Notes under the pieces: generated by a model
Database searches by the model: none
What the model was told of the DNA's origin: nothing
The model's input: only the letters and a program-made list of their open reading frames with translations
Translations under genes and position numbers: made by a program
Source: Desulfosarcina cetonica JCM 12296
GTDB lineage: Bacteria; Desulfobacterota; Desulfobacteria; Desulfobacterales; Desulfosarcinaceae
Length of the DNA: 64,000 nucleotides
Direction of reading: 5' to 3'
NCBI RefSeq assembly: GCF_001311845.1
Contig: NZ_BBCC01000014.1
Location: forward strand, 1 to 64,000
Shown: positions 1 to 64,000 of the stretch, in pieces
Position numbering within the stretch: the stretch's first letter is position 1
Layout of the letters: every line of letters begins with the position of its first letter

Positions 1-1034
1 ATGGTCAGATCCGGTGCCGGGGCCAGGGCGGCCAGATCCACGGAAACGCCTTCGAGACGTTTGGCGATGGGCGCGAGATCGGCAAGGCTGCCGCCGTCCA
101 TGGTGATATCGATGAAGGACTTGACCAGTCGGACGGCCTCGGGGTGGCGCATGATCAGGATGTCCGATCCGGCCATCAGGTAGGTGACGGCACCCACGGC
201 TTCCATGAGAATGCCGCGTTTTTCCGGATCACCCAGCGTGGGCGCTTCTTCACGGTCTGCTTGGCTTCCTTGCACTTCCAAATTTCGTTGGCCAGGTTGT
301 TGATCATGGGCATCTGCAGCTTGTCGTCACCCTGGGCCATGGCGGCCATTCTGAGACGTTCCATAACCGAGTAAGAGTACTCCAGACCATAACCCAAACC
401 ACCGGTGGTGGGGTCGATGACCACGCGATCCATGGCATGCCCAGGTTTTCAAGGAGAATGTTGACCTGCTTGGCCAAGTTGACGTCGATGGGAGAAGAGC
501 TGATGATGGCATGGCCGTAGCCCATGCAGGCGGCGCCGATACCCTTGTGGTTTTTGTCTTCCACCGGGCCCAGGGTCAGCTGGACATCCTGGCAGTCCTC
601 GGCGATTTTCTTGAAGACGGCTTCGTCCTTGGCAGGGTTGGCCACGCCCCACACGACCAGGGGAACGTCGATGGCGGACAACACTTTTTTCACCGTGGCG
701 GAAGCATCTTCCGGGCTGGCATCCGTGCCGTTGGGATCGGTGCTTTTCAACTGCAGCACAATCAGTTCGGCGCCGTATTCGGAGACGCATTTTTTGGCCC
801 AGGCGGCTGGATCGGAAACCACGTCTTTGAACGGCTCCAATGCGGCGGCCGGCCACTCTTCGGGTGCCATGTCCCAGATTTCCATGGCAATTTTCGGTTT
901 GTAGGGCATCTCCCCTTCAAACTGATAGAACGGGTAGCAGGTTTCGCCTCCGACGTAATGGCTTTGTCGCCCTTACCAATGGAGATCGCCTTGATTGCTC
1001 CTGCGTAGGATTCCTTGTAGAATTCGAGACTCAA
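1..1034 (-). CDS. cdhD: CO dehydrogenase/acetyl-CoA synthase delta subunit (partial, frameshifted)
   Basis: Delta subunit of the CODH/ACS complex, the TIM-barrel partner in the corrinoid iron-sulfur protein that carries the methyl group in the Wood-Ljungdahl pathway (family knowledge). The protein reads MSLEFYKESYAG, then a segment with MEIWDMAPEEWP, then IDPTTGGLGYGLEYSYSVME and NLANEIWKCKEA, all typical of the family. It is spread over three frames. One base is missing near 954 (GG to G), near 435 (CCC to CC) and near 252 (GG to G); restoring each rebuilds a continuous protein. The start is a TTG placed 5 bases after AAGGAGG. About 345 codons are present and the C-terminal end runs off the window edge. 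The neighbouring acsV-like gene on the same strand supports the assignment. Confidence 0.9.
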
Positions 1035-1375
1035 AGTTACCTCCTTATCAGCTACCGGTTAATGATTGCGGTTTACTAAAATGTTACGGTGATCCGTTGT
1101 TGTTTCACGGCCGCTGTGCAGAAACAGAAATACGGCCAGCATCTGATGCGCTCAGCCCCCCTTTCATAAAGTATTTTTTTGTATATGCGTAATCTACGAC
1201 GGTAGATAGGATGCCGGGGAAGGATGTGGGCGGGTACGGGAATCGGCTGAAGTCAAGACAACGGTTGTCAGATTTTGTCTTCAAGTAACGCCTCATCGGC
1301 AATACGATCCTCTGGTGTGCAAATAAGGATTTATTTGCCTGTCGGATGAACAGCTTGTTTAACTACTTAAGTTAA

Positions 1376-1399
1376 GCGCCGTCTTGGCCAAGACGGCGC
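1376..1399. repeat. Perfect 24-bp palindrome upstream of cdhD
   Basis: The half-site gcgccgtcttgg is followed directly by its exact reverse complement with no spacer. It lies about 340 bases upstream of the cdhD start and 185 bases below the acsV-like stop. It could be an operator for a dimeric regulator or the tip of a cruciform. No T-tract follows on either strand, so a terminator is less likely. Confidence 0.6.
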
Positions 1400-1501
1400 G
1401 CCGCTTCCCGAAGGCGGTAGAACCAGGCGATATTCTTATCTGTTGAAGGGTTTATTTGTCAATAGAGGAGTGTGATAAAATCCGAATTTCCGACTAGATG
1501 A

Positions 1502-1545
1502 AATTCAGCCTTCGGTGGTCCGCGGAAGGCACCGAAGGCTGAATT
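1502..1545 (-). terminator. 16-bp stem-loop after the acsV-like gene
   Basis: A perfect 16-bp stem (1502-1517 with 1530-1545) encloses a 12-base loop, about 40 bases past the acsV-like stop codon. On the plus strand it is followed by TTTTT, on the minus strand only by a mixed T-containing sequence. It probably ends transcription of the upstream minus-strand gene, but the better T-tract faces the other way, so it may act in both directions. Confidence 0.65.
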
Positions 1546-1583
1546 CTTTTTGGGATATGGCTAACAATGCCAGATCAGGACGT

Positions 1584-3551
1584 TTATGCCGTTTGGGGGG
1601 GGCCGAGGGCGCTTCGTCGGGCGGCCAGCCGTTCCTTTAATCGCGGAAACTGGTTCAGGTCGGTGTGCGGCAGGAACAGAGCGGCGACATAATTGTCCAT
1701 GAACGACATGGTTTCGGAGAGCTCAAAACTGGTCATGCTCCGGGTGACCTCCACCACGTCCCGGCGGATGCGGTTGGTCAGGCTGCTCATCTTGGCGCCC
1801 AAAAGGGAGCTGTTGCCGATGAAAATGACCTTCTCGGGATCGATTTCGGGCAAAAGGCCGATGGTCATGGCCTTCTCCAGATCCACATAGCTGCCGAAGC
1901 CGCCGGCCAGGATAATCCGGTCGAGATCCTGCATGCTCATGCCCACCTCGGCCAACAGGGTCATGCAACCGCTGAAGATGGCGCCCTTGGCGCGGATCAG
2001 GTTTTCGATATCGATTTCGGTCAGGGCGATGTCCCGGTCGATTTGGGTCTCCGCGGCCCAGGCGAGCACGTATTCCCATACGCCGTTGTCCTCACGCAGG
2101 CGCTGGGTGGGCAGATCACGGTTGAATTTGCCCAGGTTGTTGATCAGCCCCAATTCGAACATCACGGCGGTCATGATGATCAGCCCCGATCCGCAGATGC
2201 CCTTGGGCCGCACGCTGCCGATGGTCATGAGCATCGGTTCCCAGGTAATCGGATCCAGGGAGAAGTCCTCGATGGCGCCCTTGGCCGCCCGCATGCCGAA
2301 CTTGATGCCGCCGCCTTCGAAGGCCGGCCCGGCGCTGCAGGCCGCACAGGCCAGCCAATCCTTGTTACCGATGACGATTTCGGCGTTGGTACCGATATCC
2401 ATGAAAAGGGTCAGGCGTTCGTCCAGATACAATCCCGACCCCATGACCCCGGCGACGATATCGCCGCCCACGTAGCTGGAAACGGCCGGGTAGACCAGGG
2501 CGGTGACGTGGTCGTCCAGTGCCAGGCCGATGTCCACCGCCCGGATGGGTGGATAGAGCGTGGAGGCCGGTACGTAGGGCGAGCGACGGATGTAACGGGG
2601 ATTGACCTTGAGCAAGAGCTGGGTCATGGTGGTGTTGCCGGCCAGGGTGATGGCGGCGATATCCTCGGGATCGACCTTGGCCTGGCGGATGATTTTTTTG
2701 ATGATGGTGTTGATGGTCTCGGCCACGACCTGCTGCAGCCGTTCCAGGCCGCCCTCTTTCTCGGCATACACGATCCGGCTGATCACGTCCTCGCCGTAAC
2801 TGATCTGGGCGTTGAAGTCGCCGTGCTCGGCCAGCACGGCACCGCTCTTCAGGTCGATCAGCTGGCCGTAGATCGTGGTCGTGCCAATATCCATGGCGAT
2901 GGCATAGTTGCGCTCGCTGGTGTCGCCGGCCTGGACATTGATGATCTCGGTCTTGCCGCTTTCGAACACCGGGCGGGCCAGCGTGGCCGTGACCCGGAAA
3001 CGGTCCTTGCGCAGCACGTCGGGCAGCTTGCGAATCACGGGCAGGCTGACCGTCAGGCGGTGTTCGTCGTGGTGCAATTTCAGATGGCTGACCAGACGGG
3101 TCACATCGGGCAGATGGTCCTGGTTGTCCGGTTCGGGCAACTCGATGTAGACCTTCTCCATCGGTGGCAGGAAAAGACCGGCCTCCTTCAGGTCGTTCAG
3201 GTCTTTCTGCTGGATCCGCGCCGTGCGCCGCGGAACGTAGCTTTGACGCAGGACGCTGCTGTCGATGGCCGATTCCACCGGTACGCGGACGGTTACATCA
3301 CCGGTCACCATTGACCGGCAGGCCAACCGGTAGCCCTTTTCGCGGTCAGCCGGGCTTATTTGCTCACTAAGGCCGCCTTCCACTGCACCGGCTTCAATAA
3401 TCACCCGGCACTTGCCGCAGACGCCCTCACCGCCACAGGAGGCATTGATATGAATGCCGGCATCCATGGCGGCACGAATCAGGGTTTCACCGTCGTTGAC
3501 CGTAATTTCTCGGTTATGGGGTAGAAATGTGATGCGATGGGTTGTGGTCAT
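1584..3551 (-). CDS. acsV: ASKHA-domain protein with N-terminal 2Fe-2S ferredoxin (corrinoid protein reductive activator)
   Basis: 655 aa, intact. Residues 1-95 form a plant-type 2Fe-2S ferredoxin domain with Cys39, Cys45, Cys48 (SCGGEGVCGKC) and Cys78. A linker domain follows, then an actin/Hsp70-like ATPase half starting at AIAMDIGTTTIYGQL, with GNTTMTQLL and later FMDIGTNAEIVIGNK. This layout matches RACo/AcsV/RamA proteins, which use ATP to reduce the inactive Co(II) corrinoid iron-sulfur protein back to Co(I). Its position next to cdhD fits that role. A GGGGAATG ribosome site precedes the ATG. The gene follows the acetyl-CoA hydrolase/GNAT gene by 111 bases and may share its transcript. 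A methyltransferase activator of another corrinoid system is the main alternative. Confidence 0.85.
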   Translation of the reverse strand: MTTTHRITFLPHNREITVNDGETLIRAAMDAGIHINASCGGEGVCGKCRVIIEAGAVEGGLSEQISPADREKGYRLACRSMVTGDVTVRVPVESAIDSSVLRQSYVPRRTARIQQKDLNDLKEAGLFLPPMEKVYIELPEPDNQDHLPDVTRLVSHLKLHHDEHRLTVSLPVIRKLPDVLRKDRFRVTATLARPVFESGKTEIINVQAGDTSERNYAIAMDIGTTTIYGQLIDLKSGAVLAEHGDFNAQISYGEDVISRIVYAEKEGGLERLQQVVAETINTIIKKIIRQAKVDPEDIAAITLAGNTTMTQLLLKVNPRYIRRSPYVPASTLYPPIRAVDIGLALDDHVTALVYPAVSSYVGGDIVAGVMGSGLYLDERLTLFMDIGTNAEIVIGNKDWLACAACSAGPAFEGGGIKFGMRAAKGAIEDFSLDPITWEPMLMTIGSVRPKGICGSGLIIMTAVMFELGLINNLGKFNRDLPTQRLREDNGVWEYVLAWAAETQIDRDIALTEIDIENLIRAKGAIFSGCMTLLAEVGMSMQDLDRIILAGGFGSYVDLEKAMTIGLLPEIDPEKVIFIGNSSLLGAKMSSLTNRIRRDVVEVTRSMTSFELSETMSFMDNYVAALFLPHTDLNQFPRLKERLAARRSALGPPQTA

Positions 3552-3662
3552 GAATCATTCCCCTTTCTGGATGGGCACCATATGTATAATTATGAAGTGA
3601 GACATGCGATGGCCGCCGGTGAAGGATTCAGTTCCCCAGGTCGCTCATGGTGCCGCTTTGAT

Positions 3663-5536
3663 TCAGGTTAGCGGATCATCGAATCGGCAAGACAGCATGA
3701 GCATGTCGTCTTCTATCGTTGTCGTGACATTCGCCGGCAGCGTTTTGAATAAACTGATCATGGCCTGGTTTTCGGGGATGGTGTACGCCGTGAATCCAAG
3801 GATTCGATTGTCTCGGGCACCCTCGAAAAGCTTTTGCATCAAGCGTCCACCCAGTCCCTTGCGCTTCCACGGGCCGCTCACGGAGAAGGCCACCCGGGCC
3901 ATGTTGGTTTCCGGATCCAGCAGGTACTCGCCGATGCCCACCACCCGACCGAAGCCGACATCGCCGGCGAGGGCGAGGATGGTGAGATTTTTGATATAAT
4001 CCGCCTGGGATGCCTTTCCCACGTCATCGTGGACGAAACTGGTCTTCTCATGAAAAAAGCGCAGAAGGATATCGTTTTTGTCCAGCTCGTAAAAATGCTC
4101 CTGAATTTGTCGTTCGTCAACCGGTTTGGCCGGGCGAATGGTAACGGTTTCGCCGTCGATCGTCAGGGTCTCCTCCAAACGGAGCGGATAGACGCCGTGC
4201 AGGCTGCCCACCAGGGTGTGATCACCGCCGATCAGGTTGAGCTTTTTGGCCTGGAACATCAATTCATCGAAAATCGGGATGGGCGATGCTGATCATGGCG
4301 ATGGCCCGTTCCTGGAGCTCTTGCCGAACAGATTGACGATGCCGAATTCACTCGCCACATAGTGGACGTCACCACGCGGAACCACCACCACCGTATTCTT
4401 CAGGATGGGAACAATGCGACTCTTTTTGCCGCCCAGGGCGGTGGCGGGAATGCCGATAATGCTTCTGCCGCCCTCGGATTGGGCGGCGCCGCGGATGAAA
4501 TCGAGCATGCCGGTGACGCAGGACAGTTTGTTGAACGGCATGGCGTCGGCCGCCACCTGACCGGTCAGGTCCACGGCCATGCCCACGCAAAGGGCGGTCA
4601 TGTTGTTGTGCGCGGCGATAGTCGATGGCGAGTTAACGTATTCCGACGGGTGAAATTCAATGGCCGGATTGTCGTTGATGAATTCATAGAGGTTGGCCGA
4701 ACCGATGGCGCCGCTGGCCACGACCTTGCCGTTGTTGAGCCCCTTGTACTGGTTGGTGATCACCCGCGGGCAAACAGTTGCATGATTTCATCGGTGACGA
4801 TCTGGGTGTGAATGCCCAGATCGTTTTTCTCGGAAAGGCTGGCCAAGATGGCTTGCAGGGCCGCGTCCGAACTGATGTGCAAAGTGGCGCCATCCCTGAT
4901 GAATCGTGCGGCAAAGCGCGTAATGGCGCCTGCTGCCTCGGATGCGGCCACGTCCGGCAGGGCCAGGATGGGTTCCTCCTGCTCCACCACCAGATCCACA
5001 TCATTGACATGGATGAAGCTGCGGCCCAGCACCCGGGGCATTTGCGGGTTGACCTGGACGATGACCAGGTCGGCCGAGTGAGCGGCGGCCAGGGTGATGT
5101 CCACCGATACGCCCAAGCTCATCCAGCCGAAATCATCCGGTGGGGTGGCCTGGATCAGAGCGACATGCAGGGGCAAGCGGCGGGTCTTGAATAGCCGCGG
5201 AACGGAAAACAGGTTGAGCGGTGTGATGAACCGGGCTTTTTCGGCCAGGTGCTTCGATTTCGCCGACCCCAGGTAGAACGAGCGGATGTTGAGTCGCTGG
5301 CCGCGGCTGTGCGCGGCGATGGCGCTGAGCGGCGTGGTTTCCATGGACATGAGGCGCACGATTTCAAGGTCGGTGAACCGGTCGGCCATTTGTGCCAAAG
5401 TTCTCACCAGGTGTTGGGGCTCGCCGCTGGAAGAACCAATGAAAACACGCTGGCCAGGCCGGATATGTCCGATCGCCGTTTCGGCCGTGCAACACTTTTC
5501 GATATAACTGTCCGCCCAGTATGTGCTGTCTGCCAT
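3663..5536 (-). CDS. Acetyl-CoA hydrolase/transferase fused to GNAT acetyltransferase (frameshifted)
   Basis: About 625 aa when the frames are joined. The N-terminal two thirds match the acetyl-CoA hydrolase/4-hydroxybutyrate CoA-transferase family (GQRVFIGSSSGEPQHLV near the start; FHPSEYVNSPSTIAAHNN and VPRGDVHYVASEFG later). The last ~200 residues are a GNAT domain with acetyl-CoA loop motif WKRKGLGGRLM. Such fusions are known in sulfate-reducing bacteria. The start is ATG 5536, preceded by GGAGGG; the longer open frame upstream has no ribosome site. Breaks: one G missing in a GGGG run near 4765, a shift near 4320 and another near 4275. Likely role: CoA transfer between acetyl-CoA and another acyl group, with the GNAT domain possibly regulatory. 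Substrates cannot be read from sequence. Confidence 0.85.
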
Positions 5537-5862
5537 GTCTGATCCCTCCGATAAGGGGATGGAGCGCCTGCCGTCGATGCTCCTTATTATATATAGAGAA
5601 CAATCGTTTTTAATTGGGTCTATATTCATATCCCGTCGACCCGCCTTTGGCAATAGGGGATGGATGGTGAATAGCGTTCATTTTTTCTTGATGTTGACAA
5701 TGTCCACCACCTATTGTAACAATTTGAACGATTTAGTGAAAAATTCCGGCAGTGCTCAACCGGTGGGCAGCTTCGGGCGCAGCATGACATGCACGATCCT
5801 TGGTGATCTCTAAAAAAAATCGCGTTTCGATACACCCGTCCGTCAACCTTCAGGCGGTGTTC
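5537..5862. other. Divergent intergenic region between CoA-transferase/GNAT gene and TRAP operon
   Basis: This 326-bp region separates divergent genes and should carry promoters for both. The part 5600-5760 is AT-rich. No conserved operator or structured RNA was recognised. Small open frames here lack ribosome sites and similarity. Confidence 0.5.
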
Positions 5863-6396
5863 ATGGTCAAACTCTTGAAAGCGGTGAGCGGTTTCATCGA
5901 CCATGCCAACGAAATCATCGGACGCGGGGTTTCCTGGGTGACCCTGTTGCTGGTGGTGGTGGTGTTTGTTGATGTGATCATGCGGTACCTGTTCAAAGCC
6001 AGTTTCGTCTTCACCCAGGAATTGGAATGGCATCTGTTTGCCTTTATCTTTCTGATCGGTGCCGGTTACACCTTGCTCCACGACGGGCATGTACGGGTGG
6101 ATATCATCTACCAACGCCTCGACACCAAGGGGCGGGCCTGGGTCAACTTCATCGGGGTGATTTTTTTTCTGATCCCGGGTTGCTTGATGGTGATCGGCAC
6201 CTCCTGGAAATTCGTCGGCAATTCCTTTTCCATGCTCGAAGGGTCTCCCGATCCGGGTGGCATTCCCTACCGCTTCATCATCAAGGGCACCATGACCGTG
6301 GGCTATGTCCTTTTGCTTCTGCAGGGGATTTCCATGGGCATTCATGCCCTGCTGCAAATCCTGGGCGTCGAAACGGTTGAGGAGGAGACGCGCTGA
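5863..6396 (+). CDS. dctQ: TRAP transporter small membrane subunit DctQ
   Basis: 177 aa from ATG 5863 (MVKLLKAVSGF), chosen over an earlier in-frame start at 5800 because it begins just before the first membrane helix and has AGGCGG upstream. Four hydrophobic segments are visible, including VTLLLVVVVFVDVIMRYLF and FIGVIFFLIPGCLMVIG. The motif ELEWHLFAFIFLIGAGYTL is typical of DctQ. DctQ is the 4-TM subunit that pairs with DctM in Na+-driven, binding-protein-dependent uptake. Its stop overlaps the dctM start by one base, so the two are translated together. Confidence 0.88.
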   Translation: MVKLLKAVSGFIDHANEIIGRGVSWVTLLLVVVVFVDVIMRYLFKASFVFTQELEWHLFAFIFLIGAGYTLLHDGHVRVDIIYQRLDTKGRAWVNFIGVIFFLIPGCLMVIGTSWKFVGNSFSMLEGSPDPGGIPYRFIIKGTMTVGYVLLLLQGISMGIHALLQILGVETVEEETR

Positions 6397-7721
6397 TGGA
6401 GTTTCTGCCCGCGTGGATGTTCCTGGCGCTGACGATTCTGCTCATGGCCGGCTTCCCGGTCACCTTCACCCTGATGGGAACCGCCCTTTGTTTCGGCCTG
6501 ATCGGTTTCGGCTGGTCCTTTTTCGATCTTCTGCCGCTGCGCATCTGGGGGGTGATGACCAATGTCACCCTGATTGCCGTGCCCCTTTTTGTCTTCATGG
6601 GCGTGATGTTGGAACGTTCCGGACTGGCCGAGGAACTGCTCGACACCATGGGCCTGCTTTTCGGCCGTGTCCGCGGCGGCCTGGCCATCAGTGTCGTCGT
6701 GGTCGGCGCGCTCTTGGGGGCTTCCACCGGCATCGTCGGCGCCACGGTGGTGACCATGGGCCTTTTGGCCGTACCCACGATGCTCCGGCGTGGCTACCAG
6801 AAGGAGCTGGCCACCGGTACCGTATCCGCCTCCGGAACCCTGGGGCAGATCATTCCGCCCAGCATCGTCCTCGTCCTCATCGGCGATATCGTCGGTGTCT
6901 CCGTGGGCGACCTCTTCATGGGGGCGGTATTGCCCGGCCTGTTGCTGGTCGGCTTGTTCATCGCCTACATTTTCATTATCGCCTGGCTGAAACCCGAATG
7001 GGCTCCGGCCATTCCCCGGGCTGAACTGGCGGCCATCACCGGCCGCGAGCTCTTGCGGCGTGTGGGCAGAGCCTTGTTTCCGCCGTTGTTTCTCATGATT
7101 GCCGTGTTGGGCTCCATTTTTGCGGGCATCGCTTCACCGACGGAAGCGGCCGCCGTCGGCGCTGTCGGTGCCATCGCGCTCACCGTGGCCAACCGTAAAT
7201 TTTCCATGGCGATTCTGCATGAGGTGATGCAGACCACCCTGCGGCTCACCTGCATGGTGTTCATCATCCTGTGCGGCGCGGCAGCCTTCGGCCTGGTTTT
7301 CCGAGGCCTGGGTGGCGATGGGTTGGTGCGGCATTTTTTGGGCGCTTTGGCGCATCAATACAGCCACAACATGGTGCTGGCGATCGTCATGGGGTTGATT
7401 TTTGTCATCGGTTTTTTCCTCGATTTTATCGAAATTACGTTCATTCACGTTCCCGTGCTGGCACCGATCATGATCGAATTCGGCTTCGACCCGGTCTGGT
7501 TTTGCATTCTCATCGCGGTCAACCTGCAGACCTCGTTCATGACGCCGCCTTTCGGGTTTTCGCTTTTCTACCTGAAGGCGGTGACGCCGCCGGAAATCGC
7601 TACCGGGCATATCTACCGGGGCATTATTCCCTTCGTGCTGGTGCAGGTCATCGGTCTGATCATCGTGGTCCTGTTCCCCCGACTGGCCACCTGGCTGCCG
7701 AAAGTGGTGTTTGGCCCCTGA
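6396..7721 (+). CDS. dctM: TRAP transporter large membrane subunit DctM
   Basis: 441 aa, intact, about 12 hydrophobic segments. Characteristic stretches are GVMLERSGLAEELLDTMGLL, GASTGIVGATVVTMGLL, SGTLGQIIPPSIVLVLIG and SPTEAAAVGAVGA, all conserved in DctM. It is the ion-coupled translocation subunit of a TRAP transporter and sits between its DctQ partner and the periplasmic binding protein. No frameshift is seen across the gene. Confidence 0.92.
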   Translation: MEFLPAWMFLALTILLMAGFPVTFTLMGTALCFGLIGFGWSFFDLLPLRIWGVMTNVTLIAVPLFVFMGVMLERSGLAEELLDTMGLLFGRVRGGLAISVVVVGALLGASTGIVGATVVTMGLLAVPTMLRRGYQKELATGTVSASGTLGQIIPPSIVLVLIGDIVGVSVGDLFMGAVLPGLLLVGLFIAYIFIIAWLKPEWAPAIPRAELAAITGRELLRRVGRALFPPLFLMIAVLGSIFAGIASPTEAAAVGAVGAIALTVANRKFSMAILHEVMQTTLRLTCMVFIILCGAAAFGLVFRGLGGDGLVRHFLGALAHQYSHNMVLAIVMGLIFVIGFFLDFIEITFIHVPVLAPIMIEFGFDPVWFCILIAVNLQTSFMTPPFGFSLFYLKAVTPPEIATGHIYRGIIPFVLVQVIGLIIVVLFPRLATWLPKVVFGP

Positions 7722-7784
7722 GCGTTCATGTGCCGTTCTGTTTCAAGCTTTCCATCCATTTCCCCACAAAAGGAGGCATCAGCG

Positions 7785-8930
7785 ATGAAAAGAAGAGAAT
7801 TCCTGAAAACGGCCGGAATCGGCGCGGCAACGGCTGCAGCGGCCACGGCGGGCTTGGTGGCCTGCTCCAAGAAGGAAGAAGACGCGAAAATGTCGCAGGC
7901 CCCGGCCGTCGTAACCAAAAAGACCTACGCGTGGCGCATGGTGACGACCTGGCCGCCGAAACTGCCGGTGCTTCAGGACGGCTGCGAGCGCCTGGCCAAA
8001 CGCATCGACGAACTGTCCGACGGCCGCATCAAGATCCAGGTGTTCGCCGCCGGTGAACTCGTCCCGGCCCTGGAGAGTTTCCAGGCGGTTTCCGACGGCA
8101 CTGTCGAGGTGGGTAGCGGCGCCGCCTATTACTGGGCCGGCAAGGAACCGGCCACCCAGTGGTTTGCCGCCGTCCCGTTCGGCCTCAACGGCCAGGGCAT
8201 GAGTGCCTGGTTTCACGGCGGCGACGGATTGAAATTATGGGAAGAGACCTATGCGCCCTTCAACCTGATTCCTCGCCCCGGCGGCTCCACGGGCGTGCAG
8301 ATGGGCGGCTGGTTCAACAAGCGGATCAACACCATCGACGACTACAAGGGCCTCAAGATGAGAATTCCGGGCCTGGGCGGCAAGGTGGTGGCCAAGGCCG
8401 GCGGAACCGTGGTCCTCCTGCCCGGCGGTGAGATTTTTACCTCCCTGGAGCGCGGCGTGATCGATGCCACCGAATGGGTCGGCCCCCTGCATGACCTGCG
8501 TTTGGGGCTCTATCAAGCGGCCAAATACTACTACTACCCCGGATGGCACGAACCAGGGACCTATCTGGAGTACTTCTTCAATAAGAAGGCCTATGAGAGC
8601 CTGCCCACGGACCTGCAGCAGATTATCGACGCGGCCTGTGTGGAGACCGAGCATTGGGTGCTGGCCCAATTCGAGGCCCGGAACGGCCAGGCCCTGCAGA
8701 CCCTGATCAACGAGAAAAAGGTCGAGCTGGTACAGTTTCCCGACCCGGTCCTTGCCGACCTGCGCGTCCTGGCCGATGAAGTCGTGGCCGAGGAGGCCTC
8801 CAAGACCCCCATCGCCACCAAGGTCAACGAAGCGTTCAGGAATTTCCAGAAGGTGGTGGGCACCTGGGGCAGCGTTTCCGAGACGGCCTACTATAACTTC
8901 ATCCAGCCCAAGTTTTCCCTCAAGGGATAA
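7785..8930 (+). CDS. dctP: TRAP transporter periplasmic binding protein (TakP/2-oxoacid type)
   Basis: 381 aa from ATG 7785, with AGGAGG 9 bases upstream. The N-terminus MKRREFLKTAGIG is a twin-arginine signal, followed by an Ala-rich core ending ...GLVACSKKEE, which may be a lipoprotein cleavage site. The mature part has TGVQMGGWFNK, GLKMRIPGLGGK and VIDATEWVGPLHDL. These correspond to the Gln, Arg and Trp positions that bind 2-oxo monocarboxylates through a metal ion in TakP-type proteins (family knowledge). A 2-oxoacid such as pyruvate, or a related hydroxy/oxo acid, is therefore the likely ligand. The gene is third in the dctQ-dctM-dctP operon and is followed by a terminator. Confidence 0.88.
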   Translation: MKRREFLKTAGIGAATAAAATAGLVACSKKEEDAKMSQAPAVVTKKTYAWRMVTTWPPKLPVLQDGCERLAKRIDELSDGRIKIQVFAAGELVPALESFQAVSDGTVEVGSGAAYYWAGKEPATQWFAAVPFGLNGQGMSAWFHGGDGLKLWEETYAPFNLIPRPGGSTGVQMGGWFNKRINTIDDYKGLKMRIPGLGGKVVAKAGGTVVLLPGGEIFTSLERGVIDATEWVGPLHDLRLGLYQAAKYYYYPGWHEPGTYLEYFFNKKAYESLPTDLQQIIDAACVETEHWVLAQFEARNGQALQTLINEKKVELVQFPDPVLADLRVLADEVVAEEASKTPIATKVNEAFRNFQKVVGTWGSVSETAYYNFIQPKFSLKG

Positions 8931-8980
8931 CCCCCTTGTCCGGCACGCCTTGCGTTGGCGCCGGCCTGCATTAGATTACC

Positions 8981-9017
8981 ATCGGTTCCGAGGTGTTTCG
9001 CGGGGCCGATTTTTTTT
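8981..9017 (+). terminator. Rho-independent terminator of the TRAP operon
   Basis: A 10-bp stem (8981-8990 with 9001-9010, two G-T pairs) with a 10-base loop runs straight into a run of seven Ts. It lies 50 bases after the dctP stop and just before rapA. Confidence 0.8.
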
Positions 9018-9049
9018 GTTAAGGCGGCCTTTGTGGAAACGGGAGGACT

Positions 9050-11863
9050 ATGACCGAATTCGTGCAGGGACAGCGGTGGAGCAGTGAGATGGAACCGAAT
9101 TGGGGGTGGGGATTGTCGCCGCCGTGGAGGGCCGGCGGGTCCACCTGCGGTTTCCCGATGGTAACCTGGTGCGCATCTATGCGGCCCAAAACGCTCCCTT
9201 GCGACGCGTGACCTTTCAGCCTGGCGATCGGGTGGCCGATGACAGCGGCACGACCCGTACGATCACGCGGGTAACCCATGAGGACGGCTTGACGATTTAC
9301 TGGGCGGACGGCCGGCGCCTGCCCGAGGATCATCTTTCCGGCCACCTGGCGCTGGAGACGCCCAAGGCACGGCTCATGGCCGGTCAGCGCGACCCTTCCG
9401 GTTACTTCGATCTGCGCCGTCGCATCCTCGCCTACCGCTGGCGGATGATGCGTTCCCCGGCCCATGGATTCGTGGGCGGGCGGGTGGACCTGATCCCGCA
9501 CCAGTTCGCCATTGCCGCCGAGGCCTGCCGCCGCCGCATGCCCCGCGTTTTGTTGGCCGATGAAACCGGCCTGGGTAAAACCATCGAGGCGGGCCTGATC
9601 GTGCATCGCCTCATCACCACCGGCCGAATCAGCCGGGTTCTGCTGATCGTTCCCGATGCCCTGGTGGTGCAGTGGTTCGTGGAACTGGCGCGGCGTTTCA
9701 ACCTGCGGTTTCGTATTTTCGACGGCGATGCCATGGTGATGCCGGTGGATCCGACCCCACCGGAAAATCCCTTTGCCGATGAGCCGCTTTGCCTTTGCGG
9801 GTTCAGCGTCGTGGCCCAGGCACCGCCGGCAATGGCCAAGCATCTGCACCAGGGCGACTGGGACATGCTCGTGGTGGACGAAGCCCACCACATGCATCCG
9901 GGGGAAGCGCTTTTCAATGCGGTTGAACGTCTGGGACAAAAGACGCCAAGGATGGTCCTGATCACCGCCACTCCCGGTCACCTGGCCGCCCATAGCCACT
10001 TTGCCCGATTGCGCCTGTTGGATCCCCATCGATATCCGGACTACCGGCGGTTCCAGCGGGAGAGTGAAACCTTCGGCGAGATCGCCCGTTTGGTTCAAGC
10101 GCTGAACGGCCGGGATTCCGTGGACCCGGAAGCGCTGACGCCGCTGGCCCGTCTGTTGAATCTCTCCACCGAGGCCGTGGCGGCGGAACTTAACCAGGCG
10201 GATGGCCGGCGTCGCCTGATGCGGCGGATCATCGACCGGCACGGCACCGGCCGGGTGATGTTCAAGACCACCCGGCGCACGGTGACCGGCTTTCCCGGCC
10301 GTGAGGTGCAGTTGGTGCCCCTTGCCACCGATTCCGCCAACCATCGGCTGCTGGGTCGGCTCAATCGGGAATGCCTGGATGATGGTGCCGACCATCCCTT
10401 GGAAGCGGCATTGGATTTCAGTGAGGATCCGCGGGTCGATTGGCTGGAAGGCTACCTGCGGTCCCATCGGGAGGATAAAATTCTCCTGATTTGTCGGTCC
10501 GCCCAAAAGGTCAATGCCTTGTTCGACGCCCTGGAGCGGCGCATCAACGCCGGTATTGGCCGCTATCACGAGGCCATGACCCTGGTGCAGCGCGACCGCA
10601 ATGCGGCCTGGTTTGCCGAGCCGGCGGGGCGAGTTTGTTGCTCTGCTCGGAGATCGGCAGCGAGGGGCGCAACTTCCAGTTCGCCCGCAAGCTCGTTTTG
10701 TTCGACCTTCCCTGGGACGCGGAACTTCTGGAACAGCGCATCGGCCGTCTGGACCGCATCGGCCAGCGTGGCGTGGTGAACGTGCTGATCCCCTTTGTGC
10801 GGGGAACCGGCGGTGAGGTGCTGGCCAGATGGTATCATGAGGCCATGGGCGCCTTCACGGCCAACATTCCGGCGGCCGGATGGGTGACCCGTCGCCTGCG
10901 TGGTCCCCTGGCCGCGCTGATGGATGACCAGGACCGTCCGGTCGCGCCCGCCTGCCTGGAGCGCCTGCTCCGTAGCGGGCGGGTGGCCGTAACCCGTCAG
11001 CAGCGGCGTATCGATACCGGCCGGGACCGGCTTTTGGAACTCGACGCCTTGCCGTCGGAGGGAATCGAACGGCTGATTGCCGATATCCGTGCCGTTGATC
11101 AGGACAGCGATTTTGCGCCCTTGGTCGAAGCCCTGCTGGATGCCCATGGCATCGGCATGGATCCGTTGGCGGAAGGCGTTTTCCGGCTGGTTCCCGATCA
11201 TCGCTACGCCGACCCGCTGCCGGGCTTCCGTCCGTCGGGCATGAACGTGACCTTGGATCGCAGCCTTTCGCTGACCCGTGAGGATCTCGGTTTTTGACCG
11301 GAGACCATCCCCTGGTGACCGGTGCCATGGATCTTTACTTGGGCAGTGGCAAGGGCAGCGTGGCCTTCGCCCACTGGCCGGACGACGGGGCGCCGGATAT
11401 TTTTCTGGAACTCGTGTTCGTGGTGGCGTCGGCGATCGGCGACAACCCGATCGTGAATGCGAGCCTATCGCCAACCCCCATCCGGGTGGTGGTGGACCAT
11501 CATCTTGAGGATCGGACGGCGGCGATGCCTGCGTCGGTCCGTCTGTCCGATGGACCGGCCGATCTGTTTGCCCGGCTGCTGCCGGCCGTCTCGCGACTGA
11601 TTCCCGACATGCTGGCCGCCGGTCGAGGTTTTGCCGAGGACCAGGCCCGCTCCCTGGTGGCGAAAGCCCGCCAGGCCGCCCAACGGCACCTGGACGAGGG
11701 CGTCGGCCGTCTCATATCCCTCAGCCGCGTCAATGCGGCCATTGACCAAGGGACCATCGAAGACGCCGGTGCGGAACGCAAGGCGGTACTGGCCGCCCTG
11801 GAGGCGGCCACGGTCCGGCTGGATGCCTTGCGGCTGGTGGCCAAGGGGAATTTTTTGGGATAA
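9050..11863 (+). CDS. rapA: RNA polymerase-associated SWI2/SNF2 ATPase RapA (frameshifted)
   Basis: About 937 aa after joining four frames. The start ATG 9050 (MTEFVQGQRW) has GGGAGGA upstream. Order: N-terminal Tudor-like region, helicase motifs I (DETGLGKTIEAGL), II (VVDEAHH), III (ITATP), V/VI (SEIGSEGRNFQF, EQRIGRLDRIGQ), then the RapA-specific C-terminal half ending in LDALRLVA. It tracks RapA along its whole length. RapA binds RNA polymerase and helps it recycle after transcription. One base is missing near 9097 (CCGG), near 10627 (G run) and near 11295 (T run). The first of these hides the true start, so automated callers would begin the gene 50 bases late. Confidence 0.92.
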
Positions 11864-11883
11864 CGGCCCTCTGTCCGTCAGGG

Positions 11884-12455
11884 TTAATAGTAGAGCACGG
11901 CCACGGATTTTTTCACGGCAATCCGGTTGATGCCTTCTGGCAGAGCATACCAGTCGTTCAGTCCGCTGACCGGTGTGCCATAGTAGGCTGCCGCCAAGTC
12001 GATCACGTAGTCCAGCACCTCGGGTTGGACCGGCTGACCGTTCAGCGACACGGAAATCAGCTCCAGGCGAGCCTCGCGGTTACGCGTGGTGACAATCCCC
12101 TGGAAATCGAAATTCAGGGCCTCCCCCAACAGGGCATCCAGGTTGAGCCGGGCCGCGTCAAAGCGGATTTTTCCGGCCACCCGGTTGTCGTCCAGAAGAT
12201 CCACGGTCATGGCGTCGATCACCGTGTTTTTTCATGGGCCAGGCGCCAGGCAATGTAGGCGTTGACTTCCGGCTGGGTGATTTCGGCCGAGCGTTCCTTG
12301 CCGTCCGGCCGGGGCGGTGTGCTTTGGATGGTTTTCAAGAGATGCCGGACCTTGAGCGCATCCTGGGTTTGCCGGTCGATGGCGCCCAAAAGCACGAGCC
12401 CTGCGATAAGGAAAAACGGCCATACACGCCGGTAAAGGTTGATTCTGGTCATCAT
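11884..12455 (-). CDS. Membrane-anchored protein of unknown function (frameshifted)
   Basis: About 190 aa. Residues 1-25 hold one hydrophobic segment (VWPFFLIAGLVLLGAI) after a basic start, so the rest is probably periplasmic. The body contains EITQPEVNAYIAWRLAHEK and, in the second frame, LNGQPVQPEVLDYVIDLAA. A missing G near 12222 splits it into two open frames; restoring it gives one protein. It resembles small bacterial proteins predicted to bind lipids or polymers, but I do not recognise the family. It converges with rapA with only 20 bases between stops. Confidence 0.65.
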
Positions 12456-13069
12456 TTGGGTCTCCGGTTGAGAGGCTACCAGTCGGTTCCATGACTGTAG
12501 CGGCTCGGAATAACGATTCCGGGCTCACTTTATACTTTATTTGCAAATGTATTGGTATCCCAGCAGTGAACGTAGCTAATAAACCGCGCGGGTACAACAG
12601 CAAATCCCTTTCCAACTGAAGCCGCTCCTTTGCGATGCAACCACAGGTTTCTTCCGTCAATGGATTTCAATATTTGCCGTGGTAGTTGACACACATCCAT
12701 TGGCATCGCGCCAACAGATTGAGCTCTCAGCGCTTGCCCGGGAAACTTTCGTGCTTTTGGTCAGAGATGTTGCAGTTGGCCTATACGACCAAATCATTGC
12801 TTTTTTACAGCTCGTGCAAGATCAAGTGGCAACTATTCAAAAAAAATTGAAGTAGTGGCTCGCCCCTGGTGATGCAGGTGGCATGATCCTACCGAAAACG
12901 AAGTTTTTTGGAACACGTCATTCTGTTGTTGGATTTTTCCGAAACCTATTCAAATTATACTCTTTTTCCTTGTTCGGAAACAAATATCCTTCTATGATCA
13001 ACAAAAACCATCTTAGGAACAAATCTATGATTGTTGGTTACGCTCGAGTTTGAGGGGGTGGGCGGTCAC
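12456..13069. other. AT-rich non-coding region before the hybrid kinase
   Basis: No supported gene in 614 bases. The sequence becomes AT-rich from about 12,520. Open frames on either strand have no ribosome site or recognisable motif. It presumably contains the promoters of the small membrane protein (minus) and the kinase (plus). Confidence 0.5.
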
Positions 13070-16000
13070 ATGACCTACGACGATAAATCAATGTTTGAAA
13101 AACCGACCTACGAAGATCTGAAACAACGCGTTCGGGAGCTGGAGGAGGCCAAGGCGAAACAACGTGCTATTGAAAATGCGCTAAGGGAAACCATCCAACA
13201 GCATTGCGAACTCTTGCATGACTTGCCGGTGCTGATCTGCAGTTACCTTCCAAGTGGTGAAATCACCTTCATAAACGACGCTTATTGTAACTACTTCGGC
13301 AAATCCGCCAAAGCGTTGGTGGGCTCAAACTTCCTTTCCCTGATACCCGAGGTCGACCGCGAAGCGGTGCTATCTGATATCACGGCAAAGACCCCGCAGT
13401 TGGCCGTCCGGTCCCGCGATCATCGGGTCATCGCCACCGATGGCGCGACCCGCTGGCAGCAGTGGACAAATCGGGCGCTTTTCGATGGATGTGGAAAGCC
13501 GACTGCTTACCAGTCTGTGGGGATAGATATTACCGAGCAAAAACAGGCCGAGAAAAAGTTGCAGGAAAGCGAGACCCGATTCAAATTTTTATCTGAAGCA
13601 ACGTTCGAAGGCATTCAGATACATGACCAAGGCGTCATACTTGATGCCAACCACACATTTGCCACGATGCTGGGATACCGTTCGGTAGACGAAATCATCG
13701 GCAAGCAGATAATGTCAAAGCACCTTACTCCGGAAAGTTTTCAAAAGGTTCAGGAGAAGCTCGCTTCCGGCTTTGAGGGGGTATACGAAGTCATTGGCAT
13801 CAAATGCGATGGGGAACGATTTCCGGTTGAGATCATATCGAAAAATATCAAGTACCACGGTAGATCGGTACGCGTGTCCGCCGCCAGAGACATCACGGAC
13901 CGTAAGCAAGCGGAGGATAAACTCAAGGCGAGCGAACAGCGATTACGGTTGTTCATCGACCATGCTCCGGCTTCGCTTGCCATGTTCGACCGTGAAATGC
14001 GCTACGTTGCAGTCAGCCGCAGATGGATGGAAGATTTCAGGCTCGGCGAACAGGAGATTATCGGCACCTCCCATTATGAGCTGTTCCCCGAGTTGCCGGA
14101 CCGATTGAAAGCCGTGCACATCCGGGGCTTGTCAGGCGAAGTCGTACGGGAAGAAAACGACCCTTTTCAACGCCTTGATGGAAACATCCAGTGGCTGAAC
14201 TGGGAGGTCCGTCCCTGGTACACCATTGACGGAGAAGTTGGCGGCATTGTTATTTTCTCGGCCGATGTCACCGATCGCATACAGATTGAGCAGGCGTTGA
14301 AAAGTAGTGAATCGAAGCTGCGATCGCTGGTGATGACGATTCCGGACCTGGTCTGGCTGAAAGATCCGCAGGGAACTTACCTGGCCTGCAACTCCAGGTT
14401 TGAACGCTTTTTGGGTGCCAAAGAGCGGGATATCGTGGGTAAAACCGACTATGACTTCGTTGAAAAAGAACTGGCTGATCTTTTCCACGAGCAAGATGAA
14501 AAAGCCATCGCAAGAGGAGGCCCCAGCATCAATGAAGAAGAGATCACGTTCGCCGACGATGGGCATCGTGAAATTCTCGAAACGATAAAAGCACCCATAT
14601 ACGACAAAAAGGGCCAGATCGCCGGTGTGTTGGGAATCGGGCGGGACATCACTGATCGAAAACGCGTCCAGGACGAGCAGCGCATGATGGTTGATGCCCT
14701 TCAACTGATCAATGCGGCCGATGACATGGACACCCTTCTTCACACGATTCTGAACCGCCTTCAGGAGTGGTCTCATTGCGCGGCTGTCGGCATCCGTTTG
14801 AAAGAAGGCCCGGATTATCCCTATTACACGACCTTGGGATTCTCTAAGCAATTTGTCCGCCTGGAAAAATACCTATGCAACTACGACGAGCACGGCAAGG
14901 TTGAACGCGATGCCGAAGGGCGGCCGTTATTGGAATGCATGTGCGGCAATATCCTGCGCGGTAAATTCGATCCGTCCAGGAATTTTTTTACCACGGACGG
15001 AAGTTTTTGGAGCAATTGCACCACCGAGCTTCTGGCAACGACCACCGACGCCGATCGTCAGGCCCGTACGAGAAACCGCTGCAACGGTGTCGGCTACGAA
15101 TCCGTGGCCCTGATTCCGTTGCGTGCGGGCAACCAGACATACGGACTTTTACAGCTGAATGACAAGCAGAAAGGGCGCTTTACGCCTGATTTGATCGCCT
15201 TGTACAGACGCATTGCCGACAGCATTGCCAACGCTCTGGCGAAAAAAATGGCCGAGGCGAAGGTCCTTCATCTCAACAATGTTCTTCGTGGCATCAGGGA
15301 TGTAAACAAGCTTCTGGCATATGAGAAGAACCGGACCCGACTGATCCAGGGCGTCTGTGACCTGCTGGTGGAAGCCCGCGGATTCGATGCTGTCGTCATC
15401 GCGTTAACCGATGAAAAAGGGGACTGGACAGTTGAGCATGCCGTGGCCGGACAAATCGAGTCCTGCCTGTCCGAGATGCTCGATCACGGAGAGGTGTCCC
15501 ATTGTGGCCGCCATGCAATGGCCAATCTGGGAGTAATTGTCAGGGGGCATAACGAACAATTTTGCAATCATTGTTCGAACTATCAAAAATCGAATAAGGA
15601 TCAAAACCCACTGATCGTCAGTCTTTCCCATGAAGGCCGGCGATATGGTTTTATGATGACCTTTCTCTCAGGCGGTATGGAAGACCATCCCGATGAAGAC
15701 GACCTGCTGGTGGAGATGGCCTCCGACGTCTCGTTTGCCTTGCACTCATTGGAAATCAAGATAGAGCGGGACACCTCCATGGCAGATCTGGCAAAAACCC
15801 AGGAACAGTTCAGGCAAGCCCAGAAGATGGAGGCCGTTGGACGACTTGCCGGTGGCGTGGCCCATGACTACAACAATATGCTCAGCGTGATCCTCGGGTA
15901 TGCTGACCTGGCCATGGAAAAGGTCAGGCCGCAGGATCCACTCTATGACGATCTGAATGAAATCCTGATCGCAGGGAAGCGGTCAGTAGACATTACCCGG

Positions 16001-16954
16001 CAGTTGCTGGCGTTTGCCAGGCGGCAGACCATCTCTCCGAAAGTATTGGATCTTAACCAGACAGTAGAGAGCATGCTGAAAATGCTCAGACGCCTGATCG
16101 GTGAGGACCTCGATATGTCCTGGAACCCAGGCAAGCAGTTGTGGCCGATCAAGATGGATCCCAGCCAAATCGATCAGCTTCTGGCCAATCTATGCGTAAA
16201 TGCCCGGGACGCTATCACCGATATTGGAAAAATCACCATTGAAACGGGCAAGATGACGTTTGATACGGCGTACTGCGCTGATCACGCCGGTTTTGTTGCG
16301 GGCGATTTTGTGATGCTGGCGGTCAGCGATGATGGATGTGGCATGGACAAGGAAACCCAAGATAAGATTTTTGAACCTTTTTTTACCACCAAAGGCGTTG
16401 GTCAGGGCACCGGCTTGGGACTGGCCACCGTTTATGGCATCGTCAAACAGAATGGCGGCTTTATAAACGTATACAGTGAACCAGACAAGGGAACGACATT
16501 CAAAATTTATCTGCCAAGATACCACGGTGCGTATCTTGAGGAGCGGAAACAGGGCGTCGAGGCAATACCCGAGGGCCGCAACGAACGGATATTGATTGTC
16601 GAGGATGAGCCCCAGACCCTGAGATTAGCAGATAAAATGCTGCGCGGCTTGGGGTCTGATACCCTGGCGACCTCCATGCCGTCGGAAGCGATTCAACTTG
16701 CCGGAGCCCATGGCGACATCGCCTTGCTGATAACAGATATTGTCATGCCTGAAATGAACGGTCGTGAGCTATGGGAACGGATAGAGGCGCTTTGCCCAGG
16801 ACTTCGATGCCTGTTCATGTCCGGCTACACTGCGGATGTCATCGCCCATAGGGGGGTGCTGGAGGAAGGCGTTAATTTTATCCAGAAACCGTTTTCCAAA
16901 AAAGATCTGGGGGTGAAAGTCAGAGATGTCTTTAATCGGAAGTTAAAAAAATGA
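13070..16954 (+). CDS. Hybrid sensor histidine kinase with four PAS domains, GAF and receiver
   Basis: 1294 aa, intact. ATG 13070 is preferred to an upstream TTG because the coiled-coil start of these kinases (KPTYEDLKQRVRELEEAKAK) follows directly. Order: coiled coil ~10-45, PAS domains at roughly 50-170, 180-300, 300-420 and 425-545, GAF ~555-735, a second GAF-like region ~745-905, HisKA ~925-990 with the phospho-acceptor His in RLAGGVAHDYNNML, HATPase with GQGTGLGLATVYGIVKQ, and a C-terminal receiver ~1180-1290 with acceptor Asp in LLITDIVMPEMNG. No membrane segment is seen, so it is probably a cytosolic sensor. The ligand cannot be read. The nearby stand-alone receiver protein on the other strand is a possible partner. 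Confidence 0.88.
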   Translation: MTYDDKSMFEKPTYEDLKQRVRELEEAKAKQRAIENALRETIQQHCELLHDLPVLICSYLPSGEITFINDAYCNYFGKSAKALVGSNFLSLIPEVDREAVLSDITAKTPQLAVRSRDHRVIATDGATRWQQWTNRALFDGCGKPTAYQSVGIDITEQKQAEKKLQESETRFKFLSEATFEGIQIHDQGVILDANHTFATMLGYRSVDEIIGKQIMSKHLTPESFQKVQEKLASGFEGVYEVIGIKCDGERFPVEIISKNIKYHGRSVRVSAARDITDRKQAEDKLKASEQRLRLFIDHAPASLAMFDREMRYVAVSRRWMEDFRLGEQEIIGTSHYELFPELPDRLKAVHIRGLSGEVVREENDPFQRLDGNIQWLNWEVRPWYTIDGEVGGIVIFSADVTDRIQIEQALKSSESKLRSLVMTIPDLVWLKDPQGTYLACNSRFERFLGAKERDIVGKTDYDFVEKELADLFHEQDEKAIARGGPSINEEEITFADDGHREILETIKAPIYDKKGQIAGVLGIGRDITDRKRVQDEQRMMVDALQLINAADDMDTLLHTILNRLQEWSHCAAVGIRLKEGPDYPYYTTLGFSKQFVRLEKYLCNYDEHGKVERDAEGRPLLECMCGNILRGKFDPSRNFFTTDGSFWSNCTTELLATTTDADRQARTRNRCNGVGYESVALIPLRAGNQTYGLLQLNDKQKGRFTPDLIALYRRIADSIANALAKKMAEAKVLHLNNVLRGIRDVNKLLAYEKNRTRLIQGVCDLLVEARGFDAVVIALTDEKGDWTVEHAVAGQIESCLSEMLDHGEVSHCGRHAMANLGVIVRGHNEQFCNHCSNYQKSNKDQNPLIVSLSHEGRRYGFMMTFLSGGMEDHPDEDDLLVEMASDVSFALHSLEIKIERDTSMADLAKTQEQFRQAQKMEAVGRLAGGVAHDYNNMLSVILGYADLAMEKVRPQDPLYDDLNEILIAGKRSVDITRQLLAFARRQTISPKVLDLNQTVESMLKMLRRLIGEDLDMSWNPGKQLWPIKMDPSQIDQLLANLCVNARDAITDIGKITIETGKMTFDTAYCADHAGFVAGDFVMLAVSDDGCGMDKETQDKIFEPFFTTKGVGQGTGLGLATVYGIVKQNGGFINVYSEPDKGTTFKIYLPRYHGAYLEERKQGVEAIPEGRNERILIVEDEPQTLRLADKMLRGLGSDTLATSMPSEAIQLAGAHGDIALLITDIVMPEMNGRELWERIEALCPGLRCLFMSGYTADVIAHRGVLEEGVNFIQKPFSKKDLGVKVRDVFNRKLKK

Positions 16955-17008
16955 TTAAGAATTTAATATAATAGAAAATATACTATTTCTTAGACCCAAT
17001 ACCGACAT

Positions 17009-17386
17009 TCATGATACCGAAGCGGACAAAGCCTTGTTGATAGTGGTCATCAATGTTTCAGAATTAAATGGTTTGGCGATATAATCATCGGCTCCCAGCT
17101 CCAAGGCGGCCTCCAAGTAGTTTTGTGAGCCGACCTTCCAGCCGCCTGAAATAGCAATTATTTTGATATCTTTATGTTCTCTTTTTAAATCAAAAATTGT
17201 TTCCAGCCCCTCTTTTTCCGGCATGAAAAGATCCATGATGACCAAGTCTGGATGATGATTGTTGAACCATTCAATGGCTTCATTTCCGTCGCAGGCTTGA
17301 AGCACCGTGTAGCCAGCGCGCTCGAGGGTTCTGCGCAATGCCTCCCTGGCATTGGCGTCATCATCGACAATTAGTATTGATTTCAT
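17009..17386 (-). CDS. Stand-alone response regulator receiver protein
   Basis: 125 aa, a single CheY-like domain: acidic pair IVDDDANARE, phospho-acceptor Asp in LVIMDLFMPEKEG, Thr/Ser switch in IIAISGG and Lys in DYIAKPF. There is no output domain, so it works by phosphorelay or protein contact. It converges with the hybrid kinase gene (54 bases between stops), which may be its partner. It lies 5 bases downstream of the hcp remnant on the same strand. Confidence 0.85.
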   Translation of the reverse strand: MKSILIVDDDANAREALRRTLERAGYTVLQACDGNEAIEWFNNHHPDLVIMDLFMPEKEGLETIFDLKREHKDIKIIAISGGWKVGSQNYLEAALELGADDYIAKPFNSETLMTTINKALSASVS

Positions 17387-17391
17387 TGCGC

Positions 17392-18008
17392 CTATCCCAG
17401 GATCGCTTTCAGATCCTCGTCGGCCGTCCCGATGGGTTTGATATCGAAATTTTTCACCAGCGTGTCGAGCACGTTGGGTGTCAGAAACGCGGGCAGGGAA
17501 GGCCCCAGCCGGATGCCCTTCATCCCGAGGTGCAACAGCGCCAGCAGCACGCAGACCGCCTTTTGCTCATACCAGGAAATGATCAGCGAGAGCGGGAGTT
17601 CGTTGATTCCCACCCCGAACGCATTTGCCAGGCACTGGCGATCTGGATCGCGGAATAGGCATCATTGCATTGCCCCACGTCCAGAAGCCGCGGAATGCCG
17701 CCGATATCGCCAAGTTTTTTGTCGAAAAAGCGGAACTTGCCACAGGCCAGGGTCAGTACCACACAGTCCTGGGGTACTTTTTCGACGAATTCCGTATAGT
17801 AATTGCGCCCGGGCTTGGCCCCGTCACAGCCGGCCACCAGAAAGAAGTGGCGGATGGCTTTACCCTTGACCGCTTCGATAACCTTATCGGCCACCCCGAG
17901 AACGGCATTGCGGGCGAAGCCGACGGTCACCTCCCTTTGTCCGCATCGTCTTCAAAGAACGGTGCATCCGGTACCCTTGGCGGTTTGTTCACATTGATAG
18001 CAAAACAT
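17392..18008 (-). pseudogene. hcp: Hybrid-cluster protein (hydroxylamine reductase), internally deleted
   Basis: The N-terminus MFCYQCEQTAKGTGC is typical of Hcp and is preceded by AAGGAGG. About 20 codons later the sequence jumps to the C-terminal third of the protein ([19 protein letters not shown] onward). The retained part keeps hybrid-cluster ligand regions [22 protein letters not shown] and WYEQKAV. Some 330-350 residues in the middle are absent; normal Hcp is about 550 aa, here about 200. The apparent junction lies near 17965, where GCACC could be a short shared repeat, and it is out of frame. A missing C near 17631 and a missing G near 17933 add two more breaks. The product is unlikely to be functional. 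An assembly collapse is the main alternative. Confidence 0.8.
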
Positions 18009-18358
18009 AGGCGCCTCCTTGTGTTGAAAGGTGAAATGATGAAACGAGCGGGCTTGCACTGAGTGGTCGATTAACGGTTTAAACGTGGCCCTGGGAGAAT
18101 CGGCGAGGCTCTGGCGAGCTTGGGGTTTAGGGAGCAATGGAACGTAAAACCGGTTTAAGTCAATTTGCCTCTCCGTAGAGGCAACACCGTATAGGGATCA
18201 ACGGGGCATCTGAATCTTACTATTTCACCCTTGCGCTTTAGATCTCAATCAGCAGCGCTTTATTGACGGCTTCATCGGTAATGCCCGGACAGTCCTGAAA
18301 ACCCCTCGCCAGCTTTCCAAACACGTTTGATTGATATCAAAATCAACTATGGAGCCGG
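18009..18358. other. Non-coding region upstream of hcp remnant, with a possible gene tail
   Basis: About 350 bases without a clear gene. On the minus strand, about 18241-18318 reads as an open stretch ending in ITDEAVNKALLIEI and a stop, which looks like the C-terminal tail of a lost gene, but I cannot name it. The half-site TTGAC near 18158 could belong to an FNR/HcpR-type operator; only one half is convincing. Confidence 0.35.
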
Positions 18359-19257
18359 CTATAACTTTCTTGCATAGTCGGCTGCATTGATACCAGCGAC
18401 ACACCCTTCACCCACGGCTTTGGCAACCTGCAGGGTGGGCCACAAATATCACCGGCAGCAAATATACCGGGGATGTTGGTGCGCTGGGATTTGTCGGTTT
18501 GAATGAACCGCATCGTATCATCCAATGCCACGCCCAAAGATGTAGACAACCCCATCAATCCTTTTGCCCCGAGTTCAATGAATACACCAGAAGCGGAAAG
18601 CGTTGTGCCGTCATCGAGAACGATCGCATTGACATCTTCCTGACCGGAAATTTCTTTAACCTTGGCCCCCCGGTGCACCACTACCTGGCTGCTATCGAGC
18701 TTTTCCAGCAATGTCTCGGAGACCTTCAGATCGTCGCAAATCAAATGCACTTTTCCAGCGATCTCGGCTAGGGTCAGGGCTCCGTCAGCAGCAGCACTTT
18801 CACTGCCCACCACAGCCACGTCCTCGCCTCGGTAAAAATTACCGTCACAGTCGACGCAATAACTGACACCTTTACCGACAAGCTCTTTTTCGCCCTTGAC
18901 CCGCAACGTGTTCCGGGCGGTACCAGTGGCCAGAATCAGGGACTTGGATGTGAATAGACCACCGCTTTCCGTTTCGAACAGGAATAGGTTGTTATCCATG
19001 GAAATCTTCAAGATATCATCATCCATGAATTGGCTGCCGAAGTTTTTCGCTTGCCGTCGGCCGGTTTCCAGCATCGTTTTGCCAGTGGCATTGAACAAAC
19101 TCACCAGGTTCTCCACGTGCGCCCGAAACAGGCTGCTTTTGTGCTCCTTTCCCAGCACCAGCACCGACACCTTTTTGCGGGATGCATGGATAGCCGCTTG
19201 AAGACCTGCCGGTCCGGCACCCACTACCACCACATCGTAAAATTCATTTTTATTCAT
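18359..19257 (-). CDS. Thioredoxin-reductase-like FAD/NAD(P) oxidoreductase (frameshifted tail)
   Basis: About 299 aa. FAD-binding VVVGAGPAGLQAA at the start, redox pair CVDCDG about residue 135, NAD(P)-binding VAVVGSESAAADGALTL, and the C-terminal FAD motif FAAGDICGPP. This is the class II pyridine nucleotide-disulfide oxidoreductase fold of thioredoxin reductase; CVDC replaces the usual CATC. One C is missing from a CCCC run near 18433. With it restored, the protein ends ...VGEGCVAGINAADYARKL at a stop at 18359. The start overlaps the stop of the upstream VOC gene by 4 bases (ATGA type), so cupin, VOC and reductase form one operon. Its electron acceptor is unknown. Confidence 0.82.
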
Positions 19258-19640
19258 ATTTTTCTCCTTTGAACCAAAGGGCTCCAGAATTCAATGCGGT
19301 TGCCCTCCGGGTCGAAAAGGTAAAACACATCGGCGCCCATAACGTTGGAGCGAATCTTTGTTGGCACCAGTCCGTCCATGATAAACGCGTTATGCGCCGT
19401 TTGAAGATTGTCGATCTGGAAGGACAAGGTGATGCCTTTGCCGTCTGCGCTCGCTATTGTTGCCCGGGATTGATCCGCCACACTTAAGAAAGCTGTAGGG
19501 GTTAATCGAAATTCAACAAACCAATCGCATTGAAAAGCAATCTCAAGCCCCAGGCGATCGCGGTAAAAGGTCACCGACTCCTTCCAGCGCCTGGCGTAAA
19601 GAATCGTGTTGGCCCTTTTTACAGCGGATACCAATGTCAT
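19254..19640 (-). CDS. VOC-family (glyoxalase/bleomycin-resistance fold) protein
   Basis: 128 aa, one vicinal-oxygen-chelate domain: ILYARRWKESVTFYRDRLGL near the start, and the terminal metal-site region VFYLFDPEGNRIEFW. These domains bind a metal and act as isomerases, epimerases or dioxygenases, or bind toxic compounds; the exact role cannot be assigned. It is the middle gene of a cupin-VOC-reductase operon, starting 3 bases after the cupin stop and overlapping the reductase start. Confidence 0.78.
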   Translation of the reverse strand: MTLVSAVKRANTILYARRWKESVTFYRDRLGLEIAFQCDWFVEFRLTPTAFLSVADQSRATIASADGKGITLSFQIDNLQTAHNAFIMDGLVPTKIRSNVMGADVFYLFDPEGNRIEFWSPLVQRRKI

Positions 19641-19643
19641 TAG

Positions 19644-19979
19644 CTATTCCCCTCGGATCATGACCAATAGCATCTTGAATCTTTCCGTGGCCTGAAGTGC
19701 GTGAGAAATATTTGCAGGCATGATCAGCATCTCGCCGGTATTCACGGTTTGCAGCTGGCCGCCAATGGTTATCTCCGCTTTTCCATCTAAGATGTGGACC
19801 ACGGCGTCAAAGGGCGCCGTGTGTTCACTGAGCCCCTGCCCTTGGTCGAAGGCGAACAAGGTGATGTTGCCAATTTCTTTTTTTATCAATGTCTTGCTCA
19901 CCACAGCGCCGGCGGCGTATTCAATGTGGCTTTCCAGGTTAAACGCTATACCTTTGGGTGCATTGGCTTGTTCGTTCAT
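19644..19979 (-). CDS. Small cupin-domain protein
   Basis: 111 aa, a single cupin barrel: GLSEHTAPFDAVVHILDGKA carries the first cupin motif with one His, and GEMLIMPANISHAL the second with His and Pro. GGTCC-AAGGAGG-like sequence precedes the start. Such small cupins often bind a metal or small ligand. It is first in the operon with a VOC protein and a thioredoxin-reductase-like enzyme. Together they resemble small redox or stress-response sets, which is inference only. Confidence 0.75.
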   Translation of the reverse strand: MNEQANAPKGIAFNLESHIEYAAGAVVSKTLIKKEIGNITLFAFDQGQGLSEHTAPFDAVVHILDGKAEITIGGQLQTVNTGEMLIMPANISHALQATERFKMLLVMIRGE

Positions 19980-20213
19980 ATGGTCCTCCTTGCTTTTACC
20001 CGATCGGGTTGACGCGATGGCAACATATCGACCACACTGCTGAATCCCGAACCGGGTTTGATTCGCTATGTTTTAAAAAACTAATCACTGCAAATAGATT
20101 TTTCCAAGCTCGGACAGCATTTGGTGAAAACGCTCATGTTTTTCAACGCCAATTTTCTCCGCATTTTTAGCTGAACTCGTTCAAAAAGGAACAGAGCCTA
20201 TCCAATAATTTTT

Positions 20214-20723
20214 ATGCTTTTGAGTATGGTAACGCATAAAATCATCCCCATCCCCGACTTCCCCGGCCCCGTGCCTTTCGGGTTTACCTTCGATTCCAGG
20301 GAACGCTTGGTCGTTACAGATCCCGGGGTAAGCACCATTACGTCCTATGACCTTGATGATGGTGTAGTCGAAGGCCCGAACGCTTCCGTGGAAACCGGGC
20401 AGGCTGCGACCTGCTGGATTGTCGGAACGAAGAGTCGGTACGCCGACCTCGTATATGCAGCGAACACAGGCTCCGGCAGCTTGTCCGGTTTCCGGATCCA
20501 AAGAGACGGCTCTCTTTCGGAAGTCGGTGTCTTCCCCGTGGGAGACGGTGCGTTGAACATTGACCTGGCGATGACGCGCGACGGCCGGTTCGTCTACACG
20601 CAAAATGGGGGTTTCGGTACCGTTAGCATATTTCGCGTAAGGCGCGACGGGACCCTTGCATTTATCGATGAAATCGATGTTGTTGAGCCCGCCTCCGGGT
20701 TTCAGGGGATTGCGGCCTGGTAG
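20214..20723 (+). pseudogene. C-terminal half of a beta-propeller lactonase-like protein
   Basis: 169 codons that match the second half of 6-phosphogluconolactonase-like seven-bladed propellers: LVVTDPGVSTITSYDLDDG, QAATCWIV, YAANTGSGSLSGFRI and YTQNGGFGTVSIFRV. Family members are about 330-400 aa, so the N-terminal blades are missing. The open frame begins abruptly with no ribosome site. It is most likely a 5'-truncated remnant. It sits in a stretch rich in broken genes. Confidence 0.65.
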
Positions 20724-20758
20724 TGTGGCCATCGCAGTCACGAGCCCACCCTTTTTAG

Positions 20759-20798
20759 CGTGGCCGGCGCTAAAATAAACCAGATACCGCCGGCCACG
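20759..20798. repeat. 11-bp perfect stem-loop after the lactonase remnant
   Basis: Left arm 20759-20769 pairs exactly with 20788-20798 around an 18-base AT-rich loop. No T-tract follows on either strand. It may be a weak terminator or the end of a lost element. Confidence 0.45.
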
Positions 20799-20976
20799 TA
20801 CAAATGCGGAAAGAGTAGATCCCTCCAACGCGTGACAATAGGGGAATACCGAGGTCAGAAACATGGAATCACAGCCTGATGCCTGGATCGATTCCGGGGA
20901 AAGCCGTTCCTTGCAAGCGGGAGAGCCCGGTATCCGACCATCGAGGGAAACTGCAGCGAAAATGGAGGAACACAAA

Positions 20977-21462
20977 ATGGAATCCGATAACAAGAAGCAA
21001 AAGGCGATTATGAAATTGGCCATGGTGGCGCTGATTGGCCTGGGCGCCGTTGCCTTCCGGTACTTCGATCTGGGGCAATACCTGACCCTCGACTACATCA
21101 AAGCTTCCCAGGAGAAGTTTCAGGTGCTCTATCTCTCCCACCGTTTTCTCGTCATTGTTGTGTATATGGCCGTCTATATCGCGGTCACCGCGCTGTCGCT
21201 GCCTGGCGCCGCGGTTCTCACGCTGGCGGGTGGCGGCCTGTTCGGACTGGTGGTCGGGGCCGTGGTGGTCTCCTTCGCCAGCACCATCGGCGCCACCCTG
21301 GCCTGTCTGGCTTCCCGGTTTTTGCTGCGCGAATGGGTCCAGAACAAGTTCGGCGACAAACTCGCAGCGATCAACGCAGGCATCGCGAAAGAGGGCGCTT
21401 TTTCAACAAAAATTCAGGAGAGTGGATATCAGCGAGGCATGACCGGCGGCCCGATTAGATAA
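20977..21462 (+). pseudogene. TVP38/TMEM64-family membrane protein, C-terminally truncated
   Basis: 161 aa from ATG 20977, with GGAGGAA upstream. A basic start is followed by three hydrophobic segments (MVALIGLGAVAFRYF, FLVIVVYMAVYIAVTAL, LFGLVVGAVVVSFASTIGA) and the family motif region SLPGAAVLTLAGGGLFG. The match stops at IAKEGAF; the remaining helices of these ~220-aa proteins are replaced by about 18 unrelated residues before a stop. The gene lies 10 bases before the DEP/oxidoreductase gene. TVP38 and a mercuric-reductase-like flavoprotein are often paired, so the pair was probably one operon before truncation. Confidence 0.7.
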
Positions 21463-21472
21463 GGAGATAACG

Positions 21473-23455
21473 ATGAAAACGGAAAACCAAGACGAAGTAA
21501 ATGCGAGTTTCGACGGTCAAAGCCTCGAAAGCCTCACCCAACGGATTAAAGCGCTATTCGACGTCAAGGACCGCACCTATGGGTTCCGCCCCAGGACATA
21601 TCCAAAATGTTTCGTCGGCAGCGAAGCGGTAGCTCAACTCATAAAGAAGGGAATTGCCCTCGATGTGGAAGACGCCATGCACATCGGCAATATGCTGCTG
21701 GATGCCGGGGTGTTTCATCATGTATTGGACGAACACGCGTTCAAGAACGAGAAATTGTTTTACCGGTTCATTTCCGATGAAGACCACGGCCGTGTGGCAC
21801 GTAAACCCGATGGCAGTACGGTCAGCTGGACCGATTTCATCGCACCGCCGACGAATCCGGAAGGCCGGCGGATGACCCTTCAGCCGGATATTCCTGAACG
21901 GGACCCGGATTTGGCTTCTTTTGAGCAGGTCGATCCGGAAACATGCGGTGTATCACCGCTCGATGCGTACAATACCCGCATGTTGGATCTGCTCCACCCC
22001 AAGGTGTGGGTGGACCCGAAACCCAAGCCCTCGTACAATCTGGTGGTAATCGGCGCCGGCGGCCTGGTTTCCGCGGCCGGTGCGGCGGGTGTCGGGGCAC
22101 GGGTCGCGCTGATCGAGTCACACCTGTTGGGGGGCGACTGCCTGACGGTGGGTTGTGTGCCGTCCAAGGCATTGCTGCGCTGCGCCAAGGCGGCGGCCGC
22201 CGTGCGCCGTGCCCCCGAATTTGGCATAAAGGTCGGCGGTGAGATATTGGTGGACTTTGGTTTTGTCATGGAACGGCTGAGGCGGCTGCGGGCAGGCATC
22301 GCACCGGTTGACTCGGCCCAGCGCTACAGCGAAAAACTCGGTGTGGACGTTTTTATGGGCAAAGGTCGCTTTACCGGCAGGAACACGATCGAAGTCAACG
22401 GCCAGACGCTTAAATTCACCAAGGCGGTGGTGGCCACGGGCGGTACGGCGGCCGTCCCCCCGATTCCGGGCCTGAAGCAGGCCCCTTACCTCACCAACGC
22501 TTCGGTTTTCAACTTGACCGAACTGCCGGCCCGCATGGGCGTCATCGGCGCCGGTCCCATCGGCATCGAAATGGCCCAGGCCTTCCAGCGTCTGGGATCC
22601 CAAGTGACGGTTTTGTCGCGCGACAGCAAGATCCTGCCCAGGGAGGACCCGGACGCCGCCAAAGTTGTGGCGGCCGCTTTAGAGAAGGATGGGGTGACCT
22701 TCGCCTATAATCTCACGTTCAAGGGGGTTGAAAGCAGGGACGGAAAACCGCCGGTGACCGTCTCGGTGGAAGATTCCCATGGAGAACGGTCGCTGGAGTT
22801 CGATGCGCTTCTGATTGCCACCGGCCGCAAGCCGAATGTCACCGGCTTCGGGAGGGAAGCGGCCGGCATTGATTACGACGAGCGCACGGGTATTACGGTC
22901 AGCGACCGGATGCAGACGACCAACCCGGATGTTTACGCCGTGGGCGATGTGGCCAGCAAGTACCAGTTCACACACATGTCGGACTTCGGGGCACGCCTGG
23001 TGATCCGCAACGCCCTCTTTTACGGCCGAGACAAGTTCTCCGATCTGCTCATTCCCTGGGCAACCTACACGGATCCCGAAGTCGCCCATGTGGGACTTTA
23101 CGAGAAAGATCTGGAAGCGCGCGGGATTGAATACGTTACCCTCAACCGGGCCTTCGACGATGTGGACCGCGCCATTGTGGACGGTGAGACCGAAGGGTTT
23201 GTTAAGATTCACGTCAAAAAAGGCAAGGACCGGATTCTGGGGGCGACGATTGTCGGCAGCCATGCCGGCGACATGATCAGCGAGATCAGCGTGGCCATGC
23301 AGGCCGGCATGGGGCTGGGCAAACTGGCCAGCGTCATCCACCCCTACCCGACGGCGGCCGAGGCCATCCGCCAATGCGGCGACGCCTACAACCGCTCGCG
23401 ACTGACACCGACGGTGAGAAGCATCTTCAATCGTCTCATGGCCTTTAAACGTTGA
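21473..23455 (+). CDS. DEP-domain protein fused to class I flavin disulfide oxidoreductase
   Basis: 660 aa. Residues ~20-105 look like a DEP domain (RTYPKCFVGSEAVAQLIKKG, then FHHVLDEHAFKNEKLFYRF), rare in bacteria. From ~180 on it is a mercuric-reductase/lipoamide-dehydrogenase-like enzyme: FAD site VVIGAGGLVSAAG, redox-active Cys pair in GGDCLTVGCVPSKALL, NAD(P) site GVIGAGPIGIEMAQAF, FAD motif DVYAVGDVA, and dimer-interface HPYPTAAEAI. No heavy-metal-binding domain is present. The first nucleotide motif is two residues short of the usual GAGAGGLVSA; loss of one 6-bp GCCGGC repeat unit would explain it and could harm FAD binding. The start follows AAGGAGATAACG. The enzyme likely reduces an unidentified disulfide or quinone-like partner. 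Confidence 0.82.
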   Translation: MKTENQDEVNASFDGQSLESLTQRIKALFDVKDRTYGFRPRTYPKCFVGSEAVAQLIKKGIALDVEDAMHIGNMLLDAGVFHHVLDEHAFKNEKLFYRFISDEDHGRVARKPDGSTVSWTDFIAPPTNPEGRRMTLQPDIPERDPDLASFEQVDPETCGVSPLDAYNTRMLDLLHPKVWVDPKPKPSYNLVVIGAGGLVSAAGAAGVGARVALIESHLLGGDCLTVGCVPSKALLRCAKAAAAVRRAPEFGIKVGGEILVDFGFVMERLRRLRAGIAPVDSAQRYSEKLGVDVFMGKGRFTGRNTIEVNGQTLKFTKAVVATGGTAAVPPIPGLKQAPYLTNASVFNLTELPARMGVIGAGPIGIEMAQAFQRLGSQVTVLSRDSKILPREDPDAAKVVAAALEKDGVTFAYNLTFKGVESRDGKPPVTVSVEDSHGERSLEFDALLIATGRKPNVTGFGREAAGIDYDERTGITVSDRMQTTNPDVYAVGDVASKYQFTHMSDFGARLVIRNALFYGRDKFSDLLIPWATYTDPEVAHVGLYEKDLEARGIEYVTLNRAFDDVDRAIVDGETEGFVKIHVKKGKDRILGATIVGSHAGDMISEISVAMQAGMGLGKLASVIHPYPTAAEAIRQCGDAYNRSRLTPTVRSIFNRLMAFKR

Positions 23456-23637
23456 CCGGAAACAAATAATTACGGACCCATGCAGCGTTTATCCGCAGCC
23501 CATAAAATCGATAGGCGGAAGTCATGGGAATCTTTTCGATTACATTATCAAAAAGAGGAATTGCTCAAGCCGATTGATGGCATGGACGCCAGAACTCAAT
23601 CCGTATTCCTTCTATATCTCGAAGGTAAAAAACTTCG

Positions 23638-23740
23638 GCGCCCGTCAAACAGCCGATCTGGCGGCGCGCGTGGAGGCTGCCGTTTTGTACTGTCAGCGCC
23701 GCCTGGAACGGGCGCCGCGCTTCGACGATCTCGATCACCT
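23638..23740 (+). pseudogene. Fragment of a second hrpA-like gene
   Basis: This 103-base stretch aligns without gaps to 25185-25287 inside hrpA, with about ten differences. Both encode [28 protein letters not shown]. Beyond it, neither flank continues the match. It is a remnant of a duplicated or recombined hrpA 5' region lying about 1.4 kb upstream of the intact gene. Confidence 0.75.
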
Positions 23741-23891
23741 ATGTGAACAGGTCACGTTAGGACTAAGCTAATTACCAAAAAAGAAACTGGAAATTTTCTT
23801 TTAGAAACTATATGTTAAGTCTCTGAAAATGGCGATCCAGTACTTATGCTGCATTGCCGAAAATCGAACGCCAATAGCCTTACCTGAAAAG

Positions 23892-24123
23892 ATGGATATA
23901 GACAAGGCATTGAACGTCGAGGAATTGCGTGGGCGTTTCCTAAAGTATACCCGGCGGGCATATGGCTCCTCCCTTCGCCGGAACAGCCACGGATATTGGA
24001 GATCGGTTGCGGCCTGGGACAACAAGCCATGGAACTGGCCCGTCTCAGCGGAGGCAAGGTGGTCGCCATAGACATAGATCCCTACATGGTTTCCAGGTTA
24101 CAAAGGATGGATGGTTACGGTTA
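23892..24123 (+). pseudogene. N-terminal stump of a class I SAM methyltransferase
   Basis: Starts MDIDKALNVEELRGRFLKYT, then (after a missing G near 23965) LLPSPEQPRILEIGCGLGQQ and VVAIDIDPYMVSRLQ, which is motif I and post-I of class I methyltransferases. It ends in RMDGYG and a stop at 24121-24123; the remaining ~150 residues are gone. Two hairpins follow directly, suggesting that an insertion truncated the gene. Confidence 0.7.
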
Positions 24124-24134
24124 ACAACCGTCAT

Positions 24135-24183
24135 AGCCTCCAGCAAAGCTGGAGGCTTGACAGATGAACCGCTCAAAGCGGTT
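24135..24183. repeat. Pair of perfect hairpins abutting the methyltransferase stump
   Basis: A 10-bp stem (24135-24144 with 24148-24157, loop AAA) is followed 9 bases later by a 7-bp stem (24167-24173 with 24177-24183, loop CAA). Short perfect hairpins of this kind mark the subterminal ends of IS200/IS605-type elements. No transposase or TnpB is present, so this would be an end remnant at most. A tandem terminator without T-tract is the alternative. Confidence 0.45.
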
Positions 24184-24282
24184 AAGGAACATTAGCCACT
24201 GAGCGCCTCTGAGACGGTGGATGACTACAGATTACTTTGTCCCCATCTATTTTCGACCGGATTAATCAAGGAGGGAGATGAA

Positions 24283-24705
24283 ATGGATAAAGCCTGTTAC
24301 CGAGAATTGACCCCCTACAAATACCAATTGATGGAGCCTTATGGTCTCAATATCAACATCAAAGGGTATGAGATTGAGACCCCTTATCTCAAATTGAATG
24401 CCGATGGGAATCTCGAAATTGCCAAAGGGTACGCTTGGGACGGCCCCAGCGGACCAACATTTGACACGACCGATTTTATGAGGGGATCACTGGTTCACGA
24501 TGCGCTTTACCAATTGCTTCGGTTAGGGGAAATATCACCCCGCTACAAGGCATATGCAGACCTGCTGCTTAAAAAAATCTGTCTTGAAGATGGGATGCCG
24601 AATTTCAGGGCGAATTATGTCTACCAGGCTGTCAAATGGTTTGGCGGGTCGAGCGCGAAACCAGGAAGTGAAAAGCCAGCCAAGATCATTTGTGTTCCGA
24701 TGTAG
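24283..24705 (+). CDS. DUF1353 protein
   Basis: 140 aa from ATG 24283, with GAGGGAG 4 bases upstream. The block IAKGYAWDGPSGP followed by TTDFMRGSLVHDALYQLLR is characteristic of DUF1353. The family is common in phages and prophages and has no established function. No phage genes are visible nearby. The C-terminal part (YVYQAVKWFGG) may be a short amphipathic or membrane-associated helix. Confidence 0.75.
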   Translation: MDKACYRELTPYKYQLMEPYGLNINIKGYEIETPYLKLNADGNLEIAKGYAWDGPSGPTFDTTDFMRGSLVHDALYQLLRLGEISPRYKAYADLLLKKICLEDGMPNFRANYVYQAVKWFGGSSAKPGSEKPAKIICVPM

Positions 24706-25051
24706 GGTTTTTCCAGACCGGCAGGGGGGCACCGTCCTCAACCTGTGCACCACGGGTTCGTGCGGTTTTGTGTGTACACGCTGTAAAAAACCAAAAGAGG
24801 CAATCGCGATGAAAAGGGGTTGAATTCCCGTCCGGGCATGGTAGAAAGGCGCCAACTCAAGGGACGGATGCCAAACGGTGCTGTTTGGAGACGCCATTCC
24901 TAACCTAAGATGTATGATCCAACGGATTCGTAAGAAGCCCGAGATCAAGGCTTGCGGATCCTGAGGAGGGAGGCGTACTTTTGCGTACGCCGCAGTGACG
25001 AAGGATATGCGTAACACCGATATCGGGCTTCTTACGAATCCGTTAAGAACC
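24706..25051. other. Non-coding region upstream of hrpA
   Basis: 346 bases without a supported gene. The first two thirds (24,720-24,900) contain several short G/C-rich complementary segments and look like a structured, non-coding sequence, but match nothing I can name. The last third is the foldback element at 24921-25044. The hrpA ribosome site must lie within or right after that element. Confidence 0.45.
24921..25044. repeat. Foldback element with 26-bp terminal inverted repeats just upstream of hrpA
   Basis: Arms 24921-24946 and 25019-25044 are reverse complements with one mismatch in 26; the first 22 positions are perfect. A 7-bp inner hairpin (GGCGTAC...GTACGCC, about 24972-24991) sits between them. 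Total length is 124 bases, ending 7 bases before the hrpA ATG. It has the form of a MITE-like or cruciform element with no coding capacity. Confidence 0.65.
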
Positions 25052-28000
25052 ATGACCGACACACGATCCACCATTAATGGCCTCCGTCGCCAACTCGGCC
25101 GAACCATGCATGCAGACCGGCTGCTGTTGCGGCGCCAGCTGGACCGGCTGAACCGTCGCCGGAAATCGCTGGACGAGGCGGCATTCGCCCGCCAAATGGC
25201 CGATCTGACGACGCGCGTGGAGGCTGCCGTTTTGCACCGTCAGCGCCGCCTGGAGCGGGTGCCGCGCTTTGACGATCTCGATCACCTGCATCACCGTAGC
25301 CAAAGCCGACATCATCGATGCCATCCGCAGCCATCCGGTCGTCATCATCGCCGGCGAGACCGGATCGGGCAAGACCACCCAAATTCCCAAATTCTGCCTG
25401 GCCGCCGGCCGGGGCGTGGGATGGCAGGATCGCCTGCACCCAGCCCCGGCGCATTGCCGCCACCACCGTGTCCGCGCGCATCGCCGAGGAGCTGGGCGAG
25501 GATTTGGGGCGTTCGGTGGGCTACAAGATCCGCTTCCAGGACAAGAGCGATCCGGACGCCTACATCAAGGTGGTCACCGACGGCATCCTTCTGGCCGAGA
25601 CCCAGGGCGATCCCTGGCTCAATGAATACGACACGATCATCGTCGACGAGGCCCACGAGCGCAGTCTGAACATCGATTTTGTTCTGGGCATCTTGAAACG
25701 CCTTGTCCAGCGGCGCCGAAACCTCAAGCTGATCATCACCTCGGCCACTATTGATACCGAAAAATTTTCGCGGGCCTTTGATGACGCCCCGGTGATCGAG
25801 GTCTCGGGCCGGCTCTACCCGGTGGAAACACGTTATTTTTTCCCCGATACCGATCCGGAAGAGAAAGAAGACCGCACGCCGGTGGAACTGGCCATCCAGG
25901 CCATTGACGACTTGGTGCGACGCGGGGGGCGGGGCGATGTGCTGGTCTTCATGCCCACGGAGCAGGATATTCGCGAGACCTGCGAGACCCTGGAGGGCCG
26001 CGGCTATCCGCGTACCCTGGTGCTGCCCCTGTTCGCGCGTCTGAGTCCCGGTGAGCAGAATCGGGTGTTTGCCGCCACGGGCTATCGCAAGATCATCGTG
26101 GCCACCAACGTGGCCGAGACGTCCATCACCATCCCCGGCATTCGTTACGTGGTGGACACGGGGCTGGCGCGCATTTCCCAGTATGTGCCGCGTTCGCGCA
26201 CCACCAGTCTGCCGGTGGTGCCGATTTCACGCAGCAGCGCCGACCAGCGCAAGGGCCGCTGCGGCCGGGTGCAGAACGGGATATGCATCCGCCTGTTTTC
26301 CGAAGAAGATTACCTGAACCGGCCCCTGTTCACCCAGCCCGAGATCCTGCGGGCCAACCTGGCCGAGGTGATCCTGCGCATGATCGCCTTGAAGCTGGGC
26401 GACGTGGCCGCCTTTCCCTTCATCGACCGGCCGGCGGAAAAGAGTATCCGCGACGGCTTCAACCTGTTGGAGGAGTTGGGCGCCATCGCGCGGAACGACA
26501 AGATGTCCAAAGGCGTGGCACCCTACGGGCTGACCGAGAACGGCCGGATCATGGCCCGCATGCCCATCGACCCGCGCCTGTCGCGTATGCTCATCGAGGC
26601 CCAGAAGGAGAATTGCCTGGGCCAGGTGGCCGTCATCGCCGCGGCCCTGAGCATTCAGGACGTGCGCGAGCGACCCCTGGACAAGGAAGCCCAGGCCGAT
26701 CAGGCCCACCGGCGCTTCACGGATCCCTTGTCCGATTTCGTCACCATTCTTAACATCTGGCAGGCGCTGCACACGGGGCCGGACGCCCCGCGCAGCATGA
26801 ACGCCCTGAAGAAGTTCTGCCGCCAGCATTTTCTCTCCTTCCGGCGCATCCGCGAGTGGCGCGACATCCACGCCCAGATCACCGCCGTGCTGCGCGAGCA
26901 GGGATTCGATCCGAGGGGCGATGGGGTGGGGGTGGGCGACGAAACCATCGGTCGGGACGCCGACGGCGGTTTCCATCCCCGGTACGCGGCCATCCACCGG
27001 TCCGTCCTGAGCGGTTTTCTCTCCAACATCGCCATGCAGAAGGAGAAGGTCTTCTACCGTGCTACCCGGGAGCGCGAGGTAATGCTCTTTCCCGGTTCGG
27101 GCCTGTTCAAGAATCCGGGCAGCTGGATCGTGGCCGCCGAGATGGTCGAAACCTCGCGCCTTTATGCCCGCAAGGCGGCCGTCATCGATGTCACATGGCT
27201 GGAGCCTTTGGGGGGCGATCTCTGTCGCCGCAGTTGGAGCGATCCCCATTGGGAGCGCAGCCGCGGCGAGGTGGTGGCCCGGGAGCAGGTGACCCTCTTC
27301 GGCCTGCCCATCGTCCAGGATCGCCGGGTGGCCTTTGGCCGCATCGATGCGGACAAGGCCGGCGAGATCTTCATCCGCGGCGCCCTGATCGAGATGGACG
27401 TGAAGCAACCCCTGGAATTCATGCGCCACAACGCCGATCTGGTGGCCGAAGTGCGCGGCATGGAGGACCGCATCCGGCGGCGCGACATTATGGTGGACGA
27501 CGAGGTTCTGGTGGCCTTCTACCGCGAACGGCTTCCCGGCGTGGCCGACCTGCGCACCCTGAAGCACCGCATCCGCAAGCAGGGCGGTGACGGTTTTTTG
27601 CGCTTGGACCGCGAGATGCTGCTGCGCTACCAGCCGGACGCGGCGACCCTGGAGCAGTTTCCCCGCCAGTTGGATCTGGGGCACCGGGTGCTCGATTGCG
27701 ACTATGTGTTCGATCCAGGGGCCGAGGCCGACGGCGTGACCCTGACCGTCCCGGCCGAGACCACCGGCGAGGTGGCCCGCGAACAGCTGGATTGGCTGGT
27801 GCCGGGGCTTTTGGCCGAGAAGATCACCCTGCTGATCAAGGGGCTGCCCAAGGCCTATCGGGTACAGTTGGTGCCCATCGCCGATACGGTGGAGACCATC
27901 GTGCGCGACATGCCTCGCGGTCGGGAGAGCCTGCCCGCGGCCCTGAGCCGTTTTCTCTTCGAACGGCTCAAGGTGGACATCCCCGCATCGGCCTGGCCGG

Positions 28001-29041
28001 TCAATCAGCTGCCTGATCACCTGCGCATGCGCCTGGCCATTACCGACACGAAAGGGCAGGTGGTGGCCAGCGGTCGGGACGACACCCTTTTGGACCAGAT
28101 CGTGGCCGACCCGACCTTGCCGCCGGGATTTCAGTCCCTGCGGCGCAAATGGGAACGGACGGATATCATTGATTGGGATTTCGGCGACCTGCCGAGGTGC
28201 TTCCCGTGAACGACCGAAAGGGCACGCCGTGCGCATCTATCCGCGATTGGCCGTCGAGGGGGATACCCTCGGTATCCGGCTTTTCACCGACGCGAGGGCT
28301 GCCGAAACCGCCCATCGCGAGGGCGTGGCGACCCTCTTGACGCGCCGGTTTGCCGATGACGTCAAATACCTGAAGAAGAACCTCAAACTGCCGGCCCTGC
28401 TCAAGCGCCAGGTGGTCTATTTTGGCGGCATGGCCGCCCTGGAGGCGCAGCTGGTCGAGCGGGTCATCCGCCAGCTGTTCGCCCGCGATCCGCTCACCAG
28501 TGCGGCTTTCGACGCGCTGGTGGGCGAGCTGATGGCCCTTAAGGTGCATCAGTCCGGCCAGGATCTCAAGGAGGCGGTGGTTGCCGTGATCGAGGCCCAT
28601 CACGAGGCCCGACTGCGCATCCTGGAGGTCGAACAAAAACGCATCGCCGCACCACAGGTGGGGCAGTTTCTGGAGAGCCTCAAAGGTGAGATTCAGCGGC
28701 TGGTACCGGACAATTTCATCCAACTCTACGACCGGCAGCGGTTGCTGCACCTGGTGCGCTATCTGAAGACGATCGCCGTCCGGGTGGAGCGGGGCCTCGG
28801 CGACCTTGCCAAGGACCACGCCCGCCAGGATCAGGTGGCCCCCCACCTTCAGCGTCTTGGAAACATGCTCGCCGTCATGGATGGAAGTACTTCCACGGAG
28901 AAGCGCGCGGCAGTGGAAGACTTCTTCTGGATGATCGAGGAGTACAAGATATCGCTTTTCGCCCAGGAGGTGGGCACCGACGGGCCGGTATCGGCCAAGC
29001 GGTTGAACAAGCTGGCCGAGGAGATTGAACGGATGGTGTAG
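25052..29041 (+). CDS. hrpA: ATP-dependent RNA helicase HrpA (frameshifted)
   Basis: About 1330 aa after joining frames. Start ATG 25052 ([16 protein letters not shown]). Motif [16 protein letters not shown], Ia [62 protein letters not shown] and [10 protein letters not shown] identify a DEAH helicase. The C-terminal ~600 residues contain the OB-fold and the HrpA-specific DUF3418 region, ending LAEEIERMV. It is thought to act on structured mRNA or stalled ribosomes (family knowledge). Breaks: shifts near 25288 and 25424 in the N-terminal region, and around 28194-28222 where two lost bases (CCGGAG, then before AAAGGG) restore the frame. Confidence 0.92.
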
Positions 29042-29103
29042 GTTTTTGCAACGTTTTAAAAGTTCCGCATTCCGTACTTCCTTTATCCACTATGCAACAC
29101 CTT

Positions 29104-29264
29104 AGGCTGGCGGAAAGAAATAATTCCCCCAGATCGTGCCGGATTTGAGTTCGTCTACAAGGCGCCGCCACCGGTGCATATCGGGAATATGTGCCGGTGG
29201 CGGCAACGCGGTAGACGGGCACAAAGACAAGCAGGATGGTGGAATTATTTCTTTCCGACAGCCT
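29104..29264. repeat. 161-bp nested foldback element downstream of hrpA
   Basis: Outer arms 29104-29127 and 29241-29264 are 24-bp reverse complements with one mismatch. Inside, 29164-29181 and 29187-29204 form a second 18-bp stem with one mismatch around a 5-base loop, and CGTCTAC/GTAGACG form a stem between the two. The whole element could fold as one long hairpin. No open reading frame of note. It begins 62 bases after the hrpA stop and looks like a MITE or REP-like foldback; it may also end hrpA transcription. Confidence 0.7.
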
Positions 29265-29295
29265 TAACTTCAAGTTTTCTTTTCGATATCCACAA

Positions 29296-29337
29296 ATTGA
29301 AAGACTATTTCAATGCGAGTTGCAATAGTCTTTCAAT
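29296..29337 (+). promoter_or_regulatory. Candidate activator binding dyad (UAS) of the radical SAM operon
   Basis: ATTGAAAG (29296-29303) and CTTTCAAT (29330-29337) are separated by 26 bases; the repeat extends to 15 bp per arm here. The same half-sites with the same 26-base gap occur at 51623-51664. The dyad lies 77 bp before the GG of a sigma54-type promoter, a usual place for NtrC-family activator sites. The arms could also form a hairpin followed by Ts, so a terminator role is the alternative. Confidence 0.7.
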
Positions 29338-29411
29338 TTTTCAACCTGGTTTCTCTATCCCAAAAATAGTTAAATAACTGTTAATTCAATTGGTTAAACT
29401 GACGCTTGGAT

Positions 29412-29428
29412 TTGGTATACAATTTGCT
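29412..29428 (+). promoter_or_regulatory. Candidate sigma54 (-24/-12) promoter of the radical SAM/hyuAB operon
   Basis: TTGGTATACAATTTGCT has GG (29414-29415) and GC (29426-29427) exactly 10 bases apart and TTTGC at -12, matching the sigma54 consensus spacing. It lies 123 bases before the radical SAM start and downstream of the shared dyad. The island encodes its own sigma54 activator. Confidence 0.7.
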
Positions 29429-29550
29429 CATAGAGCTATCCAAACGTTGACTCATCTTTTGCGTTATATCGTCGAGACGATTTTTGAATGTCATAAATCA
29501 AACCGATCGTTTGATCCAAAAAAACAACTCTTGGTTAAAAGGAGCGTTCT

Positions 29551-30867
29551 ATGCCGGGTAAAATGCCATATGAAAAGTACCAGCTTGACAATTATTTTGA
29601 GAAATATTCATATGTTAACAAAGAAGTAATCATAAAGGAAGACCTTCTTCGCCTGGGAGTATCTTTTACCTCCAGCGCTTTGGAAGAATCCTCCAAATTC
29701 GCGACAAAATCTTATTATCTGTTTTCATACGACGCCATGGATGTGGACGATATGAAGAACAAAGAGTTTATCAAGGCGCCGGAGTGCTTTAAATTCAAGG
29801 GCGGCCCTTATAATCTCAGACCTTCCAACAACAAAACCTGCCTAGATAAGCCCGAGAAGACGCCATATAAAGTCGATTACGTCGATGGTGAACTGAAACT
29901 GTTCTGGGAAGACAATTACCTGGCCGATGTAGAACTTCGCCCCAAACCCCCCTATTATGCCCATACGCTTCCGGACGGAACGCCTTACTCGGATGTGGCG
30001 GCTTCTGTTTTCTTCGGTTATCTGACGTTCTGCACGATCTTAAGAAGTTGTCAGTACTGGGGTAAAAAAGAGGAGTGCATCTTCTGCGACATCAATACCA
30101 ATGCCCGAAAACAGTCTAAAACCGGCAGACCCTTTATGATTCACAAAAGTGTTGAAGACGTCGTTACGGTAATTGATACCATTTTCAATAAAGAACGGGA
30201 GGATATCAATCATTCCCTTCTGTTGACCGGGGGGGCCATCTTCAAGCAGACCGCCCAGCTCAGCGGTATGGAAAACGTTGAATTCTATGCACAATATATC
30301 CGCGCCATTCGAGAGAAGATCGGCAATCGATGGGGGATCCACCAACAGACAACGGCCCTGACCATCCCTGAATGCAAAGTGTTAAAGGAAGCCGGTGTCG
30401 ATTGCCACCATGCAAACATTGAGGTCTGGGATAAGGATCGGTTCAAAGTTTATTGCCCTGGAAAGCAGCAGTTGATCGGCAGGGACGAATGGATCAAGCG
30501 GGTGTGTGATTCCGTGGACGTCTTTGGCGAAGGGCATGTTGTACCAACCTTTGTAAGCGGCTGCGAACTTGCCAAGCCCTGGGGGTTCGAGAAGTGGGAA
30601 GATGGGGTGAAATCAATGAAGGACGCCTGGGAATTTCTCATGTCCCACGGCGTTACGCCAAGAAGTTCCAGCTGGATTATTGAACCTAATTCAGTTCTGG
30701 GTCAATATGATCAGCCCGTCATTCCCCTTGACTACTACATTGAAGTAGACATTGCCTGGTATGAAACATGGAAAAAATACAACCTGCCACCGATCTATAA
30801 TTTTACCCCCATGGGCCCTGGTCGTTGCCTGAGCATCAACAGCGGGCATCTCGATATGGGATCATGA
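29551..30867 (+). CDS. Radical SAM enzyme with expanded CX8CX2C cluster motif
   Basis: 438 aa, intact, with AAAAGGAG 4-11 bases upstream. Around residue 165-185 the sequence LRSCQYWGKKEECIFCD gives Cys-X8-Cys-X2-Cys; the last two cysteines with the aromatic before the third match the radical SAM pattern, while the first spacing is 8 rather than 3. The GGE-like motif follows as LLLTGGAIFK, and later stretches IHQQTTALTIPE and GVDCHHANIEVWD fit a radical SAM barrel. Such enzymes cleave S-adenosylmethionine with a 4Fe-4S cluster to start radical chemistry. It is the first gene after a sigma54 promoter, 74 bases upstream of hyuA, so it probably acts early in the pathway. The reaction is unknown. 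Confidence 0.78.
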   Translation: MPGKMPYEKYQLDNYFEKYSYVNKEVIIKEDLLRLGVSFTSSALEESSKFATKSYYLFSYDAMDVDDMKNKEFIKAPECFKFKGGPYNLRPSNNKTCLDKPEKTPYKVDYVDGELKLFWEDNYLADVELRPKPPYYAHTLPDGTPYSDVAASVFFGYLTFCTILRSCQYWGKKEECIFCDINTNARKQSKTGRPFMIHKSVEDVVTVIDTIFNKEREDINHSLLLTGGAIFKQTAQLSGMENVEFYAQYIRAIREKIGNRWGIHQQTTALTIPECKVLKEAGVDCHHANIEVWDKDRFKVYCPGKQQLIGRDEWIKRVCDSVDVFGEGHVVPTFVSGCELAKPWGFEKWEDGVKSMKDAWEFLMSHGVTPRSSSWIIEPNSVLGQYDQPVIPLDYYIEVDIAWYETWKKYNLPPIYNFTPMGPGRCLSINSGHLDMGS

Positions 30868-30941
30868 GCACTTCAATGACCTTGAATGCGATAGAGTGGC
30901 CATTCTTCAGCTGGCACGAATGAAATAAGGAGATAAATCAA

Positions 30942-33058
30942 ATGAAATACAAGCTAGGCATTGATGTTGGCGGGACTTTCACAGATTTTTTGCTTGTCGA
31001 CGAAAATGGCGATCATAACATTTTCAAGTCTCTGACAACGCCGAAGAATCCTTTCGGCGGCGTTAACGCCGGTCTTAATAAAATAGCTGAATTTACTGGT
31101 AAAACAAACGGAGATTTTTTAAGTAGCCTTGAACTTATTGTGCATGGCACCACCATTACCACCAATGCAACATTGACCCGAAACGGCGTCAAGACTGCGT
31201 TTATCACGACAAAAGGGTTCAGAGATATTTTAAACATGCGGCGCGGACTGCGGTCCCGTCAATACGATTCCCGATACGAACCACCGCCAGAGTTTATTAA
31301 ACGCAGAGACATCTTTACCGTTACCGAAAGAGTGGATTGCAAGGGAAATATTCTCGAGTCAATTAACGAAGAAGAAATGAGAGAAATCATTGAGCGGATA
31401 AAAAAGAACGGCGACTACAAAGCCATTGGAGTGAGTACGCTCTTTTCCTATGTCAACCCTGAAAATGAGAAAAAAATAGGGAAAATGCTGAGAAAAGCAT
31501 TCCCTGATGTTTATGTTTCGCTTTCACACGAAATCCTTCCGCAGGTCAGATTCTATGAACGGAACAGCACAATCGCTTTGAATGCCTATGTGGGCCCCAT
31601 TTTATCCGAGTACCTTGACCGCGCTGAAGGCGGACTGCAAAAGGACGGATTTGAAGGACTACTGCTTATCATGCAATCCAACGGAGGGGTTATGTCTCCG
31701 GAGATGAGCAGCCGTTTTGCGGTCAACACGCTTCTCTCTGGGCCAGCGGGGGGTCCTGTTGCCGGCCAGTTCGTTAGCGGAATTCACGGTTTGAACAATA
31801 TTATCACGGTCGATATGGGCGGAACGAGTTTTGATGTTTGTCTTATCAAAGACGGCCAGCCGGCTATAACGACGGAAGGTGACATTGGCGGATACCGAAT
31901 CGCCTTACCCACGCTTTATATTGAAACCATTGGCGCCGGTGGCGGAAGCATCGCTTCCGTCGATTCCGCCGGACTGCTCCAGGTCGGCCCCCAGAGCGCC
32001 GGTGCGTCTCCAGGACCAGCTTGTTATGGCCTTGGCGGAACAGAACCCACGGTTACCGATGCGGATTTAATCCTGGGCTATCTTTCTCCGGATTACTTTC
32101 ACGGCGGCGATTTGATGCTGGATAAAAACGCGGCGGTGAAGGCAACCGACGAAAAAGTAGCTCAACGATTGGGTATCACCGTGAATGAAGCCGCCAACGG
32201 CATTTATCAAATGATCAACAGCAATATGGCCATGGGGGTCAAACTGGTTTCTGTGAGCAAGGGGCACAATCCCATGGATTTTGCATGGTGGTTGCCGGCG
32301 GAGCTGGGCCGATCCACGCGGCGCCCATCGCCAAGGAAATGGATATTCCACTTATCATCGTTCCTCGGGGGTCGTCAGTCTTTTGCGCATCCGGCATGCT
32401 GATGAGCGATCTCAAACATGACTATGTGACTACCTATACTTCCGAATTCTCAAAGATAGATATCAATCGTGTCAATCAGATATGCAAGAAATTGCTGGCG
32501 GAGGCAAAAGACACCCTGCAGAAAGAAGGAATTCGCCCTGAAAACATTCTCAGTTTATTCAGCGCCGACATCCGCTATCTGGGTCAATTCAACGAAGTCA
32601 ACATCGATCTTTCCTTTAATGAATCGGAATCCTTTGGTGAGGATAATGTTAAATATTTAAATAAATTATTCCACAAGACCCACGACTCCCTTTATGGATA
32701 CAGTTTGCCCAACGCCGAGCTGGAACTGATCAACATTCGACTTCAGGCAGTTGGAAAAACAGAAAAGCCGGCCTTCCGGGAAAGTCCCCGTCAATCCTCC
32801 GATGCATCGCATGCATTGAAAAACAACCGCCAGGTTTTTTTCTACGGCAAGTTTATGAGTACGCCGGTTTATGACGGCCTTTTGCTAAAACATGGAAATA
32901 TTGTCTTCGGCCCCGCCATTGTTGAAGAACCGACGACAACCATCGTGGTACCACCCGACTTCGATCTAACCTGTGATTCTCATGACAATTATCTGCTGCA
33001 TCGAAAAGATCAGAATCTGGAAGAGGTTATTTCCATATTAAAAGAGAGACTTCAATAA
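30942..33058 (+). CDS. hyuA: Hydantoinase/oxoprolinase family subunit A (frameshifted)
   Basis: About 705 aa. The ATPase core shows KLGIDVGGTFTDFLLVDENG at the start and ITVDMGGTSFDVCLIKDG around residue 290, with IVHGTTITTNATLTRNGVK between them; the C-terminal part contains EEPTTTIVVPPDFDL. These are hallmarks of HyuA, the ATP-binding subunit of N-methylhydantoinase, 5-oxoprolinase and acetone-carboxylase relatives, which phosphorylate a lactam or carbonyl to open or carboxylate it. AAGGAG precedes the ATG. One C is missing near 32284 (GCC to GC). HyuB follows 11 bases downstream. HyuAB-type enzymes open lactam rings in anaerobic indoleacetate breakdown, a useful parallel. Confidence 0.87.
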
Positions 33059-33069
33059 AGGAGACGACA

Positions 33070-34821
33070 ATGGGAAATAAAAAACTTGATCCAATTACTC
33101 TTTCTGTTCTGGCAAACCGTTTCGAATCTGTTTGTAGCGAGATGGGCGAAACCATGCTGCGGACTTCCCATTCCCCGATTTTCAGCGAGGCCAGAGATTT
33201 TGTAACCGGAGTCTTTGACGCCAATGGCCGCATGATCGCCCAAAAACCGTATATAGCCGTTCTGGCTGGTGCACTTCCCTATTGCATGAAAGCAATTCTC
33301 GACTTTTACGATGGCGATATCCAGGATGGGGACGTTATCCTGACTAACGACCCTTATCTGGGAGGCAATAACCATATGCCGGATTTCACCGTTGCACGGC
33401 CCATCTTCTCAGGAGATGAAATTATATTTTGGGCGGTCGCCAAGGGCCATATGGTCGATACCGGCTCCGAGGGATGTTGCGGTTACAATCCCGAGGCCAG
33501 CAACATATGGCAGGAAGGCATTCGGATTCCCCCCTCGAAAATATACAAGCAGGGAAGATTCAACCGAAGCGTGTGGAACCTTCTATTGAACAATGTAAAA
33601 ATGCAGTCCCTGTTTGAAGGTGATTTAAATTGTCTTGTGGGCGCTACCACGTTGGGAGAGCGAAAGCTGAAACACGCCATGAAGACAAATGGGGTCAGGA
33701 CGCTTCTTCAGGCAGTGGATCAGATCATCGAAGCCACTGAAAATCATATGCGGGAAGAAATCCGCAAGATACCCGATGGAGAATACAGTGCGGAAAGGCA
33801 TATGGACCATGACGGGTTCGTGCGGGACAAAAAAGTCAAGATCAAGCTTACCGTCAAGGTTAACGGCGATCGAATCATCTTCGATTTTACGGGATCCGAC
33901 CCACAGGTGCAAGGGCCCATCAATAATACGGAAGCCAATACGTTCTCTTCGGTATGCCTTGCCTTGTTTATGACCATTGATCCGGATATCCGCAAAAACG
34001 GCGGCGCGCTTGCGCCCATTGAACTGATCGCGCCGCAGGGTAGTGTGGTCAACTGCCAGGAGCCTGCGGCCTGCACCGCTTCCACCATTTGCGGTACGGC
34101 AACGATTGTGGAGGCGGTGTGGCTTGCTCTCTCCCAGGCCGTGCCGGAACTGGCCCAGGCGTCCTGGGGGCGTTGGTCGGCGCCGGCCACAATGGGTTTC
34201 AATGACCGAACCGGCCGGCTCTTTGGTGACATTCACTTCATGAGCAAAGGCGGCGCTGGAGCCACCCTGGGCTATGATGGATGGAATCATCTCGGCGTGA
34301 TCTCCTGTGCAGGCGGTTTGAGATCTCCGGATCCAGAGTTGCACGAGTTGGTCACTCCCTATCGGATATTGCAGTACGAATATCTGGCGGACAGTTGCGG
34401 CCCCGGCAAATGGCGGGGAGGCATGGGTACCGCATACAGATGGCTCGTTGAGGCGGATGGCATCATCTCTGACAATTTTGGAGACGGGCTGATGCCGGAA
34501 ACCGGCCCCTTCGGCATTGTCGGAGGAAAAGGCGGCAAACCGAGCAGCCTTCTCGTGACCAGGCCTGACGGTTCCACCGAGGATCCCGAGGTGCACAAAT
34601 TTGTGACGCTCAACAAGGGTGATGTGTACAGCATACAAGGCGCCGGAGGCGGTGGTTATGGCGATCCTTTTGAACGTTCCATTGACAAGGTTGTCGACGA
34701 TGTTCTCGATGAGTTGATTTCCCTGGAAACCGCCCGAGAAGAATACGGCGTTGTCTTGGATCTGGAAACCATGCAGGTTGACAAGGAATCGACCAATCGG
34801 CTGCGGGAAGCGAGGAAATAG
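33070..34821 (+). CDS. hyuB: Hydantoinase/oxoprolinase family subunit B
   Basis: 583 aa, intact, with AAAGGAG upstream. Typical HyuB features: LDPITLSVLANRFESVCSEM at the start, ETMLRTSHSPIFSEARDF, DVILTNDPYLGGNNHMPDF and the C-terminal GAGGGGYGDPFERS. HyuB provides the metal-dependent hydrolytic half of an ATP-driven cyclic-amide hydrolase together with HyuA. The operon order radical SAM-hyuA-hyuB ends here with a hairpin at 34830-34856. The alternative is a carboxylase of the acetone carboxylase type, but the gamma subunit of that enzyme is absent. Confidence 0.88.
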   Translation: MGNKKLDPITLSVLANRFESVCSEMGETMLRTSHSPIFSEARDFVTGVFDANGRMIAQKPYIAVLAGALPYCMKAILDFYDGDIQDGDVILTNDPYLGGNNHMPDFTVARPIFSGDEIIFWAVAKGHMVDTGSEGCCGYNPEASNIWQEGIRIPPSKIYKQGRFNRSVWNLLLNNVKMQSLFEGDLNCLVGATTLGERKLKHAMKTNGVRTLLQAVDQIIEATENHMREEIRKIPDGEYSAERHMDHDGFVRDKKVKIKLTVKVNGDRIIFDFTGSDPQVQGPINNTEANTFSSVCLALFMTIDPDIRKNGGALAPIELIAPQGSVVNCQEPAACTASTICGTATIVEAVWLALSQAVPELAQASWGRWSAPATMGFNDRTGRLFGDIHFMSKGGAGATLGYDGWNHLGVISCAGGLRSPDPELHELVTPYRILQYEYLADSCGPGKWRGGMGTAYRWLVEADGIISDNFGDGLMPETGPFGIVGGKGGKPSSLLVTRPDGSTEDPEVHKFVTLNKGDVYSIQGAGGGGYGDPFERSIDKVVDDVLDELISLETAREEYGVVLDLETMQVDKESTNRLREARK

Positions 34822-34829
34822 AATTGGCC

Positions 34830-34856
34830 CCAGCCCCTCATTGAAAGAGGGGCTGG
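34830..34856 (+). terminator. Stem-loop after hyuB
   Basis: A perfect 10-bp GC-rich stem (34830-34839 with 34847-34856) with a 7-base loop, starting 8 bases after the hyuB stop. No T-tract follows, so it may be a weak terminator or protect the 3' end of the upstream message. Confidence 0.55.
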
Positions 34857-34949
34857 CGAAGTATTTCCTTCGATGTGTGGGTTACACATTATTTTGAATG
34901 CTAAAGATCCCATGGGCCGTCTCCGATGCCTCAACGGGAGGTGAATGAC

Positions 34950-37226
34950 ATGCAGAACGAAATGAAGATTGTCGGGAAAAGAGTTGTCCGCAGCGACACG
35001 TTGGCCAAGGTCACCGGCCAGGCACGGTATACCGCTGACTTGAAGATGCCCAACATGCTGGTGGCGAAAGTGCTGCGCAGCCCGCATGCCCACGCCAAGA
35101 TCAACCGTATCGACGTCAGCGAGGCCCTGAAAATGCCGGGCGTGAAAGCGGCCATCAGTGGCTTTGACGGCTATGGAATCAAATGGGGGGTCTTTCGGTA
35201 CACCCAGGATCACGCCATGCTTCCCACGGACAAAGTCCGCTACATCGGCGAGGATGTAGCCGCGGTCGCGGCCGTGGACGAGGAAACGGCCATCGAGGCA
35301 CTCTCCCGCATCAAGGTCGATTATGAGCCCCTGCCGGCCGTTTACGATCCCATCGAAGCCATGCAGGACGGCGCGCCGCTGATCCACGACCAATACAAGA
35401 ACAACATCAACATTCATGTGAATATCGAGGAAGGGGAGGTCGACAAGGCCATGGAGAGTGCCTTCCTCGTCCGGGAGGATACGTTCAAATCCGCCGGCGA
35501 AGCTACGCCATGATGGAACCCTATGCGGTCGTGGCATCCTATCGAAATGGTTACCTCGACCTGTGGATGCCCAATGCCGGGCCTCACGTTCGTGCCAAAG
35601 CGATCGCCAACCTGCTCAAGATGCCGCTGAACAAGGTGCGCGTGCGCCACATCAATTCCGGCGGTGCCTTCGGCGGCCGATCGGAGGTGGCCCCCGGCGA
35701 TCTCGTCGCATCGCTTCTGGCCATGAAGAGTGGCAAACCGGTAAAGCTCGTTCTTTCCCGCGAGGAGAACGCCACCAGCACGAGACAGATTCACGACATG
35801 ATCGCAACGATCAAAACCGGAATGGCAAAGGACGGCACCATCGTCGCCAAGGACTATCGGGTGATCTATGACGGCGGCGCCTACAGCTCCACAGGCCCCA
35901 TCGCCACCTCGATTCCCTATTATGTGTACGAGGAATGCTATCGTTTGCCCAATGTCCGTTACAACGGCTACCGGATCATCACCAATAAAGGCATCAGGGG
36001 AATGTATGGATGCCACGGAAGAGCCTTTCTGGGAGGTAACGAGGCTCAGATGGATCTGATGGCCAAAGAACTCGGCATGGATCCTGTGGAGATACGCCTC
36101 AAGAACGGCCTCACGGCTGGTGAAATGACGGCCACGAAATCCAAGATCTCCAGCTGTGGCCTCAAAGAGACCATAGAAATAACGTCGGAGAAGACGGACT
36201 TCAAAAAAAGATGGGCCCAGGCACAGAACCCCAAAGGCATCGGATGGGGTGTATTGCCATTATGTGCGGCTTTCCTATGGGTTTTCGTTCCCTGTCGACC
36301 TGTTATCTCAAAATCAATGATGACGGCTATGTGACGCTCGTGACCGGCGTCGTGGACAACGGGCAGGGAAACGAATCCATGGTGATTCAGGCCGCCGCCG
36401 AGATCCTCGGTGTGCCCATGGAGGACATCAACCTCGTGAATGCCGACACGGAAGTCACCAACCTCGATCCGGGCGCTATTCACAAGCGGCCGCCTTCGTC
36501 AGCACCAACGCGGTGAAGGTGGCTTGCGAGAATGCACGCCAGCAGATTGTCGCCATTGCAGCGGAAAAACTGGGTGTGCCCGAGGCGGACATCGCCCTGA
36601 AAGACCGGCTTGTTTACTCCATGGAAAATCCGGAAAAGAAAATGCGCCTTTCCTGGGTGGTGAGAGAAGCCTTTGCCAGAGCTCAGCCGATCGCCGCCAC
36701 GGGAACGTTTTTCCCCCATATAGATCTGAAAAGAGAATGGATTTCAAGGCCCTGGGGCCAGATGGCGGGAACATTTTCCTATGCCACATCCGTGGCCGAG
36801 GTTGCCATTGATCCGGAAACCGGAGAAATCACGGTTCCCCATTTCACGGCCGCCCACGATTGCGGGCGGGCCATCAATCCCATGGCCGTAGAAGGGCAAA
36901 TGGAAGGCTCCGTTCAACAGGCGGGAATGGCGGCCATCACCGAAGGCAACCTGTGGGATGGCGGCCACCTGCTGAATCCGGATCTGCTGGACTATAAAGT
37001 CCCGCTGGCCTGTGACATGCCGGAGATCGACGCCATCATCGTGGAATCCATTGATCCGGTGGGACCGTTCGGGGCCAAGGAAGGCGGTATTGCCATCCGT
37101 ATGAATGCCTACAGTGCCATTGCCTGTGCGGTATCGCAGGCCACGGGCACGCTTTTCAAGGAATTTCCCCTGACGCCGGACAAGGTTTTGGAACTGGTAG
37201 AAAACGGGAAGGAGGAAACAAGATGA
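34950..37226 (+). CDS. Xanthine-dehydrogenase-family molybdenum subunit 1 (frameshifted)
   Basis: About 759 aa from ATG 34950, with GGGAGGTG upstream. Aldehyde oxidase/xanthine dehydrogenase domain 1 (KVTGQARYTADLKMPNML, LRSPHAHAKI), then molybdopterin-binding regions INSGGAFGGRSE, RGMYGCHGRAFLGGNEAQ, DNGQGNESMVIQAAAEI and HDCGRAINPMAVEGQMEG. Three bases are missing, near 35502, 36243 and 36486, each in a G run; all four pieces then join. The final active-site block reads GPFGAKEGGIAIRMNAY. Relatives have Glu where this protein has Ile (compare GAKSAGESG in the second copy), so the usual catalytic base appears to be missing. It is the first gene of a large-FAD-FeS operon. Confidence 0.87.
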
Positions 37227-38167
37227 TCCTGCCTGATTTTGAGTATAGGAAAGCCGAGACGGTTGCCGATGCCATCGGTCTTTACAACGAATTCGCCGGG
37301 AATGTGCGCTATCTGGCCGGTGGTACCGATCTGATGCCCCTGCTCAAACACCGGTTGTCGACACCGGCGGTGGTCATCGACCTCAAGGGCATCCTTGATC
37401 TCAGCACCATCACCGCTCAGGACGGATGGTTGACCATCGGGGCCAATGTCACGCTCTTTGCCCTCAAGCAGAATCAAACCATACGAGATTATTTCCCTGT
37501 GTTTTACCAATCGCTGGAGGCTACGGCCTGTGAAACCCTTCAGATGCGGGGCACCATTGGCGGTAATCTTCTCCAGGATACACGCTGCATTGAGTACAAC
37601 AAATCCAATGACTGGCGGGTTGCCCGAGGCTTTTGTCTGAAGATGGGCGGCAAGACATGCAATGTGGTGCCAGGTGCCCGGGTCTGTCTGTCCAACTATT
37701 GCAGCGACAACGCGCTGGCATTGATTTCGCTGTCGGCAACGGTGAAAGTAATCGGTCCCGGGGGTGAGCGAGCAATGGCAATAGAAGAAATCTTCAGTGG
37801 CAAGGGCAGCAAGCCCTTTGCTCTCGAGCCTGGCGAGATACTCACCCATATCCGTATCCCGATGGAGAAATCCAAAGGCGCATATGAAAAATTGCGGGTC
37901 CGAAAATCCATCGACTATCCCCTGGTGGCGGTGGCGGCCTGCTTAAAAGAAGATAATGCCCGGATCTGCGTGGGCGGTATCGGGCCGGCGCCCCGGGTCT
38001 ATGACCTGAAGGGCTTGGGTACAGATCGTGTCGTCGATGCGTCCCGCAGTACTTATGCCGACGCAAAGGCGGTGAGCAATACCACACTCTCCCCTGAATA
38101 CCGGAAACGAATGGCGGGGGTATTGTTTCGAAGAGCTGTCAATAAAGCCCTGAAGGAGGAAAAATAA
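37223..38167 (+). CDS. Xanthine-dehydrogenase-family FAD subunit 1
   Basis: 314 aa, intact. FAD-binding VRYLAGGTDLMPLLKHRL near residue 30 and TLQMRGTIGGNLLQDTRC near 100 are the two FAD loops of the CoxM/HbaC family. The Cys-rich insertion (DTRC...ARGFC...KTC...VCLSNYC) resembles 4-hydroxybenzoyl-CoA reductase beta subunits, which hold an extra 4Fe-4S cluster; this is suggestive only. The start overlaps the large-subunit stop by 4 bases and the stop overlaps the FeS-subunit start by one base. Confidence 0.87.
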   Translation: MILPDFEYRKAETVADAIGLYNEFAGNVRYLAGGTDLMPLLKHRLSTPAVVIDLKGILDLSTITAQDGWLTIGANVTLFALKQNQTIRDYFPVFYQSLEATACETLQMRGTIGGNLLQDTRCIEYNKSNDWRVARGFCLKMGGKTCNVVPGARVCLSNYCSDNALALISLSATVKVIGPGGERAMAIEEIFSGKGSKPFALEPGEILTHIRIPMEKSKGAYEKLRVRKSIDYPLVAVAACLKEDNARICVGGIGPAPRVYDLKGLGTDRVVDASRSTYADAKAVSNTTLSPEYRKRMAGVLFRRAVNKALKEEK

Positions 38168-38629
38168 TGGAAACGGTTAACGTTACCTTGCGCATCAATA
38201 ATGAACTCACCACGCTCCAAGTGAAGCCTAACGAAACCCTCCTTGAAACCCTTCGCGAACGGCTTGATCTTACCGGGGCGAAAGCGTCCTGCGGCATGGG
38301 TTCCTGCGGTGCCTGCACCGTGGAGGTGAATGGCATGCCGCTGCGGTCATGCATTGCGCTGACCGTTGAAATGGATGGCGCTGAAATAAACACCGTTGAG
38401 GGGTTGAAGGAAGAAGAAAAGCTCCATCCGCTTCAGGAATCCTTCATGGAAGAAGGTGCCGTTCAGTGCGGTTTTTGCACCTCCGGGATGATCATGACGG
38501 CAAAACACTTTTGGATAGAAACGCTGCGCCCACCAAGAAGAGATCATCAAGGCGCTCTCTTCCAATGTCTGCCGGTGCACCGGCTATAAAAAAATCGTCA
38601 CGGCCGTCGAGCAGGCGGCCACCAAATGA
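38167..38629 (+). CDS. Xanthine-dehydrogenase-family 2Fe-2S subunit 1 (frameshifted)
   Basis: About 154 aa. The plant-type cluster CGMGSCGACTV and the second cluster CGFCTSGM plus, in the shifted frame, VCRCTGYKKIV give the eight cysteines of CoxS-type subunits. A missing T near 38512 and a missing G near 38536 shift the frame twice; restoring both leads to the stop at 38627. The stop overlaps the next gene's ATG (ATGA). Confidence 0.87.
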
Positions 38630-38913
38630 AAATAACCATCGATTCAAATTTTCGAATCCAAAATTCGTTTGAGCCTCCCCTGCAGCTGGAACTGGAAGGG
38701 AGTGAACAGGGGTTGCAGGATATTCTGCAAAAGCTGACCGATATGCATCCGCCCTTGAAATTCATCGAGCATGGGGAAATGGGAGATGACCTGCACCACC
38801 TCTACCTGAATGGAGAGAGCCACTTTTCGTTTTCGGAAGGATTGAAAACAAAGATCAAGGATGGCGACACCATCCTGGTCGAAGCCTATCTGGAACCTCT
38901 GGATGGTCATTAA
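38626..38913 (+). CDS. MoaD/ThiS-like beta-grasp protein without terminal GG
   Basis: 95 aa. The C-terminal half, YLNGESHFSFSEGLKTKIKD then GDTILVEAYLEP, follows the MoaD/ThiS ubiquitin-like pattern. The family normally ends in Gly-Gly for thiocarboxylation; this one ends LDGH. It is translationally coupled to the 2Fe-2S subunit. It may help sulfurate or insert the molybdenum cofactor, or be a structural beta-grasp protein; both are inference. Confidence 0.62.
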   Translation: MKITIDSNFRIQNSFEPPLQLELEGSEQGLQDILQKLTDMHPPLKFIEHGEMGDDLHHLYLNGESHFSFSEGLKTKIKDGDTILVEAYLEPLDGH

Positions 38914-38928
38914 GGAGAAAAACAAGCC

Positions 38929-39348
38929 ATGAAGTTTGAAAAGATCGACCATCTTTGTTTTGCGGTAAAAAGCCTTGATCAGACCAAGAAAGTCTACGAG
39001 GAAGATTTTGGTATCGTCCCGGATTATGAATACGAGGCACCGTCGGAAAAGGTCAGGGTCGCGCGGTACTGCATCGGTGAGGTGGGCGTGGAGTTCATGG
39101 AAGCCACCGCCCCTGACAGCGAAGTGGCAACGTTTATCGAAGAAAAAGGAGAAGGTTTTTTTCTCATTTCCTACAAGGTGGATGACCTTGACAAGGCAAT
39201 GGACGAACTTAAAGCCAAATCCGTGAAACTCATCGACAACAAGCCGCGTGAGCTTTGCGGAAACCGATACGCGTTCGTCCACCACCCGCGCGAATTGAAC
39301 GGCGTGTTGACCGAGCTTCTGGACGGAGAATTTAACGTGAGCAAGTAA
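38929..39348 (+). CDS. VOC-family protein (methylmalonyl-CoA-epimerase-like)
   Basis: 139 aa with AAGGAG upstream. IDHLCFAVKSLDQTKKVYEE at the start and FVHHPRELNGVLTELLDGE at the end match the epimerase branch of the VOC superfamily, with the metal-binding His near the start (DHL), His/Glu in the second half, and Glu in TELLD. It may epimerise or isomerise a CoA thioester in the pathway. Two degraded relatives lie at 40010 and 54638. Confidence 0.8.
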   Translation: MKFEKIDHLCFAVKSLDQTKKVYEEDFGIVPDYEYEAPSEKVRVARYCIGEVGVEFMEATAPDSEVATFIEEKGEGFFLISYKVDDLDKAMDELKAKSVKLIDNKPRELCGNRYAFVHHPRELNGVLTELLDGEFNVSK

Positions 39349-39384
39349 GGATATCCGTTAACATGCAAAAAGAAAAAAGGGACT

Positions 39385-39969
39385 ATGCCTCTCCAGTTTG
39401 AATCCATCAACCATGGGGTGATCGCCTTCGGCTTTTTTAACATCGAAAGTGACCTCTTGCTGCTCGATAACAACTTTATTTTTGCCGATGAGTTTTGCAG
39501 AAATATCATCGCGTTCACTGAGAACATATCAGAAAAGGGCCTCAGTGACCGCTGGAATGTCTGGCAGATTGAAAAGGGACCGGAAATGGGAAATCTAATG
39601 GGTGCCATGCATGGTATGCACCATTCGGGTTTCTTTGGCGCGTTGTATCAGAAATATCCGTTTCCAAGACGAAAGATGGATTTCAAGCAAAAAGCGGAAG
39701 GTTGGAAAACACAGGCTGAAGTAAAAGAAATTATCCAAGACTATGGCCGATTGACCTTTCTGCAGGTTCATGTGGAACCGGTCGAAGAAAGGGTTCACAT
39801 CGGCGACTATGCCTTTACCAAAAGGGTTTTTCAAGAATTGATCAACTATGTCTGGGAAGGGGGATATCCAAAATGGAAAGACGGCAAGCGGCCTGAGTAT
39901 GTGACGGAAATGGCGGAATCCATAAAAGAAAGAAAGTTGTCTTTGTTTTCAGGATTAGAATTCATTTGA
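39385..39969 (+). CDS. Conserved protein of unknown function
   Basis: 194 aa beginning MPLQFESINHGVIAFGFF. I do not recognise a named domain. It has a Met/His-rich stretch (NLMGAMHGMHHSGFFG) around residue 70-85 and no signal peptide or membrane helix. A truncated relative, MPLGF-ELTHHGVVPF, occurs at 45396, so the family belongs to this island. The His-rich patch could bind a metal. The ribosome site is weak (AAAGGGACT). Confidence 0.6.
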   Translation: MPLQFESINHGVIAFGFFNIESDLLLLDNNFIFADEFCRNIIAFTENISEKGLSDRWNVWQIEKGPEMGNLMGAMHGMHHSGFFGALYQKYPFPRRKMDFKQKAEGWKTQAEVKEIIQDYGRLTFLQVHVEPVEERVHIGDYAFTKRVFQELINYVWEGGYPKWKDGKRPEYVTEMAESIKERKLSLFSGLEFI

Positions 39970-40009
39970 CCGGCGCATCAAGACCGGTGACCTGTCGGCC
40001 TTGGTTTAG

Positions 40010-40162
40010 AAGAAGGGGTATCCATTCATCGGCGGTGCCCGATCTTTTAGAGATTGTGAATACGCCTTGATTCATCCGCAGAAGGTCAATGGCGTCCTAA
40101 CCGAACTCATTGATTATCAATGGGAAGAATTCAAAAAAGAATACGTTAGCGAATCCAGCTGA
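40010..40162 (+). pseudogene. C-terminal fragment of a second VOC protein
   Basis: Open from 40010 to the stop at 40160-40162, encoding KKGYPFIGGARSFRDCEYAL then IHPQKVNGVLTELIDYQWEE. This matches the last ~45 residues of the intact VOC protein (FVHHPRELNGVLTELLDG). A stop codon precedes it and no start is available. It is a remnant of a paralog. Confidence 0.75.
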
Positions 40163-40186
40163 AAGTATTGTGAGTTTATAGACTTC

Positions 40187-40273
40187 AAGAAAATGTTTTT
40201 GGGCTGCGTTATCGGTCGGCGCGGTATTGATTATACAGATTTCTCCCTCTGGCCTTGCCAAAAACATTTTCTT
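40187..40273. repeat. 16-bp inverted repeat upstream of the symporter operon
   Basis: Arms 40187-40202 and 40258-40273 are exact reverse complements (AAGAAAATGTTTTTGG type) separated by 55 bases. No coding potential in between. It may be a third small foldback element of the island or part of a 5' regulatory structure. Confidence 0.5.
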
Positions 40274-40368
40274 AAACCCTATAGCGAAAAAGCCTCCATC
40301 CATTTTCATGTTGATTCGCACATATTTTGCTGGAATGTTTTTCAACCCTTATTTCAAGGAGACGATTC

Positions 40369-40497
40369 ATGCTGTTTCACTTGCCATTTTCCACGGGGAT
40401 TTTTTATTTTTCCAGTACTGTCATAACGATACTTGCGTTTATTTATGCCGTCTTGCGCGCGATTAAACGGGGAGACTTTCATAAAGAGAAAACATGA
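40369..40497 (+). CDS. Small single-pass membrane protein (42 aa)
   Basis: MLFHLPFSTGIFYFSSTVIT starts it; then a hydrophobic stretch ILAFIYAVL and a basic tail RAIKRGDFHKEKT. CAAGGAG lies 8 bases upstream of the ATG. The stop overlaps another short frame by ATGA (40494-40598, 34 codons, no recognised feature), which runs into the symporter start. The arrangement suggests a small accessory subunit of the downstream Na+/solute symporter, as some such transporters have. No family match can be claimed. Confidence 0.5.
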   Translation: MLFHLPFSTGIFYFSSTVITILAFIYAVLRAIKRGDFHKEKT

Positions 40498-40582
40498 TGA
40501 TGACCAATGGCGCTGATGAAAGGAAACCAAACAAAAGTATCGGTTTGAAGCGGGACATCATAGCTGAATGGAAGGGAGAAAG

Positions 40583-42099
40583 ATGGAAGCGCATTTAATG
40601 ACATGGTTGATTCTTGGCCTGTATATCCTCATCCTTTTGGGCATTGGCTGGTGGGGGTATTATAAAAGCAACTCGATTGAAGAATACTATGTTGGCGGCC
40701 GTTCGCTGGGTCTTTGGGTGATATCGTTTTCGTTCTTTGCCACTTATTTTAGTTCATCCGGCTTTGTTGGTGGAGGAGGATTCGGATTCCAGATGGGATT
40801 TGGATGGTCTTCCACAGACCCGTTTTTCTGCATTTTATTTTCGGTGATCGCATGGACGGCAATTGGTCCCAGGCTCCGACACTATACAAATAAACTCGGT
40901 TCCATTACCCTGCCGGACTTTTTTGGATTCAGGTATGACCATATGATGCCCAGGCTCGTGGCCGCCGTTATTATCTTGTTTGCCTATACGTTTTACATGG
41001 TCGCCATCTATAAGGCCGCCGGCGAAGCTTCAAATTTTTATTGGGTGTTCCCTATGTGGTCGGCATTTTGATCACCATCGTCCCGGTCATTATCTACACG
41101 GCGGTTGGCGGATTCCGCGCCGTGACGATGACCGATCTGCTCCAGGGAATTTTGATTCTCGCTGGCGGCCTGATGCTGTTTGCCCTGGTGATGGTGGAGG
41201 TTGGCGGTTGGAATTCCGGTATTGACCAGCTAAAGACAATCCAGTTGCTCGGCAGCATTCCGGGAGAAAAACTGCTGCACCTTGACGGGTTCGGGCCCCC
41301 GCCAATAATAAAGGCAGGGCGGATGGCCCATTTTCTGATTACCCTTAGTCTTGCTATTGGGATTGTCTTTTTATCCGCGCCTCATCTTGTTGTCCGTTTT
41401 TACGCCGCCAAGGATCAGCGGATCATCAGCCGAGGGATGATTCTATGCCCTATCCTGGTTGCCGTTTTTACCATGTGTGTCTATTCCATCGGCCCCTTTG
41501 CCTGGCTGATTATTCCCAAGATTGTTCCGTCCACTGAAATCGTCAACTACTTTAAAAACCCAGACCAAGTTATCCCGTTGTTAACATCGGTATTGTTTCA
41601 TCCGATTATCGGCACCATTGTCCTCATTGCCGCCATTTCTGCGGGGATGTCCACAATCAATTCCCTGCTGCTGACCCTGGCCACCTCCTTTGGCAGGGAC
41701 GTGATCTATGTCATAAACCCAAAACTGCCCGAGAAAACCATTCTGTTGGCAACCCGCTACTCATCAATCGCCCTGGCTATCGTGCCATTTGTCATTGCCA
41801 TTAATCCGCCGGAGGTGGTCGTCGTGCTTGTGGGGTTGTCGTTCTCCATCATTGGTTCGGCATTTCTTTCACCCCTGGTGGGCGGACTGTATTGGAAAGG
41901 GGGGACCGCAGCTGGTGCTGCCTGGTCCATGGTTCTGTCAACGGTTTCCTGTATCCTATGGTATATTTATCTATATAAGAAACTCTGGATCTATCCAATA
42001 CTACCCGGACTGGTCGTCGGGTTCTTGTCATTTCTGGCTATCAGCGCGGTCACCAAGAAACCCAACGCTGAAGAGGTCTGTGTTGGATTGCGTTACTAA
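40583..42099 (+). CDS. Sodium:solute symporter (SSS family, frameshifted)
   Basis: About 505 aa and roughly 13 hydrophobic segments. ATG 40583 (MEAHLMTWLILGLYIL) has AAGGGAG upstream and is preferred to ATG 40568. Family signatures: SIEEYYVGGRSLGLWVISFS, PYVVGILITIVPVIIYTAVG, GGFRAVTMTDLLQGILIL and ISAGMSTINSLLLTLAT. One T is missing near 41030 (TTT to TT). It probably imports the island's organic-acid or amino-acid-like substrate with Na+. The specificity cannot be derived. Confidence 0.87.
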
Positions 42100-42121
42100 T
42101 ACTACGATAAGGAGAGAAAGA

Positions 42122-43270
42122 ATGCGAGTATTACTTATCGGTGGTGTCGGCAATATGGGGCAGGGCGTTGCAAGAGATCTGGTCAAACAGGAACAGGTCA
42201 CTCACATCGTCTTGACGAGCTTGCATCCGGATCCTGCACGGCTTTCAGCCAAGTTAAGAGAAAATGAGAAAACATCGATGATCAAGATGGATGTCAATGA
42301 TCACGAAGGCATGGTTAAGGCGCTTACCGACATCGATGTGGTCATCAATGCGGCCGGGCCCTTTTATAAAACGGCAGTTCCGGTGGCCAAGGCCGCTGTA
42401 GCGGCACACGTCAATTACATCGATATCTGTGATGATTATGAAGGCACACAGATCCTGTTCGACTCAGAAATCGATCAAATGGCGAAAGAAGCCGGTATTA
42501 CCGTACTGACGGGAATGGGAAGCGATCCGGGAACCAACAATGTACTTGTGAAATGGTATGCGGACAGGCTCGACACGGTAGAAGAGATTTACCTTTACTG
42601 GGTGGTCAGCGTAGCGGAGCTCCAGGGCGCGGCCTGGGATCATAGCCTGCATATGACGCTCGGTAAAATTCCGCAGTATATCGATGGAAAGCTCGTGCAC
42701 GTCGAAGGTGGAACCGGTGTGGTCGCGGAGCAGTTTCTGGATCCTCTCGGTGTATGCCAGCTTCGTTATGTGGGGCACCCCCAGCCCTTGACCCTTCCCA
42801 AATATATCAAGGGCGTTAAGAACGTCATTATCAAAGGTGCGTTGATTCCTCTCTGGGTGGATGAGTTGATAAAGGAGCAAAAGGCAACCGGTTTCTTGGG
42901 GACCGAGCCGATTGATGTGAAAGGCGCCCAAATCACACCCTACGACCTTGCGCTGAAGCTCTGGGAAACAATTCCTGAAGGAAGAGACAACGGCCCCCAG
43001 TCCTCGGGGCTGAAAGTCATCGTTAAAGGCGAGCGGGAAGGGAAAAAAGTCACCTATACAGCCGATATGGTTGGCAGGATGGCGCCGGGCACCGGCATTC
43101 CGGCTTCCATTGCCGCGTTGATGATGGCTGCCGGCGATGTGACGGTAAAAGGTGTGGTGGCGCCGGAAGGCTGTATTGATCCCGACATATTTTTGAGTGC
43201 TTTTTTAAGCAGGGGGGCCCGTATTCATCAGACGGAGCACATTGCATCCATGTTTGAAATTAATAATTAA
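42122..43270 (+). CDS. Saccharopine-dehydrogenase-like NAD(P)-binding oxidoreductase
   Basis: 382 aa from ATG 42122, with AAGGAG upstream. The Rossmann motif VLLIGGVGNMGQGVARDL opens the protein, followed by DVVINAAGPFY and LTGMGSDPGTNN, as in saccharopine/lysine 6-dehydrogenase-like proteins. Members act on amino acids at a C-N bond. It lies between the symporter and the class III aminotransferase, which fits handling of an amino or imino acid intermediate. Confidence 0.82.
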   Translation: MRVLLIGGVGNMGQGVARDLVKQEQVTHIVLTSLHPDPARLSAKLRENEKTSMIKMDVNDHEGMVKALTDIDVVINAAGPFYKTAVPVAKAAVAAHVNYIDICDDYEGTQILFDSEIDQMAKEAGITVLTGMGSDPGTNNVLVKWYADRLDTVEEIYLYWVVSVAELQGAAWDHSLHMTLGKIPQYIDGKLVHVEGGTGVVAEQFLDPLGVCQLRYVGHPQPLTLPKYIKGVKNVIIKGALIPLWVDELIKEQKATGFLGTEPIDVKGAQITPYDLALKLWETIPEGRDNGPQSSGLKVIVKGEREGKKVTYTADMVGRMAPGTGIPASIAALMMAAGDVTVKGVVAPEGCIDPDIFLSAFLSRGARIHQTEHIASMFEINN

Positions 43271-43284
43271 TGGAGAACCCTTTT

Positions 43285-44538
43285 ATGAAATCGGCCGAAA
43301 AATTAAATATCAGTAAAAGCCAGGCCTTGTTTGAAGAAGCCATCACGCTTATTCCGGGCGGTGTTCTCGGTGCCAGAAAACCATCCGACTTTATTGACGG
43401 CGAATATCCGATTTTTTTGGAAAGCGGAAAAGGTTGCCGGCTGATCGATGTGGACGGCAATGAATACATCGATTTTTTATGCGGGTACGGCCCGATTATT
43501 TTGGGATACCGTGAACCGGAAATCGACGATGCCGTCTATGCACAAATCCGGGACAAAGGCTTTTGTTTTACACTCACCCAAAAATATCAGAACCTTCTTG
43601 CCAAGAAACTCAAGGAACTCGTGCCGTCTTCCGAAATGAGCATTTTTCTAAAGACCGGATCGGACGCCACGACCGCCGCGATTCGTATTGCCCGGGCGCA
43701 TACCAACAAGATCAAGGTCATGCGTTGCGGATATCATGGCTGGCATGACTGGTGTGTAGAAATGAAAGGAGGAATCCCCGCTAAATTCTATGAAGATGTA
43801 TTTGAGTTCCAATACAATCGATTGGACCAACTCGAAGAATTAATGGCCGTTCATGGCGCGAATACAGCCGCCATCATCATGACCCCCTTTGGCCATCCCA
43901 ATCATCAGAAAATGCAAACGCCCGCCCCCGGATTCCTGGAAGGTGTTCGCGAATTGGCGAATCGATACGGTGCGGTATTGGTTTATGATGAAATTCGCAC
44001 GGGGTTTAGGGTGTCCATGGGAGGGGCGCAAGAGCGCTATGGGGTGACACCGGATTTAAGTGTCTTGGGCAAGGCGATCGCCAACGGATACCCCATCTCG
44101 GTGGTGACTGGGAAGAGAGAAGTCATGATGGCGGCAGCGGATAAACTCTTCATTTCCTCAACCTTTTTCCCGAACAGCGAAGCATTTATCGCCGCACTCA
44201 AGACCATTGAAATTATAGAACGCGACCATGTGCTGGAAGATATATGGGAGAAGGGCGAGAAATTTATGGGGGGCATTCAGACCCTGATTGATAAGCACCA
44301 AGTCGGTGCCGAATTAACGGGAATCGCCCCCATGTTTTACATTACCTTTGAACCGGATGAAACCGGAACGTACAAAGGAAAGCGAAAAGATTTTTACACC
44401 CAATTAATCCGCAAAGGCTTCTTCTTCACACCATTTCATCATGCCTATATTTCATATCGCCACTCGCAGGCGGATCTTGATTTGGCTTTGACCGCCATCG
44501 ATGAGTCGTTGGCATTTATCAAGAGCAAATATAGCTAA
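43285..44538 (+). CDS. Class III aminotransferase (glutamate-1-semialdehyde-aminomutase-like)
   Basis: 417 aa from ATG 43285 (MKSAEKLNISKSQALFEEAI), with TGGAG 9 bases upstream; an in-frame ATG at 43270 overlaps the previous stop and is less likely. PLP-fold features: FLCGYGPIILGYREPEI, FLKTGSDATTAAIRIARAHT, YHGWHDW, LVYDEIRTGFRVS and the PLP lysine in SVLGKAIANGYPISVV. It resembles HemL but lies outside heme genes, so it more likely moves an amino group within a pathway intermediate (aminomutase or transaminase). Confidence 0.85.
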   Translation: MKSAEKLNISKSQALFEEAITLIPGGVLGARKPSDFIDGEYPIFLESGKGCRLIDVDGNEYIDFLCGYGPIILGYREPEIDDAVYAQIRDKGFCFTLTQKYQNLLAKKLKELVPSSEMSIFLKTGSDATTAAIRIARAHTNKIKVMRCGYHGWHDWCVEMKGGIPAKFYEDVFEFQYNRLDQLEELMAVHGANTAAIIMTPFGHPNHQKMQTPAPGFLEGVRELANRYGAVLVYDEIRTGFRVSMGGAQERYGVTPDLSVLGKAIANGYPISVVTGKREVMMAAADKLFISSTFFPNSEAFIAALKTIEIIERDHVLEDIWEKGEKFMGGIQTLIDKHQVGAELTGIAPMFYITFEPDETGTYKGKRKDFYTQLIRKGFFFTPFHHAYISYRHSQADLDLALTAIDESLAFIKSKYS

Positions 44539-44569
44539 TGCCGTAAAAAAATTGCCAAGGATCTGAAAA

Positions 44570-45373
44570 ATGAAAATCTGGAGCCAGTTGCCCATATCTA
44601 TGCCCAGGGAAGTTTATGGAAAGTATTACGACCTTCTGAACCGGGCATATGAAATGTTCAAGGATGAAGAAACGGAAATAACCATCAAGGATGTTCCTAA
44701 AGGGGTGGTTGATCCGGGATTGCTGTCCTGCCCGGGGTTTAGGCAAATCAACGAAGCTGAGAATATTAAAAGCATCTTGCAGGCGGAGACGGAAGGCTAT
44801 GATGCGGTTGCCGGCGCTTGCTATTTTGATTCCGGCATACGGGCGGCATCCACGCTGCTGTCGATCCCGGTGGTTGGGCCGGCCGAGGCGTCAATGCACT
44901 TGGCTGCAATGATGGGTAACAAATTTGCCGTTATCACGTCAGAAGCGTCCTGGACCCATGAAATGACGCATCATCTGACCGGCTCCGGATTTTCAGGCGC
45001 CGCCATTTCAAAACAGCCGGTCAGGTCCCTGACCCTGCCGATGGATGAATTGTTCCATTGTCTCATGACCGGCGATTACAATCCGGTCAAAGCGGATTTC
45101 TTCAAAGTTGCGGAGGGCTGCCTTGACGATGATGCAGATGTCATCATCGTTGGATGCGGCCTTGTTTCCCCCATCCTCACCATAAGCGATCTCAGAGAAA
45201 TTGACGGTGCTCCAATTATAGATCCAATGATTGCATCCCTTAAGTTCGCGGAGTTCTTCGGACGTCTTTTCAAATCCGGATTACCGATCAAAACCCGAAT
45301 AGGTCTGTATCAAACATTGCCGGATGAAATGAAGTCAAAAGGACTTAACCAATTGAGCCTGTATGCGGTTTGA
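44570..45373 (+). CDS. Asp/Glu/hydantoin racemase-like protein
   Basis: 267 aa. The two catalytic Cys positions of the family appear in VAGACYFDSGIRAAST (N-terminal half) and VIIVGCGLVSPIL (C-terminal half), so a two-base racemase/isomerase mechanism is possible. PVVGPAEASMHLAAMMG is typical of hydantoin-racemase and arylmalonate-decarboxylase relatives. Together with HyuAB this recalls hydantoin metabolism, although the true substrate is not known. It starts 31 bases after the aminotransferase. Confidence 0.75.
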   Translation: MKIWSQLPISMPREVYGKYYDLLNRAYEMFKDEETEITIKDVPKGVVDPGLLSCPGFRQINEAENIKSILQAETEGYDAVAGACYFDSGIRAASTLLSIPVVGPAEASMHLAAMMGNKFAVITSEASWTHEMTHHLTGSGFSGAAISKQPVRSLTLPMDELFHCLMTGDYNPVKADFFKVAEGCLDDDADVIIVGCGLVSPILTISDLREIDGAPIIDPMIASLKFAEFFGRLFKSGLPIKTRIGLYQTLPDEMKSKGLNQLSLYAV

Positions 45374-45395
45374 AACCGACGAATGGGGAGCAAGA

Positions 45396-45532
45396 ATGCC
45401 TCTGGGCTTTTGAATTAACACATCATGGCGTTGTGCCCTTTTTTAGTATCGAAACGGACCTGTTGATCCTAAATCGTTGCTTTTTGTTTCGCCGAGGATT
45501 TTCGCAAACAAACGTTAATTACTATGGAGTAA
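45396..45532 (+). pseudogene. Truncated copy of the unknown 194-aa protein family
   Basis: With frame corrections it reads MPLGF-ELTHHGVVPF-SIETD and LLILNRCFLFAEDFRKQT, then stops. This matches the first ~45 residues of the protein at 39385. GGGGAG precedes the ATG. The rest of the gene is absent; the outer membrane protein starts 4 bases later and takes its ribosome site (GGAG) from the end of this remnant. Confidence 0.7.
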
Positions 45533-45535
45533 AAA

Positions 45536-46432
45536 ATGAAAAAGTCTTTTTTTATTGCTGTAGCGGTATCCTTGATGTTGATCTGTGCTCCTGTGGTTCA
45601 GGCTGGTTGTCATTATGTAAACGGCGTGGAAGGGATAAAAGCGGCAACCATTCCGCCACCGGGTTTTTACTATCGCATGTACAATGTTTACTTGGCCAAC
45701 GATGAATACAAGGATGATCATGGCAATGAGTCCGGCGATTTCGATCTTGATGTTTTCTGCCAGGCCCACAGATTCATCTGGGTGGCCGATTATCAGTTGC
45801 TGGGCGCTGATTTTTTTGCGGACATCGGCATCCCGCTTGTCTATACGAACATTCGCATGGGCGCTGGTGACGTTACCTGGGTTGACGAGAATCAATTCGG
45901 CATGGGTGATATTTTGCTCGAACCCTTTGCCTTGGCATGGCATGGCCCGCGCTATGATGCCGCCGTTGCGCTTGGTGTTTACCTGCCGGTTGGCAGGTAC
46001 AACGTCAATAAGCCGAATGCTTCTCCGGGAAAAAATTACTGGACGGGTATAACCCAGTTCGGAGGAACGCTGTATCTCGACAAGGAAAAGAAATGGTCCG
46101 TTTCTCTTCTCGCCCGCTATGAAATCAACAGCGAAAATAGCGAGACCGAGTTGACCAGGGGGGATTTTTTTAGTTTGGAATGGGGGCTCGGGAGCAAGCT
46201 CGGCCAAGGTTGGGAAATTGGCGTGGCCGGTTACTCCGAGTGGCAGGTAACCGATGATTCCGGAAATGGCGCTACGGAAAATCGTACCCAACTCTCCGCG
46301 GTGGGACCTGAAATCAACTATTTTCTGGTGCCTTTGAAAACGAATATGACGCTTAGGTATTTAAAACAATTTGGTGCCAAGAACACTTCAGAAGGATCAA
46401 TGGCAATACTAACGTTAACTTATGTATTTTAA
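45536..46432 (+). CDS. Outer membrane protein of the phenol-degradation MetA/SphA type
   Basis: 298 aa. Signal peptide MKKSFFIAVAVSLMLICAP ending near VQAG, then a beta-barrel-like body with alternating residues and a C-terminal Phe (LTLTYVF), the usual outer membrane insertion signal. Stretches HYVNGVEGIKAATIPPPGFY and GVYLPVGRYNVNKP are typical of the family linked to uptake of aromatic or hydrophobic compounds. It ends the operon, followed by a strong terminator. Confidence 0.8.
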   Translation: MKKSFFIAVAVSLMLICAPVVQAGCHYVNGVEGIKAATIPPPGFYYRMYNVYLANDEYKDDHGNESGDFDLDVFCQAHRFIWVADYQLLGADFFADIGIPLVYTNIRMGAGDVTWVDENQFGMGDILLEPFALAWHGPRYDAAVALGVYLPVGRYNVNKPNASPGKNYWTGITQFGGTLYLDKEKKWSVSLLARYEINSENSETELTRGDFFSLEWGLGSKLGQGWEIGVAGYSEWQVTDDSGNGATENRTQLSAVGPEINYFLVPLKTNMTLRYLKQFGAKNTSEGSMAILTLTYVF

Positions 46433-46469
46433 CCCTTTTTGAACGCATGCGGTGGCGTTCAAGCCCAAA

Positions 46470-46520
46470 AAGCGCTGGGCTGGTGCTGCCATTGCGGATG
46501 AGCCCAGCGCTTCTTTTTTT
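46470..46520 (+). terminator. Strong rho-independent terminator
   Basis: A 12-bp perfect stem (46470-46481 with 46501-46512) with a 19-base loop is followed by CTTTTTTT. It lies 38 bases past the outer membrane protein stop. Confidence 0.88.
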
Positions 46521-46674
46521 GCACGCCTTCCGTCCAACGATTCTCCACCACCCCGTGCGATAGTGACCGCGTTTTTTTATAACTATAATTTTACATTTTT
46601 GTATCGTGCTTTAGTGATTTGAGATTTTGGAAAAGGGATGGATGTGACTCGGCAGAATTCAATAGGAGGAGAAG

Positions 46675-47556
46675 ATGCTATACCGAAAACTTTATTCATT
46701 TGACTATGAGGAAGCAAGGGATGTTCCGGAAGCGATTTCTCTGTTACAGACGCATGGCACGGAAGCGGCTGTCATGGCTGGGGGGATCGGTCTGATCGAG
46801 GAGATGAAACGAAGGGCCGTAACACCGAAGGTCGTTGTGTCCCTGCAACCGATAGACCAGCTGAAGTTTTTGGACGTATCCGACGGAAATCTTCGCATCG
46901 GTGCCCTATCAAAACTATCCCATGGTGAGCAATCCAATGTTGTCAAAGAGGGCTTCCCCGCCTTGTGGGAAGCTATCGCCCAGATTTCTTCGGCCCAGGT
47001 CCGGAACATGGGTACCATCGTTGGCAACATCACTGCGTGCAATCCGGGTTCAGATGTGGCAACGGCCCTGGTGGCGCTTGACGCATCGGTCAAGATCGCT
47101 GATGGCAACGGTGGAAAATGTATTCCCATCAAATCATTTGGTGTTCACTCACGCAAAAACATCCTAAAACCTGGCGAAATCGTAACCGAGATCATTGTTC
47201 CGTGTTTGGCGCCGGGGGCCCAGACAGCATTCTTGAATCTCGCCCGGACGAAGGAGGATTGCGCGAAAGTCGTGGTTGCCGTCAATGCGCGGGTAACCGA
47301 AGGTGTAATCGAAGATATAAAAATTGCCCTGGGTGCGGTGGCACCAACGATTGTAAGGGCGACGACGGTTGAAACGATGTTGTTAGGTGAGAAGCCGAGC
47401 GAAGGGTTGATTCAGGCAGCATCGGAGCGGGCATCCCAGGAAAATATGGTTACCCCGATCAGTGATATTCGATCAACGTCACAATACAGAAGTCAAATGG
47501 TATCCGTTCTGACACGGCGTGCGCTGACTCGGGTGTTTCAAAACCATATGAATTAA
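46675..47556 (+). CDS. Xanthine-dehydrogenase-family FAD subunit 2
   Basis: 293 aa, intact, with AGGAGG upstream. FAD loops AAVMAGGIGLIEEMKRR (~35) and AQVRNMGTIVGNITACNPGS (~105) mark the CoxM type. The gene is first in the second molybdoenzyme operon (FAD-FeS-large-XdhC), an order different from the first set, so the two sets are not a simple tandem copy. It follows a 240-base gap that holds a terminator and an AT-rich stretch; I found no sigma54 site there. Confidence 0.87.
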   Translation: MLYRKLYSFDYEEARDVPEAISLLQTHGTEAAVMAGGIGLIEEMKRRAVTPKVVVSLQPIDQLKFLDVSDGNLRIGALSKLSHGEQSNVVKEGFPALWEAIAQISSAQVRNMGTIVGNITACNPGSDVATALVALDASVKIADGNGGKCIPIKSFGVHSRKNILKPGEIVTEIIVPCLAPGAQTAFLNLARTKEDCAKVVVAVNARVTEGVIEDIKIALGAVAPTIVRATTVETMLLGEKPSEGLIQAASERASQENMVTPISDIRSTSQYRSQMVSVLTRRALTRVFQNHMN

Positions 47557-47576
47557 ATCAGAAGGAGCGTCTACTC

Positions 47577-48053
47577 ATGAAAAAGATTGAAGCGACCTTT
47601 ATCGTTAACGGAAATCCTTATGAAATCTATGTTGATTCCCATGCGCTGCTCATAGAAGTGCTGCGTGATGAATTGGGGTGTAAATTGAATGGGGTTCATG
47701 AAAGTTGCGGTTCCGGGGATTGCGGCGCATGTACTGTTCTTGTTGATGGGGAACCGATTCTCTCATGCATGACACTTGCGGTATCCGTCCGCGGGAAAGC
47801 AATTACAACCATTGAAGGGCTCGCCAAAGGAACCGAACTGCATCCGCTTCAAGAGGCGTTTGTATCGAATGGCGCGATTCAATGTGGCTACTGTACGCCG
47901 GGCATGATTCTTTCGGCCAAGGGACTATTGGATCAGAATCCGAACCCAAGTGAGTTAGAGGTTAAAAAAGCCCTTGCCGGTAATCTGTGTCGGTGTACCG
48001 GTTACAAGAAAATCATCGATGCGGTACTGCGTGTTTCAAAAGGAGGGAATTGA
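47577..48053 (+). CDS. Xanthine-dehydrogenase-family 2Fe-2S subunit 2
   Basis: 158 aa, intact. First cluster CGSGDCGACTV, second cluster CGYCTPGM and CRCTGYKKII: all eight ligands present. It passes electrons from the molybdenum site to the FAD subunit. AGAAGGAG precedes the ATG, and its stop lies one base before the large-subunit start. Confidence 0.92.
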   Translation: MKKIEATFIVNGNPYEIYVDSHALLIEVLRDELGCKLNGVHESCGSGDCGACTVLVDGEPILSCMTLAVSVRGKAITTIEGLAKGTELHPLQEAFVSNGAIQCGYCTPGMILSAKGLLDQNPNPSELEVKKALAGNLCRCTGYKKIIDAVLRVSKGGN

Positions 48054-48054
48054 A

Positions 48055-50347
48055 ATGGCAGAAGATTTAAACGTCGTGGGGCAGCGCTTGATACCGAAGG
48101 AGAACCTGGATAAGGCGACCGGACGGGCAGAGTACTGTACTACCGTATCACTTCCCGGTATGCTGGTGGGAAAAATATTGCGAAGCCCCCACGCCCATGC
48201 CAAAGTGCTCTCGGTAAACACCTCCGAAGCAAAAAAAATCCCCGGCGTAAAGGCCGTTGTGACCGGAACGGATTTCCCGCGTGTGTTCTATTCCAACAAT
48301 GTCATGACCTATCAATGCGCCGAAGGAGAGCCCCAGGACATGATTTTGTTCGGCGATGTGGTTCGCTATGTCGGTGAGCCGGTAGCTGCCGTGGCCGCTG
48401 TAAACGAAGAAGTCGCCCGGATGGCGTTGGCCGCCATCGATGTCTCGTATGACGTGCTTCCGGCTGTGTTTACCATCGATGAGACCCTGAAAGACGGGGC
48501 GCCCCAAATTCATGAAGGCGTACCCAACAACACGCCCGTGCCTCCGACACCTTATTTTTTGTTATGGCGACATCGATCAAAGTATCGCCGAATCCGATGT
48601 GATCGTTTCGGGGGTGTTCCAACTTAGTAAGCAGGTCCAGGCCGGGCTGGAAAACGCCTGTGCCGTTGCTGATTACAACGGGGGTCGATTGACCGTTTGG
48701 AGCCAGATCCAATTGCCCCATATGGCAAAACGAATGCTCGCCCAAATTTTTGAATTGTCCGAATCTGAAGTCAGGATTATCCAGCCCTATGCAGGATGCG
48801 GATTCGGGGCTGGCACGGATTTGTGCACGGAGCATTTGGCGGCAGCTCTGGCAATAAAGGCCGGTTTGCCGGTTAAGCTGAAATTCTATCGTAACGAGGA
48901 TTTTTCCAATCGCTTTACGCGGGAACACGTTCAACGCGTCGACATGAAATTGGGATTTTTAAAAGACGGTACCCCCAAAGCCTGCCAAGCCAGGTATACA
49001 GGCAATGCCGGCGGGTATATGGCCAAAGCCGCGTCCGGATGTGCGGTGGCCTTGGCCTCCAATCTCACCCCGTATGCGTTTGAAAGCATGTACCAAGAGA
49101 TCGAAGCCCGATACACGAATTTGTTGCCCGGCGGGGCGATGCGTGGATTCGGTGGTATTCAATCGAGCTTTGCCCGTGAAATCCTATTGGATGAAGCCTG
49201 CGAAATAATCGGCATGGACCCCATCGAATTCCGCAAAAAGTTTCATCGTCAAGTTGGCGATGCGGCGTGGTTCCCAGGATCACATATCTCAAGCTGTGGG
49301 TTGGATGAGTGCTTAGATATCGGGGCAGAGAAAATTGGATGGAAGGATAAGTGGCGCAAAATGCCAGCCGAGGGATCTATTCGAAGGGGGGTGGGGGTGG
49401 CCTCGATGGCATGGTTGAGCGGGGCCCAGCCCATGCTTCTTGAGCATACCAACGCCACGCTAAAATTCAATGCTGACGGTGGGTGTTCGCTAATCGTTTG
49501 CTTGGGAAATATCGGCCAGGGCGTGGGGACTGCCCTGACCCAGATCGCCGCCGAAATATTAGGCCTTGGTTTTGATGATATTCATTTGGTTTGTCAGGAT
49601 ACGGATGTTACCGGATTTGACATCGGCACCCACGCCTCCAGGGGATGCTACTGTATCGGCCAGGCGGTCCAGAAGGCCTCGTTAAAAGCGAAACATCTTA
49701 TTTTTGAACGAGCGGCAAAAAAGCTCGGTGTTGCGGTGGCGTCATTGGAAATGAAGGATAAACGCATTTTCGTGAAGACCGACCCGGAAAAAGGAATTGC
49801 TTATCGTAAGTTGGCTGAGGATTTGATTTATAATTTTGAAGGCGACTGCCAACAACTCGTCGTTCATGCCACCGCTGAACCCAGTGACTTTGCTCCCCCA
49901 TGGCAGGCCGGTTTTGCAGAAGTTGCCGTCGATATCGAAACCGGGGAAGTCGAGATTGCTAAATGGCTGACGGTCCATGATGTGGGTAAGGCAATCAACC
50001 CCACGATCGTGGAAGGCCAACTAGAGGGAGGGACGATGCAAGGCATTGGCTTTTCCCTTTATGAAGATCCCGTCTACAACGAACAAACCGGTGTATGCAT
50101 GACGGACGGCTTTGATAAGTATAAAATCCCAACAACACTCGATATGCCCGATCATGAAGCCATTCTTGTCGAATTGGGCGATCCCACCGGCCCATTTGGG
50201 GCGAAAAGCGCTGGTGAATCGGGTAATTTTCTCCAGGCACCCGCGATCGCCAATGCAATCTATGATGCGGTTGGGATAAGGCTTCGGGAAGTGCCCATGA
50301 CACCAGAAAAAATATTGGCGGCCATTCAAGAAAAGAATAACCAATAA
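48055..50347 (+). CDS. Xanthine-dehydrogenase-family molybdenum subunit 2 (frameshifted)
   Basis: About 763 aa from ATG 48055, with GGAGGG upstream. Domain 1 KATGRAEYCTTVSLPGML and LRSPHAHAKVLS; molybdopterin-binding regions YAGCGFGAGTDLC, GGAMRGFGGIQSSF, NIGQGVGTALTQIAAE and HDVGKAINPTIVEGQLEGG; active-site block GPFGAKSAGESGNFLQ with the conserved Glu. So this copy keeps the catalytic residue that the first lacks. A T-run near 48555-48560 has one base too many, which splits the gene. Substrate is likely an N-heterocycle or aldehyde-like compound. Confidence 0.9.
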
Positions 50348-50393
50348 GCCAAATTGATTAAGATCCGAGTCATAGGACATCTTCTACACGAAT

Positions 50394-50466
50394 GCCCATC
50401 TCAAGAATCGAACTCCGGTTAAAGATCAACACCGATATTGACCGGAAAGACTTTTTTGAGATGGGC
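50394..50466. repeat. Nested stem-loop between molybdoenzyme 2 and xdhC
   Basis: Outer 11-bp stem (50394-50404 with 50456-50466) encloses a second 6-bp stem TCCGGT/ACCGGA. No T-tract follows. It may lower expression of the downstream maturation gene or protect the upstream message. Confidence 0.45.
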
Positions 50467-50503
50467 ACTGATTTGCAATTAATCATCTAAGGAACGTCTT
50501 ATT

Positions 50504-51594
50504 ATGTCATCAAGCAATGATTATGTCAGAATCGCGCGCTTTCTCTCGCAAGGTCGCTCAATGGTATGGATTCGGATTATCAATCGAAAAGGGTCGGCGC
50601 CACGCGATGTCGGAACGAACTGTTTATTGCTTGATGGCAATACATTGGTCGGCAGTATTGGCGGTGGCCAAATGGAATTTGAGGCGCTTAAAATGGCCAG
50701 AAGACTTTTCCTGAAAAAAAAGTCCCTACGTTATGCATTACAGCTTAACGGGAAAAGATGCCGATACATCCGGAATGATATGTGGGGGCAGTGTTGACAT
50801 TTTAATGGAGCCACTTCATCATACCGATCGGGAAATTGTCTCATTTTTTGAAGCAGTAAAACAACACATCTTGAGCGGCATTCCCGGCACCTATGTGTCC
50901 CTTGTCAACACCAACGAGGACGATTTACCAGGAACGGGTGCACAGCTGTTTGTAGGCATTGATGGAAAGGCGTTTGGATCCTTATCGGGAGGAATGCCGT
51001 TACCCGACGAATTAGCACGTATCGATTCACCAAGCTGTTCCGTTGCCCCGAAACGCGACGGATCTTTTTCGTCGATCCGCTTGAGCGGAAACCGGCATTA
51101 TTGATTTTCGGAGCCGGTCACATATCGACCTGCCTCGCACCCATGGCAAAAAAAATGGGGTTCCGCATCAGCATCATCGACGATCGGGCCGAATACGCCA
51201 ATAGGGATCGCTTCCCCGATGCTGATGAGATTCATGTCATGCCGTTCGAACTTTCAGTGAGGCGTGTTCAGACGGCCTATAACACACATGTTGCGGTCGT
51301 GACCAGAGGCCACATCCACGATAGGATTGTTCTGGAAGCGATGCTGCATCGGCCGCATGCGTATTTGGGCATGATCGGAAGCGTTAACAAACGTGATATG
51401 ATCTATAAACGTTGTTGGAAAGGGGGTTTTCGCAAGAAATGTTGTCTGGTGTTCATGCTCCCATTGGGCTGGATATCGGTGCTGAGACGCCAGAAGAGAT
51501 TGCCGTAAGTATTATTGCTGAGATCATTCATTTCAGGGCTGAAAAAAGAAAGTTTTGGAAGTCGGCACACGCAAGAAACGCCAATGTTGCATAA
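50504..51594 (+). CDS. xdhC: XdhC/CoxI-family molybdoenzyme maturation factor (frameshifted)
   Basis: About 364 aa over four frames. XdhC_CoxI domain: [19 protein letters not shown] and [13 protein letters not shown]; then [17 protein letters not shown]; then the NAD(P)-like Rossmann domain [19 protein letters not shown]; end [19 protein letters not shown]. XdhC binds the molybdenum cofactor and delivers its sulfurated form to xanthine-dehydrogenase-type enzymes (family knowledge), so it most likely serves one or both molybdoenzymes here. Shifts lie near 50757 (extra A), 51062 (missing G) and 51410. Confidence 0.85.
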
Positions 51595-51622
51595 GATGCT
51601 GGAACATTAGAAGCCTCCTACG

Positions 51623-51664
51623 ATTGAAAGAATATTACATTTAAGATTGAAGTATACTTTCAAT
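51623..51664 (+). promoter_or_regulatory. Candidate activator binding dyad (UAS) of the acyl-CoA ligase operon
   Basis: ATTGAAAG (51623-51630) and CTTTCAAT (51657-51664) are 26 bases apart, the same half-sites and gap as at 29296-29337. It lies 76 bp before the GG of the promoter below (77 bp in the other copy). The sequence between the half-sites is different, so this is not a duplicated segment. Confidence 0.72.
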
Positions 51665-51738
51665 TCATCGCGTTGCATACCTACCGACCATACTAAATTA
51701 CTTCTTTATTTCCTTGATGTTAATATAAAAAAAGCTCC

Positions 51739-51754
51739 TGGTATATCTTTTGCG
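51739..51754 (+). promoter_or_regulatory. Candidate sigma54 (-24/-12) promoter of the acyl-CoA ligase operon
   Basis: TGGTATATCTTTTGCG has GG (51740-51741) and GC (51752-51753) 10 bases apart with TTTTGC at -12. It shares TGGTAT with the radical SAM promoter and starts 96 bases before the ligase ATG. Confidence 0.72.
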
Positions 51755-51834
51755 AAGGTTGTCGTCCAAAGCCTACGATTTCTGAGAAAATTACCGTTCT
51801 TGGTTATAAAAAATACCGTGATGGAGGACATTCA

Positions 51835-53382
51835 ATGATTATCGGTGATGCCTTAAACAGGTGTGTAAACAACTATCCGGATAAACTTGCATTTAAAGAC
51901 GAATACGGAAAATTTTTTTCTGAAGGAATCTCTTTTTCCTACCGTGAATTGAACCAGACGGTTAATTGTCTGGCCAACAATCTGTTGTCGCTCGGGTTAC
52001 AAAAGGGAGACCGGGTCGCCGTGCAAACCGGTACTGGCACGGGCGCTTTCATTTCACTGCTGGCACTTTTAAAAGCCGGACTGGCAACGGCTCCCATCGA
52101 TCGAACCTTTATGCAGGATGAAATCATTTATCAGATCGGAGACAGCGGGGCCAAAGCGTTTATTGTCGATACCGATATTTACAGTGAAAAAATCGCGCCT
52201 GTCAGACAAGAGCTTCCATCTGTTAAACATTTTATCGGAATTGGCGAACCGGATGTGTGCAAGCATCATTTTCAGACACTCATGGAAAAAGGTTCTTCCA
52301 GAGAACCGGATGTCCGGGTGGAAGAAAGCGATATCGCCACACTGATTTATACCAGTGGCACGACCGGTCGCCCAAAAGGGGTTCCGCTAACCCATAAGAA
52401 CTGGATGACCAGCGTTTTCATATGGACCAGTGAGCTGTCAATACACCCCTATACCCGCTGGGCCTTGTTAATGCCCCTGCACACCTCAGGCGGAACGGGG
52501 TTGAGCCTTGTATCGGCCTGCCGGGGGTGTTCCCTTACGGTAGCCAATCCGGATCCTGAAAAAATTCTGCATATTATCGAAAATGACCGCATCACTTTTA
52601 CTCAGTTCAGCCCAACGTTGCTGGCCATGATATTGCAGCATCCCAATGTGGACACAACCGATTTTTCGCACATTGAGGGATGGTTTACATCCGCCGCGCC
52701 CATATCGGCGGAATTGCTGTCCAGGGGCGCAAAGTACCTTGGGAGCAATTTTACACAACTCTATGGAACCAGTGAGACCGCTCTGCTAGGAACGGTCATG
52801 CGCCCCCAGGAAGTCTCTCTTGAAGGCGTCGGATCCGAGCGGCTGACGTCCATTGGTCGAGCCTGTCTCGGTTACGAAGCCAAAGTCGTGGATAACGATG
52901 GCAATGCAGTGGGGCCTGGCGGCATCGGCGAGATCGCCATTCGAGGAGATGCGGTCGTCAAAGGATACTGGAATCGACCGGAACAAGACGATTTCAAAGA
53001 CGGGTGGTGGCATTCCGGCGACGTTGTGAGAATTGATCAGGATGGATTCTACTATGTTGTTGACCGGAAGAAAGACATGATTCTTTCCGGCGGCAACAAT
53101 GTTTATCCGCGTGAGGTGGAAGATGTAATCTCAAGGCATCCGGCGGTGAACATGGTAGCGGTCATCGGGGTGCCTTCTGAAAAATGGGGGGAAGAAGTCA
53201 AGGCGGTGATTGTGCCCAAGAACGGTGCCGATGTCACCGAAACCGAAATCATTGAATTTTGCCGTGAACACATGGCATCGTATAAAAAACCAAAAAGTGT
53301 TGATTTTATATCCTTTTCTGAGATGCCAACATCAGGCGGCAGCTACAAAATCCTCAAACGGGTTTTAAAAGAAAGATATTGA
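51835..53382 (+). CDS. Acyl-CoA ligase (class I adenylate-forming enzyme)
   Basis: 515 aa, intact, with TGGAGGA upstream. Motif A3 IYTSGTTGRPKGVPLTH, A5 LYGTSETA, GWWHSGDVVRIDQDGF with the hinge region DRKKDMILSGGNNVYPREVE, and the C-terminal catalytic Lys in GGSYKILKRVLK. It activates a carboxylic acid to its CoA ester using ATP. It opens a sigma54-type operon with acyl-CoA dehydrogenase, so it likely activates the pathway acid before beta-oxidation. Confidence 0.9.
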   Translation: MIIGDALNRCVNNYPDKLAFKDEYGKFFSEGISFSYRELNQTVNCLANNLLSLGLQKGDRVAVQTGTGTGAFISLLALLKAGLATAPIDRTFMQDEIIYQIGDSGAKAFIVDTDIYSEKIAPVRQELPSVKHFIGIGEPDVCKHHFQTLMEKGSSREPDVRVEESDIATLIYTSGTTGRPKGVPLTHKNWMTSVFIWTSELSIHPYTRWALLMPLHTSGGTGLSLVSACRGCSLTVANPDPEKILHIIENDRITFTQFSPTLLAMILQHPNVDTTDFSHIEGWFTSAAPISAELLSRGAKYLGSNFTQLYGTSETALLGTVMRPQEVSLEGVGSERLTSIGRACLGYEAKVVDNDGNAVGPGGIGEIAIRGDAVVKGYWNRPEQDDFKDGWWHSGDVVRIDQDGFYYVVDRKKDMILSGGNNVYPREVEDVISRHPAVNMVAVIGVPSEKWGEEVKAVIVPKNGADVTETEIIEFCREHMASYKKPKSVDFISFSEMPTSGGSYKILKRVLKERY

Positions 53383-53410
53383 TCATCAAAACAAGATAAG
53401 GAGAAATGGC

Positions 53411-54558
53411 GTGGATTTTGATCTTACCAAAGAGCAGAAATACATACAGAAAGCGGCGCGAGAGTTTGCCGTCGGTGAATTTACTGATGTAGCGCTCGAT
53501 CTCGATATAAATGGGACCTTTCCTGCCGACATCGTAAAAAAAGCGAAAGCACTGGATCTGATCGGCCTTTTCATCCCGGAAGAATACGGAGGGCCGGGAC
53601 TGGGCTTCCTTGAACAGACGCTGGTTTTGGAGGAATTCTGGAAAGTGGACCCGGGCATCGGCCAGCAGCTGAGTTCTCTCACTTTTGGTGCTGAAGAATT
53701 CCTGCTTTACGGGACAGAGGAGCAAAAGAAAAAATGGCTGGCGCCGCTCTTTAAAGGCGATGCCATCATGGGCTTTGCCATTACCGAACCGGATGCGGGC
53801 AGCGATACGGCCTCGGCGTCCACCACTGCAGTGTTGGATGGCGATGAATGGGTCATTAACGGAAGCAAGATCATGATCGGCAACGGAACTGTCGGCACCT
53901 TTTTGCTGGTGTTTTGCCTGACCGATCCAGAGGTGACGTCCAAGACCGGCCGGCACAGCATTATTATCGTAGAGACAGACCGGGAGGGATACAAGGCCGA
54001 AGCGATGCACGGCAAGATGGGCCTTCGCTGTTCGGACACGGCCGCCATTTATTTCAACAATGTGCGGGTCCCGGCCGATAACCTGGTCGGTGAGCGGGGC
54101 AACGGATTTATCCAGCTGATGAATTTTTTTGATCGCTCCCGGGCCTATGTTTCCGGCCATGGATTGGGTCTTTCCCAGGGCGCCTGGATATGGCCATCAA
54201 ACATGCCAAGGGGCGCCATCAGTTCGGCAAACCCCTTGCGGCTCTGCAGTCGACCCAGTTTAAAATTGCGGAGATGGCGGCCAAGATCGAAGTCGCCCGC
54301 AACACGGTCTACAAGGCGGCTTGGCTGATTGACCAGGGCAAGGCCAACCCCACGCTGACGGCTATGGCAAAGCTGGTCGCCTGCCATACGGCTGTTGAAG
54401 TGGTAGACGAGTCCTTTCAAATTCACGGCGGGTATGCCTATTTTAACGATTATCCCATCGAAAGATTTTACAGGGCCGCCAAGGTGCTGGAGCTTTATGA
54501 GGGCGCCAAGGAAGTGGAAAAGATTGTTATCGCCCGGGAAATTCTGGGAAAATATTAG
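53411..54558 (+). CDS. Acyl-CoA dehydrogenase (frameshifted)
   Basis: About 382 aa; GTG start with AAGGAG upstream. Domains: N-terminal helices, FAD-contacting FAITEPDAGSDTASAS, ALHGKMG-type MHGKMGLRCSDTAAI, and in the second frame KHAKGRHQFGKPLAAL, FQIHGGYAYFNDYPIERF. The catalytic-base position shows the IHGGYAY block common to short/branched-chain members. One C is missing near 54184. It probably oxidises the CoA ester made by the upstream ligase. Confidence 0.88.
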
Positions 54559-54637
54559 ATGCGGGATGGCTCTCCTGAGCGGGCATCTTCTACAAGGCCC
54601 ATCCGCCCAATCCAGGTACGCCATATCAACCTAATTG

Positions 54638-54839
54638 ACTGATCACATTTATCTGGCGGTTAAAAACCTCGATCAAGCGAAAAAAGTCTATGAAGAGACC
54701 CTCGGGCTTGAACCGGCGCATAAGTATGTTGCCGGAAAGCGAAAAGATCGGGGTTTTAACCGAAATACTGGATGGAACATATGCCTATGAAAAAGATCGG
54801 GATTTAGGCGATTGGCGGAAAAGAAATGCTTTGATATAA
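54638..54839 (+). pseudogene. Internally deleted VOC-family gene remnant
   Basis: The first frame gives DHIYLAVKNLDQAKKVYEET, like the start of the intact VOC protein (38929). Then, after a shift, PESEKIGVLTEILDGTYAYE matches its end. About 80 residues in between are missing. Together with 40010-40162 this is the second broken VOC copy in the island. Confidence 0.75.
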
Positions 54840-55057
54840 TCGTTTCTAACGTTACTTACAAAAACGAAAAATTTGTACAAACATATTTGTAATCTTAATT
54901 TCTTTTAAGCATTTTTTTTGACAGCTAATTTAAGAATATCCCATAATATTAATCGCCTTCTCTTGGTTGTTTTTTTTGGCATCTACATTGCTTCTATGTT
55001 TATTATTCTCTATAAATTTATTACAACTTATTTGTAAGAGGGTCCAACACAACGGCA
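54840..55057. other. AT-rich non-coding region before the sensor kinase
   Basis: Very AT-rich, no gene. It contains a possible TTACAAA-N23-TTTGTAA dyad (54856-54892) and the candidate sigma54 promoter at 54977-54992. Confidence 0.5.
54977..54992 (+). promoter_or_regulatory. Candidate sigma54 promoter of the sensor kinase operon
   Basis: TGGCATCTACATTGCT matches the -24/-12 consensus closely: GG (54978-54979) and GC (54990-54991) 10 bases apart, TGGCA at -24 and TTGCT at -12. It lies about 65 bases before the kinase start, suggesting the system controls itself. No ATTGAAAG dyad is seen upstream. Confidence 0.65.
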
Positions 55058-57719
55058 ATGTGCATGAAAACGGCTACCCATGTCAATAACGGTTCAGATG
55101 TCTGTTTGAAAGGCTTTTTGCATCGTCTAGAATCGAACCGGGATGTTCTTATTTCACGGTTTTCAGAAGAAAATGGTAAATTGCCGGATGCTATCAAAAT
55201 TATTGAAAAATACATTGCCGCTTTTGAACGGATTGTCAGAACAGGGTTAACGTCTCAAAAATCGGATCCGTTCATCAAGATGCTTATGGCGTTGATCAAT
55301 CAAAACCGGCTTGATTTGACTCGAACGGGGCGGCTGGTTTCAAGCCTCAGAAACATGATGCTTGAATTTCTGGATCCAAACCTGCCAAATGAAAAGCAGG
55401 TTCTCCAAAAGCTGAACCATTACCTGGATGATGTTCTTGAAGAAATTACAATCACGTTTGACCAAATTGTCAAGAAACAGGCCCTGCAGATTGAGACCAT
55501 GCAAAAAGATAGGTTTTATTTTAAGACTTCGAAACAAAAAAGAGGATGGCTTGATTTTGCAGGCATTCGTATGTGCATGACAGACTTCTCCGGCAATTGG
55601 TTGAATCTCTGGATTTCAATGGTCCTTTTTGCCGGTGAAGATACAGCCCGAAGAGTCTTTTTTGAAGCCGGTATTGCAGAATTATTTTCAAAAACCTGTC
55701 TGGAAAACGGCATTTTAGAAAGCAGTGAGAGGGGCTTTATCGAGGCTATTGATGCCTATTCAGAAGCAGGGTTTGGAGATTTTTATATTAGAGAGTTAAT
55801 ATTTGAAAATGGATTTGCCAGAATAACATGCCCGGATACATTTGAGGCGTGGACTTTTGCAAAAACAAGTAAAACAAATAAAACAAATGAATACCCATTT
55901 TGCTATCATTCTTTAGGCGTTATTTTGTCCTTCATGAGAACGCTTACAGGCCGGTTGGATTTGGTTGCAGAAGAGGTGAAGTGCATTGCGAAAGGTGATT
56001 CTGAATGTGAGTTTATTATTGGCACTAAAAATGAGTTAAAAAAAAGGAATATTCCCTTAACCGTATGGGGACAAACACTGAAGGAGAAGGCAAAATTTCT
56101 TGAAAACATGCTAAATGAAAAGGAAATCGCAGAGAAAGCACTACTTAATAAATACGATGAACTTACCGTTGTAAACAAAATTGGGCGAGATATCAGCCAG
56201 TCACTGAATATTGATACCATTCTTAATCGTTCGGTTATGAACCTTTCCAGAATTGTGGGAAACAAGGATATATGCATTTATCTTATTGATAGGAAAAATA
56301 ACGAATTGGTTTTGAAGGCTCAAAAAGGGTTTTCAAAAGATTTTTTCAAAAATCTTTTTCGGTTGAAAATAGGGGAAGGGATATCTGGAAATACGGCTCA
56401 TAAAATGGTTCCCGTTGAATGGAACGACCAAACCAATCTCCCTATAAAGATTAATTATGATGTAAAGAATGAAAAAATAAAATCTATTTTATCTGTCCCA
56501 TTAAAAACAAAAAATAAAATCATCGGGGTGCTGAACATTGCCGCTAAATTTCAACATTGTTATACGGCGGATGAAATTAATTTGATATCTTTAATCGGAA
56601 GCCAGATCAGCGTGGCTATCGAAAATGCATACTTATTGGAAGAAATAAGAGATTCGGAAAAAAAATATAGAACTCTGGTAGAAAATATTAACGATGGCTA
56701 TTTTCTCTGCCAGGACGATCATGTACTCTATGCAAACAGTGCTTTTTTATACATGCATGGGTATTCTAAATCAGAAGTTCTTGGAAAGGATTTCAGAAAA
56801 TTTTTGCCCAAAGAAAACGTGGCACAAGTGGAAAAGATATTGTCCGGCACCTGGGGTAAAGAAATACCTGAGCATATTGAATTTCAGCGAAAACATAAAA
56901 ACAATGAAAATCTTCCGACTGAACTGAAAATCAACCTAATTAAATTTAATGGCAAACCTGCCTTAATATGTATACTGAGGGATATCAGCAAACGCAAAGA
57001 AATGGAAAAAAAAAGTTATCGAACACCAAAGATTGTCTTCAATAGGACAATTGACCGCTGATATAGCACATGAAATACGGAATCCCTTATCCTCGATTAA
57101 AACCAATATTCAAGTCCTGTCAAACCAACTTCACTTACAAGGGTTCAATAAAAGGCGAATGGAAATTGCTGTTGAGGAAATCTTGAGATTAGATAGAATC
57201 CTTCAGGATGTCCTGAACTTCTCGGTTCCTGTTAAAATGGAAACATCCCTGGACCATCTGCATGACGTGATCGACAAATGCGTCGGACTCATAAATGAAA
57301 AAATAAGGCGATCGAAAATCAATGTAATTCAGAAATTATCAAAGGATATCCCTAAGATACAAATGAATACCGGGATGTTTCAGCAGGTTATCCTTAATCT
57401 ATTTCTCAACTCGATCGATGCCATGCCCCAGGGTGGGCAAATTATCATAACCACCCGGCGAATGGAGATTGAAGATTGCAAGATGATCCTTTTGGAAATC
57501 ATGGACTCGGGGTGCGGCATCCAATCCGAGAATTTAAACAGGGTTTTTGACCCTTTTTTCAGTACCAAAACACAGGGTGCAGGGTTAGGTCTTTCAAATG
57601 TAAAAAAAATTATTGATGCCCACCATGGAAGTATTGAAATAGAAAACCGGGCTAACCAAGGAACCCGTATTATCATCAAACTTCCGGAGAACAAAAATGC
57701 TAAAAGTCCTAATTGTTGA
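55058..57719 (+). CDS. Sensor histidine kinase with XylR_N/V4R-like aromatic sensor, GAF and PAS (frameshifted)
   Basis: About 886 aa. N-terminal helical region to ~145; an XylR_N-like domain (WLDFAGIRMCMTDFSGNW) and V4R part with VEEVKCIAKGDSECEFII around 310-330; coiled coil; GAF ~370-540 (ISQSLNIDTILNRSVMNL); PAS ~545-660; HisKA with His in LTADIAHEIRNPLSS; HATPase with GAGLGLSNVKKIIDAHHG. XylR_N/V4R pairs bind aromatic or hydrophobic effectors in aromatic-catabolism regulators, but usually in the activator itself rather than the kinase. An A-run at 57006-57014 has one base too many. The regulator gene overlaps its end by 23 bases. Confidence 0.82.
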
Positions 57720-59036
57720 CGATGAAGCATATATCCGCGAAACACTAGAAATGATTTTGATTGAAAAGGAATATGATGTCATCACGGCGAAGGATGGCAA
57801 GTCGGGAATTGAAACCTTTCAGAATGAAAAGCCAGACATTGTTATTCTTGACATTCGCCTGCCAGATATAAATGGGCTTGATGTACTGAAGCAGATGAAA
57901 AAGCTGAACCGTAACATCAATGTTATCATGATTACCGCCTATCATGATATGGAAACAACGATTCAAGCCATGAGATATCAAGCTCAGGAATACATCCATA
58001 AACCCATAGACGCCAATGAGTTGGATTTTGCAGTTGACAAGGTTGCTGAAAATGTCAGGGCTTGCAAATCTTCCAAGTCAATTATCAGCCCCAGGACAGC
58101 AAGCTACACGCGTGATAAAATTGTTGGTAAAAGCAATGCAATCAAGGAAATTTTTAAAAAGATCGGTTTGGTTTCCGAAAATAAGGCAACCGTTCTCATA
58201 CAGGGGGAAAGCGGTACCGGCAAAGAACTGATCGCAAAGGCCATTCATTACCACAGTGTGTATCATTCAGAACCTTTTGTCCCCATAAACTGTTCCGCCC
58301 TTGTTGAATTGCTGATCGAAAGTGAATTGTTCGGCCATGAAAAGGGGGCTTTTACAGGAGCCATAAACAGGAAGATTGGCAAGATTGAACAGGCTGGAAG
58401 CGGCACCATTCTGTTGGATGAAATTGGGGAAATTTCCCCTGCGATCCAGGTAAAGCTCTTACGGTTTCTTCAGGAAAGGGAATTCGAGAGAGTCGGCGGA
58501 GCTGAGCGCATTGCCTCTAATGTGAGGGTTATTTCAGCTACAAACAGGGACTTATCAAAACTGGTGGAAGAAAATCGTTTTAGGAAAGATCTCTATTATC
58601 GACTCAAAGTTGTAGAGATCAATGTTCCTCCGCTTAGGGATAGAAAAGAAGATATTCCCCTGTTGGTCGAACATTTGATTTGCAAAATTAACGCAGAATA
58701 CCATAAAAACGTAACCCGGATTTCCCAAAAAGCCATGGAGCAATCTTTAACTACAATTGGCCTGGGAATATCAGGGAATTGGAGAATATGTTGACCCGGG
58801 CCGTTGTCCATTCCACGGGAACGGTGCTGCAACCCGATTCTTTTCCTGATCTTTTTTATCCGCAAGGTGAAACTGAAGACCGTGAAAAAATTATGACGCT
58901 GATGCAATTGGAGAAAGAACATGTTATAAAAGCATTGCAACAGACAAATTGGAATAGGGGCATCACTTGCGATCTCCTTGGAATTTCACGGCCAACATTG
59001 AGAGAGAAAATTAAAAAATATAAACTCAATCAATAA
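57697..59036 (+). CDS. Sigma54-dependent response regulator (NtrC family, frameshifted)
   Basis: About 447 aa. Receiver with LIVDDEAYIRETLEM and acceptor Asp in IVILDIRLPDINGLDVL; AAA+ domain with Walker A GESGTGKELIAKAIHYHS, sigma54-contact GAFTGA and Walker B GTILLDEIGE; C-terminal Fis-type helix-turn-helix RGITCDLLGISRPTLREKI. One T is missing near 58744, just before NYNWPGNIRELENML. Encoded with the sensor kinase, it is the obvious candidate to bind the ATTGAAAG-N26-CTTTCAAT sites and drive the sigma54 promoters in the island. Confidence 0.9.
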
Positions 59037-59046
59037 TGGGCTATCA

Positions 59047-59726
59047 ATGAATCCGAGTCTTTCCGAATTTCTGAAATTTACCTCTGTTATCGATGGCCAC
59101 CACCCCCATGTCAGCGCCTTTGCGCACCAACATGCAGACGGGGTTACCTCTGTCAGGGAACAGGCTGTGCGCCTTTTCTACGCCGTGCGCGATGGCATCC
59201 GGTATGATCCTTATAGCATTGACCTGACCCCCGCGGGCATGCGGGCCAGCCACACCCTGGCCGCCGGACGCGCATGGTGCGTGCCCAAGGCCATTCTCCT
59301 TGCCGCTTGTTGCCGGGTGATGAAAATTCCGGCGAAACTAGGGTTCGCTGATGTCGTAAACCACCTTGCCACCGAACGACTGAAGAAGATGATGAATACG
59401 AACGTTTTTTCTGGCACGGTTATACGACCATCAAGATCGACGGAAAGTGGGTCAAAGCCACACCGGCCTTTAATGTTGAGCTATGTGAGCGTTTTCAACT
59501 CAACACGCTTGAATTTGATGGGGACAGCGACGCCCTTTTCCAGCCTTTCGATCTTTTAGGTAATGCCCACATGGAGTATATCCGCTATCGGGGAGAGTTT
59601 GCCGATGCTCCCATTGATTGCATCAAAAGTACTTTTCAGAAGCACTATTCGCCGATGAACGAGCTGAAGACCAGCGATTTTGATCGGGATGCTGAATTAG
59701 AGAACCCGCTTCCGTCCCAAGCCTAA
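59047..59726 (+). CDS. Transglutaminase-like domain protein (frameshifted)
   Basis: About 226 aa. Cys-containing AGRAWCVPKAILLAACCR and, after a missing T in the run 59405-59410, FWHGYTTIKIDGKWVKATPAF carry the Cys and His of the transglutaminase/protease-like fold. Only 10 bases separate it from the regulator stop, yet its base composition is closer to the flank. These proteins may be peptidases or amidases of unknown substrate. Confidence 0.75.
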
Positions 59727-59779
59727 GGGATCGCGCAAAAACCGTGAAGGATCAATGATTGGATATAGAAGGGAAAGAC

Positions 59780-60163
59780 ATGAACTACCGATTCCATCAC
59801 ATTCATCTCTTATGCAGTGACCTTGAAAAGACCATTGACTTCTTCACTGGCATCCTGGGCGCGACGCTTTTGGCACGCAAGAAATTCGGTGCCGCCGATG
59901 GTGCCGCCCTGGACCTGAACGGCAGTGCGGTGCTCCTGCGCGTGGCCGCGGAAAACGAAGCCGTCAACACGCCCGCCGAGGGTCCGGCCTACGGATACCA
60001 CCACCTGGCCCTTTCGGTGGACGACACCGATGCCGCCTACCAGCGTTTGGGCGAGCAGGGCGTCGACCTGATCGCCCCGCCCCGCAATACGCCCGACGGC
60101 CTGCGCGTGGCTTTTTTCAAGGGGCCGGACAAGATCGTCTTCGAGCTGGTTCAAACGCTTTGA
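59780..60163 (+). CDS. VOC-family (glyoxalase-like) protein
   Basis: 127 aa from ATG 59780 (MNYRFHHIHLLCSDLEKTID), with GAAGGGA upstream; the longer in-frame start lacks a ribosome site. Metal-site positions: HHIHLL at the start, YGYHHLALSVDD in the middle and FFKGPDKIVFELVQ at the end. This is a typical glyoxalase-fold lactoylglutathione-lyase-like protein. It differs from the island's VOC family and is G+C-rich like the right flank. Confidence 0.78.
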   Translation: MNYRFHHIHLLCSDLEKTIDFFTGILGATLLARKKFGAADGAALDLNGSAVLLRVAAENEAVNTPAEGPAYGYHHLALSVDDTDAAYQRLGEQGVDLIAPPRNTPDGLRVAFFKGPDKIVFELVQTL

Positions 60164-60182
60164 TGCGATATTGTCTGAACGG

Positions 60183-61528
60183 TCAAGACCTGCTGCATTC
60201 AGCCAGGGTGTCTTCCAAGGCATTTAAAAAAATATCGGCTTCCTCGGCGGTCAGGCAAAGCGGGGGGCGCAGCTTGAGGGTGTTGCCGTATTTGCCGGCA
60301 GCTCCTACCAAAACCCCCCGGTCCTTGAGGCCGTTGGTCACCGCGGTGGTCAACCCCGGATCCGGCCGCGCGGGATCGCCATTGGCACACAGATCGATGC
60401 CGATGAACAGCCCCGTGCCCCGGACATCTGCAAGGGTTGGGAAGGCCTTCCGTAAGGTTCTCAGTCCGTCTATAATCTGCTCGCCGATGACCAGCGCGTT
60501 GGCCATCAAACCTTCTTCGCGGATGATGTCCAGCACGGCTTGGCCGGCGGCGGCGGCAACCGGATTGCCACCAAAGGTGTTGAAATAGCCCACCTCTTCA
60601 CAAAAACGGGCCACATGGGATGACCGGACGGCCACGCCGGCCATGGGAAAGCCGTTGCCCATGGGTTTGCCCATGGTCACCATGTCCGGCTCAACCCCGT
60701 GGCGCTGGAATCCCCACATGCACTCACCGGTGCGGCCGAAGCCCGGCTGGACCTCGTCGGCGATATAGAGGCCGCCGACTTGCCTGACCACCTGGACCGC
60801 GTCGGCCAGGAAACCGGCCGGCTCGCTGAACACCCCGTCACTGGAAAAAATCGAATCGCAGATCAGGGCTGCCGGTCCATGTCGGCGTTGGTTCAGCGTG
60901 GCGACGGCATCGGCCACGGCCGTGGCGAATCCCTCGGCCACCGCGTCGTTGAAATGGGCGCGGCTGGGCGGCGGCACGGCAACCACATGGTCGGGCAGGG
61001 CGCGCCGCTTCAGGCCGCCGGTGAGATGTCCGTCGTGGCCAGGGTGTTGCCATGGTAGGCGGTCTCGGTGACGATGAAACCGCTTTTGCCGGTGCATTGG
61101 GTCGCGATGCGCAGGGCCAGGTCATTGGCTTCGCTGCCGGTGCAGGCCAGCAGCAGGTTGTCCAGGTGGGCGGGCAGGGTGGCCTTCAAGGACTCGATAT
61201 AGGTATCGAGAACCTGAATCAGGTAGCGGGTATGGATGTTCAACGTGGCGGCCTGGTCGCTGATGGCCTTTACCACGCGCGGGTGGCAATGGCCCACCGA
61301 GGGCACATTGTTGTAAAAGTCCAGGTACCGCGTGCCGTCCTTGGCAATCATCCAGGCGCCGCGCGCACGGACCATTTCAATGGGGGTGCGGTAAAACAGG
61401 ACCGATGCCGTACCGAAATTTTGCAGCCGACGTTTCAGTAAAGTTTGGCCGGCAGGGGCCTTCTGGCTGACGTCGAAGGCATTCATGTCCAAAATTTTTC
61501 TGATTTCAAGGGTCATGGGCGCGTTCAC
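60183..61528 (-). CDS. Class III aminotransferase/phospho-lyase-like PLP enzyme (frameshifted)
   Basis: About 449 aa. YLDFYNNVPSVGHCHPRVV, LLACTGSEANDLALRIA, YHGNTLATTDIS, YIADEVQPGFGRTGECMWGF and the PLP lysine in MVTMGKPMGNGFPMAGVAV identify the fold. The frame shifts near 61018. The start lies within the end of the upstream kinase gene (23-base overlap). Pairing of this subfamily with an APH-type kinase recalls hydroxylysine kinase/phosphohydroxylysine lyase, where the PLP enzyme eliminates phosphate; a simple transaminase is the alternative. Confidence 0.84.
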
Positions 61529-62534
61529 TTTCCGTTGATCTGGGGGTGGCGTTCAGGTAGCGGGCCGCCAGGCGCAGGGTGCCCTGGGTATAGGCCGGAC
61601 CGAGGGCCTGGGCGGTTTCCGTTTCCGCGTGGCTGGCCACCCAGGCGGTGAGTAAGAGGCGCCTTAGCATGATGAAGGTCGGAATCGTGGCTTCATCGGC
61701 TGCGGAAAGCGGTTTGACCGAACGGTAGCCGGCCACCCAGCTGGCCTGCAGGTCGGGAATCTGCGGGTCTTCCTCGATGAAGCTGATGGCGGCGGCGAAA
61801 TCGTACATGAACCAACTGAAACCGCAGTCGTCAAAATCGATGACGCTCAAGGTTTGGCCGTCCACCAGCAGGTTGGCCAGGCGCAGATCCGCGTGCACCA
61901 AACCGAACCGGTCCCGTTTTTTGCCATAGATGTCCAGGTGACGCCGCAGCCGGGCGGCGGTCGCTTCCAGCACCTCTCGGCCCCGGGCGTCCAGTCCCAT
62001 GGCTTTTCGCCAATCCCCCCACAGGGGCGTGCTTCCCAGCATGCTTTCAAAATCCCAGGTTTTGCGGATGAACCCGGCCGGAGCGGTCCATCTTTGGGTG
62101 TGGTTGTGAAGCCTGGCCGTGATCGCCCCCAGGGTATGAAAATCCTTTTTCAAGTCATTTTCCGGGGCGGGTTCGCTGCCCTTGAGGAATTCAAACCCCA
62201 CCACCAGGCGATCTTCGCCGGCGTGCCGGAACGCGGCGATCCGGCCGCCGGATTGAAGTGACAGCGGCGACGCCGTGGAGATGACGCCGTCTTCGATGAG
62301 GCTGTCGATCCAGGTCAGTTCCGATTCGATCTCCTCCCGGGTGTGGTAGCCGGGGCGATGCACGCGAATGACGACGGCCCGGCCGGCTTCCGCATCCCGG
62401 GCGATGAAGGTGGCGTTCTCCGATATGTTCAACAGCCTTACATCGCTTTGGGGCGCGAGCCCCCAGGCCTGCAATAGTCCTTTTACCCCTGACTGCATCT
62501 CCCGGATAAACCGGTCGTGGTACATGTCCGCCAT
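61506..62534 (-). CDS. APH-family small-molecule kinase
   Basis: 342 aa, intact. The catalytic loop GLVHADLRLANLLVDG and the Mg-binding LSVIDFDDCGFSWFMYDFA are the conserved aminoglycoside-phosphotransferase/homoserine-kinase-II motifs. No antibiotic-resistance context is seen. It is co-transcribed and overlaps with the PLP enzyme downstream and is divergent from a polyamine-type ABC transporter. It likely phosphorylates a hydroxyl on an imported amine or amino acid for the PLP enzyme to act on. Confidence 0.82.
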   Translation of the reverse strand: MADMYHDRFIREMQSGVKGLLQAWGLAPQSDVRLLNISENATFIARDAEAGRAVVIRVHRPGYHTREEIESELTWIDSLIEDGVISTASPLSLQSGGRIAAFRHAGEDRLVVGFEFLKGSEPAPENDLKKDFHTLGAITARLHNHTQRWTAPAGFIRKTWDFESMLGSTPLWGDWRKAMGLDARGREVLEATAARLRRHLDIYGKKRDRFGLVHADLRLANLLVDGQTLSVIDFDDCGFSWFMYDFAAAISFIEEDPQIPDLQASWVAGYRSVKPLSAADEATIPTFIMLRRLLLTAWVASHAETETAQALGPAYTQGTLRLAARYLNATPRSTESERAHDP

Positions 62535-62766
62535 GGTCGGCCTCTGTTGTTTGATAGGGGGTTACAAATTTGTGTGGCAAAAACCACAAAATTGTCTGTG
62601 ACTATAAAGAAAAAAAACGTTTAAAACAACATTTTTCTTGATTTAAGACCAAAAATCTGTGAGTATGTGCACAAATAATTTTTGAGATACCACAAAATAT
62701 GCCGGATGGATGCCGATACGGCTGCCGTGGAATTTCCAAACAACGCTTCAGGATGGAGGTGGTTTC

Positions 62767-63899
62767 ATGAAGATGACCCGACGCGAATTCAACAGGACGC
62801 TTGGTCTATCGATGGCGGCGCTGGCCTGCGGTTTTCCGGCCAAGGGCTTGCCGCCGGGAAAAACGAGCTGAACATTCTCTGCTGGGAGGGCTACAACACG
62901 GACGACGTCCTGGGGCCTTTTCGCAAGGCCCATCCCGGAGCGACCGTGCGTGCCGAGAGCGGTACCTCGGATCCGGACATGATCAACAAACTACGCGCCG
63001 GCGAGGTCAAGGTTTGGGATCTGATCAACGTGAACCAGCCCTGGGCCCGTAACCAGCTTTTGCCCGAGGGGCTGATCAAATCGCTCAACAAAAAGCGCTT
63101 TCTGCCGTACTTCGAGAAGATGTCACCGATGTTCAGCAAACCCTATCCCCTGGCCTTTGCCGATAACGGCGATTTGATCGGGATGCCCCAGCGCTACGGC
63201 CCCTTCAGCTTTGTGGTCAACACCGACAAGATCAGCCGGGCCACGGCCGAGGAACAGGGCTGGAATCTCTTCCTGGATCCCAAGCTGAAGGGGCGCTACG
63301 GCATTCTCACCTATGACAATTGGAATATCATTCACATGTGTCTCACTGGTGGGCTGAATCCGTTCAAGCCCCTCGACGCCGCCGGTCTGGCGACTTTCAA
63401 AAAGACCGCCAGCCAGATTTTCGGTGGCTCCAAGATGCTTTCCGATGACCTGGTGGCCATGAATACGGCGCTGATCAACGGGGAAATCGATGCCTATTTT
63501 ACCGGTGGGACCTACACCGCCAGCCCGGCCCGGCTGGACGGCATGACCAATGTGCTGGCGATCACGCCGGCCTCGGGTCCGGTGGACGGCAAGGGTGGGG
63601 TGGCCTGGATCGAGCTGACTTCCCTGGTCAACAATCCCACGCCCAGCCCCCTGGCCGAGAATTTTTTGGAGTTCGTGCAAAAGCCGGAAATCGCCAAGGC
63701 CGTCGGTTTTGCCGAAGGGACCTACAATCCGGTCAGCCAGATGGGTGACAAAGCCGTTTTCAGTCTGTGGAACGCCGAGGAACTTGCGGCCATTCAATGG
63801 GATACGCTGGACGCGGAGATGTCCCGGTGCCTGGAGTATGACGTGGTCGCCTCCTACGACGAACTGATCAAAATCTACTCCGCCGCCAAACGGGCGTAA
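62767..63899 (+). CDS. Polyamine-type ABC transporter substrate-binding protein (frameshifted)
   Basis: About 377 aa from ATG 62767, with GGAGGTGG upstream. The N-terminus MKMTRREFNRTLGLSMAALA is a twin-arginine signal. After a missing G near 62857 it continues NELNILCWEGYNTDDVLGPF, like PotD-type proteins, with SGTSDPDMINKLRAGEVKVW, FSFVVNTDKIS and GYFTGG-like YFTGGTYT. It binds spermidine, putrescine or a related amine in the periplasm. The next gene begins an ABC ATPase. Confidence 0.85.
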
Positions 63900-63947
63900 G
63901 CTATCGCCGCCGGTTGGCCGGTTTTCCAATGAACTTCTGTGAATGTG

Positions 63948-64000
63948 ATGACCGATCTACCTATTCTTCAAATTGCCGGGCTACGTAAGGAATACGGCAG
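63948..64000 (+). CDS. ABC transporter ATPase, start only (cut by window edge)
   Basis: 17 codons (MTDLPILQIAGLRKEYG) match the typical first strand of a PotA-like ATPase (I-GLRK-YG). It lies 48 bases after the binding protein on the same strand, as expected for the transporter operon. The nucleotide-binding motifs are outside the window. Confidence 0.7.
   Translation, partial: MTDLPILQIAGLRKEYG

Follow-up and report, generated by a model that had tools for sequence, protein, structure and literature searches.

A Predicted σ54-dependent Regulon of Two Operons with Paired Operators in Desulfosarcina cetonica

Two Operons Share a Predicted Paired Operator and a σ54 Promoter Element

Two operons of Desulfosarcina cetonica JCM 12296, situated 22 kb apart, most likely form one σ54-dependent regulon in which paired operators (UAS) are bound by the response regulator encoded at 57697-59036 and both operons are co-induced. 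The same paired sites stand before both promoters, and one neighboring sensor-regulator pair therefore most likely switches on together both gene groups, which belong to a probable breakdown pathway of this anaerobe. The two are thereby joined in a single predicted regulon whose regulator is named and whose operators and promoter elements are exactly located. This is a well supported but ordinary kind of control circuit. Its sites, promoter elements, and protein domains, and the conservation of its layout in one relative, were seen in the sequence. The features below lie in the window, by which we mean the whole 64,000-nucleotide stretch of contig NZ_BBCC01000014.1 that was analyzed; the ranks of σ54-like sites derive from a weight matrix built on the consensus TGGCACG-N4-TTGCW, with approximate weights.

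29296..29337, + strand, predicted paired operator (UAS) 1, palindromes centered at 29305 and 29328, 23 bp apart
29413..29428, + strand, −24/−12 (σ54) element TGGTATACAATTTGCT, rank 2 among the σ54-like sites of the window
29551..30867, + strand, radical SAM protein (variant_rSAM), first gene of operon 1 (NF045502, 171.8 bits, cut-off 125)
30942..33058, + strand, hyuA, hydantoinase A/caprolactamase-alpha-like (PF01968, PF05378, PF19278)
33070..34821, + strand, hyuB, hydantoinase B (PF02538, 517 bits)
35510..38589, + strand, molybdenum hydroxylase (xanthine dehydrogenase-like) subunits (MoCoBD_1, MoCoBD_2, FAD_binding_5, Fer2_2)
51623..51664, + strand, predicted paired operator (UAS) 2, palindromes centered at 51632 and 51655, 23 bp apart
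51739..51754, + strand, −24/−12 (σ54) element TGGTATATCTTTTGCG, rank 4 among the σ54-like sites of the window
51835..53382, + strand, acyl-CoA ligase, first gene of operon 2 (PF00501, PF13193)
53411..54558, + strand, acyl-CoA dehydrogenase, two frames in the assembly (PF02771, PF02770 in the first piece)
54977..54992, + strand, σ54-like element TGGCATCTACATTGCT upstream of the kinase, rank 3 in the window
55058..57719, + strand, sensor kinase, V4R-GAF-PAS (frame 1) and histidine kinase part (frame 2, overlapping)
57697..58794, + strand, response regulator, receiver and AAA+ with GAFTGA (PF00072, PF00158)
58779..59036, + strand, Fis-type HTH segment (class by alignment) from the C terminus of this regulator, in a different frame

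The 42-bp element ATTGAAAG-N26-CTTTCAAT occurs at 29296-29337 and 51623-51664 with the identical half-sites and gap that an earlier note on this DNA had reported, and these are the sole exact copies in the 7.09-Mb assembly. When the spacer was left free (TTGAAAG-N13..43-CTTTCAA, 31 spacers), three places were recovered in the assembly, namely the two window dyads (both N26) and one with N29 that lies inside an open frame and has no σ54 site above 5.8 bits nearby. TTGAAAG-N26-CTTTCAA was absent from Markov-1 samples (0/4000 and 0/4000, one set per intergenic region). With up to three mismatches allowed, two dyad matches were likewise present in 6 of 100 shuffled versions of the window; the strength of the observation is the exactness of both copies.

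The earlier description of the element as a single dyad was right about the repeat itself but not about its architecture, since each copy is better read as two palindromes 23 bp apart, that is, as a predicted paired enhancer site for an activator of the NtrC family. Palindromic pairs number 8/9 and 6/9 in UAS 1 and 6/9 and 6/9 in UAS 2. Palindromic UAS, in most cases paired, are typical upstream of the promoters of NtrC-family regulons, and the window has them. Places with a single palindrome numbered 39, of which 15 were retrieved; 13 of these 15 had no σ54 site of ≥11.8 bits at a distance of 20-200 bp, the best reaching 9.5 bits.

Downstream of both window dyads, −24/−12 elements of the GG-N10-GC type, with first bases 29413 and 51739, precede the radical SAM/hyuAB and acyl-CoA ligase operons, as previously proposed. 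The TGGTAT elements are real, but their distances had been put at 77 and 76 bp and are one less, 76 (copy 1) and 75 (copy 2), when counted between the final base of the dyad and the T of TGG. The assembly also encodes σ54 itself (rpoN; PF04552, E = 1e-63, C21). Within the window, neither the kinase nor the middle genes at 39385-51508 were found to have a dyad copy upstream. No operator matching the element TGGCATCTACATTGCT was found, and the inverted repeat near it, TTACAAA-N23-TTTGTAA, was rejected as occurring at chance level (378/1000 samples).

Alignment of the two dyad-to-promoter stretches gave 46/62 identical columns and that of the two operon leaders 56/73, against a shuffled mean of 76%. 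Because these identities are close to the shuffled mean, recent duplication of the two sites is unsupported, as the earlier note had judged.

The Layout Is Conserved in a Relative with an Orthologous Regulator

In a Syntrophobacteraceae MAG (L003/G300), the kinase, the regulator, and the radical SAM/hyuAB operon all have orthologs. Upstream of the operon there lies TGTAAAG-N26-CTTTACA together with a −24/−12 element that has GT at −12, at nearly the same distance as in the window: the proximal palindrome center is 83 bp from the GG, compared with 86 and 85 bp in the window copies. N26 and the 23-bp layout are kept and the half-sites are changed, a result reached in 5/20000 Markov samples. The L003 palindromes have only 6/9 and 4/9 palindromic pairs, and the paired reading there therefore depends on the AAAG-N3-CTTT cores together with the outer repeat of 7 bp. 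In the L003 genome, the tandem core has no second exact copy; with ≤2 mismatches, the 8 matches were not above the 9 in a reversed control. The proposal that the shared dyad and σ54 promoter define a regulon gains support from this layout and from the orthologous kinase and regulator, with two operons as its members.

The earlier note had suggested a search of orthologous operons for both elements, and the outcome was divided. Among the three relatives with a radical SAM ortholog, the literal ATTGAAAG dyad was present in 0/3 and a variant in 1/3, that of L003. The −24/−12 element is kept in L003 and G467 but is absent at the radical SAM gene of G456, which lies on a separate contig without dyad or σ54 element; the region upstream of hyuA in G456 is incomplete, being interrupted by the contig end. 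In G467, the regulator near the operon shares only 39% identity, and upstream of the operon no perfect repeat of the dyad type, 7 bp with N20-30, was found. The same region contains a lone TGTAAAG-CC-TTTTT stretch.

The nearby regulator is a different one in G467, where the repeat was not found, and orthologous in L003, where it is present; the dyad therefore seems to track the regulator rather than the enzymes, with one relative each way. Across all 80 regulator relatives, enrichment of the motif class was not clear (5 places; the permutations averaged 2.1, and 18/209 of them reached 5). In locus L005, a branched-chain ABC transporter and an acyl-CoA ligase are preceded by a TAGAAAG-N24-CTTTCTA pair; Markov samples (N20-30) gave such pairs in 39/4000 cases at 6/7 half-site matches and 182/4000 at 5/7, and the pair, weak alone, is a lead only. 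L004 (regulator 54% identical) has a strong σ54-like site at 6663(−), and no dyad of the window type was found there. G619 carries a 44% relative.

It is unlikely that the dyads are operators of another regulator encoded elsewhere in the genome, the two-component system of the island controlling something else. At least one locus of the same genome, L092, does encode a relative of the activator, but the dyad pair is confined to this island in the genome, the L003 variant adjoins the orthologous kinase and regulator, and the repeat was not found in G467, where the nearby regulator differs.

Target Genes, Sensor Kinase, and Response Regulator

The radical SAM protein that opens operon 1 had no Pfam match at 0.001 and is 81-82% identical to its counterparts in G300, G467, and G456. 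Viral contigs, when scanned, yielded no protein related to it, and a plasmid scan gave only four matches, each <40% identical. The hyuA gene occupies two frames in this assembly, and its NF050156 score is under the cut-off of that model. The molybdenum hydroxylase subunits probably constitute the rest of operon 1, judging from strand and gene order. In operon 2, the acyl-CoA ligase is 64-67% identical to the G300 and G467 counterparts, and the second piece of the acyl-CoA dehydrogenase matches the L003 gene.

The kinase ortholog of L003 is a single open frame with HisKA and HATPase_c (41% identity over 631 columns). The V4R domain of the window kinase scored 29.9 bits (PF02830, E = 5.8e-7), just below the curated cut-off of 31, and that of the L003 ortholog scored 31.1 bits. 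Foldseek matched the V4R sensor to MopR, DmpR, and PoxR, the best being MopR (E = 3.1e-5), with a structure model of mean pLDDT only 57. Cys-134, Cys-161, Cys-169, and Glu-158 are invariant in alignment A1, and the three Cys and the Glu of this putative zinc site are also present in G456. In a weak match (E = 0.015), they align with three Cys of MopR and the Glu that we take to be its zinc ligand. The Trp before the first zinc Cys of MopR, presumably a phenol-anchoring pocket residue, aligns with Cys in the window, L003, and G456 in the same weak alignment, and the phenol-anchoring His of MopR lies beyond the aligned stretch; we do not propose phenol as the ligand. The zinc Glu of DmpR is numbered two residues off the position aligned with Glu-158 in the available text of PMC7264223.

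An activator with GAFTGA and its own kinase are both present, as claimed previously, but in this assembly the reading frame of the activator is interrupted ahead of the HTH. The first ORF (57697..58794) contains KGAFTGA and is 61% identical to the L003 regulator over residues 2-348. The HTH piece at 58779-59036, assigned to the Fis-type class from its alignment to L003, is 47% identical over 86 amino acids to the L003 C terminus, and the two HTHs have ISRPTLR-KI-KY in common.

Frame breaks also occur in hyuA, one molybdenum hydroxylase subunit, the symporter, the acyl-CoA dehydrogenase, and the kinase, as they would if the island were decaying, its regulator and several enzymes being pseudogenes and its sites relics. 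We consider this improbable: beyond the island, a helicase gene seems to be broken as well (ORFs 25318-28209 and 28169-29041, of which the former covers only 319/582 positions of DUF3418), which fits assembly indel errors, and the regulator sequence past the frame break is still conserved.

A role of the dyads as RNA hairpins, either terminators or leader structures, rather than as protein sites is highly improbable and the terminator reading was set aside, for although dyad 1 has a stable fold (−20.8 kcal/mol, z = −6.8) with T residues after it, and the other three dyads fold at z −3.0 to −3.4, every dyad is upstream of a −24/−12 element and therefore outside the transcript from that element, a terminator scan flags neither window dyad, dyad 2 and the L003 repeat have no T run afterwards, and what is conserved instead is operator spacing and promoter distance.

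A Model for the Regulon

In the regulon model, the V4R domain of the kinase, MopR/DmpR-like, would sense a pathway substrate or intermediate, and the kinase would phosphorylate the neighboring NtrC-family response regulator. The phosphorylated regulator would oligomerize on the paired palindromic operators and, by looping of ∼85 bp, drive σ54-RNA polymerase at the −24/−12 elements, so that the radical SAM-hyuAB-molybdenum hydroxylase and acyl-CoA ligase-acyl-CoA dehydrogenase operons would be co-induced. Regulator binding, phosphotransfer, ligand, transcription, and operon limits are what we infer from the sequence. From the predicted regulon one can propose the gene set of an undescribed radical SAM/HyuAB/molybdenum hydroxylase pathway, whose substrate may be approached through the V4R kinase.

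More tentatively, kinase, regulator, and paired operators may be one evolving module that the operon can swap, with a V4R domain that detects a non-phenolic ligand. Between the window and L003, half-sites and regulator would have changed together, the 23-bp spacing and the promoter distance remaining constant, and in G467 the operon may have traded the module for a different two-component system that has operators of its own. The putative zinc site is kept and the Trp apparently replaced by Cys; the ligand would perhaps be an N-heterocycle or lactam, and the pathway an anaerobic one combining a radical SAM enzyme, HyuAB, and molybdenum hydroxylases. Among the papers listed for related pathways and V4R kinases, none showed a pathway with this gene set.

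Comparison with Known Systems

BamVW of Geobacter metallireducens is reportedly a two-component system responding to aromatic compounds; it would resemble the window system in that respect and differ in pathway. It is named in the part of PMC11497800 available.

In Desulfovibrio vulgaris, most σ54 regulons comprise one to four operons, and promoters no more than 100 nucleotides from their closest UAS form the largest class (PMC4641369, in part). The window is alike in its small operon number and short UAS-promoter distance but differs in regulators and motifs; a GAAAG-type dyad was not found in the available text of that paper, and the main text of PMC3333781 contains none of GAAAG, CTTTC, and TTGAA.

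The one-component phenol activators DmpR, MopR, and PoxR share with the window a V4R sensor with zinc site, an AAA+ domain with GAFTGA, and palindromic UAS, which in their case lie ∼100-200 bp upstream of the σ54 promoter (PMC7264223, in part). Their sensor is fused to AAA+ (PMC7264223), whereas in the window a kinase carries the sensor and a receiver domain is part of the activator. No sensor fused directly to AAA+, as in DmpR/XylR, was found in the window.

The best reading by analogy is that the regulon is PcrSR-like in design, for anaerobic catabolism, and V4R is on a histidine kinase here too, its PF02830 score lying just under the cut-off. The window differs in having Cys at what we take to be the MopR pocket Trp position (weak alignment). 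Its enzymes (radical SAM, hyuAB, and molybdenum hydroxylases) and the additional GAF domain of its kinase also set it apart from PcrSR as the available text presents that system; operators of PcrSR are not given there. PcrSR of Aromatoleum aromaticum EbN1 is a predicted σ54-dependent two-component system for anaerobic p-cresol degradation, with XylR, V4R, PAS, HK, Rec, and HTH in the domain key of its figure (PMC10715001, in part). Like the window, it pairs a V4R sensor (PcrS) in a two-component system with a σ54 consensus promoter before an anaerobic catabolic cluster (PMC10715001).

Paired Dyads and Sigma54 Promoter Elements in the Window

An earlier note had claimed a dyad with identical half-sites and an N26 gap before each of two operons, the radical SAM/hyuAB operon and the acyl-CoA ligase operon. 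Exact copies of ATTGAAAG-N26-CTTTCAAT were indeed found at 29296-29337 and 51623-51664, with no other exact match anywhere in the 7,092,334-base assembly. A search for TTGAAAG and CTTTCAA separated by spacers of 13 to 43 returned three places in the assembly, namely the two dyads (both N26) and one N29 pair, which lies within an open frame and has no sigma54 element nearby. The N26 form appeared in none of 4000 Markov samples for each of the two intergenic regions; when relaxed to ≤3 mismatches, two matches were held by 6 of 100 window shuffles.

Inspection of the 42-bp elements reveals that each is built from a pair of palindromes, 19 bp long and of the form TTGAAAG-N3-CTTTCAA, whose centres are separated by 23 bp; their outer halves are perfect and their inner halves degenerate. 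Two palindromes in tandem are the usual paired layout for an enhancer-binding protein. Sigma54-like sites were ranked over both strands of the window by an approximate matrix, and a palindrome score of at least 6 of 9 pairs is reached by 1.3% of window positions.

29296-29337: dyad 1, palindromes ATTGAAAGACTATTTCAAT (8/9 pairs) and GTTGCAATAGTCTTTCAAT (6/9 pairs)
29413: GG-N10-GC element TGGTATACAATTTGCT, downstream of dyad 1, ranked 2nd
51623-51664: dyad 2, palindromes ATTGAAAGAATATTACATT (6/9 pairs) and ATTGAAGTATACTTTCAAT (6/9 pairs)
51739: GG-N10-GC element TGGTATATCTTTTGCG, downstream of dyad 2, ranked 4th
54977-54992: sigma54-like site TGGCATCTACATTGCT, 81 bp before the kinase start, ranked 3rd

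The tandem form at ≤3 mismatches was confined to the same two places. Single palindromes (ATTGAA-N7-TTCAAT, ≤1 mismatch) occur at 39 places, and among the 15 examined only the two in the window had a sigma54 site of ≥11.8 bits at 20-200 bp, the next best being 9.5 bits. The GG-N10-GC element follows each dyad as described, with the distance from the last dyad base to the T of TGG being 76 and 75 positions, one less than claimed. The dyad-plus-promoter observation is confirmed. That the two copies are unlikely to reflect recent duplication also stands, because neither the dyad-to-promoter stretches nor the leaders resemble each other more than shuffles do.

No further dyad copy was found in the middle genes (39385-51508), nor any operator matching the site at 54977-54992, from which the two-component system may itself be sigma54-transcribed; rpoN is encoded in the assembly. 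Separately, 29104-29264 holds a dispersed, self-complementary, MITE- or REP-like repeat of ∼161 bp, which stops 31 bp before dyad 1 and has 14 near-full copies elsewhere in the genome (91-98% identity).

The Kinase and Regulator

The activator with GAFTGA and its own kinase are both encoded, as had been noted, but in this assembly a frame change cuts the activator gene ahead of the HTH.

55058-57719: kinase, with V4R, GAF and PAS; histidine kinase parts in a second frame
57697-58794: regulator, first part, with receiver and AAA+ domains and GAFTGA
58779-59036: regulator HTH, in another frame than the receiver/AAA+ part

Comparable breaks affect hyuA, one molybdenum hydroxylase subunit, the kinase, the symporter and the acyl-CoA dehydrogenase; a helicase gene (25318-29041) outside the island seems to be broken as well. 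This distribution points to indel errors of the assembly rather than decay.

An AlphaFold model of the V4R part, built from two sequences, had a low mean pLDDT of 57. Foldseek gave 17 matches to it at E 0.001 or better (best 3.1e-5), every one of them a MopR, DmpR or PoxR sensor. In a weak alignment (E 0.015), the zinc site of MopR is matched by three Cys and one Glu, and the phenol-anchoring Trp of MopR by a Cys. The putative zinc-site residues are invariant between the window and L003, the locus of the closest regulator relative, and also occur in G456, a further genome with a radical SAM ortholog.

Comparison with Related Loci

L003, from a Syntrophobacteraceae metagenome-assembled genome, encodes the regulator's closest relative among the 80 loci retained. 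It encodes consecutively a kinase (41% identity to the window), regulator (61%), radical SAM protein (81%), hyuA, hyuB, acyl-CoA dehydrogenase and molybdenum hydroxylase, and the HTHs of the two regulators have ISRPTLR-KI-KY in common.

11473-11512: L003 repeat TGTAAAGATCCTTTCCGGCAGCGGTGAAAGCATCTTTACA, 7 bp-N26-7 bp, between the regulator and radical SAM genes
11586: L003 element TGGCACGCCTCTTGTA, downstream of the repeat, best sigma54-like site in the locus, with GT rather than GC at -12

As in the window, the L003 repeat contains two AAAG-N3-CTTT cores 23 bp apart, with palindrome scores of 6/9 and 4/9, and its proximal palindrome centre lies 83 bp from the GG, compared with 86 and 85 bp in the window. 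Markov sampling of the region gave such a repeat (≥5/7 half-site matches) in 5 cases out of 20000. The exact tandem core occurs once in that genome, at TGTAAAGATCCTTTCCGGCAGCGGTGAAAGCATCTTTACA; at ≤2 mismatches it occurs at 8 places versus 9 for a reversed control. An acyl-CoA ligase gene lies near this cluster, and no dyad was found before it.

Radical SAM orthologs of >80% identity were present in two more genomes, G467 and G456, among 395 sampled in the phylum. G467 carries, on one strand, radical SAM-hyuA-hyuB-acyl-CoA ligase-acyl-CoA dehydrogenase and then racemase and molybdenum hydroxylase genes, directly preceded by TGGCAAGGGAATTGCT, the best sigma54-like site of the 20-kb stretch. Its upstream region has no perfect 7-bp AAAG-type repeat at N20-30 and contains TGCCAAATTTGGCA and a lone TGTAAAG; the nearby regulator gene (∼3.4 kb off, opposite strand) has only 39% identity, and no match to the window kinase in that genome reached 1e-20. 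Divergent sigma54-like sites at 16980 (-) and 17222 (+) stand on either side of the TGCCAAATTTGGCA palindrome, which lies in the gap separating the radical SAM operon from a different two-component system (locus L134, 16980-17240). In G456 a kinase ortholog (44%) follows hyuAB, only 136 bp precede hyuA before the contig end, and the radical SAM gene, on another contig, has neither dyad nor sigma54 element upstream.

Among these three relatives, a repeat of this layout was found in one and a sigma54 element in two. An orthologous kinase is present in two of the three, and the one relative with both this kinase and a complete upstream region has the repeat. Across all 80 regulator relatives, enrichment of the motif class was not clear, and in L004, which has the second closest regulator, the best sigma54 site is not accompanied by a dyad of this kind. 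L005, a further locus, has TAGAAAG-N24-CTTTCTA at 8614-8651 and CGGCACACCATTTGCA at 8763; on one side lies a related two-component system, on the other an operon for a branched-chain ABC transporter and an acyl-CoA ligase. Taken alone, this pair is weak.

The acyl-CoA ligase gene lies within the cluster in G467 (119-bp upstream gap), near it in the L003 genome, and 22 kb away with its own dyad in the window; the second site therefore fits a cluster split in two with common control kept. Outside the organism's own genome, searches of 30 genomes of the family for a full-length kinase ortholog and of 291 genomes of the class for a close radical SAM ortholog found none, which fits horizontal acquisition.

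Proposed Circuit

Comparison with the related loci supports the regulon interpretation. We consider it quite probable that the two operons form a sigma54 regulon, switched by the V4R kinase and the NtrC-family regulator, which would act on paired candidate operators placed ∼85 bp before the -24 element. Two points temper our confidence: the palindromes of L003 are imperfect, and in the L003 genome the relaxed core does not exceed its control.

The enzyme family names (molybdenum hydroxylase, ATP-dependent lactamase/hydantoinase-like HyuAB, CoA ligase and acyl-CoA dehydrogenase) suggest that a compound which contains N, forms a lactam or is aromatic is degraded anaerobically. In the portions of the literature searched, no published pathway combining these enzymes was found. 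The predicted circuit is similar in design to PcrSR of Aromatoleum aromaticum, a predicted sigma54-dependent two-component system whose sensor carries V4R (PMC10715001). Its regulon size and spacing also match Desulfovibrio sigma54 regulons (PMC4641369).
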